DNA from: Pegea sp. RAD2-039
Lineage: Eukaryota; Chordata; Thaliacea; Salpida; Salpidae
DNA: 64,000 bases
Assembly: GCA_034620365.1 (NCBI GenBank)
Contig: JAQGEQ010000244.1
Coordinates: 186,001 to 250,000 of the forward strand
Direction of reading: 5' to 3'
A program made the translations under genes and the position numbers. Under the pieces are notes generated by a model, which did not search any database, had not been told where the DNA came from, and saw only the letters and a list, made by a program, of their open reading frames with translations. Each line of letters begins with the position of its first letter. Position 1 is the stretch's first letter. Shown here piece after piece: positions 1-64,000 of the stretch.

Positions 1-95
1 GCTACACCGATAGTATATCGACGCTATACTTAAAATAAAAACAAGTCTGAAAAACAAAATCAGTGAACCGGAACTTTTTCAGTATGTTATGAAGT
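1..95 (+). repeat. Module C copy
   Basis: The block runs from GTATATCGACGCTATACTTA through GAACCGGAACTTTTTCAG. Other copies lie at 40801-40913 and 62322-62410 on this strand and at 7705-7800 and 16510-16600 on the other. The sequence on both sides is also shared between copies, so this is an internal landmark of a longer repeat and not its end. Confidence 0.7.
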
Positions 96-646
96 TTGAT
101 TTGATTTGATAAAGAAAATATGTGATGAAAAAAAACATTTGACTTAAAAACTACTGTATCAAGATGTTTCTGAAATATCTAAAATTGTAATCACATCAAA
201 ACTGGTAAATCAAACTTTTATTAAAATAACAGAATTAACAACTTTAAGTTTCACCTCTGTATGTAATAGAGATTAATTTTAGATATGTTTAAGAGGATGC
301 AATTGTAATGAGTTTAAAAATAAAAATATTTTAAAGACATTTTAGTGTTTCAACTTTAAGTAAAAAGAACATTAAGAACAATTTTCTTTCAAAAAGAACA
401 ATTTTTTGGAAATTTTCTAGATTTTGATGTTTAAAAAAAACGAATGATAATAAAAATCAAATTAAGATAAAAGTAATTTTCTGGTTCAAATTTTTAAATA
501 TTTTTAGCAAACATTATTATTTACTACTTTATTTTTATGCAAATTAAGTATCAGTAATATTGTTTTAAAAAAATTCTTTATAAATGTTAAATATACTATT
601 ATATGTCAGTGAAATATATAAAAACCTTTTATTCACTACTTTTTTT

Positions 647-760
647 CAGTCACAAGATGTCTCTGTTTCATCATCACAATCGATTTTTTTATCTTATAGA
701 ATTAGTGTTTTGTGTTGAGATCTGTAGACATTTAGTTTTTCTCACTAAGTTTGAGCTTAC
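647..760 (+). repeat. Module B stem copy, diverged
   Basis: It opens with CAGTCACAAGATGTCTCT and closes with TTTGAGCTTAC. In better copies an outer AGTCAC/GTGACT stem and an inner CACTATA/TATAGTG stem can pair; here the inner stem is lost. Confidence 0.55.
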
Positions 761-1010
761 AAGAAACTGTATTTAAATTATAAGAAACAGTTTTATCTAA
801 AATTATCTTATTTTTTTCACATCGAAAATACTTTTAGTTCATTTTAGTTATAAGAAATCTTTTAAAACTTAGTTTTGAAACTGATTTTAGAGAAATTAAG
901 AAGTACCAAATAGTAAAAAGATAATTAACATTTTTTTAGAATACAAAACATGTTTTCGTTGTCCCAAAAAAAAACAAGCTTATACAGAAAATTGAATTTT
1001 GAAAAGTCAG

Positions 1011-1133
1011 TTTTGTCCGGACAAATACTAGATTGAACTTAATTAATATATATATAAAGAAATATCAATTAGCGACTTGTTGGTCTTGTCACTAGTCCAA
1101 AATCACACATTTGAAATCGACAAACTTGTCGAT
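1011..1133 (+). repeat. Cassette A copy 1
   Basis: The box TTTGTCCGGACAAATACTAG is followed by an AT spacer, a core containing GACTTGTTGGTCTTGTC, then ATTTGAA and the hairpin ATCGACAAACTTGTCGAT. The inverted partner at 15497-15613 carries nearly the same core, as expected for a recent large duplication. Confidence 0.65.
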
Positions 1134-2309
1134 GTCCTTTAAACAATTTAGTTGTAGTTGGTTAGTAACCTTGTCTCAGAAAACTTCATGAAATTCAGAA
1201 TAGTTGTATAACCGTTGAAAACATGTATTTTTGTCGATAGGATAGTTTATGATTTATGTAATAAGTTCAAACAATATTTCAACAAACAACGAAAATTTGA
1301 ATAATCAGAATGTTGTTAATATTATAGTTAAAAGGAAGTAAACCATTTGAATAGCTAGTTGTGGTAACTTTTATTTATGGTAATTTTGTTAGTCAATAAA
1401 TTTAAAAGTATTTTAGAAAGAAGTGTTCAAAACATAATTATTGTATTTAGTTAGTTACTTTGGGTGAAAATTGAAAAATATTATTTTTGGATATTATAAA
1501 ATATCTTAAACTAAGTATCATCATAATATTTTTGTTAATGACATTAGCCAAAAATCTAAACGTTAAGTTGATATTTTAAAACTGCAAGCTATATGATGAG
1601 TGAATTAGAAACTTTTTAAAGTTTAACTTTCTGATAATCAACATATAGCAAATTTCAAAATAAACTTTTTATACAAATTGTGTTTTGGTTTTAAGAATTT
1701 TACTTTATTTTTTAACCCAAAACTGTAAGTCTAACAAAGGCTAATTTATAAGGTTGATTGTTTTTAACTTGGCCTGGATAAGAAATTTGTATCTCTTGCG
1801 TCAATATAATATTTGATAATATCAATTGAATTATAAACATAATTTTGAAATCTAAATTTTACTAAAGAATATTTCTTTATTCAAAAACACTTCAATTTAT
1901 AGTTAAGTAATCGAACAAGTTGATTATGATCAAAAAATTAAAACGTTTTACTTTATTGTTTATTGTTAGTTTATTGTTAGATGACTAACACAGTAAGAAA
2001 ATTAAATCTGAAAATGAATTTTTCTGTTGTCAACTTTAGCAAAAACATCTAACTACAACTTTCTTATACTCAAAATTTTAAACTCATGCTAATTTTGAAA
2101 AATTGATACAACAAATTGCTAAAACAGATTTTAAAGAAAAAAATTTGAGTTTAGTGCAGTGATCATTTATTTATATATCTATTATTAGCTAGATTTTAAA
2201 GATTGATTTTAATTGTTTTCTACTAATAAGTTTTAAAAATTATAATATAATGAGTATTGTTCTTAATTTAATTTTTTTTTTCATTTGACTTTATCCATCT
2301 AACAAAAAT

Positions 2310-2735
2310 ATTGTTTAAAAATTTAAATGAAAAATATTTGAAATTTTAGTTTCCAACTTCAAAAATTCAAAATATATAAAATATTCTCTGTAGATATTGT
2401 AGCAAAAGTATAAAAATAAAAAAGTATATCTGAGTTTTGTTAGCTAAAGAAATTCAGTTGGTAAAAAACAAATTTGAAAGTAAAATATTTATTAAAGTAA
2501 AAAATCAGTTTAAACAGTTTTCCACTCATTGTTATTCTCGTTTAACAACAAATTAATTTTTAATTTTACTGTCTTTAAAAATATAACTATAAATTCATCT
2601 TTTCAAAAACATTCATTATTTATTTTGTAAATTTAGTAGTTTTACGAAAATATTAAACTTCACTTCATAAAATATATTAGATTTAAGCAAAACTGTTTCT
2701 TTTGCGTAAGTAAAAATATTTTTTGAAAAAATAAA
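2310..2735. repeat. Dispersed repeat, direct copies at 50.2 and 32.2 kb
   Basis: The run with TTGTTAGCTAAAGAAATTCA is shared with 50170-50560, and more weakly with 32220-32560. It leads into a minus-strand module D. No open frame of note. Confidence 0.6.
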
Positions 2736-2784
2736 AAAAACTAATTAAAGATTTTTGAGTTTTATGTTTCTATAGTAGAAAAAG

Positions 2785-2846
2785 TTGACGCTAGACGTCG
2801 CTGAAGATAAATAATTTTGAAATCCTTGCATTGCTTCAGGCTATGA
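2785..2846 (-). repeat. Module D copy
   Basis: On the minus strand it reads AGCCTGAAGCAATGCAAGG, a short AT spacer, then CAGCGACGTCTAGCGTCAAC. GACG and CGTC around TCTAG can pair. Copies also occur at 6249, 12639, 18862, 32629, 41845, 46441 and 55995. Confidence 0.7.
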
Positions 2847-3239
2847 TTTTGTAAATGATATTTGATAACTTGAGTTTTAAGACTTACTTTTAAACTTTGT
2901 TGAAATTATGAATAATAAAGTTTAAATTGAAAACAAAACTATTTTAACAAGTAGCTTTTCGTATCAAACAAAATAAAAATTAAAAAAGAAAATTATATTT
3001 TTCATTTTTAATATCAAGAAAATTGAAACTTTTTAACATATATTTTTATGTAATAAGAAAGTATCAAACTTTCTACTATACAGCTTTAGCAGATGTTGCT
3101 GATTAAAAGTGCTTTTAAATTTCATTGTAATCAAATGTATCTTAAAAAAATAAGCTTTCTGGTTTTGTACCGACAAACATGTTAATATAGAAATAAATCA
3201 CCTTTTTTAGTTAAACAATAAATCTAAAACTGAAATTTC

Positions 3240-4900
3240 AAAATTCTTTATTCTAACTTTGTTTAGTTAAACAAATTTTAATAAATCTGAAACTGAAATA
3301 TAAACAAAATTTTATGTTAATTGAATTGGTATAAAAATATGTTATAAGAACTTTCATTTACTTTTGCATTATAGTTTTGGCTAAAAATCAAATTAAAAAC
3401 AAAAGCAGAATTCAAAATTGTCCTGAGTTTTCAATTCAATAAATAAAATATTAAATTAACTTAACGGAAAAATATAGAATACACAAATTAATTAATGCCT
3501 TATAACGTTTATAACTTTTATGGTAATTAATTTATATAAAAAAAACTACTGTTAATGATTAAGCAATTTCAATAAAATTTTTGATAGTATTGAGTACTTA
3601 TTTTTAAGCCATTACTGGTAGTTATTTAACTAATTAAATAAAAAAGCTCCAAAAACTAAATGTTTGAAGCTAAGAATTACAGTTTAATTATCGTGCTTTC
3701 TTAAGTTGGACTTGAAACGGTTGAAATCTATCTTAATAAGCAAAGCCTTTTTTTATGAATGATCTTGTAAACATTAAATCTAATATCTTAACTAAAGCTG
3801 CTAATAGTATGTTTTTAATGCTGACTTATATAGCTTACGTATAGTTATTATTTTACATATCATTGATTACATTGTGGAATTTTGACTCATAAAGTAACAA
3901 TTTAACAACTTATCTCAAGAAAAAAGGGAAAATAATCTTGTAAGATCTATATGTAGATCTATATTTAGCTGCAGTTTGTTGAGCTTTTGTTTTATTTTTC
4001 TTGTACATAAAATAATTTGGAAAAATATGAAAACTTTTTTTTATACTCAACAATAACTGTTCTATAATATAATCAATATTTGAGCCAACGAAATAACTGT
4101 CTATTTTATATTCACTTTTACAAGATCTTTTTGTAAACTGTCATTTTGAGAAAATTAAAATTTGAGATTAAACTTTTTCATAATTTAAAGTAAACTCTTA
4201 TTAGAAATTTAAAAAGAATTTCTATCAAACACTTAGAAAAAAATTAATTCAAAATTATTACAGTCATACTTACACAAAACATAATTTTATGTTTATAGTA
4301 AAAAGAAAACTTTTGAAACTGATTTTAGAAAACTTGATTAATAGCAAATAAAAAAAACATAATTTACATTTTTTTTAAATAGAATACATGTTTTTGTTGT
4401 TTAAAATAGATCAAACTTATACGGAAAATTGATCTTTGGAAAGTCAGTTTTGTCCGGACAAATACTAGATCGAAAGAAATTAATAAATGTAAGAATAAAA
4501 ATGAAGAAAATATAGCAATATTTCTTGCAATTGCATTCCATTTTTTTGAAGTCGACAACCGTGTCGATCTCCTTAAAACAAGTTAGTTGAAGTTGGTTAG
4601 TAAACTTGTCTCTGAAAACTTCATGAAATTCAGAATAGTTGTATAACTGCTAAAAACGTGTATTTTGTCGATAGGATAGCTTAGGATTTTTTAATAAGTT
4701 CAAACAATATTTCAACAAACAGTGAAAACTTGAATAAGAAGAATGTTTCTTAATATTATAAATAAAAGGAATTAAACAAGTTGAAAAGCTATTTCTGGTA
4801 ACTTTTATATAAGGCTAAACTTGAAAGACTATAAACTTAATAATGGTTTAGAAGTAATTGTCTAAAATATAATTATTTTGTTTAATTATTTACTTATTAT
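3240..4900. repeat. Direct repeat with 29680-31290
   Basis: Shared landmarks include TTGTTTAGTTAAACAAA-like sequence at the start, GATCTATATGTAGATCTATA near 3943 and 30338, and cassette A at the right. The two copies sit 26 kb apart in the same direction. No gene is seen inside. Confidence 0.75.
4449..4568 (+). repeat. Cassette A copy 2
   Basis: It has an intact palindromic box, a spacer, an Sm-like ATTTTTTTGAA, and a hairpin GTCGACAACCGTGTCGAT in which one pair has become G-T. The core differs from copy 1 while box and hairpin are kept. Confidence 0.65.
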
Positions 4901-4910
4901 CAACTTCAAT

Positions 4911-5022
4911 TTCCGGACAAATACAAGATGAGAAGATTTTTTATATAAAGAAATGTTCCTCAACCTTTAATGGTATAGTTTAGTTTAGATACTCAATTTT
5001 TGATATCGACCATTTGTCGATA
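4911..5022 (+). repeat. Cassette A copy 3
   Basis: The box is TTCCGGACAAATACAAGAT. The core includes TCAACCTTTAATGGTATAG, then CAATTTTTGA and the perfect hairpin TATCGACCATTTGTCGATA. AATTTTTGA fits the Sm-site consensus (purine-A-U4-6-G-purine). The direct partner at 54553-54666 keeps the same core. Confidence 0.7.
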
Positions 5023-5604
5023 GAATAATCCGACAAATACAAGTAGCAAGCAAACAGCAGACTTTCAAATTAAATATTGCTTAAATATTTCCTTTGGTGA
5101 GAATACTTGAGGAAATTTTCAATTTAACTCCAAATATTTGTGAATATAAAAGTTTTTGAAATTTCTATTTATTTGATTTACAAAAACTTATGATGAGTAC
5201 TACATAAAAACATTTTATTCATTTTTATTTGAGACTATCGCAAACATTTCCAATTGTTCCAGTAAATCTATGATGGAATTTAGTGGATAGCAAAAAAGTC
5301 AATAAAAAGTTTTAGTAAAAACTGGCAATATTGAGCTATACAATTATTATTTTTAAAATTTTAAACTTAAAATTATTTTTTTCACTCTTTCATATTAAAT
5401 AGCGATTTATAAAAAAATTATATACTTGCGTGAAACATTTTACACATTATGAATTTTCAAATTTAATCACAATTTTTAAGTGAAAAAAGTAATTTATTTA
5501 TATATTAACATGGTTGTCAGTGTGAAAGGAAAAAGCTTAAAAAAAAAATAAATAAATCAAATAATAAACAAGTAGTTAAATATATATTATGTTATATATA
5601 TATA

Positions 5605-5710
5605 AACGAGTAGTCGATATCAAAAAATTACTCAGTTGAAGGTGTATTATAATGATAACTAAAAATGTTTATCATTATAAAAACGTTGTTTCATCTAGTA
5701 TTTGTCCGGA
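5605..5710 (-). repeat. Cassette A copy, hairpin damaged
   Basis: The minus-strand box is intact (CATCTAGTATTTGTCCGG on plus). One hairpin arm is lost: plus reads ATAAACGAGTAGTCGATA where the partner at 55344 has TATCGACGACTAGTCGATA. Confidence 0.6.
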
Positions 5711-6248
5711 AAAAATTATTTTTGAATAGCATTTGTAATTTAAAAAATTTGAATTATTGTAATCATAAGAATAGTTTTATATGTTGACAATAAAAACAAA
5801 ATTAAATTGATTTTGATAATTTTATTTAACTTATCTGAAATTTTTCTAATTTCGGTCAAAATTTTTTCAGGATATTTTTTTTATTCTATGCTTTGGAAAT
5901 TCATAGTCGCTAAGTTGAGTCAAATTTTTCTAACTGTCCATTTGTTTTTATTTACAGATTTCAATACAAGGGTTATTGAAAAAAGTGTTTAAATGTTTGT
6001 AAGGTAAAATCATTGGGAAAAATTATTTGTCTGACAGATAAGAGGAAGAAAGTATGTTAAAAAGTTAAAATTAACTTTTAAATTTAAAGTTAAATAAATA
6101 ATTTGTTTTTATAGTTCTTATTTTGTTTGATACGAAAAGTTACTAGTTAAATTAGTTTTGTTTCCAATTTAAATATAATTATTAGTAATTTCAACAAAGT
6201 TTAAAAGTAAGTCTTGAAATTCAAGTTTTCAAATATCAATTACAAAAA

Positions 6249-6310
6249 CATAGCCTGAAGCAATGCAAAGATTTAAAAATTATATATCTTCAGCGACGTC
6301 TACCGTTAAC
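6249..6310 (+). repeat. Module D copy
   Basis: Plus strand reads ATAGCCTGAAGCAATGCAA, spacer, then CTTCAGCGACGTCTACCGTT. Same order and spacing after cassette A as at 12639 and 55995. Confidence 0.7.
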
Positions 6311-7060
6311 TTGTTCAACTACAGAAACATAAAACTCAAAAATCTTTAATTAGATATTTTGAAAAACATTTTTACTTACCAAAACAATCAATTTTGCTTT
6401 AAGTAATTATATTTTATTTGGTTCTCAATAATCTTTTCTAATCATTTCTAAATACGCAAGATGTTTAGGTTTTTATTTTAACTACATCTGGTTAGCTGAA
6501 GATTTTATTCTAATTGCCAAACTCAACAATTTTGGTCATTTAATTATTTTTAAACATAAGTAAAAACGTCAAAAAATTTTTGAAGAAAAAAAATGAATGT
6601 ATGATTCCATAAATATTTAGTAATATCAAAATAATTTGCTAATTAACAAAACCTTTATATTTCATGAATAAAATTTTATAGAAAAATCAGAGCATTTACG
6701 ACCTTAAGATAAATTTTTTCAGTTATCTACGCTATATTATACGGATATAATCTATTTGATCAATAATTGAACTTTTCTACAAGTTAAACAATCTTTTTTA
6801 TTTTAGAAATAGGTAAAAACAACAAACATTTTTGTTGTCTTTTCACGAAATCGATGGGCGAATCGTAATATTTCAATATTTTGTAAAATTTCAAACTTGT
6901 GATTGACTCTTAATGTCGAATGGAACTTTAAACAAATACCTCGTGAAAGTTGTTCATATACATTTCTCGAATATTTTCAGTTTTTTTAAGTTCACTTTTT
7001 ATTTCTAATCTAATAGAGATTATTCAACAAAAATTAGTCTATGATGGTGACGTATTTACT

Positions 7061-7639
7061 GATGAACAATTTGATGATGCTAGTTTTTATGAAAGAATGT
7101 GATTACTAATGAAAGTATTTTTGTCATTTAACGTGAATATATTTGTTTAGTATCAATACTAATTTGGTTGAGTTATCATATATTGTCTTAGAGAAGAATT
7201 GTTTAAACTATTTAAATAATAATTATTTGATTATAAAAATATGCATCAGTTATGTAAGGATGTTAACCAAATATAAAAAAGTACATTACAAACTTGAAGG
7301 TTTTATTTTCAATCTTGCCTTGTTTACAATAGCTGAGATTTGTTTCATCAAATTACTACAGCAAATAAAAAGCACAAATTTCCATTAGGGAATTGTTTTA
7401 GAGTATTTTTTGTTTAGTAAATTGCAGCAAGGTCAAAGTCATATCGACTAACTCGTTCCGCATGACTGCATCCGACTTACGTGATACAAGAAAGTTAACT
7501 AAACGGGAAATCCCCTCTTCATTTGAGATAGTTGGTTTGTGAATTAAATGACTAATAAAATTATAAATATAAAAAAATAGAAATTTGAAGTGGTTACCAG
7601 ACAAGATTATACAAACATGATTCTATTAACAAACTTTAT
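7061..7639. other. No supported feature
   Basis: Two short open frames occur here (7143-7388 plus, 7398-7604 minus). Neither has a motif, coding-like composition or splice context that I can support. Confidence 0.5.
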
Positions 7640-8850
7640 TTTTGAACAAACCAAAACTTATATCTAATATTTTTCTCATTTTTTGTTTTTTTTATCAAAT
7701 CGAATCAAACTTCATATCATACTGAAAAGGTTCCGGTTCACTGATTTTATTTTTCAGACTTGTTTTTATTTTAAGTATAGCGTCGATATACTACTTGTTA
7801 TGAATTGAATGAAGCTGTTTTCAAATTTCTATTTGAACCTTATAAATTTTCATCCGACATATTTTTCGTTTCACAAAATTTCACATTAGCAAATAAAGCA
7901 ACTCAAATTATTATTTTTCAGTTAAAAACAGTAATTTAACAAAATAAAAAGCTTTTAAATTTGTTTGACATTCGCAAGTTTCACGATAGAATATTTTTAA
8001 ACTTACAGTTTAAATTTGAAATAATTTTCTAAAGATAGTTTCTTCTTCGTTTGTTGTTTAAATTTTCTAGTATGAAGCATTTTTGATTTATTTAATTGAA
8101 AGAAGAACAATAACAAAGAATGGAAATAACCAAATAACTCTATTCAAATAAAATTATTACTAATAACTAATGATAAAAATAAAAAATTAAAATTAAACTT
8201 TCTTTAATGGCACTAATCACAAATAGAAGAAAGTTTGATTTTAAAGTGGTTAATTACGATAAACAAACTACAACTTTCTAATTACATCACCGACAAGTTA
8301 TTGGTACAATTATAATTGTAAAATTGAAAAAAGGAATTTCATTTGCTATCGCTATTTTATGAAAATTTTATCGTTTTACTTTGCTACCCAATAAATTAAT
8401 TGATACTCTAAAAAAATCATTTAGTTAGTAATCATCGTAAGTTTTTTAAATCAAGTCACTATCCAATTGAATGCATCAACAAACCACAATTTTTTCAAAA
8501 TTTAAAATCTATAATATCGACAAATATTTGATGTCAAATTGATCATCACGTCAATTAATTATTTCAATTGAAACAATCAAATAGTTATAGTTTTTAAGTT
8601 TGCTGTTTTTGTTAGTTGTATTTGTCGGATTATTCTATCGACAAATGGTCGATTTTAAAAATTAAGTTTCTTTTAAATTCTTTCATAATAAAAGTTAATC
8701 ATTTTTATGTGACTTTCAATGTTTAATAGGTTCTTAAGAAATTTTTAGTTATCTTTGACAAGTCGTTGATTGATGCTTATTTTTAGTAATTCTTCGATCT
8801 TGTAATTTAACTCACTAATATTTTTAAATTCTTTTTTTTTAATTGAAAAA
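7640..8850. repeat. Direct repeat with 16490-17640
   Basis: The block holds module C on the minus strand (7705-7800), the run CACATTAGCAAATAAAGCAA, and a cassette-A hairpin on the minus strand at 8636-8653. That hairpin is not followed by the palindromic box, so it defines a box-less subfamily shared with 17438 and 47318. Inverted relatives lie at 40100-40913 and 51200-51680, and a direct one at 46890-47560. Confidence 0.75.
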
Positions 8851-9569
8851 GCAGAAAAAAGCCAGAAAGAAAAAATCTCAAATGATTTGTTTCTTTAATC
8901 AGTATAAGTCAAAGTATTTTACTAATATTTACCTAATGTTTTTTTTGTCCGACTTTTTAAGTAATAAGAGTTATAGAATCGATCAAATAAACTTTTTTTT
9001 TTCAATAAGCTTTATATTGAAAAATTCAAATAAACTTTTACAAAGATTTTCATTTTTAAAGTTAACAAAAAATCCATGATAAAACCGCTTAATGAAGATA
9101 TCAAATGGGTTCAGCAATGAATCAAATGATAATTGTAGTTCTGGTGTTTACTGATAAACTTCTAGCAAAAATTGTGATAAAACCATGTACATATCATATG
9201 ATTATACAACTTTATAAAAATTACTGATAAATTTGTCTATGGTTTAATTTTTGTTTAACGGTGTTATTAAGTGTTTGATACACTAAATGCAGAGCTTTTT
9301 ATTATCTAAAATAATTTTTTTAATAAATGATATATATTAAAAAATATTAATAACATTTTGATTAATTAATTCAAATAATAACTTTTTGAAAAGAAGTTTT
9401 ATTCATAAATTTTAAAGTTTATTTCAATCAAATCAAATGAAGTGTACTGTATTATTAATTCTATTTAAACGAGTATTTCTATCTTTTGTTTGGTTTTAGT
9501 ATGGTTATGTATTAAGCAGGTTTTCCTTAGTTAAATTTATTAAAGATCTTCTGTTACAGTTTTATTAAA
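8851..9569. other. No supported feature
   Basis: AT-rich sequence. The open frame at 8843-9079 is lysine- and phenylalanine-rich, as expected from A and T runs, and its beginning resembles repeat sequence near 42120. Confidence 0.45.
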
Positions 9570-10159
9570 AAAATTATTAATTTGTCTGTACTTTCATTAA
9601 TTAAGCAAGTTTGGCACTTTTCTCTTCAAATAAGTTTTTCTATTTGATTTTATCAAAGTTCATTTTTTTAAAATCATTGTTAAATTTTATAGTCAAATAA
9701 TAGTCCAAATTTAAGATTATTACAATGTATAGATTGTGAACGTTCAAAAGTGTTGATTGTCTAAAATATTAAAATGCAATTATTCGTATTATATCTTTAA
9801 CACAATTTTCAAACTATTTATTATTAAAGAATATTAAAAAGTTAACTGTGGAAATAACAGCTTTTAGATTTTAATGACAACTTTTTCCAACTATTTTATT
9901 TCAGTCTTTAAATAAACATATAAGATTTACATAAAGTTAAAGGAAAACATTTGCAAAACAAATTAAACTGTTTTTTTATTTTGTTAAATTAGAGTATGTT
10001 TTTGTAACTCAAATCATTATCCTGTTGATTAAAAATTTCAAAAACTTGAATTTTGACAAATATTTGACGTCAAATTGAAAATCCTACCAATTAATATTAT
10101 TAAATAAAACATCCAATTAGTTTTACAATTAAAATTTTCTACTAATTATCCAATTATTC

Positions 10160-10269
10160 TATCGACAAATAGTCGATATCAAAAAATTACCAGACTAACC
10201 AAATGATAACTAAATATTAAAGAACATTTCATTATATAAAATAATCTTCTCATCTAGTATTTGTCAGGA
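10160..10269 (-). repeat. Cassette A copy
   Basis: Perfect hairpin (TATCGACAAATAGTCGATA on plus), then an Sm-like T run on minus, a core containing CCAGACTAACCAAATGATAA, and a box with one change (TTTGTCAGG). Confidence 0.65.
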
Positions 10270-10518
10270 AAAAGTGCTTTTTTTTAATTTTTTATCTATC
10301 TTTTAAAATTTGATTTATGTAAAACTGTGAGACAATATTTATTTCTTTTGCTATCGATCTTATCAAAACATATTTGGTACTTCTTAGTCCATAAAACATT
10401 TCAGTTTTAAACTGCTTAATGATTTTTTAAAACTATGATTATTACAAATACTACTTGTATAAATCTAATTGTATGAGTATGAATAAACCTTGTATGAATA
10501 TTAATAAACAATATTTTG

Positions 10519-10628
10519 TAAACTTAAAGTCACTGAGTAACACTATATGTCTGACAGATAAGAGGAAACAAAGTTTATGAAATTATAAACATAAACATAA
10601 AACTAGTATAGTGACATCTTGTGGCTGA
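10519..10628 (-). repeat. Module B stem copy
   Basis: Plus strand shows AAGTCACTGAGTAACACTAT, then TGTCTGACAGATAAGAGGAA, then TATAGTGACATCTTGTGGCT. The CACTATA/TATAGTG and GTCAC/GTGRC arms can pair. Confidence 0.6.
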
Positions 10629-10760
10629 AAAATAAATAGTAAAATGCAATTTAATTTTACAAAAGTTTTAATTTAAAGTTTAACCTACTAAACTTTAATA
10701 AAAGTGAGATAAATCGCAAATAATTTGTTCAAGTCAGGTTTACCCAGAATCTTAATGAAT

Positions 10761-11759
10761 TGAAAAGGTAGAATTTGATTGAAATTTTTTCTTAGTATAT
10801 TTTAAGTAATGTTTTTTTGTAACTTATTAAAGTAACATAAAAACAGTTGATTAAAATTAGTTTGTAAGACTGAAAAAGATTTGGTTTTAATTTAACGCCA
10901 TATAAACATCATTCTACAACATTAAAAATGTTATTATGTAGATAACAGCGCATTGCTTCAATAAAAATTAAGAAATGATAATCTATTAGAACTTTAAAGC
11001 GTATTTGTTATTGTTTTTTTTAGGAAGCATAAATATTTTTATATACACTAGAAATTTTTCTAAGCTTGTAGTAAAACCTGAATGTAAATATTTGAAAATA
11101 AAATCATAAGAGACATGCTGGTATTAAAATTCATCATAGAAATTATAAAACCAAGCAAAAGACGCTTTACAACGCTAAAGCCTGAAAACGCCAAGATCCA
11201 CTCATTTAATCAGTTAAATATGTACTAATGGTGGCTTAAAACTAAATACTCAGTATAATCAACAATTTTATTGAAAATTACTTAATTGCTAAAAGTAATT
11301 TTTTTTTAATAAGCTAAAACATAAATATAGTCTTAATAGGGTTATATTATTTGATTTATTCATTATTCAAGCTTTATCATTTTATACTGACAACCATGTT
11401 AATATATAAATAAATCACTTTTTTCAATTAAAAATTATTAATAAATTTGAAATTTCATTATGTGTAAAATGTTTCATGCAAGTATATAATTTTTTATCTC
11501 ATTGATAACTTTTCTATAATTATCTTTTTTCAAATTTTTATTTAACTTTTCTTGTCAATTCATTAAGATTCGGTGTAAACCTGACTTGAACAAAATATTT
11601 GCGATTTGTCTCACTTTTATTAAAGTTTAGTATATTAAACTTTAAATTGAAACTTTTATAAAATTTCATTGGATTAAAATGAAAAGATTTGTTCATATGT
11701 GAAATGTTCTTTGACCTTTAAAAGTAATGAATAAAGATTTAGTTTTTATTAATAATTCT
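10761..11759. other. Repeat remnants without a gene
   Basis: Contains GATTCGGTGTAAACCTGACT near 11569, a sequence also found upstream of module B at 33910, 36330, 39430 and 54070, with an opposite-strand relative near 10740. I see no coding or RNA gene. Confidence 0.45.
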
Positions 11760-11990
11760 TAATTGAAAAAAGTGATTCGTTTATATATTAACATGGTTGT
11801 CATTATAAAAAGATAAAGCTTAAATATTATATAAATAAATCAAATAATAAACAAAATGAAAAAACAAAATTGACAAATATTTGATGTCTAAATGATATTC
11901 ACGCCATGTAATTATATTAATTGAAACATCCAAGCAGATTTAAATTTGAAACTAAACTTAATTTTGTTAGTTTTTAATTTCGGATTAATC

Positions 11991-12088
11991 TATCGACGAG
12001 TAGTCGATATCAAAAATAAAGGTTTCATCATTATAATACAATGATAACTAAAAAATTGTTTAATATAAAAACGTTGTTTCATCTAGTA
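11991..12088 (-). repeat. Cassette A copy
   Basis: Perfect hairpin TATCGACGAGTAGTCGATA, minus-strand ATTTTTGATA, a core with GGTTTCATCATTATAATACA on plus, and an intact box. The core differs from both sister copies (5605 and 55344). Confidence 0.65.
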
Positions 12089-12638
12089 TTTGTCCGGAGA
12101 AAAATTATTTTTGAAAATTATTAGTCATTAAAAAAATTTAAATTATTTTGAATCATAAGAATAGTTTTATATGTTGACAATAAAAACAAATAAAATGCTT
12201 TTGATAATTTTATTTAACTTATTTGAGATTTTTCTAATTTCGGTCAAAATTTTTTCAGGATGTTTTTTTTATTCTATGCTTTGGAAATTCATAGTCGCTA
12301 AGTTGAGTCAAATTTTTGTAACCGTCAATTAGTTTTTATTTACAGATTTCAATACAAGGGTTATTGAAAAAAGTGTTAGAATGTTTTGTAAGGTCAGAGT
12401 CATTGAGAAAAATTATTTGTCTGACAGTTAAGAGGAAGCAAGTATGTTAAAAAGTTTAAATTAACTTTTAAATTCAAAGCTAAATAAATAATTTGTTTTT
12501 AAATTTTTAATTTTGTTTGATACGAAAAGTTACTAGTTAAAATAATTTTGTTTTGAATTTAAACTTAAATATTAAAAATTTTAACAAAGTTTATAAGTAA
12601 GCCTTAAAATTCAATTTATCAAATATCACTTACAAAAA

Positions 12639-12700
12639 CATAGCCTGAAGCAATGCAAGGATTTCAAAATTATTTATCTTCAGCGACGTCTAGCGTTAAC
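12639..12700 (+). repeat. Module D copy
   Basis: ATAGCCTGAAGCAATGCAAG, spacer, CAGCGACGTCTAGCGTTAAC. Confidence 0.7.
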
Positions 12701-13399
12701 TTTTTCTACTATAGAAACCTAAAACTCAAAAATCTTTAATTAGATTTTTTGAAAAACATTTTTACTTACACAAAACAATTAATTTTGCTTTAATTTAATA
12801 TATTTTATGTGGTTCTCAATAATTTTTTTTAATTAGTTCTAATTACACAAGATGTTTAGGTTATTATTTTAACTCTTTTTAACTTCATCTGATTATCTGA
12901 AGATTTTTTTCTAATTGTCAAACTCAACAATTTTGGTCATTTAATTATTTTTAAACAAAAATAAAAACGTCAAAAGTTTTTGAAGAAAAAAAACTGAATG
13001 TATGATTCCATAAATATTTAGTGATATCAAAATAATTTGCTATTTAACAAAATTATAATATTTCATGAATAAAACTCTATAGAAAAATCAAAGCAGGTAA
13101 AACATTACGATAAAAATATTCAGTTATTTACAATATATTTTACTGATATAATCTATTTGATCATTAATTGAAGTTTTTTACAAGTTAAACAATCTTTTTT
13201 ATTTTACAAATAGTTAAAAACAACAAAGATTTATTATTTCCTTTTTACGATATCTATGAGCGAAGCGTAATATTTCAATATTTTGTTAAATTTCAAACTT
13301 GTGATTGACTTTTAATGTCAAATGGAACTTTATATAAATGCCTCGTGAAAGTTGTTCGTTTATATTTCTTTAATGTTTTAATAATAATAATAAACTACA

Positions 13400-14180
13400 T
13401 AAAAATAACATAATAAAATACAAAAGAGTAGTGGTGAGACCCAATTATCTTTGAAAAGTCTTTGATTAATACTAAGTTTTAGTGTTTTTATCGATATTGC
13501 AAACTATTTAACTAATAATTTTAAAATTCTTTTTCATGAATTGCAGGATAGTTTGAATAGATATAAAAACATTAAAAGTAGTTTTAAAGTAGAAACAAAG
13601 TTTTGTTTAATTCACTATTTACAGTTTCTTTGTTTATTTAATACTTTGCTACCAACTAACTTTATTGATCTTCTCTAAAAAATAAATAGAAAAAATAGTT
13701 TTAAGTAGTATTTCTCGTAACTTTTATTAATTCAAATCACTATTCTGTTGATTACAATGACAAATAACAATTTCTTCAAAATTTTTAAAATCAACAAACA
13801 TTTGATGTCAAATTGCAATTCACGGAGTTTAATTTTATTAATTGAAACATTCAAGCTGTTTTAACTTCGAATGTTTGTTTGTATTTCTCCATATAAATCT
13901 TCGCATTAATTTATCGACAAATGGTCGATATCAAAAATATTTAGAATACTACAGTTGATGTAATCTAAGCCTGAAAAACATTCTTCATCATAAAAACTTC
14001 TTTAAATCTAGTGTTTTTCCGGAGAAAATATTTCGAAAATTATTTACTTTTTCACTAATTTGACTTATTCATAATCATAAGAATAGTTTTGTATGTTGAC
14101 AAAAAAAAAGAAAATAAATTGCTTTTGCTAATTTTGATTAACTTATTTGATATTATCTAATTTTGACCGAAAGTATTTTT
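13400..14180. repeat. Dispersed repeat, also at 42395 and 47590
   Basis: Starts near AGAGTAGTGGTGAGACCCAA and runs through a box-bearing minus-strand cassette A. Direct copies are 42395-42986 and the right part at 47590-48060. A shared TTGCAGGATAGTTTGAATRG lies near 13543 and 42526. Confidence 0.65.
13912..14022 (-). repeat. Cassette A copy
   Basis: Perfect hairpin TATCGACAAATGGTCGATA on plus; minus-strand AAATATTTTTGATATC is Sm-like; core with ACTACAGTTGATGTAATCTA; the box has drifted (GTGTTTTTCCGGAG). Confidence 0.6.
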
Positions 14181-15496
14181 GCATATTTTTAAAAATGCAT
14201 TTTGGAAATTCGAAGTCACTGATTTAAGTTAAAATTTGATAACCGACACTAAGACGCTACATTTAACTAAAATAAATAAATAAATTACAAATGAATTTAT
14301 AGTAGAGAAATAATGTGATTATAAATTAAATATTAGAACAAAACCATTTTCTTAATAGTTTTAAATTCAATAAAAAACAAAACAAATTACAAATATTTTT
14401 TTGATTTCACATAGTTTGAAGTTTAATTTTAGAATACTTCATATCAATAGAAAACATATAAAATAAACCTTCAAAATATACCTGATAATAAATATCCAAA
14501 TAATTGATAACTTCAGCAAAATGAAATCTTTTGTTTAAAATCCTACAATTTGTTACATCAAATTTAAAAAAACAATTTAAGATTAAAGATTTAAGAACAA
14601 GAAAGTTGTAGTTAGATGTTTTTGCTTATATTAGTAACACAAAAAATTATTTTAGTTTTAATTTTCTAACTGTGTAAGTCATCTAACAATAACAGTAAAA
14701 CGTTTTAATTTTTTGATCAAAATCAACTTGTTCGATTACGTCACTATAAATTAATACATTGTTGAGTAATGAAATAGTCTTTAGCTAAATTCAGCTTTCA
14801 AAATTATGCTTATAATTCAATTGAGATTATCAGATTTTAAAATGACGCAAGTGATACAAGTTTCCTATCAAGGCCAAGTTAAAAACAATCAACCTTATAA
14901 ATTAACCTTTCTTAGACTTACAGTTTTGGGTTAAAAAACAAAACAATGTAAAGATATTAAAAGCAAAACACAATTTGTATGAAAAGTTTATTTTGAAATT
15001 AGCTATATGTTGATTATCAGAAAGTTAAACTTTAAAAAGTTTCTAATTAACTCATCATATAGCTTGCAGCTTTAAAATATCATCTTAAAGTTTAGATCTT
15101 TGGCAAATGTCATTAACAAAAATATTATAATGATACTTAGTTTAAGATATTTTATAATATCCAGAAATAATATTTTTAAATTTTCACCCAAAGTAACTAA
15201 CTAATTACAATAATTATATTTTAAACACTTCTTTCTAAAATACTTTCAAATTTATTGGCTAACAAAATTACCAATAAATAAAAGTTACAAAAACTAGCTA
15301 TTCAAATTGTTTAATTCCTTTTATCTATAATCAAAGTTTTCATTGTTTGTTGAAATATTGTTTGAACTTATTAAAAAATCCTAAGCTATCCTATCGACAA
15401 AATACATGTTTTCAGCAGTTATACAACTATTCTGAATTTCATGAAGTTTTCAGAGACAAGGTTACTAACCAATTACAACTAATTTGTTTTAAGTAC

Positions 15497-15613
15497 ATCG
15501 ACAAGTTTGTCGATTTCAAATGGGTGATTTTGGACTAGTGACAAGACCAACAAGTCGCTAATTGATATTTCTTTATATATATTAATTTAGTTCAATCTAG
15601 TATTTGTCCGGAC
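15497..15613 (-). repeat. Cassette A copy, partner of copy 1
   Basis: Hairpin ATCGACAAGTTTGTCGAT and an intact box. The core GACAAGACCAACAAGTCGC is the complement of that in copy 1 with few changes, showing that a core is inherited during large duplications. Confidence 0.65.
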
Positions 15614-15866
15614 AAAACTGACTTTTCAAAATTCAATTTTCTGTATAAGCTTGTTTTTTTTGGGACAACGAAAACATGTTTTGTATTCTAAAAAAATGTC
15701 AATTATCTTTTTACTATTTGGTAATTCTTAATTTCTCTAAAATCAGTTTCAAAACTAAGTTTTAAGAGATTTCTTATCACTAAAATGAGTTAAAAGTATT
15801 TTCGATGTGAAAAAAATAAGATGATTTTAGATAAAACTGTTTCTTAAAATTTAAATATAGTTTCTT

Positions 15867-15980
15867 GTAAGCTCAAAGTTAGTAAGAAAAACTAAATGTC
15901 TACAGATCTCAACACAAAACACTAATTCTATAAGATAAAAATATCGATTGTGATGATGAAACAGAGACATCTTGTGACTG
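15867..15980 (-). repeat. Module B stem copy, diverged
   Basis: GTAAGCTCAAAGTTAGTAAG at one end and AGAGACATCTTGTGACTG at the other. Partner of 647-760. Confidence 0.55.
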
Positions 15981-16489
15981 AAAAAAAGTAGTGAATAAAA
16001 GGTTTTTATTTATTTCACTGACATATAATAGTATATTTAACATTTATAAAAATTTTTAAAAAACAACATTACTGATACTTAATTTGCATGAAAATAAAAT
16101 AGTAAATAATAATGTTTGATTAAAATATGAAAAATTTTAAAGAGAAAATTAAATTAATCTTAATTTGATTTTTATTATTATTCGTTTTTTCAAATTTCAA
16201 AATCTAGAAGATTTCTAAATAATTGTTCTTATTGTTCTTTTTACTTAAAGTTGAAACACTAGAATGTCTTTAAAATTGTTTTATTCTTCAACTTTATTAC
16301 AATTGCATCCTCTTAAATATTTCTAAAATTAATTTCTATTACATACAGAGGTGAAAACTAAATTTGTTAATTCTGCTATTTTAATAAAAGTTTGATTTTT
16401 TAGTTTTGATGTGATTACAATTTTAGATAGTACATAAACTTCTTGATACAGTAGTTTTTAAGCCAAATGTTTTATTTTCATCTCATATT

Positions 16490-17640
16490 TTTTTTATCAA
16501 ATCAAATTAAACTTCATACCAGACGAAAAGTTCCAGTTCACTGAATTTGCTTTAGAGACTTGTTTTTATTTTAAGTATAGCGTCGATAGGTTGTTGTTAT
16601 GATTTGAATGAAACTGTCTTCAACTTTCTATTTAAACTTTTTAAATTTTCATCCGTAATGTTTTTCTTTTCACAAAATTTCACATTAGCAAATAAAGCAA
16701 CTCAAATTATTATTTTTCAGTTGAAAACAGTAATTTAACAAAATAAAAAGCTTTTAAATTTGTTTGACATTCGCAAGAATAACGTTAGAATATTTTTAAA
16801 TTTGCAGTTTAAGTTTGCAATAATTATGTAAAGATAGTTTCTTCTTCGTTTGTTGTGTAAATTTTCTAAGATAAAGTATTTTTGATTTATTTCATTGAAA
16901 GAAGTTAAAACAACAAAGAATGAAAAAAAAACGAATTAACTCTACTCAAATAAACCACTAATAACTAATAGTAAGACTAAACAAATTAAAATATTACCTT
17001 CTTTAATGGCACTAATCAAAAATAGGAGAAAGTTTGATTTTAAACTGGTTAACTACGATAAACAAAGTACAACTTTCTAATTACATCACCGACAAGTTAT
17101 TGGTACAATTATAATTCTAAAATTGAAAAAAGGAATTTCATTTAATATCGCTATTTTATGAAAATTTTATCGTTTTACTTTGTTACCCAATAAATTAATT
17201 GATACTCTAAAAAAATCATTTAGTTAGTAATCAACGTAATTTTTTAAATCAAGTCACTATCCAATTGAATGCAACGACAAACCACAATTTTTTCAAAATT
17301 CAAAAACTATAATATCGACAAATATTTGATGTCAAATTGATCATCACGTCAATTAATTATTATAATTAAAACATTCAAGTAGTTGTAAATTTTAAGTTTG
17401 CTGTTATTTGTTAGTTGTATTTGTCGGATTATTCTATCGACAAATGGTCGATATTAACAATTAGATCTGTCTTAAATTCTTTCATAATAAAGACTAATTT
17501 TTTTATGTGACTTTCAATGTTTAATAGGTTCTTAATTAATTTTTAGTTATCTTTGACAAGTCGTTGATTGATGATTATTTTTAGTAATTCTTCGATCTTG
17601 TAATTTGACTCATTAATATTTTTAAATTCTTTTTTTTAAA
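16490..17640. repeat. Direct repeat with 7640-8850
   Basis: Carries module C on the minus strand (16510-16600) and a box-less cassette hairpin on the minus strand at 17438-17456 (TATCGACAAATGGTCGATA). Together with IR-1 it makes 14575-17640 a composite of two repeat families. Confidence 0.75.
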
Positions 17641-17900
17641 TTGCAGGATAGTTTGAATGGATATAAAAATATAAACAAATAACTATATAATTCAAGCATA
17701 TAATTAAACATTTGTTTTCTGGTGCTAATTTCTTTATTAAAATGTAATATCATTTCTAATGAATGTTTAGTGTGCTTTAAGCTAACAAGCCTTTGTTTAT
17801 GCTAGATAAGAAGACTTTCTAATAGTAAAACTAATTTAAACTTTGAATTCACTAACTTCATAGTAAAAAAGTATTATATCATTAGAAGCTGTTTTTTCAG

Positions 17901-18184
17901 GAGAAGAAATTATTTGAATGATTACCAAACTAGTAATGTCTCAATTTATGCCTTTGGTATGCATTTGGAAAAGGTTTGCTAATTCATAATCGGCTTTTTT
18001 TGTATTTAAGTTTAGGTAGAATATTGAATAAAATCGTTCAATAACTTTTCACAAAAACCAAATTGTAGATGGCATACATGAGAAAGTTGAATCTCAATGT
18101 ACAGCTTCGAAACTCTTTACAAACTCTACGGTGACACTTGTTCAAGAATTAAATAAATTTTTTTTAATGATCCACATTTGTTAA
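17901..18184 (+). CDS. Candidate two-exon gene fragment, unknown product
   Basis: After a good acceptor (GTTTTTTCAG ending at 17900) an open frame encodes a peptide with YLNDYQTSNVSIYAF. A donor GTATGC at 17957 leaves one codon base. The acceptor TTGTAG ending at 18068 restores the same frame into GIHEKVESQCTASKLF, reaching TAA at 18182-18184. The phase match and non-AT-biased residues (Q, E, T, V, S, C) argue for real coding; the short length and lack of a known family argue against. The upstream part is not found. The region lies between repeat blocks and looks single-copy. Confidence 0.35.
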
Positions 18185-18861
18185 ACAAAGTTTTATTAAA
18201 AGTCATAACTATATCGAATAGTCAAATTATGGAAATTTAATTATTAATATTTTGTGATAAAAATGTTAAAACTGAAAAGCGTTTTGTGAAAGTTGAAATG
18301 AATATCTTTCTGTCTGCTTGTAAGAACTAACATTTTGTTAAAACATTTTGTTAAAAAATTTGGAATAAGATTAAAAAACTAACTTACTATATGGTTTAAA
18401 AGAAAACCCAAATTATTCAAGTGAAAAGACGCGTCATTAAATGATCTGCTGAATTTTTTTTTGGCTTTTTTTACCTGCATTTTTCTAATAGCAACCCAAA
18501 TAAGATTTTTTAACAGTTTAATTTACTCTTTTTCTAGTTGCATAGAATATGAGTTTAAACAACTTTCCATAGATTACTAATCTCAATTGAAAATAAAATG
18601 TTTTTCTTATTACTGTCACAATTATTATAAATATAAAATCTTCTTTTCGAAAACATTTTTTGTTTTCTTCTTAACTTAAGTTTTTGTGAGAAAATATTAA
18701 ACTTAACATTATAAAATGTATTGATCTAAAGTATTAATATAAAAACTTGATCTACAGAAAAGGGCTTTACCTAATAATAAAATTGTTGGTTTAACTAAAA
18801 GCGTTATTATATAAAATTAGAAAAAAACGGTTTTAGGTTTTGGTTTTGTATAGTCGAAAAA

Positions 18862-18924
18862 CTTGACGCTAGACGTCGCTGCCGATAAATAATTTTAAAA
18901 ACCTTCTATTGCTTTAGGCTATGT
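18862..18924 (-). repeat. Module D copy
   Basis: Minus-strand AGCGACGTCTAGCGTCAAG with the flanking AGCCTAAAGCAATAGAAGG; more diverged than the copy at 12639. Confidence 0.6.
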
Positions 18925-19443
18925 TTCTGCAATTTTTTTCCAACTCATTAAATTTAGTAAATTCAGAAAGAAAGTATTACGACAAGATCTGTATAGATGA
19001 CAAAATTTAAGTATAATTTTCAGTTTAGGCAACTTTCATTAAACTTGATTTTATAATGATTTAATCTAACAACGTTGACTTTGATCAGAATTTATAAAGT
19101 CTTATTGTTAGTCTAAGATGGCTAGCAAAGTTAGCAATTTAATGGATAATTTTATTTAGATCTGTTAGATGAATAGTCTAGCTCAAATACGTTGAACTTA
19201 CAAAACATTATTTTTTGTATTTATAGAAGTTATATTCAACTTCATAAAAGTAGCTTCAGATAAAAAGTACTTTAAATAGATTTAGTTTTCAAGAATTACT
19301 TGAAAAATTAAAACTAAAAAGTATTTTGCAACTACAGGTAAGATATAATCTTCTATAAGACTGATGTCAAAGAAATAAATATTGTCTAACAGTTTTTAAT
19401 AAATGAAACGTTTGGTAAAAATTAAAAGATAGAAAATAACTTT

Positions 19444-19574
19444 TCTCCTGACAAATACTAGATCGAAATAAAATGATAAAAAAGAGAAATAATTTTCCAA
19501 TTGGTCACTACTTTCTTCTGTTAGTGAACGTCCGCAGTAACATTTGTTAGTTTTGAAATCGGCAATGTGTCGAT
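19444..19574 (+). repeat. Cassette A copy, diverged
   Basis: Box CTCCTGACAAATACTAGAT, a long unique core (CAATTGGTCACTACTTTCTT), TTTTGAA, and hairpin ATCGGCAATGTGTCGAT. The open frame read across it on the minus strand is an artefact of the box. Confidence 0.55.
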
Positions 19575-19641
19575 TAGTTTTATAAAAAAATTGACATTCT
19601 GCAAATATATTATTTTCAACTCTTGTCATTAATACTAACAT

Positions 19642-22090
19642 ATGAAGATATATTGATTAGCACAACGTATTTAATAGATGAAATATATCATATTTTCTTG
19701 TTCTAAACGGTGGTTTCTTTTCTGAAATAAACTGAAGATAAGAAAAACTACTTTCAAAAAAAGAGAGAAACTTTAACAGATTTTTATTTTGCATTTCACT
19801 GTGTGACACTCGATTAGTTTCTTTCGTCTCACTTTTTTTGAAATATCATCACTCATAGCAAATCCTATATCACCGATTTCCAAGCTATTACAATGAAATT
19901 TTACCATTTGTAATTTTGTAATAAATTTATTATTTCAATTAGTTGTTTTATAAAAGTTTTGTTATTTCTAATCTTCTATAAACTGTTTGTAAAAAATAAA
20001 TTAATGTTTATTCTGCATTAAATTAAAAGCTATTTTTCAAAAATAAATAGAAACTAGATTAAATGAATTATTTTTACAATACTTCACCACGTTTTGATTA
20101 AAATTATTCAGAATTGAAAAATATATTCACAGCAACTTTTGATCTTAACTTTTCAAAATTATAATCTAAAAAGTAATAACCATCCAAATGTAAAAAAAAA
20201 GATTTAAAAATTGTTGTCAAAGGAAAACATTTTCTAACAGTTCTAAGTAAACCAACCTTATAAAGGAGAATGTAATTGATAAAAAAGACTTTTGTTTTGA
20301 CAATTATTAGATCGAAAGAGATGATAGTAAAAGAAATATTATGAAACATTAGACGTATTACTTCTTCAAAACGCAGAAGATTTTGAAATAAACAATTTGT
20401 AGATATATATTGATTAATCATCTGAAAAAACTAACTTTATTTATTTTTTTATTAATGCCATTGAAGAAAGTATCAGTTTATTTTGTTAGTTAGTAATAAT
20501 GGTTATTAGTGATAATTTTATTTGAATTATCTTATTTTCTTTTGTCCATTCTTTGTTATTTAAACTTTTTTTCTATCAAATATTTTTCGAAACGAAAAAA
20601 TAATAATTATTTAATAATGACTTCAACGAAACATGGGAACTAAGTGACGTTATAAAGCAAGAATAAAATGATGAAGAAAATAAAGCAAAGATGTTTTAAT
20701 AGTGGCAATAATGATGCTGATCACAAAAGATACCATACAGCTAACTAAGAGCCATTCAAGCTTTTGACTTTAAAGTTAAAATTTTTGATTGAAATGAAAA
20801 AACTATTTTTATTAGATATTGAAAATCATCTGCTATAAACGAATCAACAATTGTATTCAAATTAAAACACAATTTTAATTAGAATTGATTATCATTAACA
20901 AGAAAAACTGAAATAAAAGTTTTTTTTATATTTTATAGTAATTTTTTTAATAAAATATGAAAAAATGTTGAAATCTTTAAGAAAAAAATATTATTTGAAT
21001 ATAAAAGTTAATCAACTTTTTTCTGTAACCATCCTATTTATCTTTTATCCAACCTAACTTGGTAGACTACAATGTTTTTTTTTTATTTAGGTTTTATAAC
21101 AGTAAAAATTAATTCAAGCAAAATACAGCTGTTATTAAAACTTCTTTAGAATAATTTATATATTTAAACCTAATTTACAGTAAGAGAATCTAAGAGTAAA
21201 TTGGTTTATTATATTTATATTAAACTTTAGATTTTAATAAAATATTTGTTTATACTTTAATCGAAAAACTTTATTAAAAACTTGAAGTAAACTAAACAGC
21301 AGTTGGAAATTAACTTTTTTTATTCTGAGTGATCTTAATTTGAAACACAAACTTTAACTACTTATTGTAATAAAAAATAACTTTACGCTTGTGCTAAAAG
21401 TTGATGAGTTTAAAAATAATAAATAAATTTAACTGAGATATGAAAAAAAAAGAATTTATCATTATAAAATAATACTATAAAAATCCAAATTATTTTTAAA
21501 ATAATGATATTTCTCTAAATAAGTTGATCTACAAAATATTATTCCAATATCAACTTTTCAGTATCTAGTTGCAAAAATTATATTTTTTGGAGGTTTTTGA
21601 TGAATTATTTAAATACTTTTTCGTTACAACTGCAAATAGTAGAAATATTGTCTAGCACCAAGTGGTGTCATTTGTTGAGTTACAAAAAGATTCTTAAATT
21701 GTAGTTTCAAACTGTTATTAATAAAGCTGTAGGAGTTCCTGTTTGTAGATATTCTACTATGCATCTAAAATATTCTGAATCACCAAACTGGAAAGTTGAA
21801 ACTCATTTCAACATTTTAATATTTTGATTATTTTAATCAGCTAATTTTCTGCAGTTTTTATATTTTTTAATTCATAAATTTACAAACTTTAATTTCATTT
21901 TTCGATTTGTAAACTTTTTAAAAATCTTTTTTTACTTAGCTGAATCAACATTAGGTTGTTATGAATCTCTGAATATTTTCAAGTTTAAAATTGCTTTAAA
22001 AAAGTTTGATGCAGAAATTTACGTGAAATAATTGTACCATGAAACTAATATTCTATAATATAATAAAATAATAAAATACCGAAAATCAGT
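19642..22090. other. Mostly single-copy AT-rich DNA
   Basis: The only repeat trace I can place is a degenerate cassette box near 20297 (TTTGACAATTATTAGATCG) without a hairpin. The minus-strand open frame 20104-20421 overlaps that box and is not supported as a gene. Confidence 0.45.
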
Positions 22091-22093
22091 TGT

Positions 22094-22099
22094 TTTATT
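22094..22099 (-). terminator. Poly(A) signal of the zinc-finger gene
   Basis: AATAAA on the minus strand, 11 bases after the last zinc-finger stop codon. Confidence 0.45.
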
Positions 22100-22110
22100 T
22101 ACAGTATGGT

Positions 22111-22612
22111 TTAAAAAAAATAATTTTGTTTCTGATTATTATGAGCCCTTTGATGGTACGAAAGACTTGCTTTATGACGAAATTGTTTTCCACAAGCCAT
22201 GCATTCATATTGTTTTTTGACAGTATGAGTTCTTCCGTGTTTTGTGAGATTTGAACTTTTGACTAAACCTTCCACAAACAATACAATCATATGGTTTCTC
22301 ACCAGTATGAGTTCTTTCATGATTGACAAGTTGAGATTTGAAATCAAATTGTTCACAACAAGTCAAATATTCATATTTGTATTTGCAATTTGAAACTTTT
22401 TTAAGCAAACATTTTTTTTCTTCAATTACTACTTCTGCTGATTTATTACTTTTGGATGACGAATTACTCTTCTTTGTTATATTTTCTCTTTCATTGTTAC
22501 AAGTAATTTCATCAACGATACATTCGTGCCAACCATCCTCTCCACTAAATAATTTATTTGAATGTTGCTTTTTTGAAGTCTTATGGTCGATGTTACTTTT
22601 AGTTGATAACAA
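22111..22612 (-). pseudogene. C2H2 zinc-finger gene, frameshifted
   Basis: Three consecutive C2H2 fingers are visible on the minus strand, which bind DNA in intact relatives. An acidic and serine-rich N-terminal part (from 22612) is followed by finger 1 with [11 protein letters not shown]; its first zinc cysteine is a tyrosine (YEYLTC). Finger 2 begins YDCIVCG, then the frame shifts near 22270, and its second half ([11 protein letters not shown]) continues in the next frame, which also holds finger 3 ([10 protein letters not shown], then YHQRAHN), ending at 22111. Restoring the usual 12-residue C-to-H spacing implies loss of two bases. A sequencing error or a spliced 5' part cannot be excluded. 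The divergence of finger 1 favours decay. Confidence 0.75.
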
Positions 22613-22976
22613 CTTTGCTTCCGATAAATTTGTTTATTGTCCATCAAATTTAGTTTCAATCTAATTAGGTACATGCATACTTCACATAAAAAGATGATAA
22701 ATAAATAAAGTATTTTTTAAAAAGCAAACAGTTTCTGATATTAATATATATTGGCTAAATATATGATTTTAATTTAATGAAAAAAAAAATTAGGTTTTTT
22801 TACAAAAACAGTTTCTTAAAACTCTTTTAACAAAAATAATAATTTTAGAAAATTAAAAAAATATATTTTGTTTCTTTGTTCAAATCCTGCAAAACACATT
22901 TAATAAAAAGAGAAAATTTACTGAAGCTTCTTCAAGAACTTTCTACCAAACAACATTTCACAAAAAGTGTTTAACA

Positions 22977-23126
22977 TTAACTTTTATTTCTAAAGTTTTC
23001 TGTTGAATTTTTTTCGAAATTAATCACTTGAACTGTTGACCTTTCTGTCTTTCCTTTAAGTTCTATGCCTTTATATATTATATTTCGAGCATGATGATTT
23101 ATTTTTTTTAGATTCGTAAATAAAAA
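22977..23126 (-). CDS. Candidate terminal exon, unknown product
   Basis: On the minus strand a strong acceptor (TATTTTTCAG, ending at 23127) opens a 49-codon frame ending TAA. The peptide contains INHHARNIIYKGIELKGKTE and STVQVINFEKN, with a mixed composition unlike translated AT noise. It lies upstream of the zinc-finger frame on the same strand, so it could be an upstream exon of an alternative product or the end of a separate gene shared with 24232-24389. No family recognised. Confidence 0.4.
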   Translation of the reverse strand, partial: FLFTNLKKINHHARNIIYKGIELKGKTERSTVQVINFEKNSTENFRNKS

Positions 23127-23129
23127 CTG

Positions 23130-24231
23130 AAAAATACAATTTTTAAATTACTAAACAGTGTCCTTAAACAAGTTGATCAAAATTTAGCAACTAGCGTTTT
23201 CTTAAATAAAAAAAATTATGTTTTAATAATACAACACCGAAAAATTATTTTCTGAGCTAAAAAAGTTGTATTCTATTTAAAATTGATTATTTTAAGAAAA
23301 GTTTTTTAAAACAAAAACTTTGAAAAATTTTAGATATTTTTCGGTCAATTTAATTGTAGAAACCAACTTAGTCAACTATATTTTCCGAAAAAAACATCTA
23401 TTCTTTTAATACTGATTGCAAAATTACGCAAATAGCTCTATAGAACAAATATTATTAAAGAAAAATTAATAAAATAGAAAGTTTGCGAAATCATAAGCAA
23501 ATCAGGTTATTATTTTATAGTTGAATAACACTGGAGAAAATGAATAAAATATCAGAATTATATTTTTCTTGCTACAGAGATTATTCAATCACTTTCATAC
23601 ACTTCAGATACTTCATTCATATTTCTACGACAGAAATTGTAAAGCAATTAGTAATTTTAAAGTTTTGAACTTTTACACTTTTCACATCCATTACTAACTG
23701 ATCAAAATTGATTAACAACTAAAATTACTGAAAAAATGTTTTTTTTTAAGTTTAATGTTTATAATTTACTCAAAACTATTTTTCAATTCATTTTATTACA
23801 CTATTTGTTAATATTTATTTATCAAATTTAATGAAATTACGAAATTTATGAAATAAATCAGTTCTGATAAATTATATTAAGCAAAAAAAAGTTGATCATT
23901 TTATTATTTGAAGGAAGTAAAAGTTTTTGCAAACTTTAAGTAAATTATTTTGTTGCAAAGAATATTAAAAAATATATTTTAATAACCAGGCTCAGTAAAT
24001 TTAAGTTGCAAAGATTTACTACTTTAATGTAAATGGAGAAAAATGTTATATAAAACAAAGTTTAAAAAAGTAAATTTTGAAATGTATTCTTAATTTTAAA
24101 ATACACTTTTGAGTCAACATATCATTTAGAAAAAACTGAAAAATCATTGTAGAAACCGATAAAAAGGAATGATTTTAATAAATCTATCATTTTTTACAAC
24201 CTTTGATAGTTTATTTTTACTGTACATGAAA
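23130..24231. other. Possible intronic DNA, nothing firm
   Basis: No repeat module seen. A short minus-strand frame from an ATG near 23692 (MDVKSVKVQNFK) is noted but is too short to call. Confidence 0.4.
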
Positions 24232-24389
24232 CTAATCAACTGTTTTACATAAAAGTAGTATCAATTTTTGGAGATATTTACAAAAACTTTTATGTTGGAT
24301 TTTACATTTGGACATTCTTTTTTCATAATTTCTATTTAGCAACTGTTTTTTCTCATGTTTTGCATATTTTTTCAATAATTCGTGGTAAC
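24232..24389 (-). CDS. Candidate exon, lysine-rich helix
   Basis: Minus-strand acceptor TTTTTCAG (ending at 24390) is followed by an open frame of 51 codons beginning YHELLKKYAKHEKKQLLN, then a charged stretch typical of a helix, ending TAG at 24232. It may be an exon of the same minus-strand gene as 22977-23126. The K-rich composition means chance is a serious alternative. Confidence 0.3.
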
Positions 24390-24794
24390 CTGAAAAACAA
24401 TATTGTATTATCTTTAGGTATTAGTTTAAAACTAAGCTTTGTAATTACTTTGCAAGCTCTAATAAATAAATACCTTTTAGCAACAATTTAAAAATATTTT
24501 CAAGTGTTTGTAAAAGTTTTAATGTTTTATTTACTATTCTTTATTTACATATCAACAACGTTGTTGTCTTTTTTTTTGTTACTGTAAGTTTTAAGTCTAT
24601 GAAGTAATAAAAGAGAAGTGCAAAGATATATGTTGAAAAGTTCTCATCTTCGCTATTATTTAAGATCTAACTAATTTGAATTATTCATGCTTTTGTGTAA
24701 GGCTAAGCAAATTAGTATAAGATACTGATTTTTATATACTTCTGCATATGTTAAAGATGTATAAATCATTTTCACAGACTGATAATCCATAATA

Positions 24795-27131
24795 ATGTCT
24801 AGTTTAAAAGCTGATAAGTTTTCTGAGTTTGTAAAACAGTACAAGATAAAAGAAAACAAGTTCTACATTTTGCAAGGTAGAATGTTTCAATTCATTTTTA
24901 CAAATGAAGTATTCAAAAATAATTTAGAACTTCAACATAAATACAGTCGTGATAACTTTGATACCGATAAACTTGATTGCATGTCTCATCTTTTTCTGAG
25001 AAACAAAATTGCTTTACCTGGATGCGTTTATTGGATATCTCAAGATGATAATTTTGTTAAGGTATATAAGCTACAAGATTTTGATGTTAGCAATTTTTCA
25101 TATGAAATGGTTTTAGCAAATTTTTTTTTTTACTTTGGAGTGGGATATTCTTTAAATAAAGATAAATCAGTGAAAGAATATTTTGTTGGTTTAGAACTTT
25201 TGAAACATTGTTTGATAATTGCTGAAGGTTTGGAATCATCTAACATTTTGCAGAACTTTAAGACAATTGCTTTTTCATGTTTCTTGTCACAAATTCTAAA
25301 CGTGTTTATAACAACCTCAAAAACAAACTGTAAACAAACTAATAAGAGATTTGTTGAGTTGATAAAATACTTTTCTTTCTCTTCATCCCCGACAAATACG
25401 TCACATTCTCAATCTGGGTTAAATAAATTGCAAACATATCTGTCATTTTTAGATGGGTATGCTCACAAAACTATCTGTTTTCATCAGTGCCAAATTTGTT
25501 ACTCTTCAGCTTATGTGAAAACAGCCACATTTATTAGAGAGCTTGTAATGTATTGTGACTTGCTTTTATTTGTCCATTTATCAAATGCAAATCAAATATA
25601 TGTTTTTAGACAAACTTTTTGCTCAAAAAAGATTCGCAAATTATGCAAAACTGAGTTTACCAAGCATGTAATTGAGACTGAGAAATCATTGATTACTACG
25701 CTTTCGTCAGCTTTAGTTTGTTTTGATTGGTTAATACAGTTAGTTTGTTCTTACAAATTTGTAGGCTTTAAATCTAATGAAATGAAGAAGATTGCAAACG
25801 GTTTATATGTAAACAGAAGTATCTATAAGAGGTTACACTTCAGTCATTATGATTACAAACTGGGAGAAAGTCTTAAAGGAAAACAAAAACAAGTTTTTCT
25901 TACCAATGAACGTTTAATTTCTCTTATAAAAAAAAATTTCCTTTTTTCAGTATTAAACTCAACGATTTTAAAATGCTTGAGAGATGAAAACACATACCGG
26001 CCTATTTCTATATGTCTGAGGATTATATTGTTGTTAGTTACTTTAGCTTTTGCTCTAACGAAACAACTGAATATTTGCTTAGTAAGATTGCTGAATAATA
26101 ATGCTAGCAAAAAGTCGCAAGATTGCTTTTTAAATAGAAAACATACAAAGGAGTACTCAAGTGGGAAGGAATATCAACTTTTAGATAAAATGTTTTATAA
26201 AATTCTTGATAAAACAAAGAAATATGACAACTTGTTTGTAAAAGACGTGATGCTTACAACGTTTTTTGATTGTTTATTGCATCAATTGCTATTATCACCA
26301 TCTAAAATTACACTAGAGTTTTTTGCTTTTGCAGAATTTCCGTTTGAATACACAAGTTTCCAAATTGAAAAACCAGAATCATCACAAAACTATTTAGACT
26401 TTTTTTTATACTTTGATAAAGAAAAACATCGTGTAATTGGTCTTATCAGTTCTATCTTACAGAATGATTTCTTAAGATTGCCTGTAGATTTTATTACTAC
26501 AGAATCAAAAAAAATAGATGATTTGAAAAAGGAAATAATCCTGAAATTTCAACAGCAATCAAGCAATAATAAAGATGAAATTAAATCAATTTTTGATTCA
26601 ATATTTTTACTAAAACGAAAAGTTTGGCTGTTTACTTTGCTAGTTCCTAAGTTTATCGATTATACAAAAGAACCTGAAAGAGCTGTTATACTAATGCAAG
26701 AATTTTTTCTTACCGGAAAAAATTTCCCTTATTGTATTGGATGGAATAATTTAAGTATGATAAATTTTGAAGGACGGCTGATAATGATAAGAAGTTTGAT
26801 GAGAAACATTTCAAATTCTGCTGACTTAATAATACAAATTTTACAAAGTTTCTTCTTTTTTTTGAAGAGTTTGCCTACCTTGTTGGATGATAGAATTACT
26901 CCATCTAATGAAGAATGTTTTTTTAAACTAATAACTTGCATTCAAGTAACTGTTGCAAAAGTATGCAGAAATTTTAATCAGAGCTATGCTCTCAATTTGA
27001 AGACCAATTTGTTGAATGAATACTTATCAATCTTAGAAAATATCTCTAAAATAAATAGAAAAAAAATTACCTTTAAAAATATTTTAAGTAAACTCAACGA
27101 ACTACCTACAATGCCATTTTTATTTGTCTAA
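24795..27131 (+). CDS. Intact 778-residue protein, no recognised family
   Basis: A single uninterrupted frame of 2337 bp in DNA this AT-rich cannot be chance, and it is the largest gene here. The ATG at 24795 has an in-frame TAA at 24783-24785, so the start is credible; a possible acceptor (TTTTCACAG, ending 24777) suggests a 5' untranslated exon. The protein looks helical, with a hydrophobic stretch at residues 404-422 (ISICLRIILLLVTLAFAL) that could be a membrane segment or a buried helix. It has a Cys/His cluster at 228-235 (CFHQCQIC), Ser-rich residues 195-207, and a Lys-rich C-terminus before PTMPFLFV. There is no signal peptide and no catalytic motif I know. A poly(A) signal follows 215 bp downstream. 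The intronless structure contrasts with RPB9 nearby and could mean a retrocopy or a lineage-specific gene. Confidence 0.85.
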   Translation: MSSLKADKFSEFVKQYKIKENKFYILQGRMFQFIFTNEVFKNNLELQHKYSRDNFDTDKLDCMSHLFLRNKIALPGCVYWISQDDNFVKVYKLQDFDVSNFSYEMVLANFFFYFGVGYSLNKDKSVKEYFVGLELLKHCLIIAEGLESSNILQNFKTIAFSCFLSQILNVFITTSKTNCKQTNKRFVELIKYFSFSSSPTNTSHSQSGLNKLQTYLSFLDGYAHKTICFHQCQICYSSAYVKTATFIRELVMYCDLLLFVHLSNANQIYVFRQTFCSKKIRKLCKTEFTKHVIETEKSLITTLSSALVCFDWLIQLVCSYKFVGFKSNEMKKIANGLYVNRSIYKRLHFSHYDYKLGESLKGKQKQVFLTNERLISLIKKNFLFSVLNSTILKCLRDENTYRPISICLRIILLLVTLAFALTKQLNICLVRLLNNNASKKSQDCFLNRKHTKEYSSGKEYQLLDKMFYKILDKTKKYDNLFVKDVMLTTFFDCLLHQLLLSPSKITLEFFAFAEFPFEYTSFQIEKPESSQNYLDFFLYFDKEKHRVIGLISSILQNDFLRLPVDFITTESKKIDDLKKEIILKFQQQSSNNKDEIKSIFDSIFLLKRKVWLFTLLVPKFIDYTKEPERAVILMQEFFLTGKNFPYCIGWNNLSMINFEGRLIMIRSLMRNISNSADLIIQILQSFFFFLKSLPTLLDDRITPSNEECFFKLITCIQVTVAKVCRNFNQSYALNLKTNLLNEYLSILENISKINRKKITFKNILSKLNELPTMPFLFV

Positions 27132-27345
27132 AATAGACTTGTGTCTCTTTTAATGTTTATCAAAAGTAAAATTTGTTGTGTGTTTTTTATAAAGTGTTTT
27201 AGTAGTATATGCTTATAGCGTAACATAAGTATAACATGTATGAATGTCATACTTCTTTTCCAACGTTTGATTGTTTTGTGTTTCAGTTTTAGTTTTCTCT
27301 AAGTGACCCTCCATTTGCCACTTAATATAACAAAATGTACTGAAA

Positions 27346-27351
27346 AATAAA
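27346..27351 (+). terminator. Poly(A) signal after the 778-residue gene
   Basis: AATAAA followed by another A-rich AATAAT run, 215 bp past the TAA, before sequence with no coding content. Confidence 0.5.
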
Positions 27352-27359
27352 AGAAAATA

Positions 27360-29200
27360 ATATTGCTTACTTTAAGTAGTTATTAAACTTTCTTGAAATG
27401 ATCAGGTAAAAGGTTAAAATTATGTTTTAATGAAAATCAAAACGATAACAGAAATGTGTTGAGTACAACATTTTAAAATCAATGTATACATGTTTTGAAC
27501 ATTATAGAGGCATAGTTAAAATATAAACCATCAATGAAAATAAGATAACATATAGTAAAAGAAAACATAGTAAAAGTTAAATGATGTTTTTATTCATCGT
27601 CAGTTACTTAACATTTCCAGAGGTTGTCATAATAGTCTTAGGATTGTTTTAAATAATAATTAACTAAATAAATAAAATTTCTAATAGTAAATGTTTAGAA
27701 TGACGATGACAGCAGTTAGTTTGGAGATATTAGATATTTTAATAGCTGATTGCGTATTGAGGCATCAATTAAGAATTTATAATTCTATTTGTAAGTTTTT
27801 CCCAAAAATGTGATTTTTAATTTTTAAGTCTTTTGAATAAGTATAAAATAAATCAACAAGTAGCTGGTGTGCTTGTGAAATGTTTGATCTGAAAATAAAA
27901 AAAAATAATAAGAACAAACTTTTGATCAGAAATGATATAAAAAAGAATAAGCTACATATAATGCTAGAATGAGAATTGTTCAATAGAATTTCGAAGAAAA
28001 AACATAATTGCAAATCTGTATAGAAGAACTAAGTGAGTGTTTATGGTTTCAAATGACAAATCTTCAACATCTAAATTTCTATGTAATTTATAAACAATAT
28101 CATATTTATTAAAATATAACTTTTTCTAGATTTGTTTTGTAAAATAATTATTTCAACTTTGAATTTAGAGTTTTCATCAAAATTTTGACTTTTTTGTTAC
28201 AGAGCTATTCATAATAATGGTTGATTTTCATTCATTATTGTTGTTGTTTTAAAATTACTTGAAGTCATTCCTAATATTAAGTTAGAGAATAGAAGTTTTG
28301 TCTTCCTGTGCTATATCCAACTTTGTGTTTACCGTTAGACTTGACAATTTATCTTTAATTATATAACTTTTAAAAGTATAAAACTTTCAACGTAAGTATT
28401 TTAAACAAGTAAGCTTTGTTTGAATTACTAAGACTTTAATTCTTTTTAATGAATTAATTTTTAATTAATTAGGTTAATAAGTAAGTAAAAATGTTAGTTA
28501 AAAAATGTTAGTAGAAAACTTTAAATTTGATATTACATCCATCTTAAACAGTTTCTTCTTAATATTTGTGGAAGTATATGATTTTAGTTTGTTTTTCTTC
28601 GTTAAGCAAATGAATATTGTTTTATTTAAAATTAGGTTTATTAACAACCAATACCAAAACACAAAAAACTTAAAGTACCAAAGAAGATAATGGTGAAAAA
28701 ATTATAAATTTTATTATCGATGAAAACAGTCATTTTGAATTCTCAAACCTTTTAGTAGAATGATATTATTGAAAAGTTGAGATAAGGAGTTCTTCAATCA
28801 GGAAAACTATAAAAAATGAATTAATAGCTACAAATATGAATATAGTTTCTTATGATCTAGTAAAAGAACATAACTATTATTTTGTATTTTGGAACCAAGT
28901 GAATATTTAGGGTTTCAAATGACAAGCCTTTATAAATCAGATTTAAATCATTTAAAGAAACTTGAAATCAGCCAACCAGTAGATGATGCAATTAAGAAAG
29001 ATTTTTTTTTTAAATTGAACTTTCAAACCTAATTTTTAGAACAAGTAACGTGTTTACAAGCAAACAAGTTTTCTTGTATTTTTTTTTTAGTATTCTGTAC
29101 GTCACTATAATGTTCAAACCTTAAATTTCATTGAAATTGTTTTTCAAGAGCTACTTAATCTCAAGTTGATTTAGTATCTGTTTTAATTCAATTAAAGTTA
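27360..29200. other. Single-copy AT-rich DNA, no gene seen
   Basis: A short similarity (GGTTTCAAATGACAAATCTT near 28044, and a relative near 28911) is the only repeat noted. The open frames at 27777-28013 (minus) and 28505-28690 (plus) are Phe/Leu/Lys-rich and unsupported. Confidence 0.45.
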
Positions 29201-29229
29201 TTTAGTTTTTATTTTATATTTAATGAATT

Positions 29230-29649
29230 TTCAGATAGCAATTGTATTTTACATACAAAACTCAACATAGCTAATAAAGAACTATTGATAAATAAACTAA
29301 TAAACTTTGATTTAAATTTGAATCAATTAAAATAGAAACAAGTAAAGATAATTTATAACAGTTGCTTAAATCACTAATCACTTTTTTGTAAGTTTTTGTT
29401 TTCATTTATGTTAAAACTGAAATTTATTTTATGCTTAGACAACCATTCAGAGTTAAATACAAAAATATTGTAAGATAAGCTCAAATATTTTGGATATAAA
29501 CAGATTGGAGTAGAGTATATGAATGAATTGTAAGAAAACTAATAAATCAAACATTAAAAATATAATGATTTAGCCAGGATTTGAACGTAGGCTGTCGTGA
29601 TCACAACACTAGGTAAATGTCATTAAATGATTACAGTGCACATAGCAGA
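29230..29649 (-). repeat. tRNA-derived SINE-like segment, copy 1
   Basis: Read on the minus strand it begins with the last seven bases of the initiator tRNA-Met (TCTGCTA). Next come TGTGCACTGTAATCATTTAA and a tRNA-His-like 3' half (GTGTTGTGATCACG, with B-box-like ACGTTCAAATCC), and then a body of about 300 bp. Body and head are shared with 49150-49671 and 63436-63915. Confidence 0.6.
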
Positions 29650-29679
29650 CTAAAAATCACTTATAGTGAATTCTTAGTA

Positions 29680-31930
29680 AATTCTTTATTCTAACTTTTT
29701 TTGGTTAAACAAATTTCAATAAATCTGAAACTGAAATATATGAAAAATTTTATGATAAATTGAATTAAATAATAAGAACTTTCATTTACTTTTGCAATAT
29801 AGTTTTGGCTAAAAATCCAATCAAAAACAAAAACAGAATTCAAAGTTGTCCTGAGTTTTCAATTGAATAAATAAAATGTTAACTAATTTAACGGAAAAAG
29901 ACAAAATACACAAATTAATTAATGCCTTATAACGTTTATAACTTCTATGGTATATAATAGATATAAATAAAACTACTGTTAGTAATTAAGCTATTTCAAT
30001 AAAATTGTTGATAGTATTGAGTAGTCATTTTTAAGCCATTACTGGTACTTATTTAACTAATTAGATAAATAAAAGCTCCAAAAAACTAAATGTTTGAAGC
30101 TAAGAATTACAATTTAATTATCATGCTTTCTTAAGTTGGACTTGAAATGGTTGAAATCTATCTTAATAAGCAAAGCCTTTTTTTATGAATGATCTTGTAA
30201 ACATTAATTCTAATGCTGACTTAGATAGTTTAAACGAAAAGTTATTATTTTACATATCATTAATTACATTGTGGAATTTTGACTGATAAAGCAACAGTTT
30301 AACAACGCATCTCTAGAAAAAAGGGAAAATAATCTTGTAAGATCTATATGTAGATCTATATTTAGCTGCAGTTTGTTAAGCTTTTTTTTATTGTACAAAA
30401 AATAATTTGGAAAAACATGAAAACTTTTTTTTTTGACTCAACAATAACTGTTTTATAATATAATCAATATTTGAACCAACGAGATAATTTTTTATTTTAT
30501 ATTCACTTTTACAAGATCTTTTTTGTAAGCTGTAATTTTGACAACATTAAAACTTGAGATTAAACTTTTTTATAATTTAAACTAAACTCTTATTAGAAAT
30601 TTAAAAAGAATTTCTATCAAAAAATTAGAAAAAAAATAATTCAAAATTATTACAGTCATTTTTACACAAAACATAATTTTATATTTATATTAAAAAGAAA
30701 TCTTTTGAAACTGATTTTAGAAAAGTTGATTAATAGCAAATAGTAAAAACATAATTTACATTTGTTTTAATAGAAAACATGTTTTTGCTGTTTAAAATAG
30801 ATTAAGCTTATACAGAAAATTGAATTCTGGAAAGTAAGTTTTGTCCGGGCAAATACTAGATCGAATGAAATTAATAAATCTAATAATGAAATAGAGAAAT
30901 TTTAGCAATCTTTTCTGAAATAGTTGTAGCGTCAAATTTTTTGAAATCGACAAACGTGTCGATGTCCATAAAACAAATTAGTTGAAGTTAGTTAGTAAAC
31001 TTGTCTCTGAAAACTTCATGAAATTCAGAATAGTTGTATAACTGCTAAAGACATGTACTTTTGTCGATAGGATAGCTTAGGATTTTTTAATAAGTTCAAA
31101 CAATATTGCAACAAACAGTGAAAACTTGAATAAGAAGAATGTTGTTAATATTATAAATAAAAGGAATTAAACAAGTTGAAAAGCTATTTCTGGTAACTTT
31201 TATAGAAGGATAAACTCGCAAGACCATAAACTTAATAATGGTTTAGAAGTAAGTGTCTAAAATATAATTATTTTGTTTAATTATTTACTTTGGCAGAAAA
31301 ATAAACAAAATAAAATGTGCGGATATTATAACAAAATCTTAAGGTAAGTATCATAGTAATATTTTTGTTGATGACAATAGTCAAAACTCTAAATGTTAAG
31401 GTGATATTTTGAAGCTGTAAGCTATATAATGAGTGAAATTAAAAACTTTTTTCTGCTTAAACATTCTGATAATCAACATATAACCGATGTCAAAATAAAG
31501 TTGTTATAAATATCTGCTTTGGTTTTAAGAATTTTTCTTTGTTCTATATTGAAGCCAAAACTGTAAGTCTTGGAAAGGCTAATTTAGAAGGTTGGTTTTT
31601 TCTACATTGGCTTGGATAAGAAAATTGTATCTCTTACGTCATTTTAAAAGTCTGAAAATGTTAATTGAATTATAAGCAGAATTTTGAAATTCAAATTTAG
31701 GTGAAATTTATTTTATCACTCAACAACACTCCATTTCATAATGACGTAATCGAACAAGTTGATGTTGATACAAAAATATCATAACTTCTTACTGTTGTTG
31801 TTAGATGACTCGCACAGCAAGAAGGTTGAAGCAAAAATGATGACCAATTCAAATTAAGTAATTTTTGTGTTGTCAATTTAAGCAAAAAAACATCTAACTG
31901 CAACTTTCTCATTCCTAAAATTTTAAAATC
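29680..31930. repeat. Direct repeat with 3240-4900 and 1440-2065
   Basis: The first 1.6 kb matches 3240-4900. Beyond about 30660 it also matches 770-2065 in the same direction, showing how the families overlap. Holds cassette A (30838-30963). Confidence 0.7.
30838..30963 (+). repeat. Cassette A copy
   Basis: Box TTGTCCGGGCAAATACTAGA, a core with TCTTTTCTGAAATAGTTGTA, Sm-like AATTTTTTGAA, and hairpin ATCGACAAACGTGTCGAT. Confidence 0.65.
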
Positions 31931-32219
31931 AAAATATTTTGTGAAATTTAGATAAAAACAAATGTGTAATTATAAACAAAATATTTCATTTTACTAAAGT
32001 AATCAATTATTTGGATGATTACTGGCAGATATATTTTAAAAGTTGGCTTTAGACTTTTTTTAATAACATTTTTATCAATAACTAATATCATACTATCGTT
32101 CTCAATTTTAAAATATTTTTGTCTTTCGAATTTATCACAAAGAAACAGAATTTTAGTTTAAAATAAAATAAAGAATTTTCTAAACCTTACTAACCAGCTG
32201 TAATAATTCAAAAATGTTT

Positions 32220-32700
32220 TTTCTTTGTTTTTGGGATATTGTAGCATAAATACAAATTTAAAACTAAATAATTTGAGCATTGATTACTAAAGAAGCTCAA
32301 TTGTTTAAAAAAAAAATTTTGAAACTTAAATATTTATTTAAATAAAAAATCAGTTCAAACAGTTATTCACTGAAGCCACTCTCATATGACACAGAATGTT
32401 TTTACTTTTTTTGTGATAATTAAAATAACTATGAATTCGTGGTTTTCGAAAACATTGATTGTTTACTTTTAAAACTATGTAGTTTAAAGAAAATTCTAAA
32501 TTTTATTTCATATACTATATCAAACTTAAGAAAAATTGATTGATTTGCGTAAGTAACCATTTTTTCCTTATAAAATGATAAAACGCTAATCAAACTTTTT
32601 TGGTTTTTGTATTTATATTTGAACAATTTAACGGTAGACGTCGCTAGATGTCGCTAATGAAAAATAATTTTAAAACCTTTGTATTGCTTCAGGCTATGTT
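32220..32700 (-). repeat. Diverged relative of 2310-2846, with module D
   Basis: Shares GGATATTGTAGCATAAATAC and ends with a minus-strand module D at 32629-32700 (GACGTCTACCGTTAAATTGT on minus). The two short open frames around it (32429-32626 minus, 32708-32950 plus) are unsupported. Confidence 0.5.
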
Positions 32701-32959
32701 TTTGTAAGTGATATTTAATAACTTGAATTTCAAGGCTTATTTTAAAACTTTGTGGAAATTATGGATACTTACATTTAAATTGAAAATAAAAACTATTTTA
32801 ACAAGTAGATTTTCGTATACAAAAAATGAACATTTTTTAAAGCAAATTATTTTTAAATTTAAACTAATTAAAAAAATTGTTAGCATGCTTACTTATTTAA
32901 TAAAGAAGTTATCAAACTACTCTTTATTATACTTTGGCAGATGCTGCTGATTGAAAACA

Positions 32960-34020
32960 TTTTTTATCTTCATTATTCTCGATTTATTATTTTAAAAATT
33001 TTAAGCTTTCTATTTTCTTACTAGAAAACATGTTAATATATTAATAAATCATCGTTTTACTTAAACAAACATAAATAAATCCGAAACTGAAATACATCAA
33101 ACTTCTTTATTCTAACTTGAATTGTAGTTAAAATATGTAATAGAAAATTTCATTTACTTTTGTGACAATGTTTTGGCTACAAACCAAATTAATAAAAAAG
33201 GCTATATTCAATGTTCCCATGAGTTTAAACTTCAGTTAGAAAAATTATTAACTTAATCTAACCGAAAAAGATAAAATACACAAAATAATGAAAGCCTCAA
33301 TAAGTTTATAGTTTCTGTGCTAATTAATTTATCAATTTACTGTTAGCATTTAGCTGATAATCAACATAGAGCCGGTGTCATACTAAAGTTGTAATTACTG
33401 TTAGTAATTAAGCAAATATAAATAATGATTTTGATAGTAGTGAGTAGTTTTAAGTCACCACTGGTACTTATCTAACTAATTTATTGAGTTGATTATATTG
33501 TTTCATTGTTTTCTTGTAACGCTTTAGTGTTGCTTTGTTTTATGATTTTTATAAAGAACTTTATCAACAGCTTAATTTTAAGGTTTTATTTTAAGGTATA
33601 GTTATTATTTTAGATATTAATAATTGTATTTTTGAATTTTGAACAAAATAGTTTCAGCTTAGCTATGTATTTACAGTTGAAATTTAAAAAGAACAATAAA
33701 AATGCAGTTGTAAAATCTTTTTTTTTCTTTATTATACTAGAAACAAAGAATGTTATTTTTTTAATTTTTAATTTTAAAAGAAGTGGAATATTTTTTTTTT
33801 GCGTTAAATTAAAACCAAATCTTTTTCAGTCTAAGAAACTAATTTTAATCAACTGTTTTTATAATACTTAAAAAAGTTAAAACAAATTCTACCTTGTCAA
33901 TTCATTAAGATTCAGCGTAAGCCTGACTTAAACAAACTATTTGTATTTTGTCTTGGTTTTCGTAAAGTTTAGTAATTAAACTTTAGATTGTAACATAAAA
34001 TTGCATTTTACTATATATTT
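32960..34020. other. Repeat remnants, no gene
   Basis: Includes ACCTTGTCAATTCATTAAGA near 33891, the usual lead-in to module B. The open frame 33632-33871 is a run of Phe, Lys and Asn from AT-rich DNA. Confidence 0.4.
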
Positions 34021-34022
34021 TT

Positions 34023-34133
34023 CAACCACAAGATGTCACTATAAAAGTTTTATGTTTATATTTTACAAACTAATAAACGTTGTATCCTCCTATCTGTCAG
34101 ACATATAGTGTTACTCATTGACTTTGAGCTTGC
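34023..34133 (+). repeat. Module B stem copy
   Basis: CCACAAGATGTCACTATAAA pairs through CACTATA with TATAGTG of ACATATAGTGTTACTCATTG. Confidence 0.6.
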
Positions 34134-34575
34134 AAAACATTTTTTATTAATATTCATACAACGTTTATTCATACTCACAAAATTAGCTTTATATAAAAGA
34201 TATTTGTAGAATCTCAGTCTTAAAATATCATTAAAAAGTTTAAAACTACAATGTATTATGTACTAAGAAGTAGGAGATATTTTTCTATAAAATTGATGTC
34301 AACAAAAAATAAATATCGTCTCACAGTTTTACATAAATCAAACTTTTAAAGATAAATAAAAATTTTTAAAAACTAACTTTTTCCTGACAAATACTGAAAA
34401 ACTTTCAAAAATAATTTTTTCAAACAATTTTTATCTTGCATTTTCGTTGTGAGAAAGTAAAACTAAATTTAACTGATTGTTTTCAGTTTGTTTCATTTTT
34501 ATTGGAGTTTTTTTTTGTTAAGCTTTAAATTGAAAAAGATTTTAAAATATGATTGCAATTTTACTATTTATTTTT

Positions 34576-34685
34576 CAACCACAAGATGTCACTATACTTG
34601 TTGTATTTTCATTTTTTTTAATTTATAAAGGTTGTATCTTAAGATCTGTTCGAGCAATACTGTTGCTCAGTGACTTTGAGCTTAC
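34576..34685 (+). repeat. Module B stem copy, second in tandem
   Basis: CACAAGATGTCACTATACTT to CTCAGTGACTTTGAGCTTAC, 550 bp after the previous copy. Tandem duplication of the upstream half of the repeat unit. The open frame 34549-34761 is a by-product. Confidence 0.55.
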
Positions 34686-34922
34686 AAAACATTATTTTTT
34701 TGTATTATTTTCAGTTTTATGCAATCTCATACAATTATGTTTACATAAAAAGTATTTGTAATAGTTTTCTTTTGAATAATTAAAAATTTCCAAACTAAAT
34801 GCACTGAAAAGTAGGAACTAATTTATCTATTAAATTGTTGACAAAAGAATTAGGAAATTGTTTTAATGCTTTATATAAATCAAATTTTTAAAGAAAAATA
34901 AATGCTTTATAAACTAATTTTT

Positions 34923-35032
34923 CGCCGGGCAATTACTAGATGAAAAAATCTTTTTATATCGAGATATGTTCTTAGCTCTGGATTAGAAAAAGCAGATATT
35001 CAGTTTATTTTTGATATCGTCCATAGTCGATA
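34923..35032 (+). repeat. Cassette A copy
   Basis: Box CGCCGGGCAATTACTAGATG, core GAAAAAGCAGATATTCAG, TATTTTTGA, and hairpin TATCGTCCATAGTCGATA with a shortened loop. Confidence 0.6.
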
Positions 35033-35089
35033 GATTACTACAATAATTACATTTAAAAAATAACTACTAGCTTATGAATCTGCTTAAAA

Positions 35090-35560
35090 GTTCGAGTTTT
35101 TCTACAAACATTTCAAACTTTAAATTTTTTCTTAAACTGATTAAAGAAACAAATCATTTGAATTTTTTTTTTATTTCATCAAAATCTATATTTGTAAACT
35201 GAAAATAGAAACAAATGTTTTTTTTGTAAATTCAAATGAAGTTAAATTTTATATACAAATCTACAATTTAATTTTGAATTTTTCATCTATTCTTTTCTCT
35301 GCAGTACGCTATTGTATGCTAAAATTCAATTTATAATAATTATCAAATTGTTTGCATATTTGTTAAATATTTATAGGACCTTGCTGTAAAACTGACGTGT
35401 CTATTGAGAATTGAAAACTTTTTTTCACTTAAGAAATATAAATACATTTGAAACTTTAATGTAAGTAAAATGTTTTGTGCAAGTATATTGTTTCTTATTT
35501 TATGATAATTTTTATCTAATTATCCATTTTAACCTTTTCATATAATCTCTAGTTAACAAT
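35090..35560. repeat. Direct repeat with 63085-63430
   Basis: Shares CAGTACGCTATTGTATGCTA and TTGCGTATTTGTTAAATATT-like sequence. This copy lacks the tRNA-derived segment that interrupts the 63 kb copy. Confidence 0.65.
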
Positions 35561-36289
35561 ATTCAAGCTCAACGTGAATATTGGAATCACCAAGCTATTG
35601 AAGACTAGAACCTTCTTCTTGTAATTTAGTTCTGATGTAAATATCTTTCATGAACTTTGTTACAACTCATTGCAAATGTTTCCCACTTTTATGTAATTAT
35701 TTTTGCATTTTTTTAATTCTTGAAATTTGGTGGTTTGCTTCTTGGCATAAACTTTGATTAATAAGATTGTGATAAAAAGTACAATTTCTGTTGATGTTTG
35801 TTTACCACTTTCGACAGAAGCTCTTTAGGATTCTACAACGCCATAAGTCATTATAATAAACTTATTGAAATTAAAGTGATCATAAAATTTCATAGCTATT
35901 CATTGATTTTAGCATAAAGTTTCAAGTTAATTAATTACAACATTTCTTTTACTATTTTAGTTTTATAAAGCTTTGGTTGCTTTGTTTTATGATTTTCACT
36001 TTGAATTTTAATAACAGCTTCTCTTTAAATATTTTGAGTTTCAAATTTTTATAGCAGCATTTTACAACAAATTTCTAAAATATAATCTGTGTTTAAATAT
36101 AATTTTATTTATTATTCTCATAGAAACACTGCAATGTTATATTTTTAATAATAACTTTGAAAAAAGTGGTGTAATTTTTTTTTTGCGTTTAATTAAAATA
36201 TAATCTTTAAAAGTAAATTAAAAGTAATATTAATCAACTATTTTTATAATACTTAAATGAGTTAAAAGAACATTTCTTAAATTATACAA
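35561..36289. other. No supported feature
   Basis: AT-rich. TATAAAGCTTTGGTTGCTTTG near 35963 recurs near 53651 with its flanks, so at least part is an old repeat. Confidence 0.4.
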
Positions 36290-36450
36290 AAAAAAAGTTT
36301 AAACAAATTCTACCTTGTCAATTCATTAAGATTCAGTGTAAACCTAAAGTAAACAAATTATTTGCGATTTGTCTCACTTTTATTAAAATTTAATTTATTA
36401 AACATTTACAAAATTTTGTAAAATTTAATTGCATTTTACTATTTATTTTT

Positions 36451-36560
36451 CAGTCACAGGATGTCACTATAACAGTTTTATGTTTATATTTTATAATTTT
36501 ATAAACGTTGTTTCCTCTTATCTGTAAGACATATAGTATAACTCAGTGACTTTGAGCTTA
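36451..36560 (+). repeat. Module B stem copy
   Basis: CAGTCACAGGATGTCACTAT through CTCAGTGACTTTGAGCTTAC; the outer AGTCAC/GTGACT stem is intact. Confidence 0.6.
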
Positions 36561-36790
36561 CCAAACATTGTTTATTCATACTCATACAATTAGCTTTTTA
36601 TAAATCGTATTTGTAAAAGTCTCAGTTTTAAAAAATCATTAAACAATTTAAAACTAAAATGTTTTATGCACTAACAAGTACCTAATGTGTTTTTAAAAGA
36701 TTGATAGCAAAAGAAATAAATATCGTCTCACAGTTTTACATAAATCAAACTTTTAAAGATAGATAAAAAAAATTCAAAAAATCACTTTTT

Positions 36791-36898
36791 CCTGACAAAT
36801 ACTAGATAAGAAGATTTTTTTAAATAAAGAAATGTTCTTTAGCATTTAGTGATAACCATAAAGCTGTGGTAATTTTTGATATCGACTATTTGTCGATA
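36791..36898 (+). repeat. Cassette A copy
   Basis: CCTGACAAATACTAGATAAG, then GAAATGTTCTTTAGC, a core with GATAACCATAAAGCTGTGG, Sm-like TAATTTTTGA, and perfect hairpin TATCGACTATTTGTCGATA. Confidence 0.7.
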
Positions 36899-37504
36899 GG
36901 ATAATTGGACAAATAAAAGAAAATGTTAAATGTAAAACTACTTGGATGTTTTATTTAATAATATTAATTCGCATGATTTTCAATTTGACGTCAAATAATT
37001 ATCAAAATTCAAGTTTTTGAAATTTATAATCACCAGGATAATGATTTGAGTTACAAAAACATGCTGTAATTTAACAAAATAATAAAAAATTAATTAATTT
37101 GTTGTGCAAATGTTTTCATTTAACTTTATGTAAATCTTTATACGTTCATTTATAGATATAAAAAACTAGTTCAAAAAAGTTATCATTAAAGTCTAAAAAC
37201 TGTTAATTTCACAGTTTAGTTTTTATTATTCTTTAATAATAAATAGTTTGAAAATTGTGTTAAGGATATAATACTTATAATTGCATTTTGATATTTTAGA
37301 CAATCAACACTTTGTAACGTTCACAATCTATACATTGTAATAATGTTGAACTTGGACTATTATTTGACAATAAAATTTATCAATGATTTACAAATAAGGA
37401 ATTTTGATAAAATCAAATAGAAAAACCTATTTGAAAAATAAAGTCCCAAACTGGCGTAATCAATGTTAATACAGACAAATTAATGTTTTTTAAAACATCT
37501 GTGT

Positions 37505-37934
37505 AACAACTACTACCACCAAGCAACACACACTAGTAGCTAACAACAACCACTACCAACCAACACAAACTGCTAGCAACTAGCAACAACCACTAGCAGC
37601 CAGCAACAACCTTTATCAACCAGCAACAACCATTTGCAACCAGCAACAACCACTAGCAACAACCATTAACAACCAGCAACATCCACTTCGAAGCAGCAAC
37701 AACTACTACCACCAACAACAATCACTAGCAGCCAGCAACAACCAAAACCACCCATCAACAACCACTACCAACCAGCAACAACTTTTATCAACCAGCAACA
37801 CCCATTTTCAGCCATTAACAACCACTAGTAGCCAGCAAAAACCACTAGCAACCAGAAACAACCACAAGTTACCAGCAACAACCAGCAACACCCACTAGCA
37901 GCTAGCAACAACAGTAGCAGTCAGTAACAACCAT
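37505..37934. repeat. Minisatellite, unit about 20 bp
   Basis: Around 20 imperfect units of AACCACTAGCAACCAGCAAC, with shorter CAGCAACAACC interruptions. Much richer in C and G than anything around it. Read in frame it would give Gln/Pro/Thr/Ser/Asn repeats, but no long open frame spans it. A related array lies at 52374-52540. Confidence 0.9.
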
Positions 37935-38020
37935 TAGAAAGATTAAATACACTAAATAATGAAAACCGTATAAAGACTATATTTTATTTGTTAAATTATT
38001 TAAAAAAAATCGACCTTTGA

Positions 38021-38039
38021 TATCGACCATTTGTCGATA
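38021..38039 (+). repeat. Cassette A hairpin without its box
   Basis: TATCGACCATTTGTCGATA is perfect, preceded by CTTTGA. The box and core expected upstream are missing; the minisatellite ends about 87 bp before it. Confidence 0.6.
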
Positions 38040-38425
38040 GTTTAATCCGAATAAATGTTAACTTAAACTTTGAAATTGAAAAACACATTCCTATAAATAT
38101 GCAGAAAAATAGTTTCAATCAAAATAAGAAAAATCTCGAATAAGGTAATTAAATTTACTGAAAACATTTCTTATTTCGTTTAACTGTTGTATTTTAGGGT
38201 CGTTTACAAAATTTTAACTTAAATTAGTGATTTGAAATTTCCAAAACTTTTTTTTAAAAGTGTTCAGAAATATTTTCGAATAAAGTTAGAAAAACCTCCA
38301 ATAAGAAAATCAAAATTAGTAGAAGCAATTTTTTTTTAATTTTTTTGTCAACAAACATAACTATTATTATGATTACGAATAATTGAAATTTATGAAAAGA
38401 TAATAACTTTCAAAAATGTCATTTC

Positions 38426-38541
38426 TCCCAACAAATACTAGATCAGAAGATATAATTATAATAAAGATTATTCCTCAATCCACAATCCTCTGTGATAGAT
38501 TCCGTAATTTTAATTTTTATGATATCGACCATGTGTCGATA
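38426..38541 (+). repeat. Cassette A copy
   Basis: Box CTCCCAACAAATACTAGAT, then TTATTCCTCAATCC, core with ACAATCCTCTGTGATAGATT, and hairpin TATCGACCATGTGTCGATA. The T run is interrupted (AATTTTTATGA). Confidence 0.65.
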
Positions 38542-38744
38542 ACTTATTGAAAAAGATTTAACAGAGAAATACAAATAAACATTCAAGTTTAAAACTGCTG
38601 GGATGTTTCAATTAATAAAATTACACGGCGTGAATTTCAATTTGACATCAGATATTTGTCGATCTTTTAGTTTGGAAACTTTGAAGATATTGTTAAGTGT
38701 CGCTGTAATAATTATAACCAGTTGTTTGATCAGCAATTATTGAA

Positions 38745-38975
38745 TATGTCGTTGATGTCATTGATGGACGTAATTGAAGTTGATGACTTCATTGATGTTG
38801 ATGACATCATTGATATTGATGACGTCGTTGATGTTAATGAAGACATTGATGTTGCTGACGTCATTGATGTTGATGACATGGTTGATGTTGATGACGTCAT
38901 TTATGCTGATGAAGTCAAATGTCTATGAAGTCATTAATGTTGATAAGCTCATTGATGCTGATGAGGTCAATTATG
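38745..38975. repeat. GATGTTGATGAC tandem array
   Basis: About a dozen imperfect units of GATGACGTCATTGATGTT (18 bp, with 12 and 15 bp variants). Several contain the palindrome TGACGTCA or one-base variants. Two open frames (38722-38928 and 38774-39022) are artefacts of the period being a multiple of three. Confidence 0.85.
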
Positions 38976-39546
38976 TTTATTTAAATGTCAAATTGTTTTG
39001 TTTAACTCTTTTTATTTTATAACGCGTTTTTTGCTGTGTATTATGATTTCCACAATGAATTTTAATAACTTCTTCCGTTTTAATATTTTAATTTTCAGAT
39101 ATTAAAATTCAGATTTTAAAACAAATTCAGAAAATTTTCAGTTTAAATATATAATGTAAATGTTTTGTATAAAAATAATGAAATATGCGATTTGCAGTTC
39201 TAAAAAATTAATTTTTTCTTATTATTATAGAAACAATGCGTTTATATCTTTGTAAGAATATTTAAGAAAACGGGATTAATGTTTATTTTGCGTTAAATAA
39301 AAACGAAATCTTCATTAGTCTTAAAACCTAATTTTAATCAACTATTTTTATAATATCTAATTAAGTAAAAAAAAAACATTACTAAAATTATACAAAAAAA
39401 GCTTAAACAAATTCTACTTTGTCAACTCATTAAGATTCAGTAAAGCTGACTTAAACAAACTATTTGCGATTTTTCTCATTTTTCAAAAAGTTTAGTAAAT
39501 TAAATTTTAAATTGTAATTTATAATTGCATTTTACTATTTATTTTT

Positions 39547-39657
39547 CAGTCACAAGATGTCACTATAAAAGTTTTATGTTTATATTTTACAAACTAATAA
39601 ACGTTGTAACCTCCTATCTGTCAGACAAATAGTGTTGCTCAGTGACTTTGAGCTTAC
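39547..39657 (+). repeat. Module B stem copy
   Basis: CAGTCACAAGATGTCACTAT to CTCAGTGACTTTGAGCTTAC, with CTATCTGTCAGACAAATAGT between. Near consensus. Confidence 0.65.
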
Positions 39658-39907
39658 AAATCATTCTTTATTAATACTCATACAGGGTTTATTCATAACT
39701 ATACAATTAGCTTTATATAAGTAGTATTTGTAATGATCTTAGTTTTTAAAAAATCAATAAACAGTTTAGAACTAAAATGTATTATGTACTTTGAATTAGG
39801 AAATAGTTTCTCTATAAGCTTGATAGCAAATTGAAAAAGAATTTGTATCACAGTTTTAAATAACTCAAACTTTTAAAGATAAATGAAATTTAACAAATTT
39901 TCTTTTT

Positions 39908-40014
39908 CCTCGCTAATACTTAATGAAAAGATCTTTTTTTCACGAAATGCTCCTTAACCTGTAGATATAAATATAAAACTTCAATATAATAATTGAAATC
40001 GACCATTTGTCGAT
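39908..40014 (+). repeat. Cassette A copy, box decayed
   Basis: CCTCGCTAATACTTAATGAA in place of the box; ATAATTGAA and perfect hairpin ATCGACCATTTGTCGAT retained. The hairpin outlasting the box fits separate constraint or chance. Confidence 0.55.
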
Positions 40015-40099
40015 AAAATAATCTGATAAGTACAACTAACAAGTAACAGCAAACTATTAAATTTAAAACTGCTAAAGTGTTTTATATAATAATTTTAAT

Positions 40100-40913
40100 T
40101 AGGGTGATTATTAAGTTGGCATCAAATGTTTGTCGTTAATATAGTTTTTAAATTTTGAAAATATTGTTGTTTGTCGTTGTATTCAATGGGATAGTGATTT
40201 TATTTACAAAAAATTACAATTATTACTAGCTATACAATTTTCTTTAAAGAATATCAATTAATTTATTGGGTAGCAAAATAATTAAGAAAAAATTTACTAT
40301 AAACTAGCGATAGTAAGTTAACATTATTGTCAGTGATGTAATTAGAAAGTATTAATTTGGTTATCGTAGTTAACCAGTATAAAATCAAACTTTTTCCTAT
40401 TTTTGATTAGTGCCATTAAAGAAAATTTAATTTCAATTTGTTATTCTTATCATTAGTTATTAGTAATAATTTTATTTGAATAGAGTTATTTGGTTATTTC
40501 CATTCATTGTTATTGTAACTTCTTTCAATGAAATAAATCAAAAATACTTTATCTTAGAGAACTTACACAACAAACGAAGAAGAAATAATCTTGACAAAAT
40601 TATTGCAAATTTTAACTGTAAATCATTATTGTAAAGTGAAATTTGCGATTGTAAAACAAATTAAAAAGCTTTTCTTTCTTAAATTAATGTTTTTAACTGA
40701 AAAATAATAGTTGAGTTGCTTCATTTGCTAATGTGAAATTTTGTGAAACGAAAAATAAGTTGGAAAAAAAATTTATAAGGTTCAAATAGAAATTTAAAAA
40801 CAGTTTCATTCAAATCATAACAAGTAGTATATCGACGCTAAACTTAAGATAAGAACAAGTCTGAAAAAGCAAATCAGTGAACCGGAACTTTTTCAGTCTG
40901 ATATGAAGTTTGA
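40100..40913. repeat. Inverted relative of 7705-8560, with module C
   Basis: Reverse complement of the 7640-8850 family: CACATTAGCAAATAAAGCA is found on the minus strand, and module C on the plus strand at 40801-40913 (GTAGTATATCGACGCTAAAC). Confidence 0.7.
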
Positions 40914-41364
40914 TTCGATTTGATAAATAAAATATGAGATGAAAACATAACAGTTGGCTGAAGTTATTAAATCTAAAATTTATTACTTTCTTCAAACAAT
41001 GTTAAACTCTAAAAAGTTATTTAATACAAACTATAAAATCAATAATTGTAACAATTTAATACAAAATAAAAACATTAAGAAATTTATGAAATTTTTCTCG
41101 AAACATAATTATTCAAATTTTTTGGAATTGAAAAATGTTCAATATTAGAATAAACTCAGTCATTTTCGAACTTCCAAAACATATTTTGAAAAATATCCAG
41201 TAAAAGTTTCGGCAAAAATTAGAAAAAATCTCAAATAATCTAATCAAAATTAGCAAATGCAATTTGTTTTTAATTTTTTTTTGTCAACACACAAATTTAT
41301 TCTTATGATTATGAATAAACAAACTTACGAAATGAGGAAAAATTATATTAGAAAAATATCTTTT

Positions 41365-41474
41365 CTCCGGACAAACACTAGATATAAAGTAGTTTTTATT
41401 ATGAAGAATATTCCTCAATACTCGGTTGAACAGATTAAAGATGAAAATATTTTTGATATCGACCATTTATCGAT
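41365..41474 (+). repeat. Cassette A copy
   Basis: CTCCGGACAAACACTAGATA, then AAGAATATTCCTCAATAC, core with TCGGTTGAACAGATTAAAGA, Sm-like TATTTTTGA, and hairpin ATCGACCATTTATCGAT. The short open frames 41257-41481 and 41284-41466 run across it and are not genes. Confidence 0.65.
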
Positions 41475-41844
41475 AGATTAAACCAAATAAATCTTAATTT
41501 AAACTTCTAACTTAAAAAACAAATTTTATAAATATTCAGAAATAGTTGTAATCAAAATCAAAAAAATCTCGAATAAGGTAGTTAAATTTACTGAAAGCAT
41601 TCCTTATTTCGATTAATTGTTGTATTTTTGGTCGTTTACAAAATTTTAACTTAAATTAGTGATTTGAAACTTCCAAAACTCGTTTTTAAAAGTGTAAAAA
41701 CATTATAAAAATTTTAATTTTGTCTGATACGAAAAGCTACAAGTTAAGTTAGTTTTGTTTCTAATTTAAATATAATTATCATAATTTCAACAAAGTTTAA
41801 ATGTATGTCTTAAAACTCAAGTTATCAAATATCACTTACAAAAA

Positions 41845-41906
41845 CATAGCCTGAAGCAATGCAAGGATTTCAAAATTATTTATCTTCAGCGACGTCTAGC
41901 GTCAAC
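41845..41906 (+). repeat. Module D copy
   Basis: ATAGCCTGAAGCAATGCAAG, then CAGCGACGTCTAGCGTCAAC; consensus-like. Confidence 0.7.
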
Positions 41907-42394
41907 TTGTTCTACTATAGAAACATAAAACTCAAAAATCTTTAATTAAATTTTTATTATTTTTATCAAAACATTTTTATTTACACAAAACAATCAATTT
42001 TGCTTAAGTTTTATGAAGTAAACTTTAATATTTTCTAAAAACAACTTAGGTTAAAAAGTAAACTATAAATGTTATCCAAAAGACGAATTTATTGTTATTT
42101 TAATCAATAAAGTAACAGAAAGCACAAAAAAAAACCAGAAAGAAAAAATTTCAAATGATTTGTTTCTTTAATCATTATAAGTCAAGATTTAAAGTTTGAA
42201 ATTTTTCTACAAAAGCTGCAACTTATTCGGAATTTTGTTGTAAAAAACTTTCTACATTAAAAGCATTTTTATCGTTTTTATTAAATATAGTGAGTCTAAA
42301 TGTTTAATAAGTTCTTAAGTGGTTTTTATACAGTAAGTTCAGTACTACTTTTTCTGTAAAGCGTTTACCCGTCTGGTATTTTTTCTAATAGTTT

Positions 42395-42986
42395 ACATAA
42401 TAAAATGCAGAAGAGTAGTAGTGAGACTCAGTTATCTTTGACAAGTAGTTGATTGATATTAAGTTTTAGTGATTCTTCGATCTTGTAATTTGACTCACTA
42501 ATATTTTTAAATTCGTTTTTCATGAATTGCAGGATAGTTTGAATGGATATAAAATTATAAGATGTAATTTTAAAGTAGAAACAAAGTTTTGTTTAATTCA
42601 ATATTTACAGTTTCAATGTTTATTCAATACTTTGCTTCCAACTAACTTTATTGATCTTCTTTAAAAAATAAATAGAAAAAATAGTTTTAAATAGTATTTT
42701 TCGTAACTTTTATTAATTCAGATCACAATCCTGTTGATTACAATGACAAAAAACAATTTCTTCAAAATTTTTAAAATCGACAAACATTTGATGTCAAACT
42801 GCAATTCACGGAGTTTAATTTTATTAATTGAAATATTCAATCTGTCTTAACTTTGAAAGTTTGTTTGTATTTCTCCGTATGAACCTTCGCATTAATATAT
42901 TGACAAATGGTCGATACTAAAAATAGAGAACTTTCATTATGTAATTATATAAGATTAAAACATTCTACATTATAATTCTTTTTTAA
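42395..42986. repeat. Copy of the 13400-14180 repeat, truncated
   Basis: Direct copy as far as the cassette core, where it breaks into the left arm of IR-3. Confidence 0.65.
42898..42986 (-). repeat. Cassette A copy cut off before the box
   Basis: Plus-strand TATTGACAAATGGTCGATA (one pair now T-G), core with GAGAACTTTCATTATGTAAT, then CATTCTACATTATAATTC; the box is replaced by TTTTTTAATAATCTCTTC, the start of IR-3. Confidence 0.55.
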
Positions 42987-43109
42987 TAATCTCTTCAAAA
43001 ACAGATTTAATATACAGAAGATCTCACCGCGATGTTGAACATAATCTTTGACAAAGATGAATAAGCCAGAAGTTGATGAGTTCAAAATAAAATCTGGTGT
43101 CGATCGAAG

Positions 43110-43137
43110 ATGACGTCATCAGCATGTGACGTCATCA
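43110..43137. promoter_or_regulatory. Paired TGACGTCA palindromes
   Basis: Two copies of GTGACGTCA or ATGACGTCATC 16 bp apart, the classic CRE (bZIP) half-site pair. The partner arm keeps one near 58871. No adjacent gene is known, so a regulatory role is only a possibility. Confidence 0.3.
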
Positions 43138-43675
43138 GTGATTGATTTGTTTGGTTTTTAGTTTGAAAGAAGAATTTTTGAAAAAAGAAGATGATCATCA
43201 AATGCAGATATTGGTAAGATGTTGATCTTAATGATGTTGATTTTAATGATGAGTTCTTATAAATTTATCCATTAAAAAAATACAATTTTTCCTTAAAACC
43301 AAAATTATTATTTTAAATAATCTCTTAGAAAACAGATTTAATAGTATTCAATAATAAAGCTAACTCAAATAAAGTTAATAAATTACTTTTTCTCTTTTTT
43401 TGTTTAGTTTTAATTCAGCAAAAGTAGAACAATTTTATCTGCTAATAAAAAGTGTTTGTTAAAAATAAAAATATTAATTTTTATTCTAAAATTTCCTTAG
43501 AAATAAATTTTATTGAAAACTGAGATTTATCTAAAGCTAGAAATTTGAATGTGAAATATTCTAAAGTAAATTTATTGTCGGAAAACTATTAAAGGAGAAA
43601 AACAAAACATGAAAAAAATAAGGATAATTTTCCAAAATACTCTTTGGTTTTATAAAATTTTAATAATTATATAAT

Positions 43676-43969
43676 TTTAAGTTTTAAGTTTGCTAATAAC
43701 AGCTACTGTTTTTATTTCTTAATAATTTTATTTATTTTGTTTATTTCTACTTTTTCATAATATTATCATTTTTGAAAAACATTGAAAAAGATTTTTTGTA
43801 AAACAACAATATTGAGGTAAATATAATACCAGTACTATAAATACATATATACATATATAAATACATATATTTATATTTATATTCATATATTATTATTATT
43901 TATTATTTAGGTAAAGTAGTTTAATAGAAGGTTCTAGCTTTATAATTAGCTAATAATAATTTTGTATTC
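43676..43969. other. tRNA-iMet 5' flank duplicate in IR-3
   Basis: The right part (TAGCTTTATAATTAGCTAAT) matches the sequence upstream of the real tRNA-iMet, 49744-49800, in opposite orientation. An AT tandem stretch of ATACATATA units lies at 43845-43905. Confidence 0.55.
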
Positions 43970-43990
43970 AGCAGAGTGGCGCAGCGGAAG
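43970..43990 (+). pseudogene. tRNA-iMet fragment, first 21 bases
   Basis: AGCAGAGTGGCGCAGCGGAA plus G is identical to the 5' end of the tRNA at 49672-49743 and covers the A box. It then stops abruptly at TATAAAAACTGG, the edge of the second half of IR-3. Confidence 0.8.
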
Positions 43991-44007
43991 TATAAAAACT
44001 GGAATCT

Positions 44008-44111
44008 TTAAGTCACTGAGCAGCACTATTTGTCAAGTAGCAATAAAGGTAGAATAATTATAATCTCTAAAATTATGAAAATAAAACTATTAGAGAGACA
44101 TCTTGTGGCTG
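44008..44111 (-). repeat. Module B stem copy
   Basis: AAGTCACTGAGCAGCACTAT at one end and GAGACATCTTGTGGCT at the other. Partner of 57904-58004. Confidence 0.55.
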
Positions 44112-44527
44112 GAAAAAATAAATTAATAAATTTAACTTCTATTAATCTAAAGTTGTTTCATAAATCGCTGGAGAATTTGAAAAGAAAAGAAAAACTATAA
44201 GTATAAATTGAAAAAAATATATTTTATAACTTACTACTGCAAGTTTATACTGAATTTATTTATTGACTATCTTGCTACTCACTAAGATCAATCATATTCT
44301 GTTCAAATAAAATATTTTTAAGTAGTAATCATCATAAGTTTTCTGTAAATCGAATCACTATCCTGTTGTTTACAAAGACAAATAACAAAACTCTACAAAA
44401 TTTCAATACTAGAATTTAGATAAATATTTGACGTCAAATTGCAATTTACGTCGTTTTATTGTTAGTTGAAACATTTAACTACAAAGCAGGTTTGTTTATA
44501 TTTTTTAGTTTTGATTTCTGATTATTT

Positions 44528-44643
44528 TATCGAAGCATGGTCGATATCAAAATTATGAACTTATAAATGCAATATTAGATATATGATCTTTTGGATAAAC
44601 ATCTTCATAATAATAACTTCTTTTCATCTAGTATTTGTCCGGA
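44528..44643 (-). repeat. Cassette A copy
   Basis: Hairpin TATCGAAGCATGGTCGATA on plus, minus-strand ATAATTTTGATATC, core with AAATGCAATATTAGATATAT, intact box. Its inverted partner is 57375-57489. Confidence 0.65.
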
Positions 44644-44970
44644 ATAAAGTTATTTTTCGAAAATGATTTTTTTTTAATTTGATTTATTCATAATCATAAT
44701 ATTGATTTGGTATACTAACATTGGAGATAAATACAAATTGCTTTTGGTAAGTATGATTACTTTATATGAGATTTTTCTAATTTTGAACGAAACTGTTTCT
44801 GGAAAATATTTTAAATTTGTTTTCGAAGTTTGAAGTCACTGAGTTGAGTCAATTTTTTGTAACCGACTATTAATTTTTATTTACAAATCGCGATAATACG
44901 ATTCTTCTAATCTGGTTGAAATTTTCAGGAATAAGGTTATTAACCAGTTGCTACTTATTTCATTTTGAGT

Positions 44971-45104
44971 TATCGACAAGTTCTCAATTTCAAATTGTTA
45001 ATTGCATAAAAGTAACTGATCAAATCTTCGCTGAAAGTTCTTATACTTAATTAAAATATATAATTTAAAAAACTTAATTTCTTTCAATCTAGCATTTTTC
45101 CGGA
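44971..45104 (-). repeat. Cassette A copy, diverged
   Basis: Plus-strand TATCGACAAGTTCTCAATTT (hairpin broken) and box CAATCTAGCATTTTTCCGGA. Related to the subfamily at 15497. Confidence 0.5.
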
Positions 45105-45689
45105 CAAAACTAATTTTCAAAAATTAAGTTTTTTCTATAAGCTAGATTTATTTTAAACAACAAAAACTTTCTTTTATTTTGACAACCATTGTAAATTATG
45201 TTTTTAATATTTGGTATTTATCAATTTTTCTAAAATCATTTTCAAAAAATTTATTCTTACTATAAATATAAAAGTATGTTTTATGTAAAAATGATTGTAA
45301 CAATTTTAAATGAATTTTTTTCTAAATGTTTTATAGAAATTGTTTTTGAATTTATAATCAGAGTTTGAAACTTTTTTAGAAATGAAATTGATTAGTTCTA
45401 AGCTTGAAGTGAAAAAGTTCTAAAATTAGAATATTGTTTACTAATTTGCTATAAAAAGTTAGATTCAGATTGTCGTCGAATGTTGTAGATTTATATAATA
45501 AAAAGTATTTTACTAATATTTACCTAATATTTACCTAGTGTTTTTTTTATTTTGTTATTACTTCATAAGTAATAAGTTTTATAGATTCGATCAAATAAAC
45601 TTTTTATTTCAATAAGATTTATAATGAATAAAATTGATAATATTCGATATTTGTATGCTTGCATGCTGATCCAAAATCTCATATTTGAA

Positions 45690-45706
45690 ATTGACAACTT
45701 GTCAAT
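45690..45706 (+). repeat. Cassette A hairpin with paired changes
   Basis: ATTGACAACTTGTCAAT, preceded by ATTTGAA. Relative to ATCGAC/GTCGAT both members of one base pair have changed (C-G to T-A), keeping the stem. Confidence 0.55.
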
Positions 45707-45749
45707 GACCAACAAAATTATTTAAATGTATCTGGTTAATAAACTTATA

Positions 45750-46310
45750 TTTGAAAAATGCGTACAGTTCAGAATAGTTGTATAATCGCTGGAAACCTAT
45801 ACTTTGAAAGAAGGATAGATTAGGATTTTGTAATTAGTTATAACAACAAATCAGAAAACAATGAAAACTTGATTAAGAAAATATTTTTTTAAAGGACTTC
45901 AAACTAAATAAAATAATTGAATATCATAGTATAATAGAAATGTCAATAGTTAATTATTGTAGTTTTTATTTTAAAAATAAAGAAAAAAATCTTTTTATTT
46001 AAAGACAAATTTGTTAGCCAAAAATTTTCAAAGTGTTTTAGAAAGAATTGTTTAAAATGTTATTGTATTTAATTATTTACTTTGGCTAAAAACTAAAACA
46101 CTATTTTGTATCGATATTATGAAAATATCTTAAATTAAATATCATTATAACTTTTTGTTAATGACATCAGTCAAAAATCTAAGTGTTAAGTTGCTATTTT
46201 GAAGCTGCAAGCTATATAATGAGTGATTAAGAAACTTTTCTGAGTTAATCATTCTGATAGTTAAAATATAGCAGATGTAAAAATAAAGTTGTTTTAAAAG
46301 TTGTGCCTTG
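45750..46310. repeat. Direct relative of 1190-1660
   Basis: Shares CAGAATAGTTGTATAACYG-type sequence and the later GCTATATAATGAGTGA. More diverged than the IR-1 arms. Confidence 0.55.
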
Positions 46311-46440
46311 CTTTTATACAAAGTTTGAAAGTTACTAGTTAAAATAGTTTTGTTTTCAATATAAACCTAAATATTCATAATTTTCACAAAATTTAAAAGT
46401 AAGCCTTAAAATTCAAGTTTTCAAATATCACTTACAAAAA

Positions 46441-46502
46441 CATAGCCTAAAGCAATACAAGGATTTCAAAATTGTTTATCTTCAGCGACGTCTAGCGTCA
46501 AC
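46441..46502 (+). repeat. Module D copy
   Basis: CATAGCCTAAAGCAATACAA, then CAGCGACGTCTAGCGTCAAC. Preceding cassette A is missing in this copy. Confidence 0.65.
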
Positions 46503-46889
46503 TTTTCTACTATAGAAACATTAAACTCAAAAATCTTTATTAAGATTGTTATAAAAACATTTTTATTTACCAAAACAATCAATTTTGCTTTAACTAATTA
46601 TATTTTATGTTGTTGTCAATAATCTTTATTTAATTAGTTCTATTTACACAAGATGTTTAGGTTATTATTTTAACTCTTTTTAACTTCATCTGATTAGCTG
46701 AATATTTTATTTTAATTTCCAAACTCAACAATTTTGGTCATTTAATTATTTTTAAACATAAGTAAAAACGTCAAAAGCTTTTTGGAGAAAAAAAATGAAT
46801 GTATGATTCCATAAATATTTAGTGATATCAAAATAATTTGCTAATTAACTAAACCATAATATTTCATGAATAAAACTCTATAGAAAAAT

Positions 46890-47560
46890 CAAAGCTAGAT
46901 TTAGCTAGAAAAGTTAGATTTTAAACTGATTAACTACGATAACCAAATTACAACTTTCTAATTACATCACCGATAAGTTATTGGTACAATTATAATTGTA
47001 AAATTGAAAAAAGTAATTTCATTTGCTATCGCTATTTTATGAAAATTTATCGTTTTACTTTGCTACCCAATAATTTAATTGATATTCTAAAAAAAATCAT
47101 TTAGTTAGTAATCATCGTAAATTTTTTAAATCAAGTCACTATCCAATTGAATACAACGACAAACCACAATTTTTTCAAAATTCAAAAACTATAATATTGG
47201 CAAATATTTGATGTCAAATTGATCATCACGTCATTTAATTATTTCAATTAAAATATTCAAATAGTTTTAAATTTAAATGTTTGCTGTTATTTATTAGTTG
47301 TATTTGTCGGATTATTCTATCGACAAATGGTCGATATTAAAAATTAAGTCTCTCTTATATTCTAAATAAAGATTAATTTTTGTATGTGACTTTCAATGTT
47401 TAGTAGGTTCTTAAGTAATTTATAGTTATCTTTGACAAGTTAATGTTTGATGCTTATTTTTAGTGATTCTTCGATCTTGTAATTTAACTCACTAATATTT
47501 TTAAATTCTTTTTTTTTTAATTGCAAGATAGTTTGAATGGATATAAAAATATAAAAACAT
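46890..47560. repeat. Direct relative of 7980-8850
   Basis: Third direct copy of the box-less hairpin subfamily (hairpin at 47318-47336, minus strand), ending at TTGCAAGATAGTTTGAATGG. Confidence 0.7.
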
Positions 47561-47589
47561 AATTCTATAATTCAAGCATATAATTTTTT

Positions 47590-48060
47590 ATAAATTCAAA
47601 TTACTATCCCGCTGAATTCAACAACAAATAACAATTTCTTTAAAGTTTCAAAAGTATAAAATCGACAAACATTTGATGTCAAATTGCAATTCACGGAGTT
47701 TAATTTTATTAATTGAAACATTCAAGTTGTTTTAACTTTGTCTTGTTTGTACTTCTCCGTATAAGCCTTCCCATTAATTTATCGACAAATGGTGGATATG
47801 AAAAATAACCGACTAGTAAATCTAGTAGAAGATCTAATCTGATACTGAAGAATATTCTTCATAATAAAAACTTCTTTTCATCTAGTGTTTGTCCGGAAAA
47901 AACTAATTTTTCCAAAATTTTTCTCTTTTTCACAAATTTCACTTATTCATATTCATAAGAATAGTTTTGTATAATGACAAAAAAGATAAAAACAAATTGC
48001 TTTTGCTTGTTTTGAATACTTTATTTGATATTTTTTAATTTTTATCAAAGTTTTGAAGAA
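47590..48060. repeat. Third copy of the 13740-14180 repeat
   Basis: Direct copy containing the minus-strand cassette A at 47780-47897. Confidence 0.6.
47780..47897 (-). repeat. Cassette A copy
   Basis: Hairpin TATCGACAAATGGTGGATA (one mismatch), core with CGACTAGTAAATCTAGTAGA, ATATTCTTCAT, and box CATCTAGTGTTTGTCCGG. The core is longer than in its relative at 13912. Confidence 0.6.
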
Positions 48061-48089
48061 AAATAAAAATTTTAAAAGCAAGTTTTTCT

Positions 48090-48197
48090 CCTGATAATAT
48101 TAGATGAAAAGATATCTTTATAAGAATAAATGTTCTTAGCTCTTGGTATGATAGCTTCGATCAGCTTGATATTTTTGAAATCGACCATTTGTTTATA
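48090..48197 (+). repeat. Cassette A copy, diverged
   Basis: CTCCTGATAATATTAGATGA, AATGTTCTTAGCTC, core with TATGATAGCTTCGATCAGCT, TATTTTTGAA; the hairpin second arm is lost. Confidence 0.5.
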
Positions 48198-48599
48198 ATT
48201 AAATCCAATATTTACAAATAAAAACTAGAAGCAAACTTTTGAATTTAAATTTGCTTAAAAGTTTTATTTGATCAAATTACTTGGCGTGATTTGTAATTTG
48301 ACATCAAATAGTTGTCTATATTATAATTTAGAAATTTTGAAAAAATTGTTATATATTGTTGTAATGAACGGGATATTAATTTGATTTACAAATACTTACG
48401 ATGATTACAACTTAAAAACCTTTTATTTTTTTTATTTGAGAATATCGCAAACATTTCCAATTGATCCGGTAAACCTATGATGGAATTTATTGGTTATCAA
48501 AAAAATCAATAAATAAATTTATTCAAAGTAGCGATAGTGATTTTTTTAAACATATAATCTTATAATTTTTTTTTTCACTCTTTCCAATTATGTGGCAAT

Positions 48600-49149
48600 T
48601 CATGAAAAACCTGATATTAACAGAATACTTTTAGTTAATTGAAAAGAGGAAAAAGAAGTAGTTGTGTTTTACTATACAAGCTTCAAACAGGAGATGTCAC
48701 TACAGAGTTTTTACTTTAATATTTTAGAAAAGTAGTTAGAACCTAACTAAATTTCTACTAATCAGTTAGAGTAATATTTGATATAATGTTTATAAGTGAT
48801 ACTTCAAAAATATTATATAATGACTAAGTTTACTTGACTTTACTAATGATATAAAAATAAGATTTTTGAGAAGAGAACTAAACATAAATAAAACTTATTC
48901 AAAATTAAAACCAAATTTTTAGAAATTAAGAAAGCAATTATAATTTTTGTCTTTTCACTAGAAGTTGAATTCTAAATACAATTTTATAATTTTTATTTGA
49001 CTTTTCCATCTATAAAGCCTTTTCTTGCAGTACGCTAATGTGTGCTAAAAATCATTTCATGATAACATTCTAAATGTTTGCGTAATTGTTAAGTATTTTG
49101 GGGACTTTTTGGTAAAATTGATGTGTCTTATGTAAAACAGAAAACTTTT
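48600..49149. repeat. Relative of 63220-63430
   Basis: From CAGTACGCTAATGTGTGCTA near 49029 rightward it matches 63297 onward; the left half shows a diverged module B start (AGGAGATGTCACTACAGAG near 48690). Confidence 0.5.
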
Positions 49150-49671
49150 CTTAGTTAAAATATTTGAGAATATTTTTAATATTAGGTTATATACTTGTTG
49201 TTGCATTTATCAAACTAATTTTTATGAAAAATTTCACTTTAAATTAAAATTTATAATTCTGAGTATTAAATCGTTATGACATATATAAACCTACAAACTG
49301 TAGCTGTTGAATTTTGTTTTCAAATAAACTTTAATTTAAATTTGAATAGAATAAAATAAAATAGAAACAATTAAAGATAATTTAGAAAAGATGTTTAAAT
49401 CACTAATAAATTATTTATAAGTCTTTGAATTTATTTAGGTTTAAACTCAAATTTAGTTTTTTGAAAACACCATTTAGAAGTGAATAAAAAAATATTGTAA
49501 GATAAGCTCAAGCTTTAATAGGTATAAACAAATTTGAGTATAGTATATGAAAGAATGGTGAGAAGAAGAAAAAATTAAACGTTAAAAAAAATAATGGTGT
49601 AGCTAGGAATCGAACATAGTCTACCATGACAACTAAACTAGGTAACTGTCATTAAATGATTACAGTGCACA
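49150..49671 (-). repeat. tRNA-derived SINE-like segment, copy 2
   Basis: On the minus strand this directly follows the initiator tRNA-Met: TGTGCACTGTAATCATTTAA, a tRNA-like 3' half with B-box-like ATGTTCGATTCC, then a run of eight T (49584-49591) and a body shared with 29230-29649 and 63436-63915. Confidence 0.6.
49584..49591 (-). terminator. Run of eight T, possible Pol III terminator
   Basis: First T run of at least four downstream of tRNA-iMet on the minus strand, 80 bases past its end and just after the second tRNA-like sequence. Confidence 0.45.
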
Positions 49672-49743
49672 TAGCAGAGGATGGTTTCGATCCATCGACT
49701 TCTGGGTTATGAGCCCAGCACGCTTCCGCTGCGCCACTCTGCT
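49672..49743 (-). tRNA. Initiator tRNA-Met (CAT)
   Basis: A complete 72-base tRNA that reads the start codon in translation initiation. It has the eukaryotic initiator marks: A1-T72 pair (AGCAGAG with CTCTGCT), three G-C pairs below the anticodon loop (GGG CTCATAA CCC), and an ATCGAAA T-loop in place of TTCGAAT. A box (TGGCGCAGCGG) and B box (GGATCGAAACC) are intact and there is no intron. A TTTT terminator is not found in the first 75 bases downstream, which is unusual. Broken pieces occur at 43970 and 29643. Confidence 0.95.
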
Positions 49744-50169
49744 GAAGGCAAAACTAATATTAGCTGATTATAAAGCTAGTATTTTCTAATATACTAATAC
49801 AAATTTTGTACTAACTTTATATATTTCTAATTTTGTTAGCCCTTAAAATTAAAAATGGTTTAGAAGGAAGATAAAAATACATTAACTATATAGAAATATT
49901 CAGTCTGATTGAAACGAAAACAAATAATTTTATAGATATTAAACAAATATATTAAAATAATTATCATAATAATGTTTGGGTTAATGATAGCAGTCAAAAA
50001 TATTTGTAGTCAAAACAATAAAGCGATTAGTGAAAGCTGTAAATTACATAATGAGATAATTAAAAACTTCTTTGAGTCAAACTTTTAGATGTTCAACTGA
50101 TAGCCGATGTCAAAGTAATTTTGTTTAAAAAATTAAATAATTCAAAATCAAACAAAATTATAGTTTAAA

Positions 50170-50560
50170 ATGTGAAGGAAAAATATTTGAAATTTTCCTT
50201 TCCAACTTCAAAAATATTAAATATATATACTTTATTTTGAGGATATTGTAGTAAAAGTATAAAATTAAAAAAGTAAATTTGAGTTTTGTTAGCTAAAGAA
50301 ATTCAGTTGGTAAAAACACCATCTTAAAACTGAAATAATTCTATAAATAAGAAATCAGTTTAAATATTTTTTCACACATTATTACTCTCGCTTGACAACA
50401 TTTTTTTAATGTACAGTCATTAAACATATAACTATAAAAATATTCATATTCTTTTAAATATTTTCATTGTTTATTTTCTTAATTAAGTTGGTTTTAAAAA
50501 ATATTAAATTTATTAAATTTAAAAAAAGTGTTTGTTTCGTGTAAGTAAAAATTGTTAAAA
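50170..50560. repeat. Direct relative of 2310-2735
   Basis: Shares TTGTTAGCTAAAGAAATTCA and surrounding 350 bp. Confidence 0.6.
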
Positions 50561-50671
50561 AAATGACATATCACTTTTATTAAAGTTTACTAGGTAAGAC
50601 TTTAAATTTAAACTTTTGTAAAGTTTAATTGAGTTTTAATAATTATTTAATTTATTTTATTATTTAATTTT

Positions 50672-50780
50672 CAGTCACAAGATGTCACTATAACAGTATT
50701 ATGTTTATTTTTTTAAAACTTATAAACGTTGTATCTTCCTATATTTCAGGCAGATGGTGTTACTCAATGACTTTGAGCTT
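50672..50780 (+). repeat. Module B stem copy
   Basis: CAGTCACAAGATGTCACTAT to CTCAATGACTTTGAGCTTAC; inner stem weakened (GATGGTG). Confidence 0.6.
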
Positions 50781-51021
50781 ACAAAAAATTATTTTTTAAC
50801 ATACAAATAAGTTTTTTTTTAGTTCATACAATTACCTTTAGAAAAAAGTAAATGTAATAGTTTTAATTTTGAAAAATAATTTAAAACTTTAAAACTAAAA
50901 TTTAAAACGCACCAAGAAGTAGGAACTCATGTATTTAGAAGATTATTTACAAAAGAAATCAATATTGTCTCAATGTTTTAAATAAATCAAACTTAAAAAA
51001 AAAAATCGAAACTAACTTTTC

Positions 51022-51131
51022 TTCTGACAAATACTAGATGAAAAGATAATTTTATATTAAGAAATATTCTTTAACCTTTATGATACTGCATCACATGAGT
51101 TACAATTTTTGTTATCGACAATTTGTCGATA
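51022..51131 (+). repeat. Cassette A copy
   Basis: TTCTGACAAATACTAGATGA, AATATTCTTTAACC, core with TATGATACTGCATCACATGA, CAATTTTTG, and hairpin TATCGACAATTTGTCGATA. It is the last full cassette before the visible RPB9 exons. Confidence 0.7.
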
Positions 51132-51199
51132 AAATAATCTAACAAGTACAAATAACAGCAAACTTTTAAATTTAAAACTGCTTGAATAGTTTAATTAAT

Positions 51200-51680
51200 A
51201 AAAATAATTGGTGTGAGTATTAATTTGACATCAAATGTTTGTCAATAATATAATTTTTGATTTTTGAAAAAATTGTGGTTTGTCGTTGTATTCAATTAAA
51301 ATCCTGATTTGATAAAAAACCTTACGATGATTACATGCTAATCTAATTTTTTAAACAATTTAATTAATTTATTGGGTAGCAAAATGATTTAAAAGCAAAA
51401 TTACTATAAACTATCGATAGTAAATCAACATTATTGTCGGTGATGTAATTAGAAAGTTGTAATTTGATTATAGTAATTAACCAGTTTAAAATCTAACTTT
51501 CTTCTAGATTTAATTAGTGCCATTAAAAAAGGTTTCATTCTAATTTGTTATTCTTATCATTAGTTATTAGTAATAATTTTATTGGAATAGAGTTATTTCC
51601 TTATCTCCATTCTTTGTTAATTAATCTTCTTTCAGTGAAATAAATCAAAAATGCTTTATATTAGAAAATTTCCAAAACAA
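51200..51680. repeat. Inverted relative of 8000-8560
   Basis: Reverse complement of the box-less family; it ends within 130 bp of the RPB9 exon, so it probably sits in the first visible intron or upstream region. Confidence 0.6.
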
Positions 51681-51808
51681 ATGAAAATGAAACTAATTAA
51701 CAAAACCAAATTATGGGTTTCTTATCTACTGTTCCAAAATTGTTTGCTAGTTTATGTTTTCAGTGACATTTTTTGATTATTATTCACTGAAATATTTGTG
51801 TTTTTTAG

Positions 51809-52240
51809 TAATAACATGCTGTATCCAAAAGAAGATAAAATAAAAAAAGAGTTGCTGTATGCTGTGAGTTTTTCATTTTTAAAGCTGGTTGAAAATTGAA
51901 ATAGTTACAATAAACATTTTTATGAGTAATTTCTTTTTAGTGTCGCAGTTGTAGTTTTCAAATCAAGGCAGATAATCCTTGTGTTTATGTCAACAAAGTT
52001 GATGAATTGTCTCGAATCAATGCTGATGTAGCCCAGGATCCAACCTTGCCTAGAACAAAGGATATTCCTTGCCCCAAGTAAGTCATCATCTCTCTAAGCT
52101 CTTCAGCACTCATTCTTGCCACTAGGTGTCACCATAAAGAAGCAGTATTCTTTCAGTCTGAATCAACTAGAGACGAGGTAGCGATGAAGTTGTACTTTGT
52201 TTGTACAAACTCGTCTTGTGGTCATCGTTGGACTCCATGA
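51809..52240 (+). CDS. POLR2I: RNA polymerase II subunit RPB9, last three exons
   Basis: RPB9 is a two-zinc-ribbon subunit on the polymerase jaw, acting in start choice, TFIIS response and fidelity. Exon 51809-51863 gives NNMLYPKED through LLYA. Exon 51941-52077 gives CRSC (second half of zinc ribbon 1), VYVNKVDEL and the hallmark DPTLPRT. Exon 52126-52240 gives the second ribbon, with CPKC (K split by the intron) then EAVFFQ, and [13 protein letters not shown] before TGA. Introns are 77 bp (GTGAGT..TTTTAG) and 48 bp (GTAAGT..ACTAG). From memory of animal RPB9, about 101 residues after the first-ribbon cysteine compare with 105 in human; the four missing are ITHE-like residues before VDEL. 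The exon for about 20 N-terminal residues, including FCQE, is not found, so the start is unknown. Confidence 0.93.
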
Positions 52241-52317
52241 TGATTCTAATCCATGACATCATCTGCTTCTTTTTGCTTTCATTTCGTGTCTTGGTGTTGA
52301 AAACATTATGTAGCAAA

Positions 52318-52323
52318 AATAAA
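52318..52323 (+). terminator. Poly(A) signal of RPB9
   Basis: AATAAA 78 bases after the stop codon, in GCAAAAATAAATACTTC. Confidence 0.6.
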
Positions 52324-52373
52324 TACTTCTTTTTTTATTAAAAAGTTCTTCAACATCAAAATTTTGCTACCAA

Positions 52374-52540
52374 GAACCACTAGCAGCCAGCAACACCGAC
52401 TATCAACCAGCAACACTGACTACCAACCAGCAACAATCACTAGCAGCCAGCAACAACCATTTCGAAGCAGCAACAACCACTTGCAGCCAGCAATAACCAC
52501 TAGCAACCAGCAACAACCACTACCAACTTGTAGCCAGTCT
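52374..52540. repeat. Minisatellite related to the 37.5 kb array
   Basis: About eight units of ACCACTAGCAGCCAGCAACA and ACCGACTATCAACCAGCAAC. It starts 50 bases after the RPB9 poly(A) signal. The open frame 52364-52558 over it is an artefact. Confidence 0.9.
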
Positions 52541-52549
52541 CAATCCAAA

Positions 52550-54030
52550 CTTTTTTAATAAGGTTTACTGTTGATTGCTCTTCTTAACTTTGATTTTTTT
52601 ATAATAAATTAAATCTCTTAAATTAAAATTTCAAAAGATGTCAGTTTTTGTTTGAAAATGTCAGTTGATGTAATAATATATGCTTCGAAAAAAGATTATT
52701 TTTAATCAATTACTATAATAATTACTGAATAAATTATTCTTATGGTAATAGTATTGTAAAAAAATTGATAATTATCTAAAAATTAATTAGTCTTATAAAT
52801 TATTCAAATATAAACAATATAGCAAGATAGAAGAAAATGTAGAACAATGTAGAGAACAAAACTAGAAAGTAAAACCCAATATATATAAAGTAATGGTTAG
52901 CAATATCTCTTAAAAACTTGTTTTACAACTTAAAAAATCAGCTAGTATCTAGAGCTTTAAACATGTCTACTTTAGTTTTCTATATTTTAAATTTATAATT
53001 TTACCATCAACAAAATTACAAAAGATTTTCAAATACAGAAAAAACTTCTGCTAGTGAAAAATTTTTCAAATGATACTCACAACGAAATGTTTAACTTTCC
53101 TAGTCAATTATATGCATTAACTTAATCACAAACTCTTTTGTCAATCATCAGAAGCATTTATTTTGTTTCTTTGTAGCTTTATGCTAAATACAAAAGAATA
53201 ACTTTCTAGCATTTGATATTTAGTTAATTATTATCATTTATTCACTAATCCTTTGGATACTCATAGAAAATCTATTCTTTTTAGGGTTTATAAATAAGAT
53301 TTTATTTAACATTAAATTTCTTTTGTAAGTCTGCTGAATAATTTTTACCAAGTTTAAATCAAATCAAATTTCATCAAACAATCTTGTAAGAAACAAATCA
53401 ATGATAATTAAATATTTTTTATAATCAAGGTTTTCTGTTGAAAGTGAAAAAAAAAAACTATAAGTAATTTGATGTTAAATTAGTTAAAAATTTCTAATAT
53501 TTGGTACTTAACAATTTTAACAATGTTTTCCTTTTTAGTTTTTTAATTTTGATATTGTCAAATTTACAGTTTACAAAAAATTCCCTGAAAAATTAGGAAA
53601 ACCTAATCAAATATGTTCTCAGCTTATTAATTTTACTGTTTTATTTTTATAAAGCTTTTGTTGCTTTGTTTTATGATTGTCAATTTGAATTTTAATAACT
53701 GTTTCTCTTTTAAGATATCAATTTTGAAATGTTTATATTCATATTTTATTACAGTTTAATATGAATATGAGTGTATATGTATAAGTTTTGCGTTTAATAA
53801 AAAAAAACAATAAAATACAGTTTGTTTTTGGGAACGTTTTTATCTGTTTTATCATAGGAACAATGCTTTGTTATATTTTGATAACACTAAAAGAAACAGT
53901 TAAAAAATTTTGTTGTTGTTGTTGCGTTAAATTAAATCCTATTCTCTATAAGTCATAGAAACTAATTTAAATCAACTGTTTTTATAAAAATTAAATAAGT
54001 TAACAAAAAAACCTTACCTAAACTATAAAA
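52550..54030. other. Single-copy AT-rich DNA, no gene seen
   Basis: No module, tRNA or coding-like frame found. Near 53651 an old relative of 35963 begins (AAAGCTTTTGTTGCTTTGTT). Confidence 0.45.
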
Positions 54031-54194
54031 AATAATGTTCAAAAAAAATTGTAAGTTATCGATTTATTAATATTCAGCATAACCCTGACTAAAACATACT
54101 ATCTGCGATTTGTCTCACTTTTATTAAAGTTTATTACTTTAAACTTTAAATTGAACATTTTGTAAAAGTTATTTATAGTTTACTATTTATTTCT

Positions 54195-54305
54195 CAGTCA
54201 CAAGATGTCACTGTAACAGTTGTATGTTTATATTTTATAAACTTATAAAGATTGTACTTTCCTATCTGTCAGACGAATAGTGTTGCTCAGTGACTTTGAG
54301 CTTAC
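54195..54305 (+). repeat. Module B stem copy
   Basis: CAGTCACAAGATGTCACTGT, CTATCTGTCAGACGAATAGT, CTCAGTGACTTTGAGCTTAC. Near consensus. Confidence 0.65.
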
Positions 54306-54552
54306 GAAAAATTCTTTATTAATATTCATACAAGGTTCATTCATACTTATACAATTAGCTATATAAGTAGTATAAGTAATAGTCTTACTTTGAAAAAATC
54401 TTTAAACAGTTTACAACTAAAATGTATTATCTACTAAGTAGAAGGAAATACTTTCTCTATAAGGTTGATAGTAAAAGAATTAAGAATCGTTGCAAAATTT
54501 TGAGTAAATCAGACTTTTTAAATAATAAAAAATTACAAAGAATTCAACTTCA

Positions 54553-54666
54553 ATTTCCGGACAAATACTAGATAAGAAGGTTTTTTATAAAAAGAAATGT
54601 TCCTCAGCCTTTAATGGTATAGTTTAGTTTAGATAATCAATTTTTGATATCGACCATCTGTCGATA
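54553..54666 (+). repeat. Cassette A copy, partner of copy 3
   Basis: TTCCGGACAAATACTAGATA, CAGCCTTTAATGGTATAG, Sm-like CAATTTTTGA, hairpin TATCGACCATCTGTCGATA. The core matches 4911-5022 with few changes. Confidence 0.7.
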
Positions 54667-55343
54667 GAATAATCCGACAAATACAACTAACAAGCTAACA
54701 GCAGACTTTCAAATTAAAAATTGCTTGATTATTTCGTTTGTTAAGAAAACTTGAGGAAATTTTCAATATAACTCCAAATATTTGTGAATATAAAAGTTTT
54801 TGAAATTTGTAATTTTTATTGATTTGATTTACAAAAACTTATAAGGATAACTACATAAAAACATTTATTTATTTTTCTTGGAGAATATCGCAAACATTTC
54901 CAATTGTTCCAGTAAATCTATGATAGAATTTAGTGTGTAGCAAAAAAGTCAATAAAAAGTTTTAGCAAAAACTAGCAATATTGAGTTATAAAATTAATAT
55001 TTTTAAAATTTTAAACTTAAAATTATTTTTTTCACTCTTTCATATTAAATTCCGATTTATAAAAAAATTATATACTTGCGTGAAACATTTTACACATTAT
55101 GAATTTTCAAATTTAATCATAATTCTTAAGTGATTTATTTATATATTAACATGGTTGTCAGTATACAAAGATAAAGCTTAAAAAATAAATAAATTAAAAA
55201 CAAACAAAATGAAAAAAGAAAAGTGACAAATATTTGATGTCAAAATGATATGCACGCCATGTAATTCTATTAATTGAAACATCCAAGCATATTTAACTTT
55301 GAAAGTAAACTAAATTTTGTTAGTTTTTATTTTCGGAATAATC

Positions 55344-55453
55344 TATCGACGACTAGTCGATAACCCAAATTTACACTGCTGACAATGTATTATAATGATA
55401 ACTAAGAATATTTCTTAATATAAAAACGTTGTTTCATCTAGTATTTGTCCGGA
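55344..55453 (-). repeat. Cassette A copy
   Basis: Perfect hairpin TATCGACGACTAGTCGATA and intact box. Directly after the hairpin, 10 of 25 aligned bases differ from the partner at 5605, while the following 30 or so are nearly the same. Confidence 0.65.
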
Positions 55454-55994
55454 GAAAAATTATTTTTGAAAATTATTAGTCATTTAAAAAATTTAAATTA
55501 TTTAGAATCATAAGAATAGTTTTATATGTTGACAATAAAAACAAAACAAATTGCTTTGGTGAATTTTATTTAATTTATTAGAGATTTTTCTAATTAGGTT
55601 CGTTATTTTTCAGGATATTTTTTAACATTTATGCTTTGGAAATTCATAGTCGCTAAGTTGAGTAAAACTTTTGTAACCGTTAATTAGTTTTTATTTACAG
55701 ATTTCAGCACAAGGGTTATTGAAAAAAGTGTTTGAATATTTTGTAAGGTCAGAGTCATTGAGAAAAATTATTTGTCAGACAGATAAGAGAAAGAAAGTTT
55801 GTTAAAAAGTTTAAATTTACTTTTAAATTCAAAGTTAAATAAATAATTTGTTTTTAAAATTGTATTTTTTTATTGATACGAAAAGTTACTAGTTAAAATT
55901 GTTCTGTTTTCAATTTAAACTTAATTATTCATAATTTCAACAAAGTTTAAAAGTAAGCCTTAAAATTCAATTTATCAAATATCACTTACAAAAA

Positions 55995-56056
55995 CATAGC
56001 CTAAAGCAATACAAGGATTTCAAAATTATTTATCTTCAGCGACGTCTAGCGTCAAC
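55995..56056 (+). repeat. Module D copy
   Basis: ATAGCCTAAAGCAATACAAG, then CAGCGACGTCTAGCGTCAAC. Confidence 0.7.
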
Positions 56057-56983
56057 TTTTTCGACCATGGAAACGTAAAACTGAAAAATCTTTAATTAAA
56101 TTTGTATAAAACATTTTTACTTTTACAAAACAATCAATTTTGCTTTAATTAATTATATTTTATGTTGTTTTCAATAATCTTTTTTTAATTAGTTCTAATT
56201 ACACAAGATTTTTAGGTTATTATTTTAACTAAGTTTAACTTCATCTGATTAGCTGAAGATTTGAATTTAATTTTTAAACTCAAATATTTTGATGATTTAA
56301 TTAATTTTAAACAAAAATAAAAACTTCAAAAGCTTTTTGAAGAATAAAACTGAATGTATGATTGCATAAATATTTAGTGATATCAAAATAATTTGCTAAT
56401 TAACAAAACTATAATATTTCATGAATAAGACTCTATAGAAAAATCAAAGCAGGTAAAACCTTAAGATAAAAATATTCAGTTATTTACGCTATATTTTACG
56501 GATATAATCTATTTGATCATTAATTGAAGTATTTTACAAGTTAAACAATCTTTTTTATTTTAGAAATGGTGAAAAACAACAAACATTTTTATTTCCTCTT
56601 TACGATATCTTTGAGCGAATCGTAATATTTCAATATTGTTTAATTAAAACTTGTGATTGACTGTTAATGTCGAATGGAAATTTATACAAATGCCTCGTGA
56701 AAGTTGTTCATTTACATTTCTCTAATGTTTTCAGTATTTTGACGTTCACTTTTTAATTCTAATCTAATAGAGGTTACTCAACAAAAATTAGTTTATGATG
56801 TTGACGTAATTACTGAAGTACTACTTGTTGATGCTAGTTTTGATGAAAGTGACTAAAGTGACATTAATAGATCGCTTGCTGTTTGTCTCAATTTTAATAG
56901 AATTTCTTGTACTAAACTATTAACTGAGAAAATCTTTATAAATACATTTTGTAAAATATAATTGAATTTTGCGATTTATTTTT

Positions 56984-57088
56984 CAGTCACAGGATTTCTC
57001 TCGAGTAGTTTATTTATTTTATAATATTATAAGTCTTGTATCCTTAGATCCGCTACACAAATAATGTTACTCAATGACTTTCACCTTA
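56984..57088 (+). repeat. Module B stem copy, diverged
   Basis: CAGTCACAGGATTTCTCTCG to CTCAATGACTTTCACCTTAC; pairing of the inner stem is lost. Confidence 0.5.
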
Positions 57089-57374
57089 CAAAACATCCTG
57101 TTACTTTTATCAATAACCCTTGTATTGAGATTTATAAATAAAAATTAATAGTCGGTTACAAAAAATTGACTCAACTCAGTGACTTCAAACTTTGAAAACA
57201 AATTTAAAATATTTTCCAGAAACAGTTTCGTTCAAAATTATAAAAATCTCAAATAAAGTAATCATACTTACCAAAAGCAATTTGTTTTTATCTCCATTGT
57301 TAATATATCAAATCAATATTATGATTAAGTATAAATCAAATTTAAAAAAAATAATAATCGAAAAATAACTTTTT

Positions 57375-57489
57375 TTCGGACAAATACTAGATGAAATGAA
57401 GTTATTATTATGAAGATGTTTATCCAAAAGTCATGCATCCAATATTGCATTTATAGGTTCATAATTTTGATATCGATCATGCGTCGATA
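57375..57489 (+). repeat. Cassette A copy
   Basis: TTCGGACAAATACTAGATGA, GAAGATGTTTATCC, core with ATGCATCCAATATTGCATTT, ATAATTTTGA, hairpin TATCGATCATGCGTCGATA. Confidence 0.65.
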
Positions 57490-57903
57490 AAATAATCCGA
57501 AAATCAAAACTAAGAAATATAAACAAACCTGCTTTTTAGTTAAATGTTTCAATTAACAATTAGATGACGTAAATTGCAATTTGACGTCAAATATTTCTCT
57601 AAATTTTAGTATTGAAATTTTGTAGAGTTTGTTATTTGTCTTTGTAAACAACAGGATAGTGATTCGATTTACAGAAAACTTAAGATGATTACTACCTAAA
57701 AATATTTTATTTAAACAGAATATGATTGATCTTAGTGAGTAGCAAGATAGTCAAAAATAAATTCATTATAAACTTGCAGTAGTAAGTTATAAAATATATT
57801 TTTTCAATTTATACTTATAGTTTTCCTTTTCTTTTCAAATTCCCCAGCGGTTTATGAAAAATTTTTATATTAATGGAAAAGAAAATTATTAGTTAATTTT
57901 TTT

Positions 57904-58004
57904 CAGCCACAATATGTCTCTCTAATAGTTTTATTTTCATAATTTTAGAGATTAAAATTATTCTACCTTTATTTCTACTTGACAAATAGTATTGCTCAGT
58001 GACT
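57904..58004 (+). repeat. Module B stem copy
   Basis: CAGCCACAATATGTCTCTCT to AATAGTATTGCTCAGTGAC, ending in ATTGATTCCAGTTTTTATAC, the same edge at which the tRNA fragment at 43990 is cut. Confidence 0.55.
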
Positions 58005-58135
58005 CATTGATTCCAGTTTTTATACTTTCTTTTATAATTTTTTTGTTACTTGTATAATGAAGTAAATGTGGTTTGACTTTCAATAAGATTTTAATCAATG
58101 AGATTACTCACTAACTTCAAAATAAATATTAGATT

Positions 58136-58250
58136 ATCGACAATTTGTCGATTTCAAAATGTTCTTAGAAAAGTAAAAATCTAAGAGTTTAAATCTCAGT
58201 AATACTTCTTCGGTTTAACAATTTCTTTTGATCTAGAGTTTGTCCGGACG
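58136..58250 (-). repeat. Cassette A copy
   Basis: Hairpin ATCGACAATTTGTCGAT, minus-strand ATTTTGAA, box GATCTAGAGTTTGTCCGGAC. Tandem relative of 59583-59697. Confidence 0.6.
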
Positions 58251-59354
58251 AAAATCAATTCAGAATTTTAATTTTCAATTAAAAGTTTTCTTTTTATTTT
58301 ATACTGTTAGAAAGCTGCTTTTTTTATAAAATTATATAAATATTAAAATTTCATAAAAACAAAGAACATTTTGAAAAATTATCAAAATTTTTTCCATGTG
58401 TTGTTTTTCTCCTTTAATAGTTTTCCGACAATAAGTTTACTTCAAAATATTTCACATTGAAATTTTTAGTTTTAGATAAATCTCAGTTTTCAATAAAATT
58501 TACTTTTAATGAAATTTTAGAATAAAAATTAATATTTTTGCTTTTAACAAATACTTTTCATTAGCAGATAAAATTGTTCTACTTATGTTGAAATAAAACT
58601 AAACAAAAAAAGGAGAAAAAGTAATTTAAGAACTTTATTTGAGTTATATATCTTATTGAATACTATTAAATCTATTTTCTGAAAGATTATTAAAGAATTA
58701 ATTACGTTTCTTTAATAATTTGTTTATAAGCACTCATCATTAATCATCGTTGATCTTTAAGATCAACATCAGTAAGATCAACATCTTACCATTAACATCT
58801 GCATCTGATCCTCATCTTCTTCTTTCAAAAAGTCTTCTTTCAAACTAAAAATAAACAAATCAGTCACTAATGACGTCATACGCTGATGAAGTCACCTTCG
58901 ATCGACATTAGATGTTATTTTGAACTCATCAACTTCCGGCTTATACATCCTTGTCAAAGATCGTGTTCCACTTCGCAGTGAGATCTTGTAGAAAACTATT
59001 AATTCTGTTTTTGAAGAGATCATTTAAAAACTGTTTTGTTTTTAAGAAATCATAAGAAATGAAAGATCCTCAAACAATTAAATTTCAAACTAATTTATTT
59101 TTTACTTACTGCTACTTTTGGCATTTTACTTTTAAAGTTTCAAAAATAATAAAAATACTTTTTATGTAAAATACCTTTAATAATTTTAATAAATGATTCT
59201 GAATATTTGAAAATAACTTTATATTTTCTTTTTCAATTTTTCTTTTCACTTTTCAATCACCATCAAAATGTTTCTTTAGGTTCTTTTAAAAAAAGTTTTA
59301 TTTTTATCTCTTAAAATCTTTTAGTTGAAGTATATTTGCATCTGCCTTTTTCAG

Positions 59355-59461
59355 ATTTAAATTTTTTCAATTCAGCGGATATCGATTTGCTGATGTTGGA
59401 TAATAAGTCTGAATTAGAATTATATATTTATCTTCAGTTTTCAAAAAAGTTGTTTACTTGA
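59355..59461 (+). CDS. Candidate exon, unknown product
   Basis: After a good acceptor (TGCCTTTTTCAG ending 59354) a frame of 34 codons reads LNFFNSADIDLLMLDNKSEL and on to TGA at 59459-59461. A strong donor GTAAGTG follows eight bases later, so either this is a terminal exon with a cryptic donor or the frame is broken. No family recognised. Confidence 0.3.
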
Positions 59462-59489
59462 ACTTTGTAAGTGTTTGATTAAAACCTTT

Positions 59490-59775
59490 TTAATCTATTT
59501 TAAAATGAAGTAAATGTGGTTTGACTTTTTATAAGATTTTGTTTACTGAGATTACCCAATAAGTTCAAATTAACAAATACATCACCGACAAGTTGTCGAT
59601 TTCAAAATGCTTTTGGAAATTAAAATTGTAAGAATTTAAATCTCAGTAATACTTCTTCCTTTTATCAATTTCTTTTGATCTAGAGTTTGTCCGGACGGAA
59701 ATCAATTCAGAATTCTAATTTTCAATTAAAAGTTTTCTTTTTATTTTATACTGTGAGAAAGTTGCTTTCTTTTGA
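59490..59775. repeat. Direct duplicate of 58040-58320
   Basis: Both copies start at ATGAAGTAAATGTGGTTTGA and end near TTTTATACTGTRAGAAAG, with a minus-strand cassette A inside. They lie 1.45 kb apart. The open frame 59687-59875 starts in this repeat and is not a gene. Confidence 0.75.
59583..59697 (-). repeat. Cassette A copy
   Basis: Hairpin ACCGACAAGTTGTCGAT and box GATCTAGAGTTTGTCCGGAC. The core keeps TTTAAATCTCAGTAATACTT with its sister at 58136. Confidence 0.6.
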
Positions 59776-59981
59776 CAATAATTCTATATTAATTTTACTT
59801 TTTGTTACTTTTAAGATTATAAATTTTCAAATAATTCGTATGATTAATATTAATAGAAACACCTCTAAAGTATAACAATTAAAACGATTTTTAATGAAAT
59901 TTTTTCCAACTGTCTATAAAAATGTTGTTTAAAGTAACTCATATCAACTTTTTCAAACAAACATAATTACTTTTTTAACAG

Positions 59982-60100
59982 AATCAGGCTTAGCAAATAA
60001 CATTATACCGAAACCTGAAGAACGTTTTTTTCTTGGATTTTGTCTTATAACGCAGTCGTTAAAATGGTCAAATTTCTTGAAAAAATCACCTATTTTATCT
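59982..60100 (+). CDS. Candidate internal exon, unknown product
   Basis: Acceptor TTTTTTAACAG (ending 59981) and donor GTAAAG (60101) bound a 119-base exon. With two leading bases from a split codon it encodes 39 residues including ANNIIPKPEERFFLGFCLIT and SLKWSNFLKK. Residue mix (P, E, R, G, C, W) is far from AT noise. Its entry phase does not join directly to the candidate at 59355. No family recognised. Confidence 0.45.
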
Positions 60101-60417
60101 GTAAAGGTATTTCAAATAGTCAGCATTATTACTAACATGATGTGAAAAAAATTTTATGTAAATTTTGATTTCTATATAAAGTTCTTAACAAAATAATTAA
60201 TTTTATTGTTTACAATATTAGAATGTTACACCTTTTATTAGATATAATGAAATAGCTTAAGATATTTTTCTACATGTTATATAATAACATATCATTATTG
60301 TATTAAATTAGTAGAAACATTTGTTTTTAATTTTATCGGAAACAAGAAAAATTATTCTTATGATTATGGTTAAATCAAATTTATGAAATGAACTTTTAAT
60401 TTTTTAAAAATATTTTT

Positions 60418-60530
60418 CTCTGGACAAATACTAGATCAAAAGAAGTTTTAATAATGAAGAACGTTAGTCATTCTTCACTCATTATTAATTAGAAAAAATT
60501 TATATTTTTGATATCGACCATGTGTCGATA
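60418..60530 (+). repeat. Cassette A copy
   Basis: CTCTGGACAAATACTAGATC, AAGAACGTTAGTCATTC, core with TTCACTCATTATTAATTAGA, Sm-like TATTTTTGA, perfect hairpin TATCGACCATGTGTCGATA. Confidence 0.7.
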
Positions 60531-60972
60531 AATTAATACCAAAATTAATACTAAGAAGTACAAACAAAATTTTAAGATGAAAGCTGCTTGAATTTATCAA
60601 TGAAAGAAATTCGATGGACTGAATTGCAATTTGACGTCAAATATTTGTCTCATTTCTAGTATTGAAATTTTGTAGAAAATATTATTTGTCGTTGTAATCA
60701 ATAGAATAGTGATTTGATTTACAAAAACATACGATGATTACTACATAAGAATATGTTTTTTATGTTTTTTATAGGATTTGATTGAATTTAGTGGGTAGCA
60801 AGATATTCAATATATAAATTTAGTAAACTTTAGCAATAGTGAGTGAGAAAATAGTTTTTTTTTTAATTTTATTCTTATAATTTTTGTTTTTCTTTCATTT
60901 CAATATATTCAGCAATTCATGAAAAAATTTAATCTAACAGAAGTTAAAAATATTAAAATATTTTAATTTTTT

Positions 60973-61070
60973 CAGTCACAAGATGTCTCTATAAAAGTTT
61001 TTTTTCATATTTTAAGAGATTATAATTGTTGTACCTTGTTACATACTAGAAAAGCTCAGTGACTTTAAGA
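60973..61070 (+). repeat. Module B stem copy
   Basis: CAGTCACAAGATGTCTCTAT to AAAGCTCAGTGACTTTAAGA; the outer stem is intact, the inner lost. Confidence 0.55.
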
Positions 61071-61318
61071 TTCAAGTACAATGTTTTTTAATATTTTTAT
61101 CGATTTTATTAAAAAATTGTTATAATTAAAAATATGTACAAGGTTTTTCTAATAATTTTATGTGAATAATTCTTGAAAAGTTTTTAATTAAATTGTATTA
61201 TTCACTAAGAAGTTGTGAGTAATTTTTATGTAGGATGGAACAGAATAGAAATAAAACTTGTCTCAATGTTTTAAATAAATCAAAGTTGTAATGAATTTCT
61301 TAAATCAAAAAATATTTT

Positions 61319-61433
61319 CTTCGGAAAAATATTAGATTTCAAGAAATTGCTAAAAGAAAAAATTAACTTCAACTTCGTCTCCATGTTGGAAACGTTAAGC
61401 AACAAATTTTTTTGAAATCGACAATATGTTGAT
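61319..61433 (+). repeat. Cassette A copy, diverged
   Basis: CTTCGGAAAAATATTAGATT, core with CTTCGTCTCCATGTTGGAAA, Sm-like AATTTTTTTGAA, hairpin ATCGACAATATGTTGAT in which one pair has become G-T (a G-U wobble in RNA). Confidence 0.55.
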
Positions 61434-62099
61434 AATCTTCATCAAAATATTAATATATGACAATTAAATTTTTTTGATTTATTCTCCTTGATATCCCTCG
61501 AGTATAATAATCGTAATATTCGTATTCTATATTAATATTAATATATTAAAATTCTTACATATTACTTAATCATTCAATGAAATGAAATTTATTTGCTTAT
61601 TTGTTTCGATATATTATTTTCCATAAAATTGTTTATTTTTACGATAATATAATTTTTTTGTTTGGTCTGCCAAGTTTGAGATAGCTCTAAATATTGAAGT
61701 TATTCAAACAACAAACATTTTACTTATGAAATGTTTTCAGACTTAGATGATCGTAATTGTCGTAAATTAAATTTCATGAGTTAAATTGAACAATTATTTG
61801 TTAAATTCTTTTTTAAATAATAAATCTTGATAATTTAATTAAGAATTATTTTGATAAATTTAATTTTGTCAATTTAATTTTTCGACAAATTTATTTTTTT
61901 AATTTTGTCAACAAATGCAGTTCAACATGTAGAATGTCAACAACCAGTTTTCAGACTTTTCAAAATTTACATATTTTCTTTAAGGCTTAAATAATTATTT
62001 AAAATCCAAAACTTTGGTAATAACTATTTGAATAATTTCTAGATAAATAAATGATCAAAGAGTTATTTTGATGTTTATTTAACCTTCACCATATTTCCT
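61434..62099. other. No supported feature
   Basis: Very AT-rich, with short ATTAATAT runs near 61535. No module, gene or tRNA seen. Confidence 0.45.
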
Positions 62100-62410
62100 T
62101 TTCATTTTCATTAGTAGGAAATACTAAATTATAATGTGAAATTTACGATTCTAAAGCAAATTTAAAGGATTTTGCTGTTAAATTACTGTTTTTAACTGAA
62201 AAATAATTATTTGTATTGTTTTATTTGCTAATGTGAAATTTTGTGAAATGAAAAACATGTCGGAAGAAAATTTATAAGTTTCAAATAGAAAGTTGAAAAC
62301 AGTTTCATTCAAATCATAACAAGTAGTATATCGACGCTATATACTTAAAATAAACACAAGTCTGTAGAGCAAAATCAGTAAACCGGAACTTTTTCAGTCT
62401 GATATGAAGT
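62100..62410. repeat. Module C copy with its usual left flank
   Basis: Direct relative of 40600-40913: TTTGCTAATGTGAAATTTTG near 62224, then AAGTAGTATATCGACGCTAT at 62322-62341 and AACCGGAACTTTTTCAG. Confidence 0.7.
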
Positions 62411-62709
62411 TTGATTTGATAAATAAAATATGAGATGAAAATAAAACAGTTGGCTGAACTGAGTTTTCAATTCAATAAAAAATGATTAACTTAACTTAAC
62501 AAAGTAAAATAAAATACACAAAATAATGAAAGCCCCATTAAGACTATAATTTTTGTGCTAATTAATTTATTTAATTTAATTTACTGTTAGTAATTAAGCA
62601 AGTTTTAATAAAATTTTTGATAATATTGAGTAACTATTTTTAAGCCACTACTGGTAACTCTTTAACTAATTAATTGAGTCGAATATTGAAGCGAAGTTTT
62701 ATTTTTTTA

Positions 62710-62728
62710 ATATCGGCCATTTGTCGAT
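62710..62728 (+). repeat. Cassette A hairpin without its box
   Basis: TATCGGCCATTTGTCGATA after TTTTTTTAA. No palindromic box upstream; the preceding sequence is a relative of 3580-3650. Confidence 0.5.
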
Positions 62729-63084
62729 AAATTAATCCAATAATTACAACTAAAAAATAACAGAAAATTTTTTGAATTTAAATTTTCTAAAAAGTTTCAG
62801 TTGATGAAATTACTTGACGTGATTTTCAATTTGATATCAAATATTTGTCAATGTTATAGTTTTGAAATTTTGAAGAAATTGCTATATTTTGTTGTAATGA
62901 ACAGAATATTGATTTGATTTACAAAAACTTAGGATGATTATTACTTAAAAATATTTTATTTATTTTTCTTTGAGAATATCGCAAACATTTCCAATTGTTC
63001 TATTAAATCTATGATGGAATTTAGTGGATAGCAAAAAGTCAATGAATAAAATTAGTAAAAACTAGCGATATCGAGTTTTTGTAA

Positions 63085-63435
63085 AAACATTTCAAACTTT
63101 AAATTTTTTCTTAAACTGATTAAAGAAACAAATCATTTGTACTTTTTTTTTAATTTCATCAAAATCTATATTTGTAAACTGAAAACAGAAACAAATGTTT
63201 TTTTTTTTGTAAATTCAAATGAAATTAAATTTTATGTACAATTCTACAATTAAATTTTCAATTTTTCATCTATAGAGCATTTCTTTGCAGTAAGCTATTG
63301 TATGCTAAAACTCATTTTATAATAATTATCAAAATGTTTGCGTATTTGTTAAATATTTATAGGAGACTGTTGTAAAACAATATAAATATTTATAGGACAG
63401 GGTGGTATTACAGATGTGTCTATTGAGAATTGAAA
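63085..63435. repeat. Direct repeat with 35090-35420
   Basis: Same order of landmarks; the final part TTATAGGACAGGGTGGTATT repeats a few bases of itself (63356 and 63391), a small local duplication. Confidence 0.65.
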
Positions 63436-63915
63436 ACTTTTGTTAAATTATTTGAGAGTATTTTTAAAGTTAGGTTAAGTACCTGTTGTTGCATTTAATA
63501 AACTAACTTTTAACATAAAGTTAAATTTAAATCAGTGTTTATAATTCTGAGTATTGAATATTTATGACATCTATAGACCTACAAAGCTTAGCTGTTTAAT
63601 TTTGTAGTCAATTAAACTTTAATCTAAATTTGAATCAACTAAAAAAGTAATAAATTAAGATAATTTTAAAAGTTGTTTAAATCAATAGTAACTCGTTTGT
63701 TGGTTGTTCTGTTCAAATAGGCTTAACGTCAAGTTTTCATCATGCTGAGACCATCAAATACAAGTAAATACAAAAATATTGTAATATAACCTCAAGCTTT
63801 GATAGATATAAACAGATTGGAGTGTGAAAGAATATCGAGAAAAAAACTAAATCTAACATAAACAAAATCATGCTGAAGCCAAGATTCGAACCTAGGTTGC
63901 CGTGATCACAACACT
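63436..63915 (-). repeat. tRNA-derived SINE-like segment, copy 3
   Basis: On the minus strand it starts inside the tRNA-His-like anticodon arm (AGTGTTGTGATCACGGCAAC), has a perfect B box (GGTTCGAATCT), and continues into the shared body. Beyond 63916 the sequence resumes as the 35 kb repeat without it. Confidence 0.65.
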
Positions 63916-64000
63916 TTTATAACAAATAAATCACTTTTTTTATCTAAGAAATACATTTGAAACTTTATTGTAAGTAAAATATTTTGCGCAAGTATACTGT

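Follow-up and report, generated by a model that had tools for sequence, protein, structure and literature searches.

The known Sm-class RNAs are, to our knowledge, few and slowly evolving. SmY RNA is a small multicopy Sm RNA for which we know of no hypervariability, and spliced-leader (SL) RNA genes have a PSE-type promoter. U7 snRNA, as set out in the parts of PMC7026596 drawn on here, is about 60 nt long, with a ~15-nt 5' region that pairs with the target, followed by the Sm site and a 3' terminal stem-loop. In the window, by which we mean the whole 64,000-nucleotide stretch of Pegea sp. RAD2-039 DNA that was analysed, there are short cassettes whose predicted RNA resembles U7 snRNA in size, in its 5' region, in the Sm site directly after that region, and in its 3' terminal stem-loop (PMC7026596, in part). 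The cassettes differ from U7 in having a spliceosomal-type Sm-like site, AAUUUUUGA, where the same parts of that source give AAUUUGUCU, and in being present in hundreds of copies whose 5' parts are unrelated. Identity with U7 snRNA was considered and rejected, as the cassettes had no AAUUUGUCU site and no match over the cut-off to the Rfam U7 model. The three sub-threshold matches to that model (best E 0.4) are noise, given that the control genomes also matched it in 6 of 14 cases.

The cassettes also resemble the nematode Ruby-motif (21U) genes, in which a SNAPc-type motif stands before a short individual sequence and single-RNA genes form large clusters (PMC6436959, in the sections used). 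Unlike the 21U genes, they have a conserved Sm-like site and stem and keep a TATA-like block. With SL RNA genes they share the Sm site, stem-loops and multicopy state described in the portions of PMC7986045 consulted, but they lack a consistent splice donor, and their 5' part differs between close copies. Rfam searches at E <= 1 with 13 cassette-type loci gave no match, SmY included; an Rfam search of the window itself gave a tRNA and nothing else. A search of the open-licence PMC literature found no paper describing this cassette family.

Anatomy and distribution of the cassettes

The preliminary description of this DNA had claimed about 28 cassettes between 4911 and 61433. We found 28 positions, each with box, core, T-run and hairpin, when up to five substitutions were allowed in the hairpin element (Table 1). 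The claimed span was nearly right, the true one being slightly wider (1015-61434), with two further cassettes (at 1015 and 4452) ahead of the claimed start. The 19-base box had 23 matches with at most three mismatches in the window and none in 100 shuffles, and AATTTTTGATATCGAC was matched 31 times, compared to 3.9 expected. In the window and 126 fetched loci, a T-run/hairpin element followed 125 of 129 boxes taken with at most four mismatches, while an identical search of letter-shuffled stretches found it in 5 of 2500; because most loci were fetched for having the box, 125/129 is a rate among boxes and not a genome census. The distance from box to T-run/hairpin element was 82-96 nt in 120 of the 125 cassettes.

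The stems define two classes, A with ...TTTGAAATCGAC and B with ...TTTTTGATATCGAC. A palindromic box had been proposed as a general feature; the palindrome GTCCGGAC occurred in just 5 of the 28 cassettes, all class A, and so is not a defining feature. Similarly, the GAARAATRTTCCTCA-like block ascribed to every cassette was seen in part of the copies and not in all. A small number of copies (20294, 39906 and 44971-45105) have degenerated, and one copy, at about 45654, has no box. Downstream of the cassettes a palindromic element, CAATTTGACGTCAAATATTTGT, is conserved; the window has 18 such sites, and for 13 the distance to a listed box is 213-234 nt.

Table 1. Cassettes of the window, with one example of the downstream palindromic element
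Feature	Position	Strand
Cassette, class A (box, core, Sm-like site, 3' stem)	1015..1134	+
Cassette, class A	4452..4569	+
Cassette, class B; predicted RNA about 4970-5022	4911..5022	+
Cassette, class B; 3' arm partly degenerate	5601..5711	-
Cassette, class B	10160..10270	-
Cassette, class B; core unlike L108's, flanks 96% identical to L108	11991..12099	-
Cassette, class B	13912..14024	-
Cassette, class A	15496..15613	-
Cassette, class A, long core	19445..19575	+
Cassette, class A, degenerate stem	20294..20405	+
Cassette, class A	30843..30964	+
Cassette, class B	34923..35032	+
Cassette, class B	36789..36898	+
Cassette, class B	38425..38541	+
Cassette, degenerate box	39906..40015	+
Cassette, class B	41365..41475	+
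Cassette, class B	44528..44644	-
Cassette, class A, degenerate	44971..45105	-
Cassette, class B, mutated stem	47780..47898	-
Cassette; degenerate box, apparently one base shorter	48088..48197	+
Cassette, class B	51021..51131	+
Cassette, class B	54555..54666	+
Cassette, class B	55344..55454	-
Cassette, class B; core unlike L069's, flanks 96% identical to L069	57374..57489	+
Cassette, class A	58135..58249	-
Cassette, class A	59583..59696	-
Cassette, class B	60418..60530	+
Cassette, class A; G-U change in stem	61319..61434	+
Palindromic element CAATTTGACGTCAAATATTTGT, example downstream of cassettes	10056..10077	-

Across the whole genome, a 17-base box pattern with two mismatches allowed gave 546 matches, not all of them intact cassettes, and the reversed control gave 7. 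Among the matches listed, 87 of 100 box places lay on three contigs; contigs C91, C95, C254 and C266 may include alternative haplotypes. The cassettes cluster, with segmental duplication.

The PSE-like box and the 3' stem

The guess that the box is a PSE was borne out by this genome's own snRNA genes, in which a matching element stands at the canonical place in U6 and U2 and, more loosely, in U1, with moderate matrix scores. The 10-mer ACAAACACTA was exact at the PSE place in 8/8 U6, 7/8 U2 and 1/8 U1 loci, these being the loci fetched from 15, 19 and 19 matches, respectively. In these genes ACAAA begins 60-61 (U6), 55 (U2) or 54 (U1) nt before the RNA start, and a PSE-type element at the canonical start distance is common to the cassettes and the snRNA genes. 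With an snRNA-site matrix the box ranked first of 568 positions in 44, and in the top three in 52, of the 57 cassettes covered (of 125, the remainder having been fetched with 79, not 80, upstream bases). By the same matrix, only 7 of the 57 boxes scored above the 95th percentile of the maxima for shuffled regions, and boxes made up only 3 of the window's 30 best-scoring sites. A cassette matrix, in turn, gave p 0.012-0.052 for the U6 sites, and the U1/U2 promoters were mostly not significant. The PSE match between boxes and snRNA genes is short.

By our own reading, the distance from the PSE A to the start of the TATA-like block is 22-25 nt in the cassette copies counted, compared to 23-25 nt in U1/U2 and 30 nt in U6. 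The pyrimidine-purine step peaks at box index 58, where it is found in 24 of 52 cores (about 12 expected), the next commonest places being index 60 with 20 and index 64 with 19. Counted from the PSE A, index 58 lies at 53 nt, and the start at 54 nt in U1 and at 55 nt in U2. The predicted promoter spacing of the cassettes agrees better with U2/U1 (Pol II) than with U6.

The proposed arrangement of Sm site and 3' stem was likewise present. In 111 of 125 cassettes the stem is immediately preceded by A-T3-7-G-[AGT], which the other 14 lack, counts that are partly set by the design of the search for the T-run/hairpin element, as is the finding, at sequence level, of an Sm site followed by a stable 3' stem-loop. 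The inner six pairs of 58 distinct hairpins, which are distinct sequences and not independent events, carried by our tally 22 G-U changes, 5 A-C changes, 1 double change of C-G to T-A, and 15 other mismatches. Read on the cassette strand, the stem changes lean towards G-U pairs. The outermost stem position was unpaired in 31 of the 58 hairpins, and counting that position raised the A-C changes from 5 to 10. The PSE box and stem stay conserved among copies, as scored partly from 124 cassettes.

The variable core

The core had been said to differ between most copies, and its variation goes far beyond that of the flanks. Core identity was below 0.6 in 114 of 289 copy pairs with flanks at least 0.90 identical (shuffled, about 0.51), and control segments of equal length fell below 0.6 in 0 of 289 pairs on each side; the 289 pairs are not independent, and the 114 involve 45 cassettes. 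This analysis and that of families and core types used 122 of the 125 cassettes. The block of variation begins at about the predicted start and extends as far as the Sm site. In 245 copy pairs of 81 cassettes, identity drops at index 60 and rises again at the T-run, with another dip at index 35-39, ahead of the predicted start; as these pairs were chosen for flank identity of at least 0.85 and core identity below 0.75, the profile shows borders and not frequency. Because of scattered gaps, the pair metric applied to the 124 cassettes overstates core identity for distant pairs; the figures relied on here are those of the 289 pairs.

The 122 cassettes comprise 41 flank families and 53 core types, with three or four types in each of the six largest families. 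Core types 0, 2 and 44 of one family share stretches, so that not every change is a full replacement. Clustering at 75% gave 53 distinct cores, or 52 after one very long core was dropped; 50 of the 53 are 23-37 nt long, and the 52 had no local structure beyond chance (mean z -0.11 +/- 0.13). Core exchange between families was rejected as donor source, no clear donor pool being seen in this sample: among 157 pairs with core identity of at least 0.78, 16 had one or both flanks below 0.75 and 3 had both, all 3 with locus L044:8454, and 7 of the 53 core types were found in two flank families. One core, searched genome-wide for targets, gave 12 matches, 11 beside boxes and one elsewhere with 3 mismatches, the reversed control giving 2; no target emerged. 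In 271 kb of collected sequence, 11 of the 52 distinct cores had off-cassette matches with at most two mismatches, ten of these cores matching further cassettes with a box upstream, set aside as duplicates, and one the box-less copy at 45654, and the remaining cores matched about as poorly as shuffled cores.

What the cassettes may encode

We lean towards reading each cassette, from its sequence, as a small RNA gene in which an snRNA-type (SNAPc/PSE) promoter with RNA polymerase II geometry would drive a capped, U7-sized Sm-class RNA, mostly 48-62 nt long, with a replaceable 5' guide. The predicted RNA would consist of a single-stranded 5' part of about 23-37 nt, an Sm-binding site A-U3-7-G-A on which an Sm ring might assemble, and a short 3' stem-loop. 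Of the Sm-class reading in the preliminary description, the PSE, the Sm/stem arrangement and the variable core are supported, and the spliced-leader form is not. The most likely role of the variable 5' part, on the model of U7 snRNA and the pairing of its 5' end with a target, is that of a guide acting by base pairing. This part would often have been swapped between duplicated copies, and the clusters may be a diversifying repertoire of guide snRNPs. A broader proposal, which we put forward only tentatively and regard as doubtful, is that this animal lineage has a clustered and evolving repertoire of hundreds of guide snRNPs, with strong diversification and whole 5' guides exchanged between duplicates; such a repertoire would be a functional counterpart of piRNA clusters on a U7/spliceosomal snRNP chassis. 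If true, this would show that a repertoire of variable guides can be built on an snRNP chassis, a parallel to nematode SNAPc promoters for piRNAs. Replacement in the hundreds of copies affects mainly the 25-35 nt at the 5' end of the predicted RNA, with one border near the predicted start and the other at the Sm site, and these copies make it possible to test by what means a short internal block is exchanged when its flanks remain 95% identical.

The cassettes might instead be piRNA-like genes, parallel to nematode 21U genes, with SNAPc-driven capped precursors of about 25-35 nt, the core serving as mature Piwi guide and the T-run and stem as a pause/termination signal instead of belonging to a stable RNA. 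Clustered loci, PSE-type promoters and a fast-changing piece at the predicted start are all found in nematode piRNA genes as portrayed in the parts of PMC6436959 used, and the core lengths given above bracket the 28-nt nematode precursors. The Sm-like site and strand-biased stem that the cassettes keep are, however, not described for nematode piRNA loci in those parts of PMC6436959. Nor was a clear YRNT/5'-U signal seen, T being near background at the start positions and YRNT being present in 11 of 52 cores at index 57 and 9 of 52 at index 58. A Piwi-clade gene is present in the genome, but Piwi-domain matches were found at three places only, whereas in nematodes Piwi-domain genes are more numerous, and we consider piRNA-like genes unlikely.

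Somewhat less likely again is a non-autonomous mobile element or old satellite-like duplication that acquired its PSE-like box and hairpin by chance and makes no functional RNA. The cassettes do lie within multi-kb repeats of up to 96% identity, in both orientations and on several contigs. The transposon alternative, raised in the earlier account, was nevertheless weakened by the homologous blocks of distant copies, which have no single shared boundary: homology between distant pairs stops at many different places, and no common transposon ends were seen. Alignments of 48 cassettes with one another numbered 880, and 306 of them stopped near +40, a short way ahead of the variable core. Further, box and stem are more conserved than the flanks and the core is not, a pattern that plain decay does not give, and the spacing mirrors that of snRNA promoters.

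Spliced-leader RNA genes with highly diverse leaders would share the PSE, Sm site and 3' stem with the cassettes, and 9 of 52 cores had a donor score of at least 6, compared to 4.2 expected, with GTA and GTAA mildly enriched. Trichinella has 15 leaders (PMC7986045, in part). Yet the donor test was negative: 15 of 52 cores had no GT (12.5 expected), the mean donor score of 3.23 equals the shuffled 3.16 +/- 0.26, and the 52 cores did not have a GT donor upstream of the Sm site as a consistent feature. The Sm site is mostly 23-37 nt from the predicted start, which leaves little room for exon, donor and spacing; the default donor-to-Sm-site spacing of SLIDR is 20-60 nt (PMC7986045, in part). We regard diverse spliced leaders as very improbable.

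Least probable of all are RNA polymerase III genes that end at the T-run and yield tiny unstructured RNAs, for although four or more Ts end the core in 110 of 125 cassettes and U6 is the best PSE match, the PSE-TATA and PSE-start spacing is by our reading like that of U1/U2 and not U6, membership in the type 3 (U6-like) class, judged by U6-like spacing and a T4+ terminator, was rejected, the stem is left without explanation, and one class A core type (1015, 15496-15613) has only three Ts.

Number, distribution and core variation of the cassettes

The preliminary description had put about 28 cassettes in the window (contig 266, bases 186001-250000), which has a GC content of 23%. A C2H2 zinc-finger stretch below Pfam's cut-off, U1, U2 and U6 genes and a Piwi-clade protein stretch are the grounds for taking the genome to be an animal's. 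All 28 positions picked there have the same anatomy, namely a box, a variable core, and a T-run with hairpin, so the count was borne out; the start given for the series was too narrow, two of the 28 lying upstream of it. Searched alone, the box gave 23 window matches at up to three mismatches and none in 100 shuffles. Across the whole genome (105.7 Mb, 387 contigs), the 17-base box at up to two mismatches gave 546 matches, versus 7 for the reversed pattern. Among 100 of the 546 that were listed, with contig 266 (the source of the window) outside the list, 41 were on contig 91, 24 on contig 95, 22 on contig 254, the remaining 13 being spread over seven other contigs. Searching for the GTCCGGAC variant of the box as an exact 17-mer gives 27 genome matches, confined to contigs 91, 95, 254 and 266; a pattern that spans the whole cassette, built for one box variant, gives 24, with 23 on those four contigs and one on 286. 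The cassettes are housed in multi-kb segmental duplications that are up to 96% identical. Contigs 60, 191, 255, 136 and 261 hold a few mutually similar cassettes. Locus L098, away from the large clusters, has an unusually GC-rich core. The window also holds a copy of the core of locus L119 with Sm-like site and stem, and with no box in the 100 nt upstream.

Core, promoter, stem and flanks were compared pairwise in 122 cassettes. As had been noted, the core differs among most copies; this comparison shows its variation to be far greater than that of the flanks. Where flanks were at least 0.90 identical, core identity was below 0.6 in 114 of 289 pairs (45 cassettes), shuffled cores giving about 0.51; for control segments of core length, whether upstream or downstream, none of the 289 pairs was below 0.6. 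With flanks at least 0.95 identical, core identity was bimodal, 51 of 79 pairs lying above 0.9 and 17 below 0.6. In 245 pairs picked for divergent cores, per-position identity falls at index 60 of the box-anchored cassette and comes back up at the T-run, with a second, separate dip at index 35-39, within the promoter. The core is often replaced rather than merely diverged, and ordinary substitution is also present inside core types. Each of the six largest flank families has three or four core types; the family of window cassette 12098 and locus L108 has four. Some core types within one flank family keep common stretches. Two flank families share a core type in 7 of 53 cases, and a common core despite both flanks being below 0.75 was seen in only 3 pairs, so no clear donor pool emerged among the families and types compared. 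Cores are no more structured than their shuffled counterparts, with a mean z of -0.11 +/- 0.13 (n = 52), and the predicted RNA length is 48-62 nt for 50 of the 53 distinct cores.

The box and the 3' element

Promoters of snRNA genes were read at eight loci each for U6 (of 15 matches), U2 (of 19) and U1 (of 19). All have a box-related element, about CCCRCAAACACWAARC, whose ACAAA place starts 60-61 (U6), 55 (U2) or 54 nt (U1) before the RNA start. The exact 10-mer ACAAACACTA occurs at that place in 8/8 U6, 7/8 U2 and 1/8 U1 loci; the cassette box has ACAAAYACTA there. Among the 57 cassettes with enough flank, a matrix of the snRNA sites ranked the box first of 568 positions in 44 and in the top three in 52. 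The scores were moderate: the best scores of shuffled regions set a 95th percentile that only 7 of 57 boxes surpassed, and boxes made up only 3 of the 30 best-scoring sites over the window. The reverse scan of snRNA promoters gave p values of 0.012-0.052 in the eight U6 and was mostly not significant for U1 and U2. The earlier guess of a PSE therefore draws its support from the short exact match with the genome's own snRNA genes together with position, in which the box is PSE-like. Next comes a TATA-like block, 22-25 nt from the box, which agrees with U1/U2 (23-25 nt) and differs from U6 (30 nt); this spacing was read by eye from the promoters. A pyrimidine-purine step peaks at box index 58 (24/52 versus about 12 expected; then 20 at 60 and 19 at 64), which is near the expected start of a U1/U2-like gene. 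Loci L047 and L048 carry an exact CCGGACAAACACTAGAT box and mutually similar downstream sequences, in which neither the cassette stem nor an Rfam match was found; they are possibly another PSE-driven RNA gene.

At the 3' end, the proposed order of Sm site and then stem holds at the sequence level: A-T3-7-G-[AGT] is present in 111 of 125 cassettes, and the stem after the T-run has six to seven pairs closing a 4-6 nt loop. Changes in the inner six pairs of 58 hairpins, which are distinct sequences and not independent events, comprise 22 G-U on the cassette strand, 5 A-C and 15 other mismatches; the outermost position is unpaired in 31 of 58, and including it brings A-C to 10. In one copy, L119, both partners of a stem pair have changed, from C-G to T-A. 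A DNA palindrome would favour neither strand, so with its G-U bias the 3' element acts as cassette-strand RNA would.

Candidate identities of the cassettes

We lean towards reading the cassettes as Pol II/SNAPc-driven Sm-class RNAs with a replaceable 5' guide. Pol II recruited by SNAPc would yield a capped RNA of small size; its U-rich site, next to the 3' stem, would take up an Sm ring, and the single-stranded 5' part would base-pair with a target. The anatomy and the variation of the cassettes are observed, and from them we infer transcription, snRNP assembly and targeting in this sense. U7 acts on histone pre-mRNA in this manner (PMC7026596). For U7 itself no hit passed the cut-off of its model, and no Rfam family matched in the 13 loci tried. 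We class the cassettes as an Sm-class snRNA-like gene family, possibly a guide repertoire; searches of an open-licence library turned up no earlier description of such a family.

The exact U1 counts and moderate matrix scores slightly weaken this Sm-class reading and slightly strengthen the piRNA and mobile-element alternatives. SNAPc-driven piRNA-like genes, unlikely here, have a precedent in nematodes, whose piRNA genes are driven by SNAPc motifs and in some species lie in clusters (PMC6436959), and a Piwi gene is present, a Piwi-clade protein stretch having been found in this genome; however, the YRNT/5'-U mark was not seen in the cores, and this reading would leave both the Sm-like site and the stem without an explanation. 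The mobile element raised in the preliminary description is weakened, as a boundary common to the cassette copies was looked for and not found, and we consider it improbable. Spliced-leader RNA genes are very improbable, the cores failing a donor test based on the definition in PMC7986045.

Other conserved pieces and features

The palindromic element CAATTTGACGTCAAATATTTGTC has 18 window matches versus 0.01 expected. Thirteen are found downstream of listed boxes, 213-234 nt away, and the other five adjoin box-less hairpins (read by eye). In class B, one of two classes told apart by stem sequence, it is kept better than its surroundings (29 cassettes). A AATAAATCAAAYTT-like block lies about 40 nt upstream in classes A and B, and TGACGTCA lies within 130 nt upstream of 7/8 U1, 2/8 U6 and 0/8 U2 loci. 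All three pieces may be distal elements, which we offer as a lead only. The octamer TGACGTCA of the 18-base tandem array also occurs downstream of cassettes.

Coordinates of individual features (window positions unless a contig is named)
Feature	Position	Strand	Remark
20-base unit AACAACCACTAGCAACCAAC, two arrays	37505-37884 and 52371-52527		C-rich on one strand; region otherwise very AT-rich
781-residue open reading frame	24786-27131	+	no Pfam/PDB sequence match at E <= 0.1
142-residue frame	22205-22633	-	C2H2 zinc-finger match below Pfam's cut-off
Tandem array, about 12 copies	38761-38977		18-base unit with palindrome TGACGTCA (TTGATGACGTCATTGATG)
L119 core copy	45654 onward		
Downstream palindrome	10056, 13794, 60627 and 15 further sites		
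L098	contig 191, 132693-133003		
L047, L048	contig 3, about 493138-500676		

On the opposite strand the downstream palindrome reads GACAAATATTTGATG, which resembles the PSE box GACAAATACTAGATG; given this likeness, a second promoter, convergent with the first, might be present in the cassettes.
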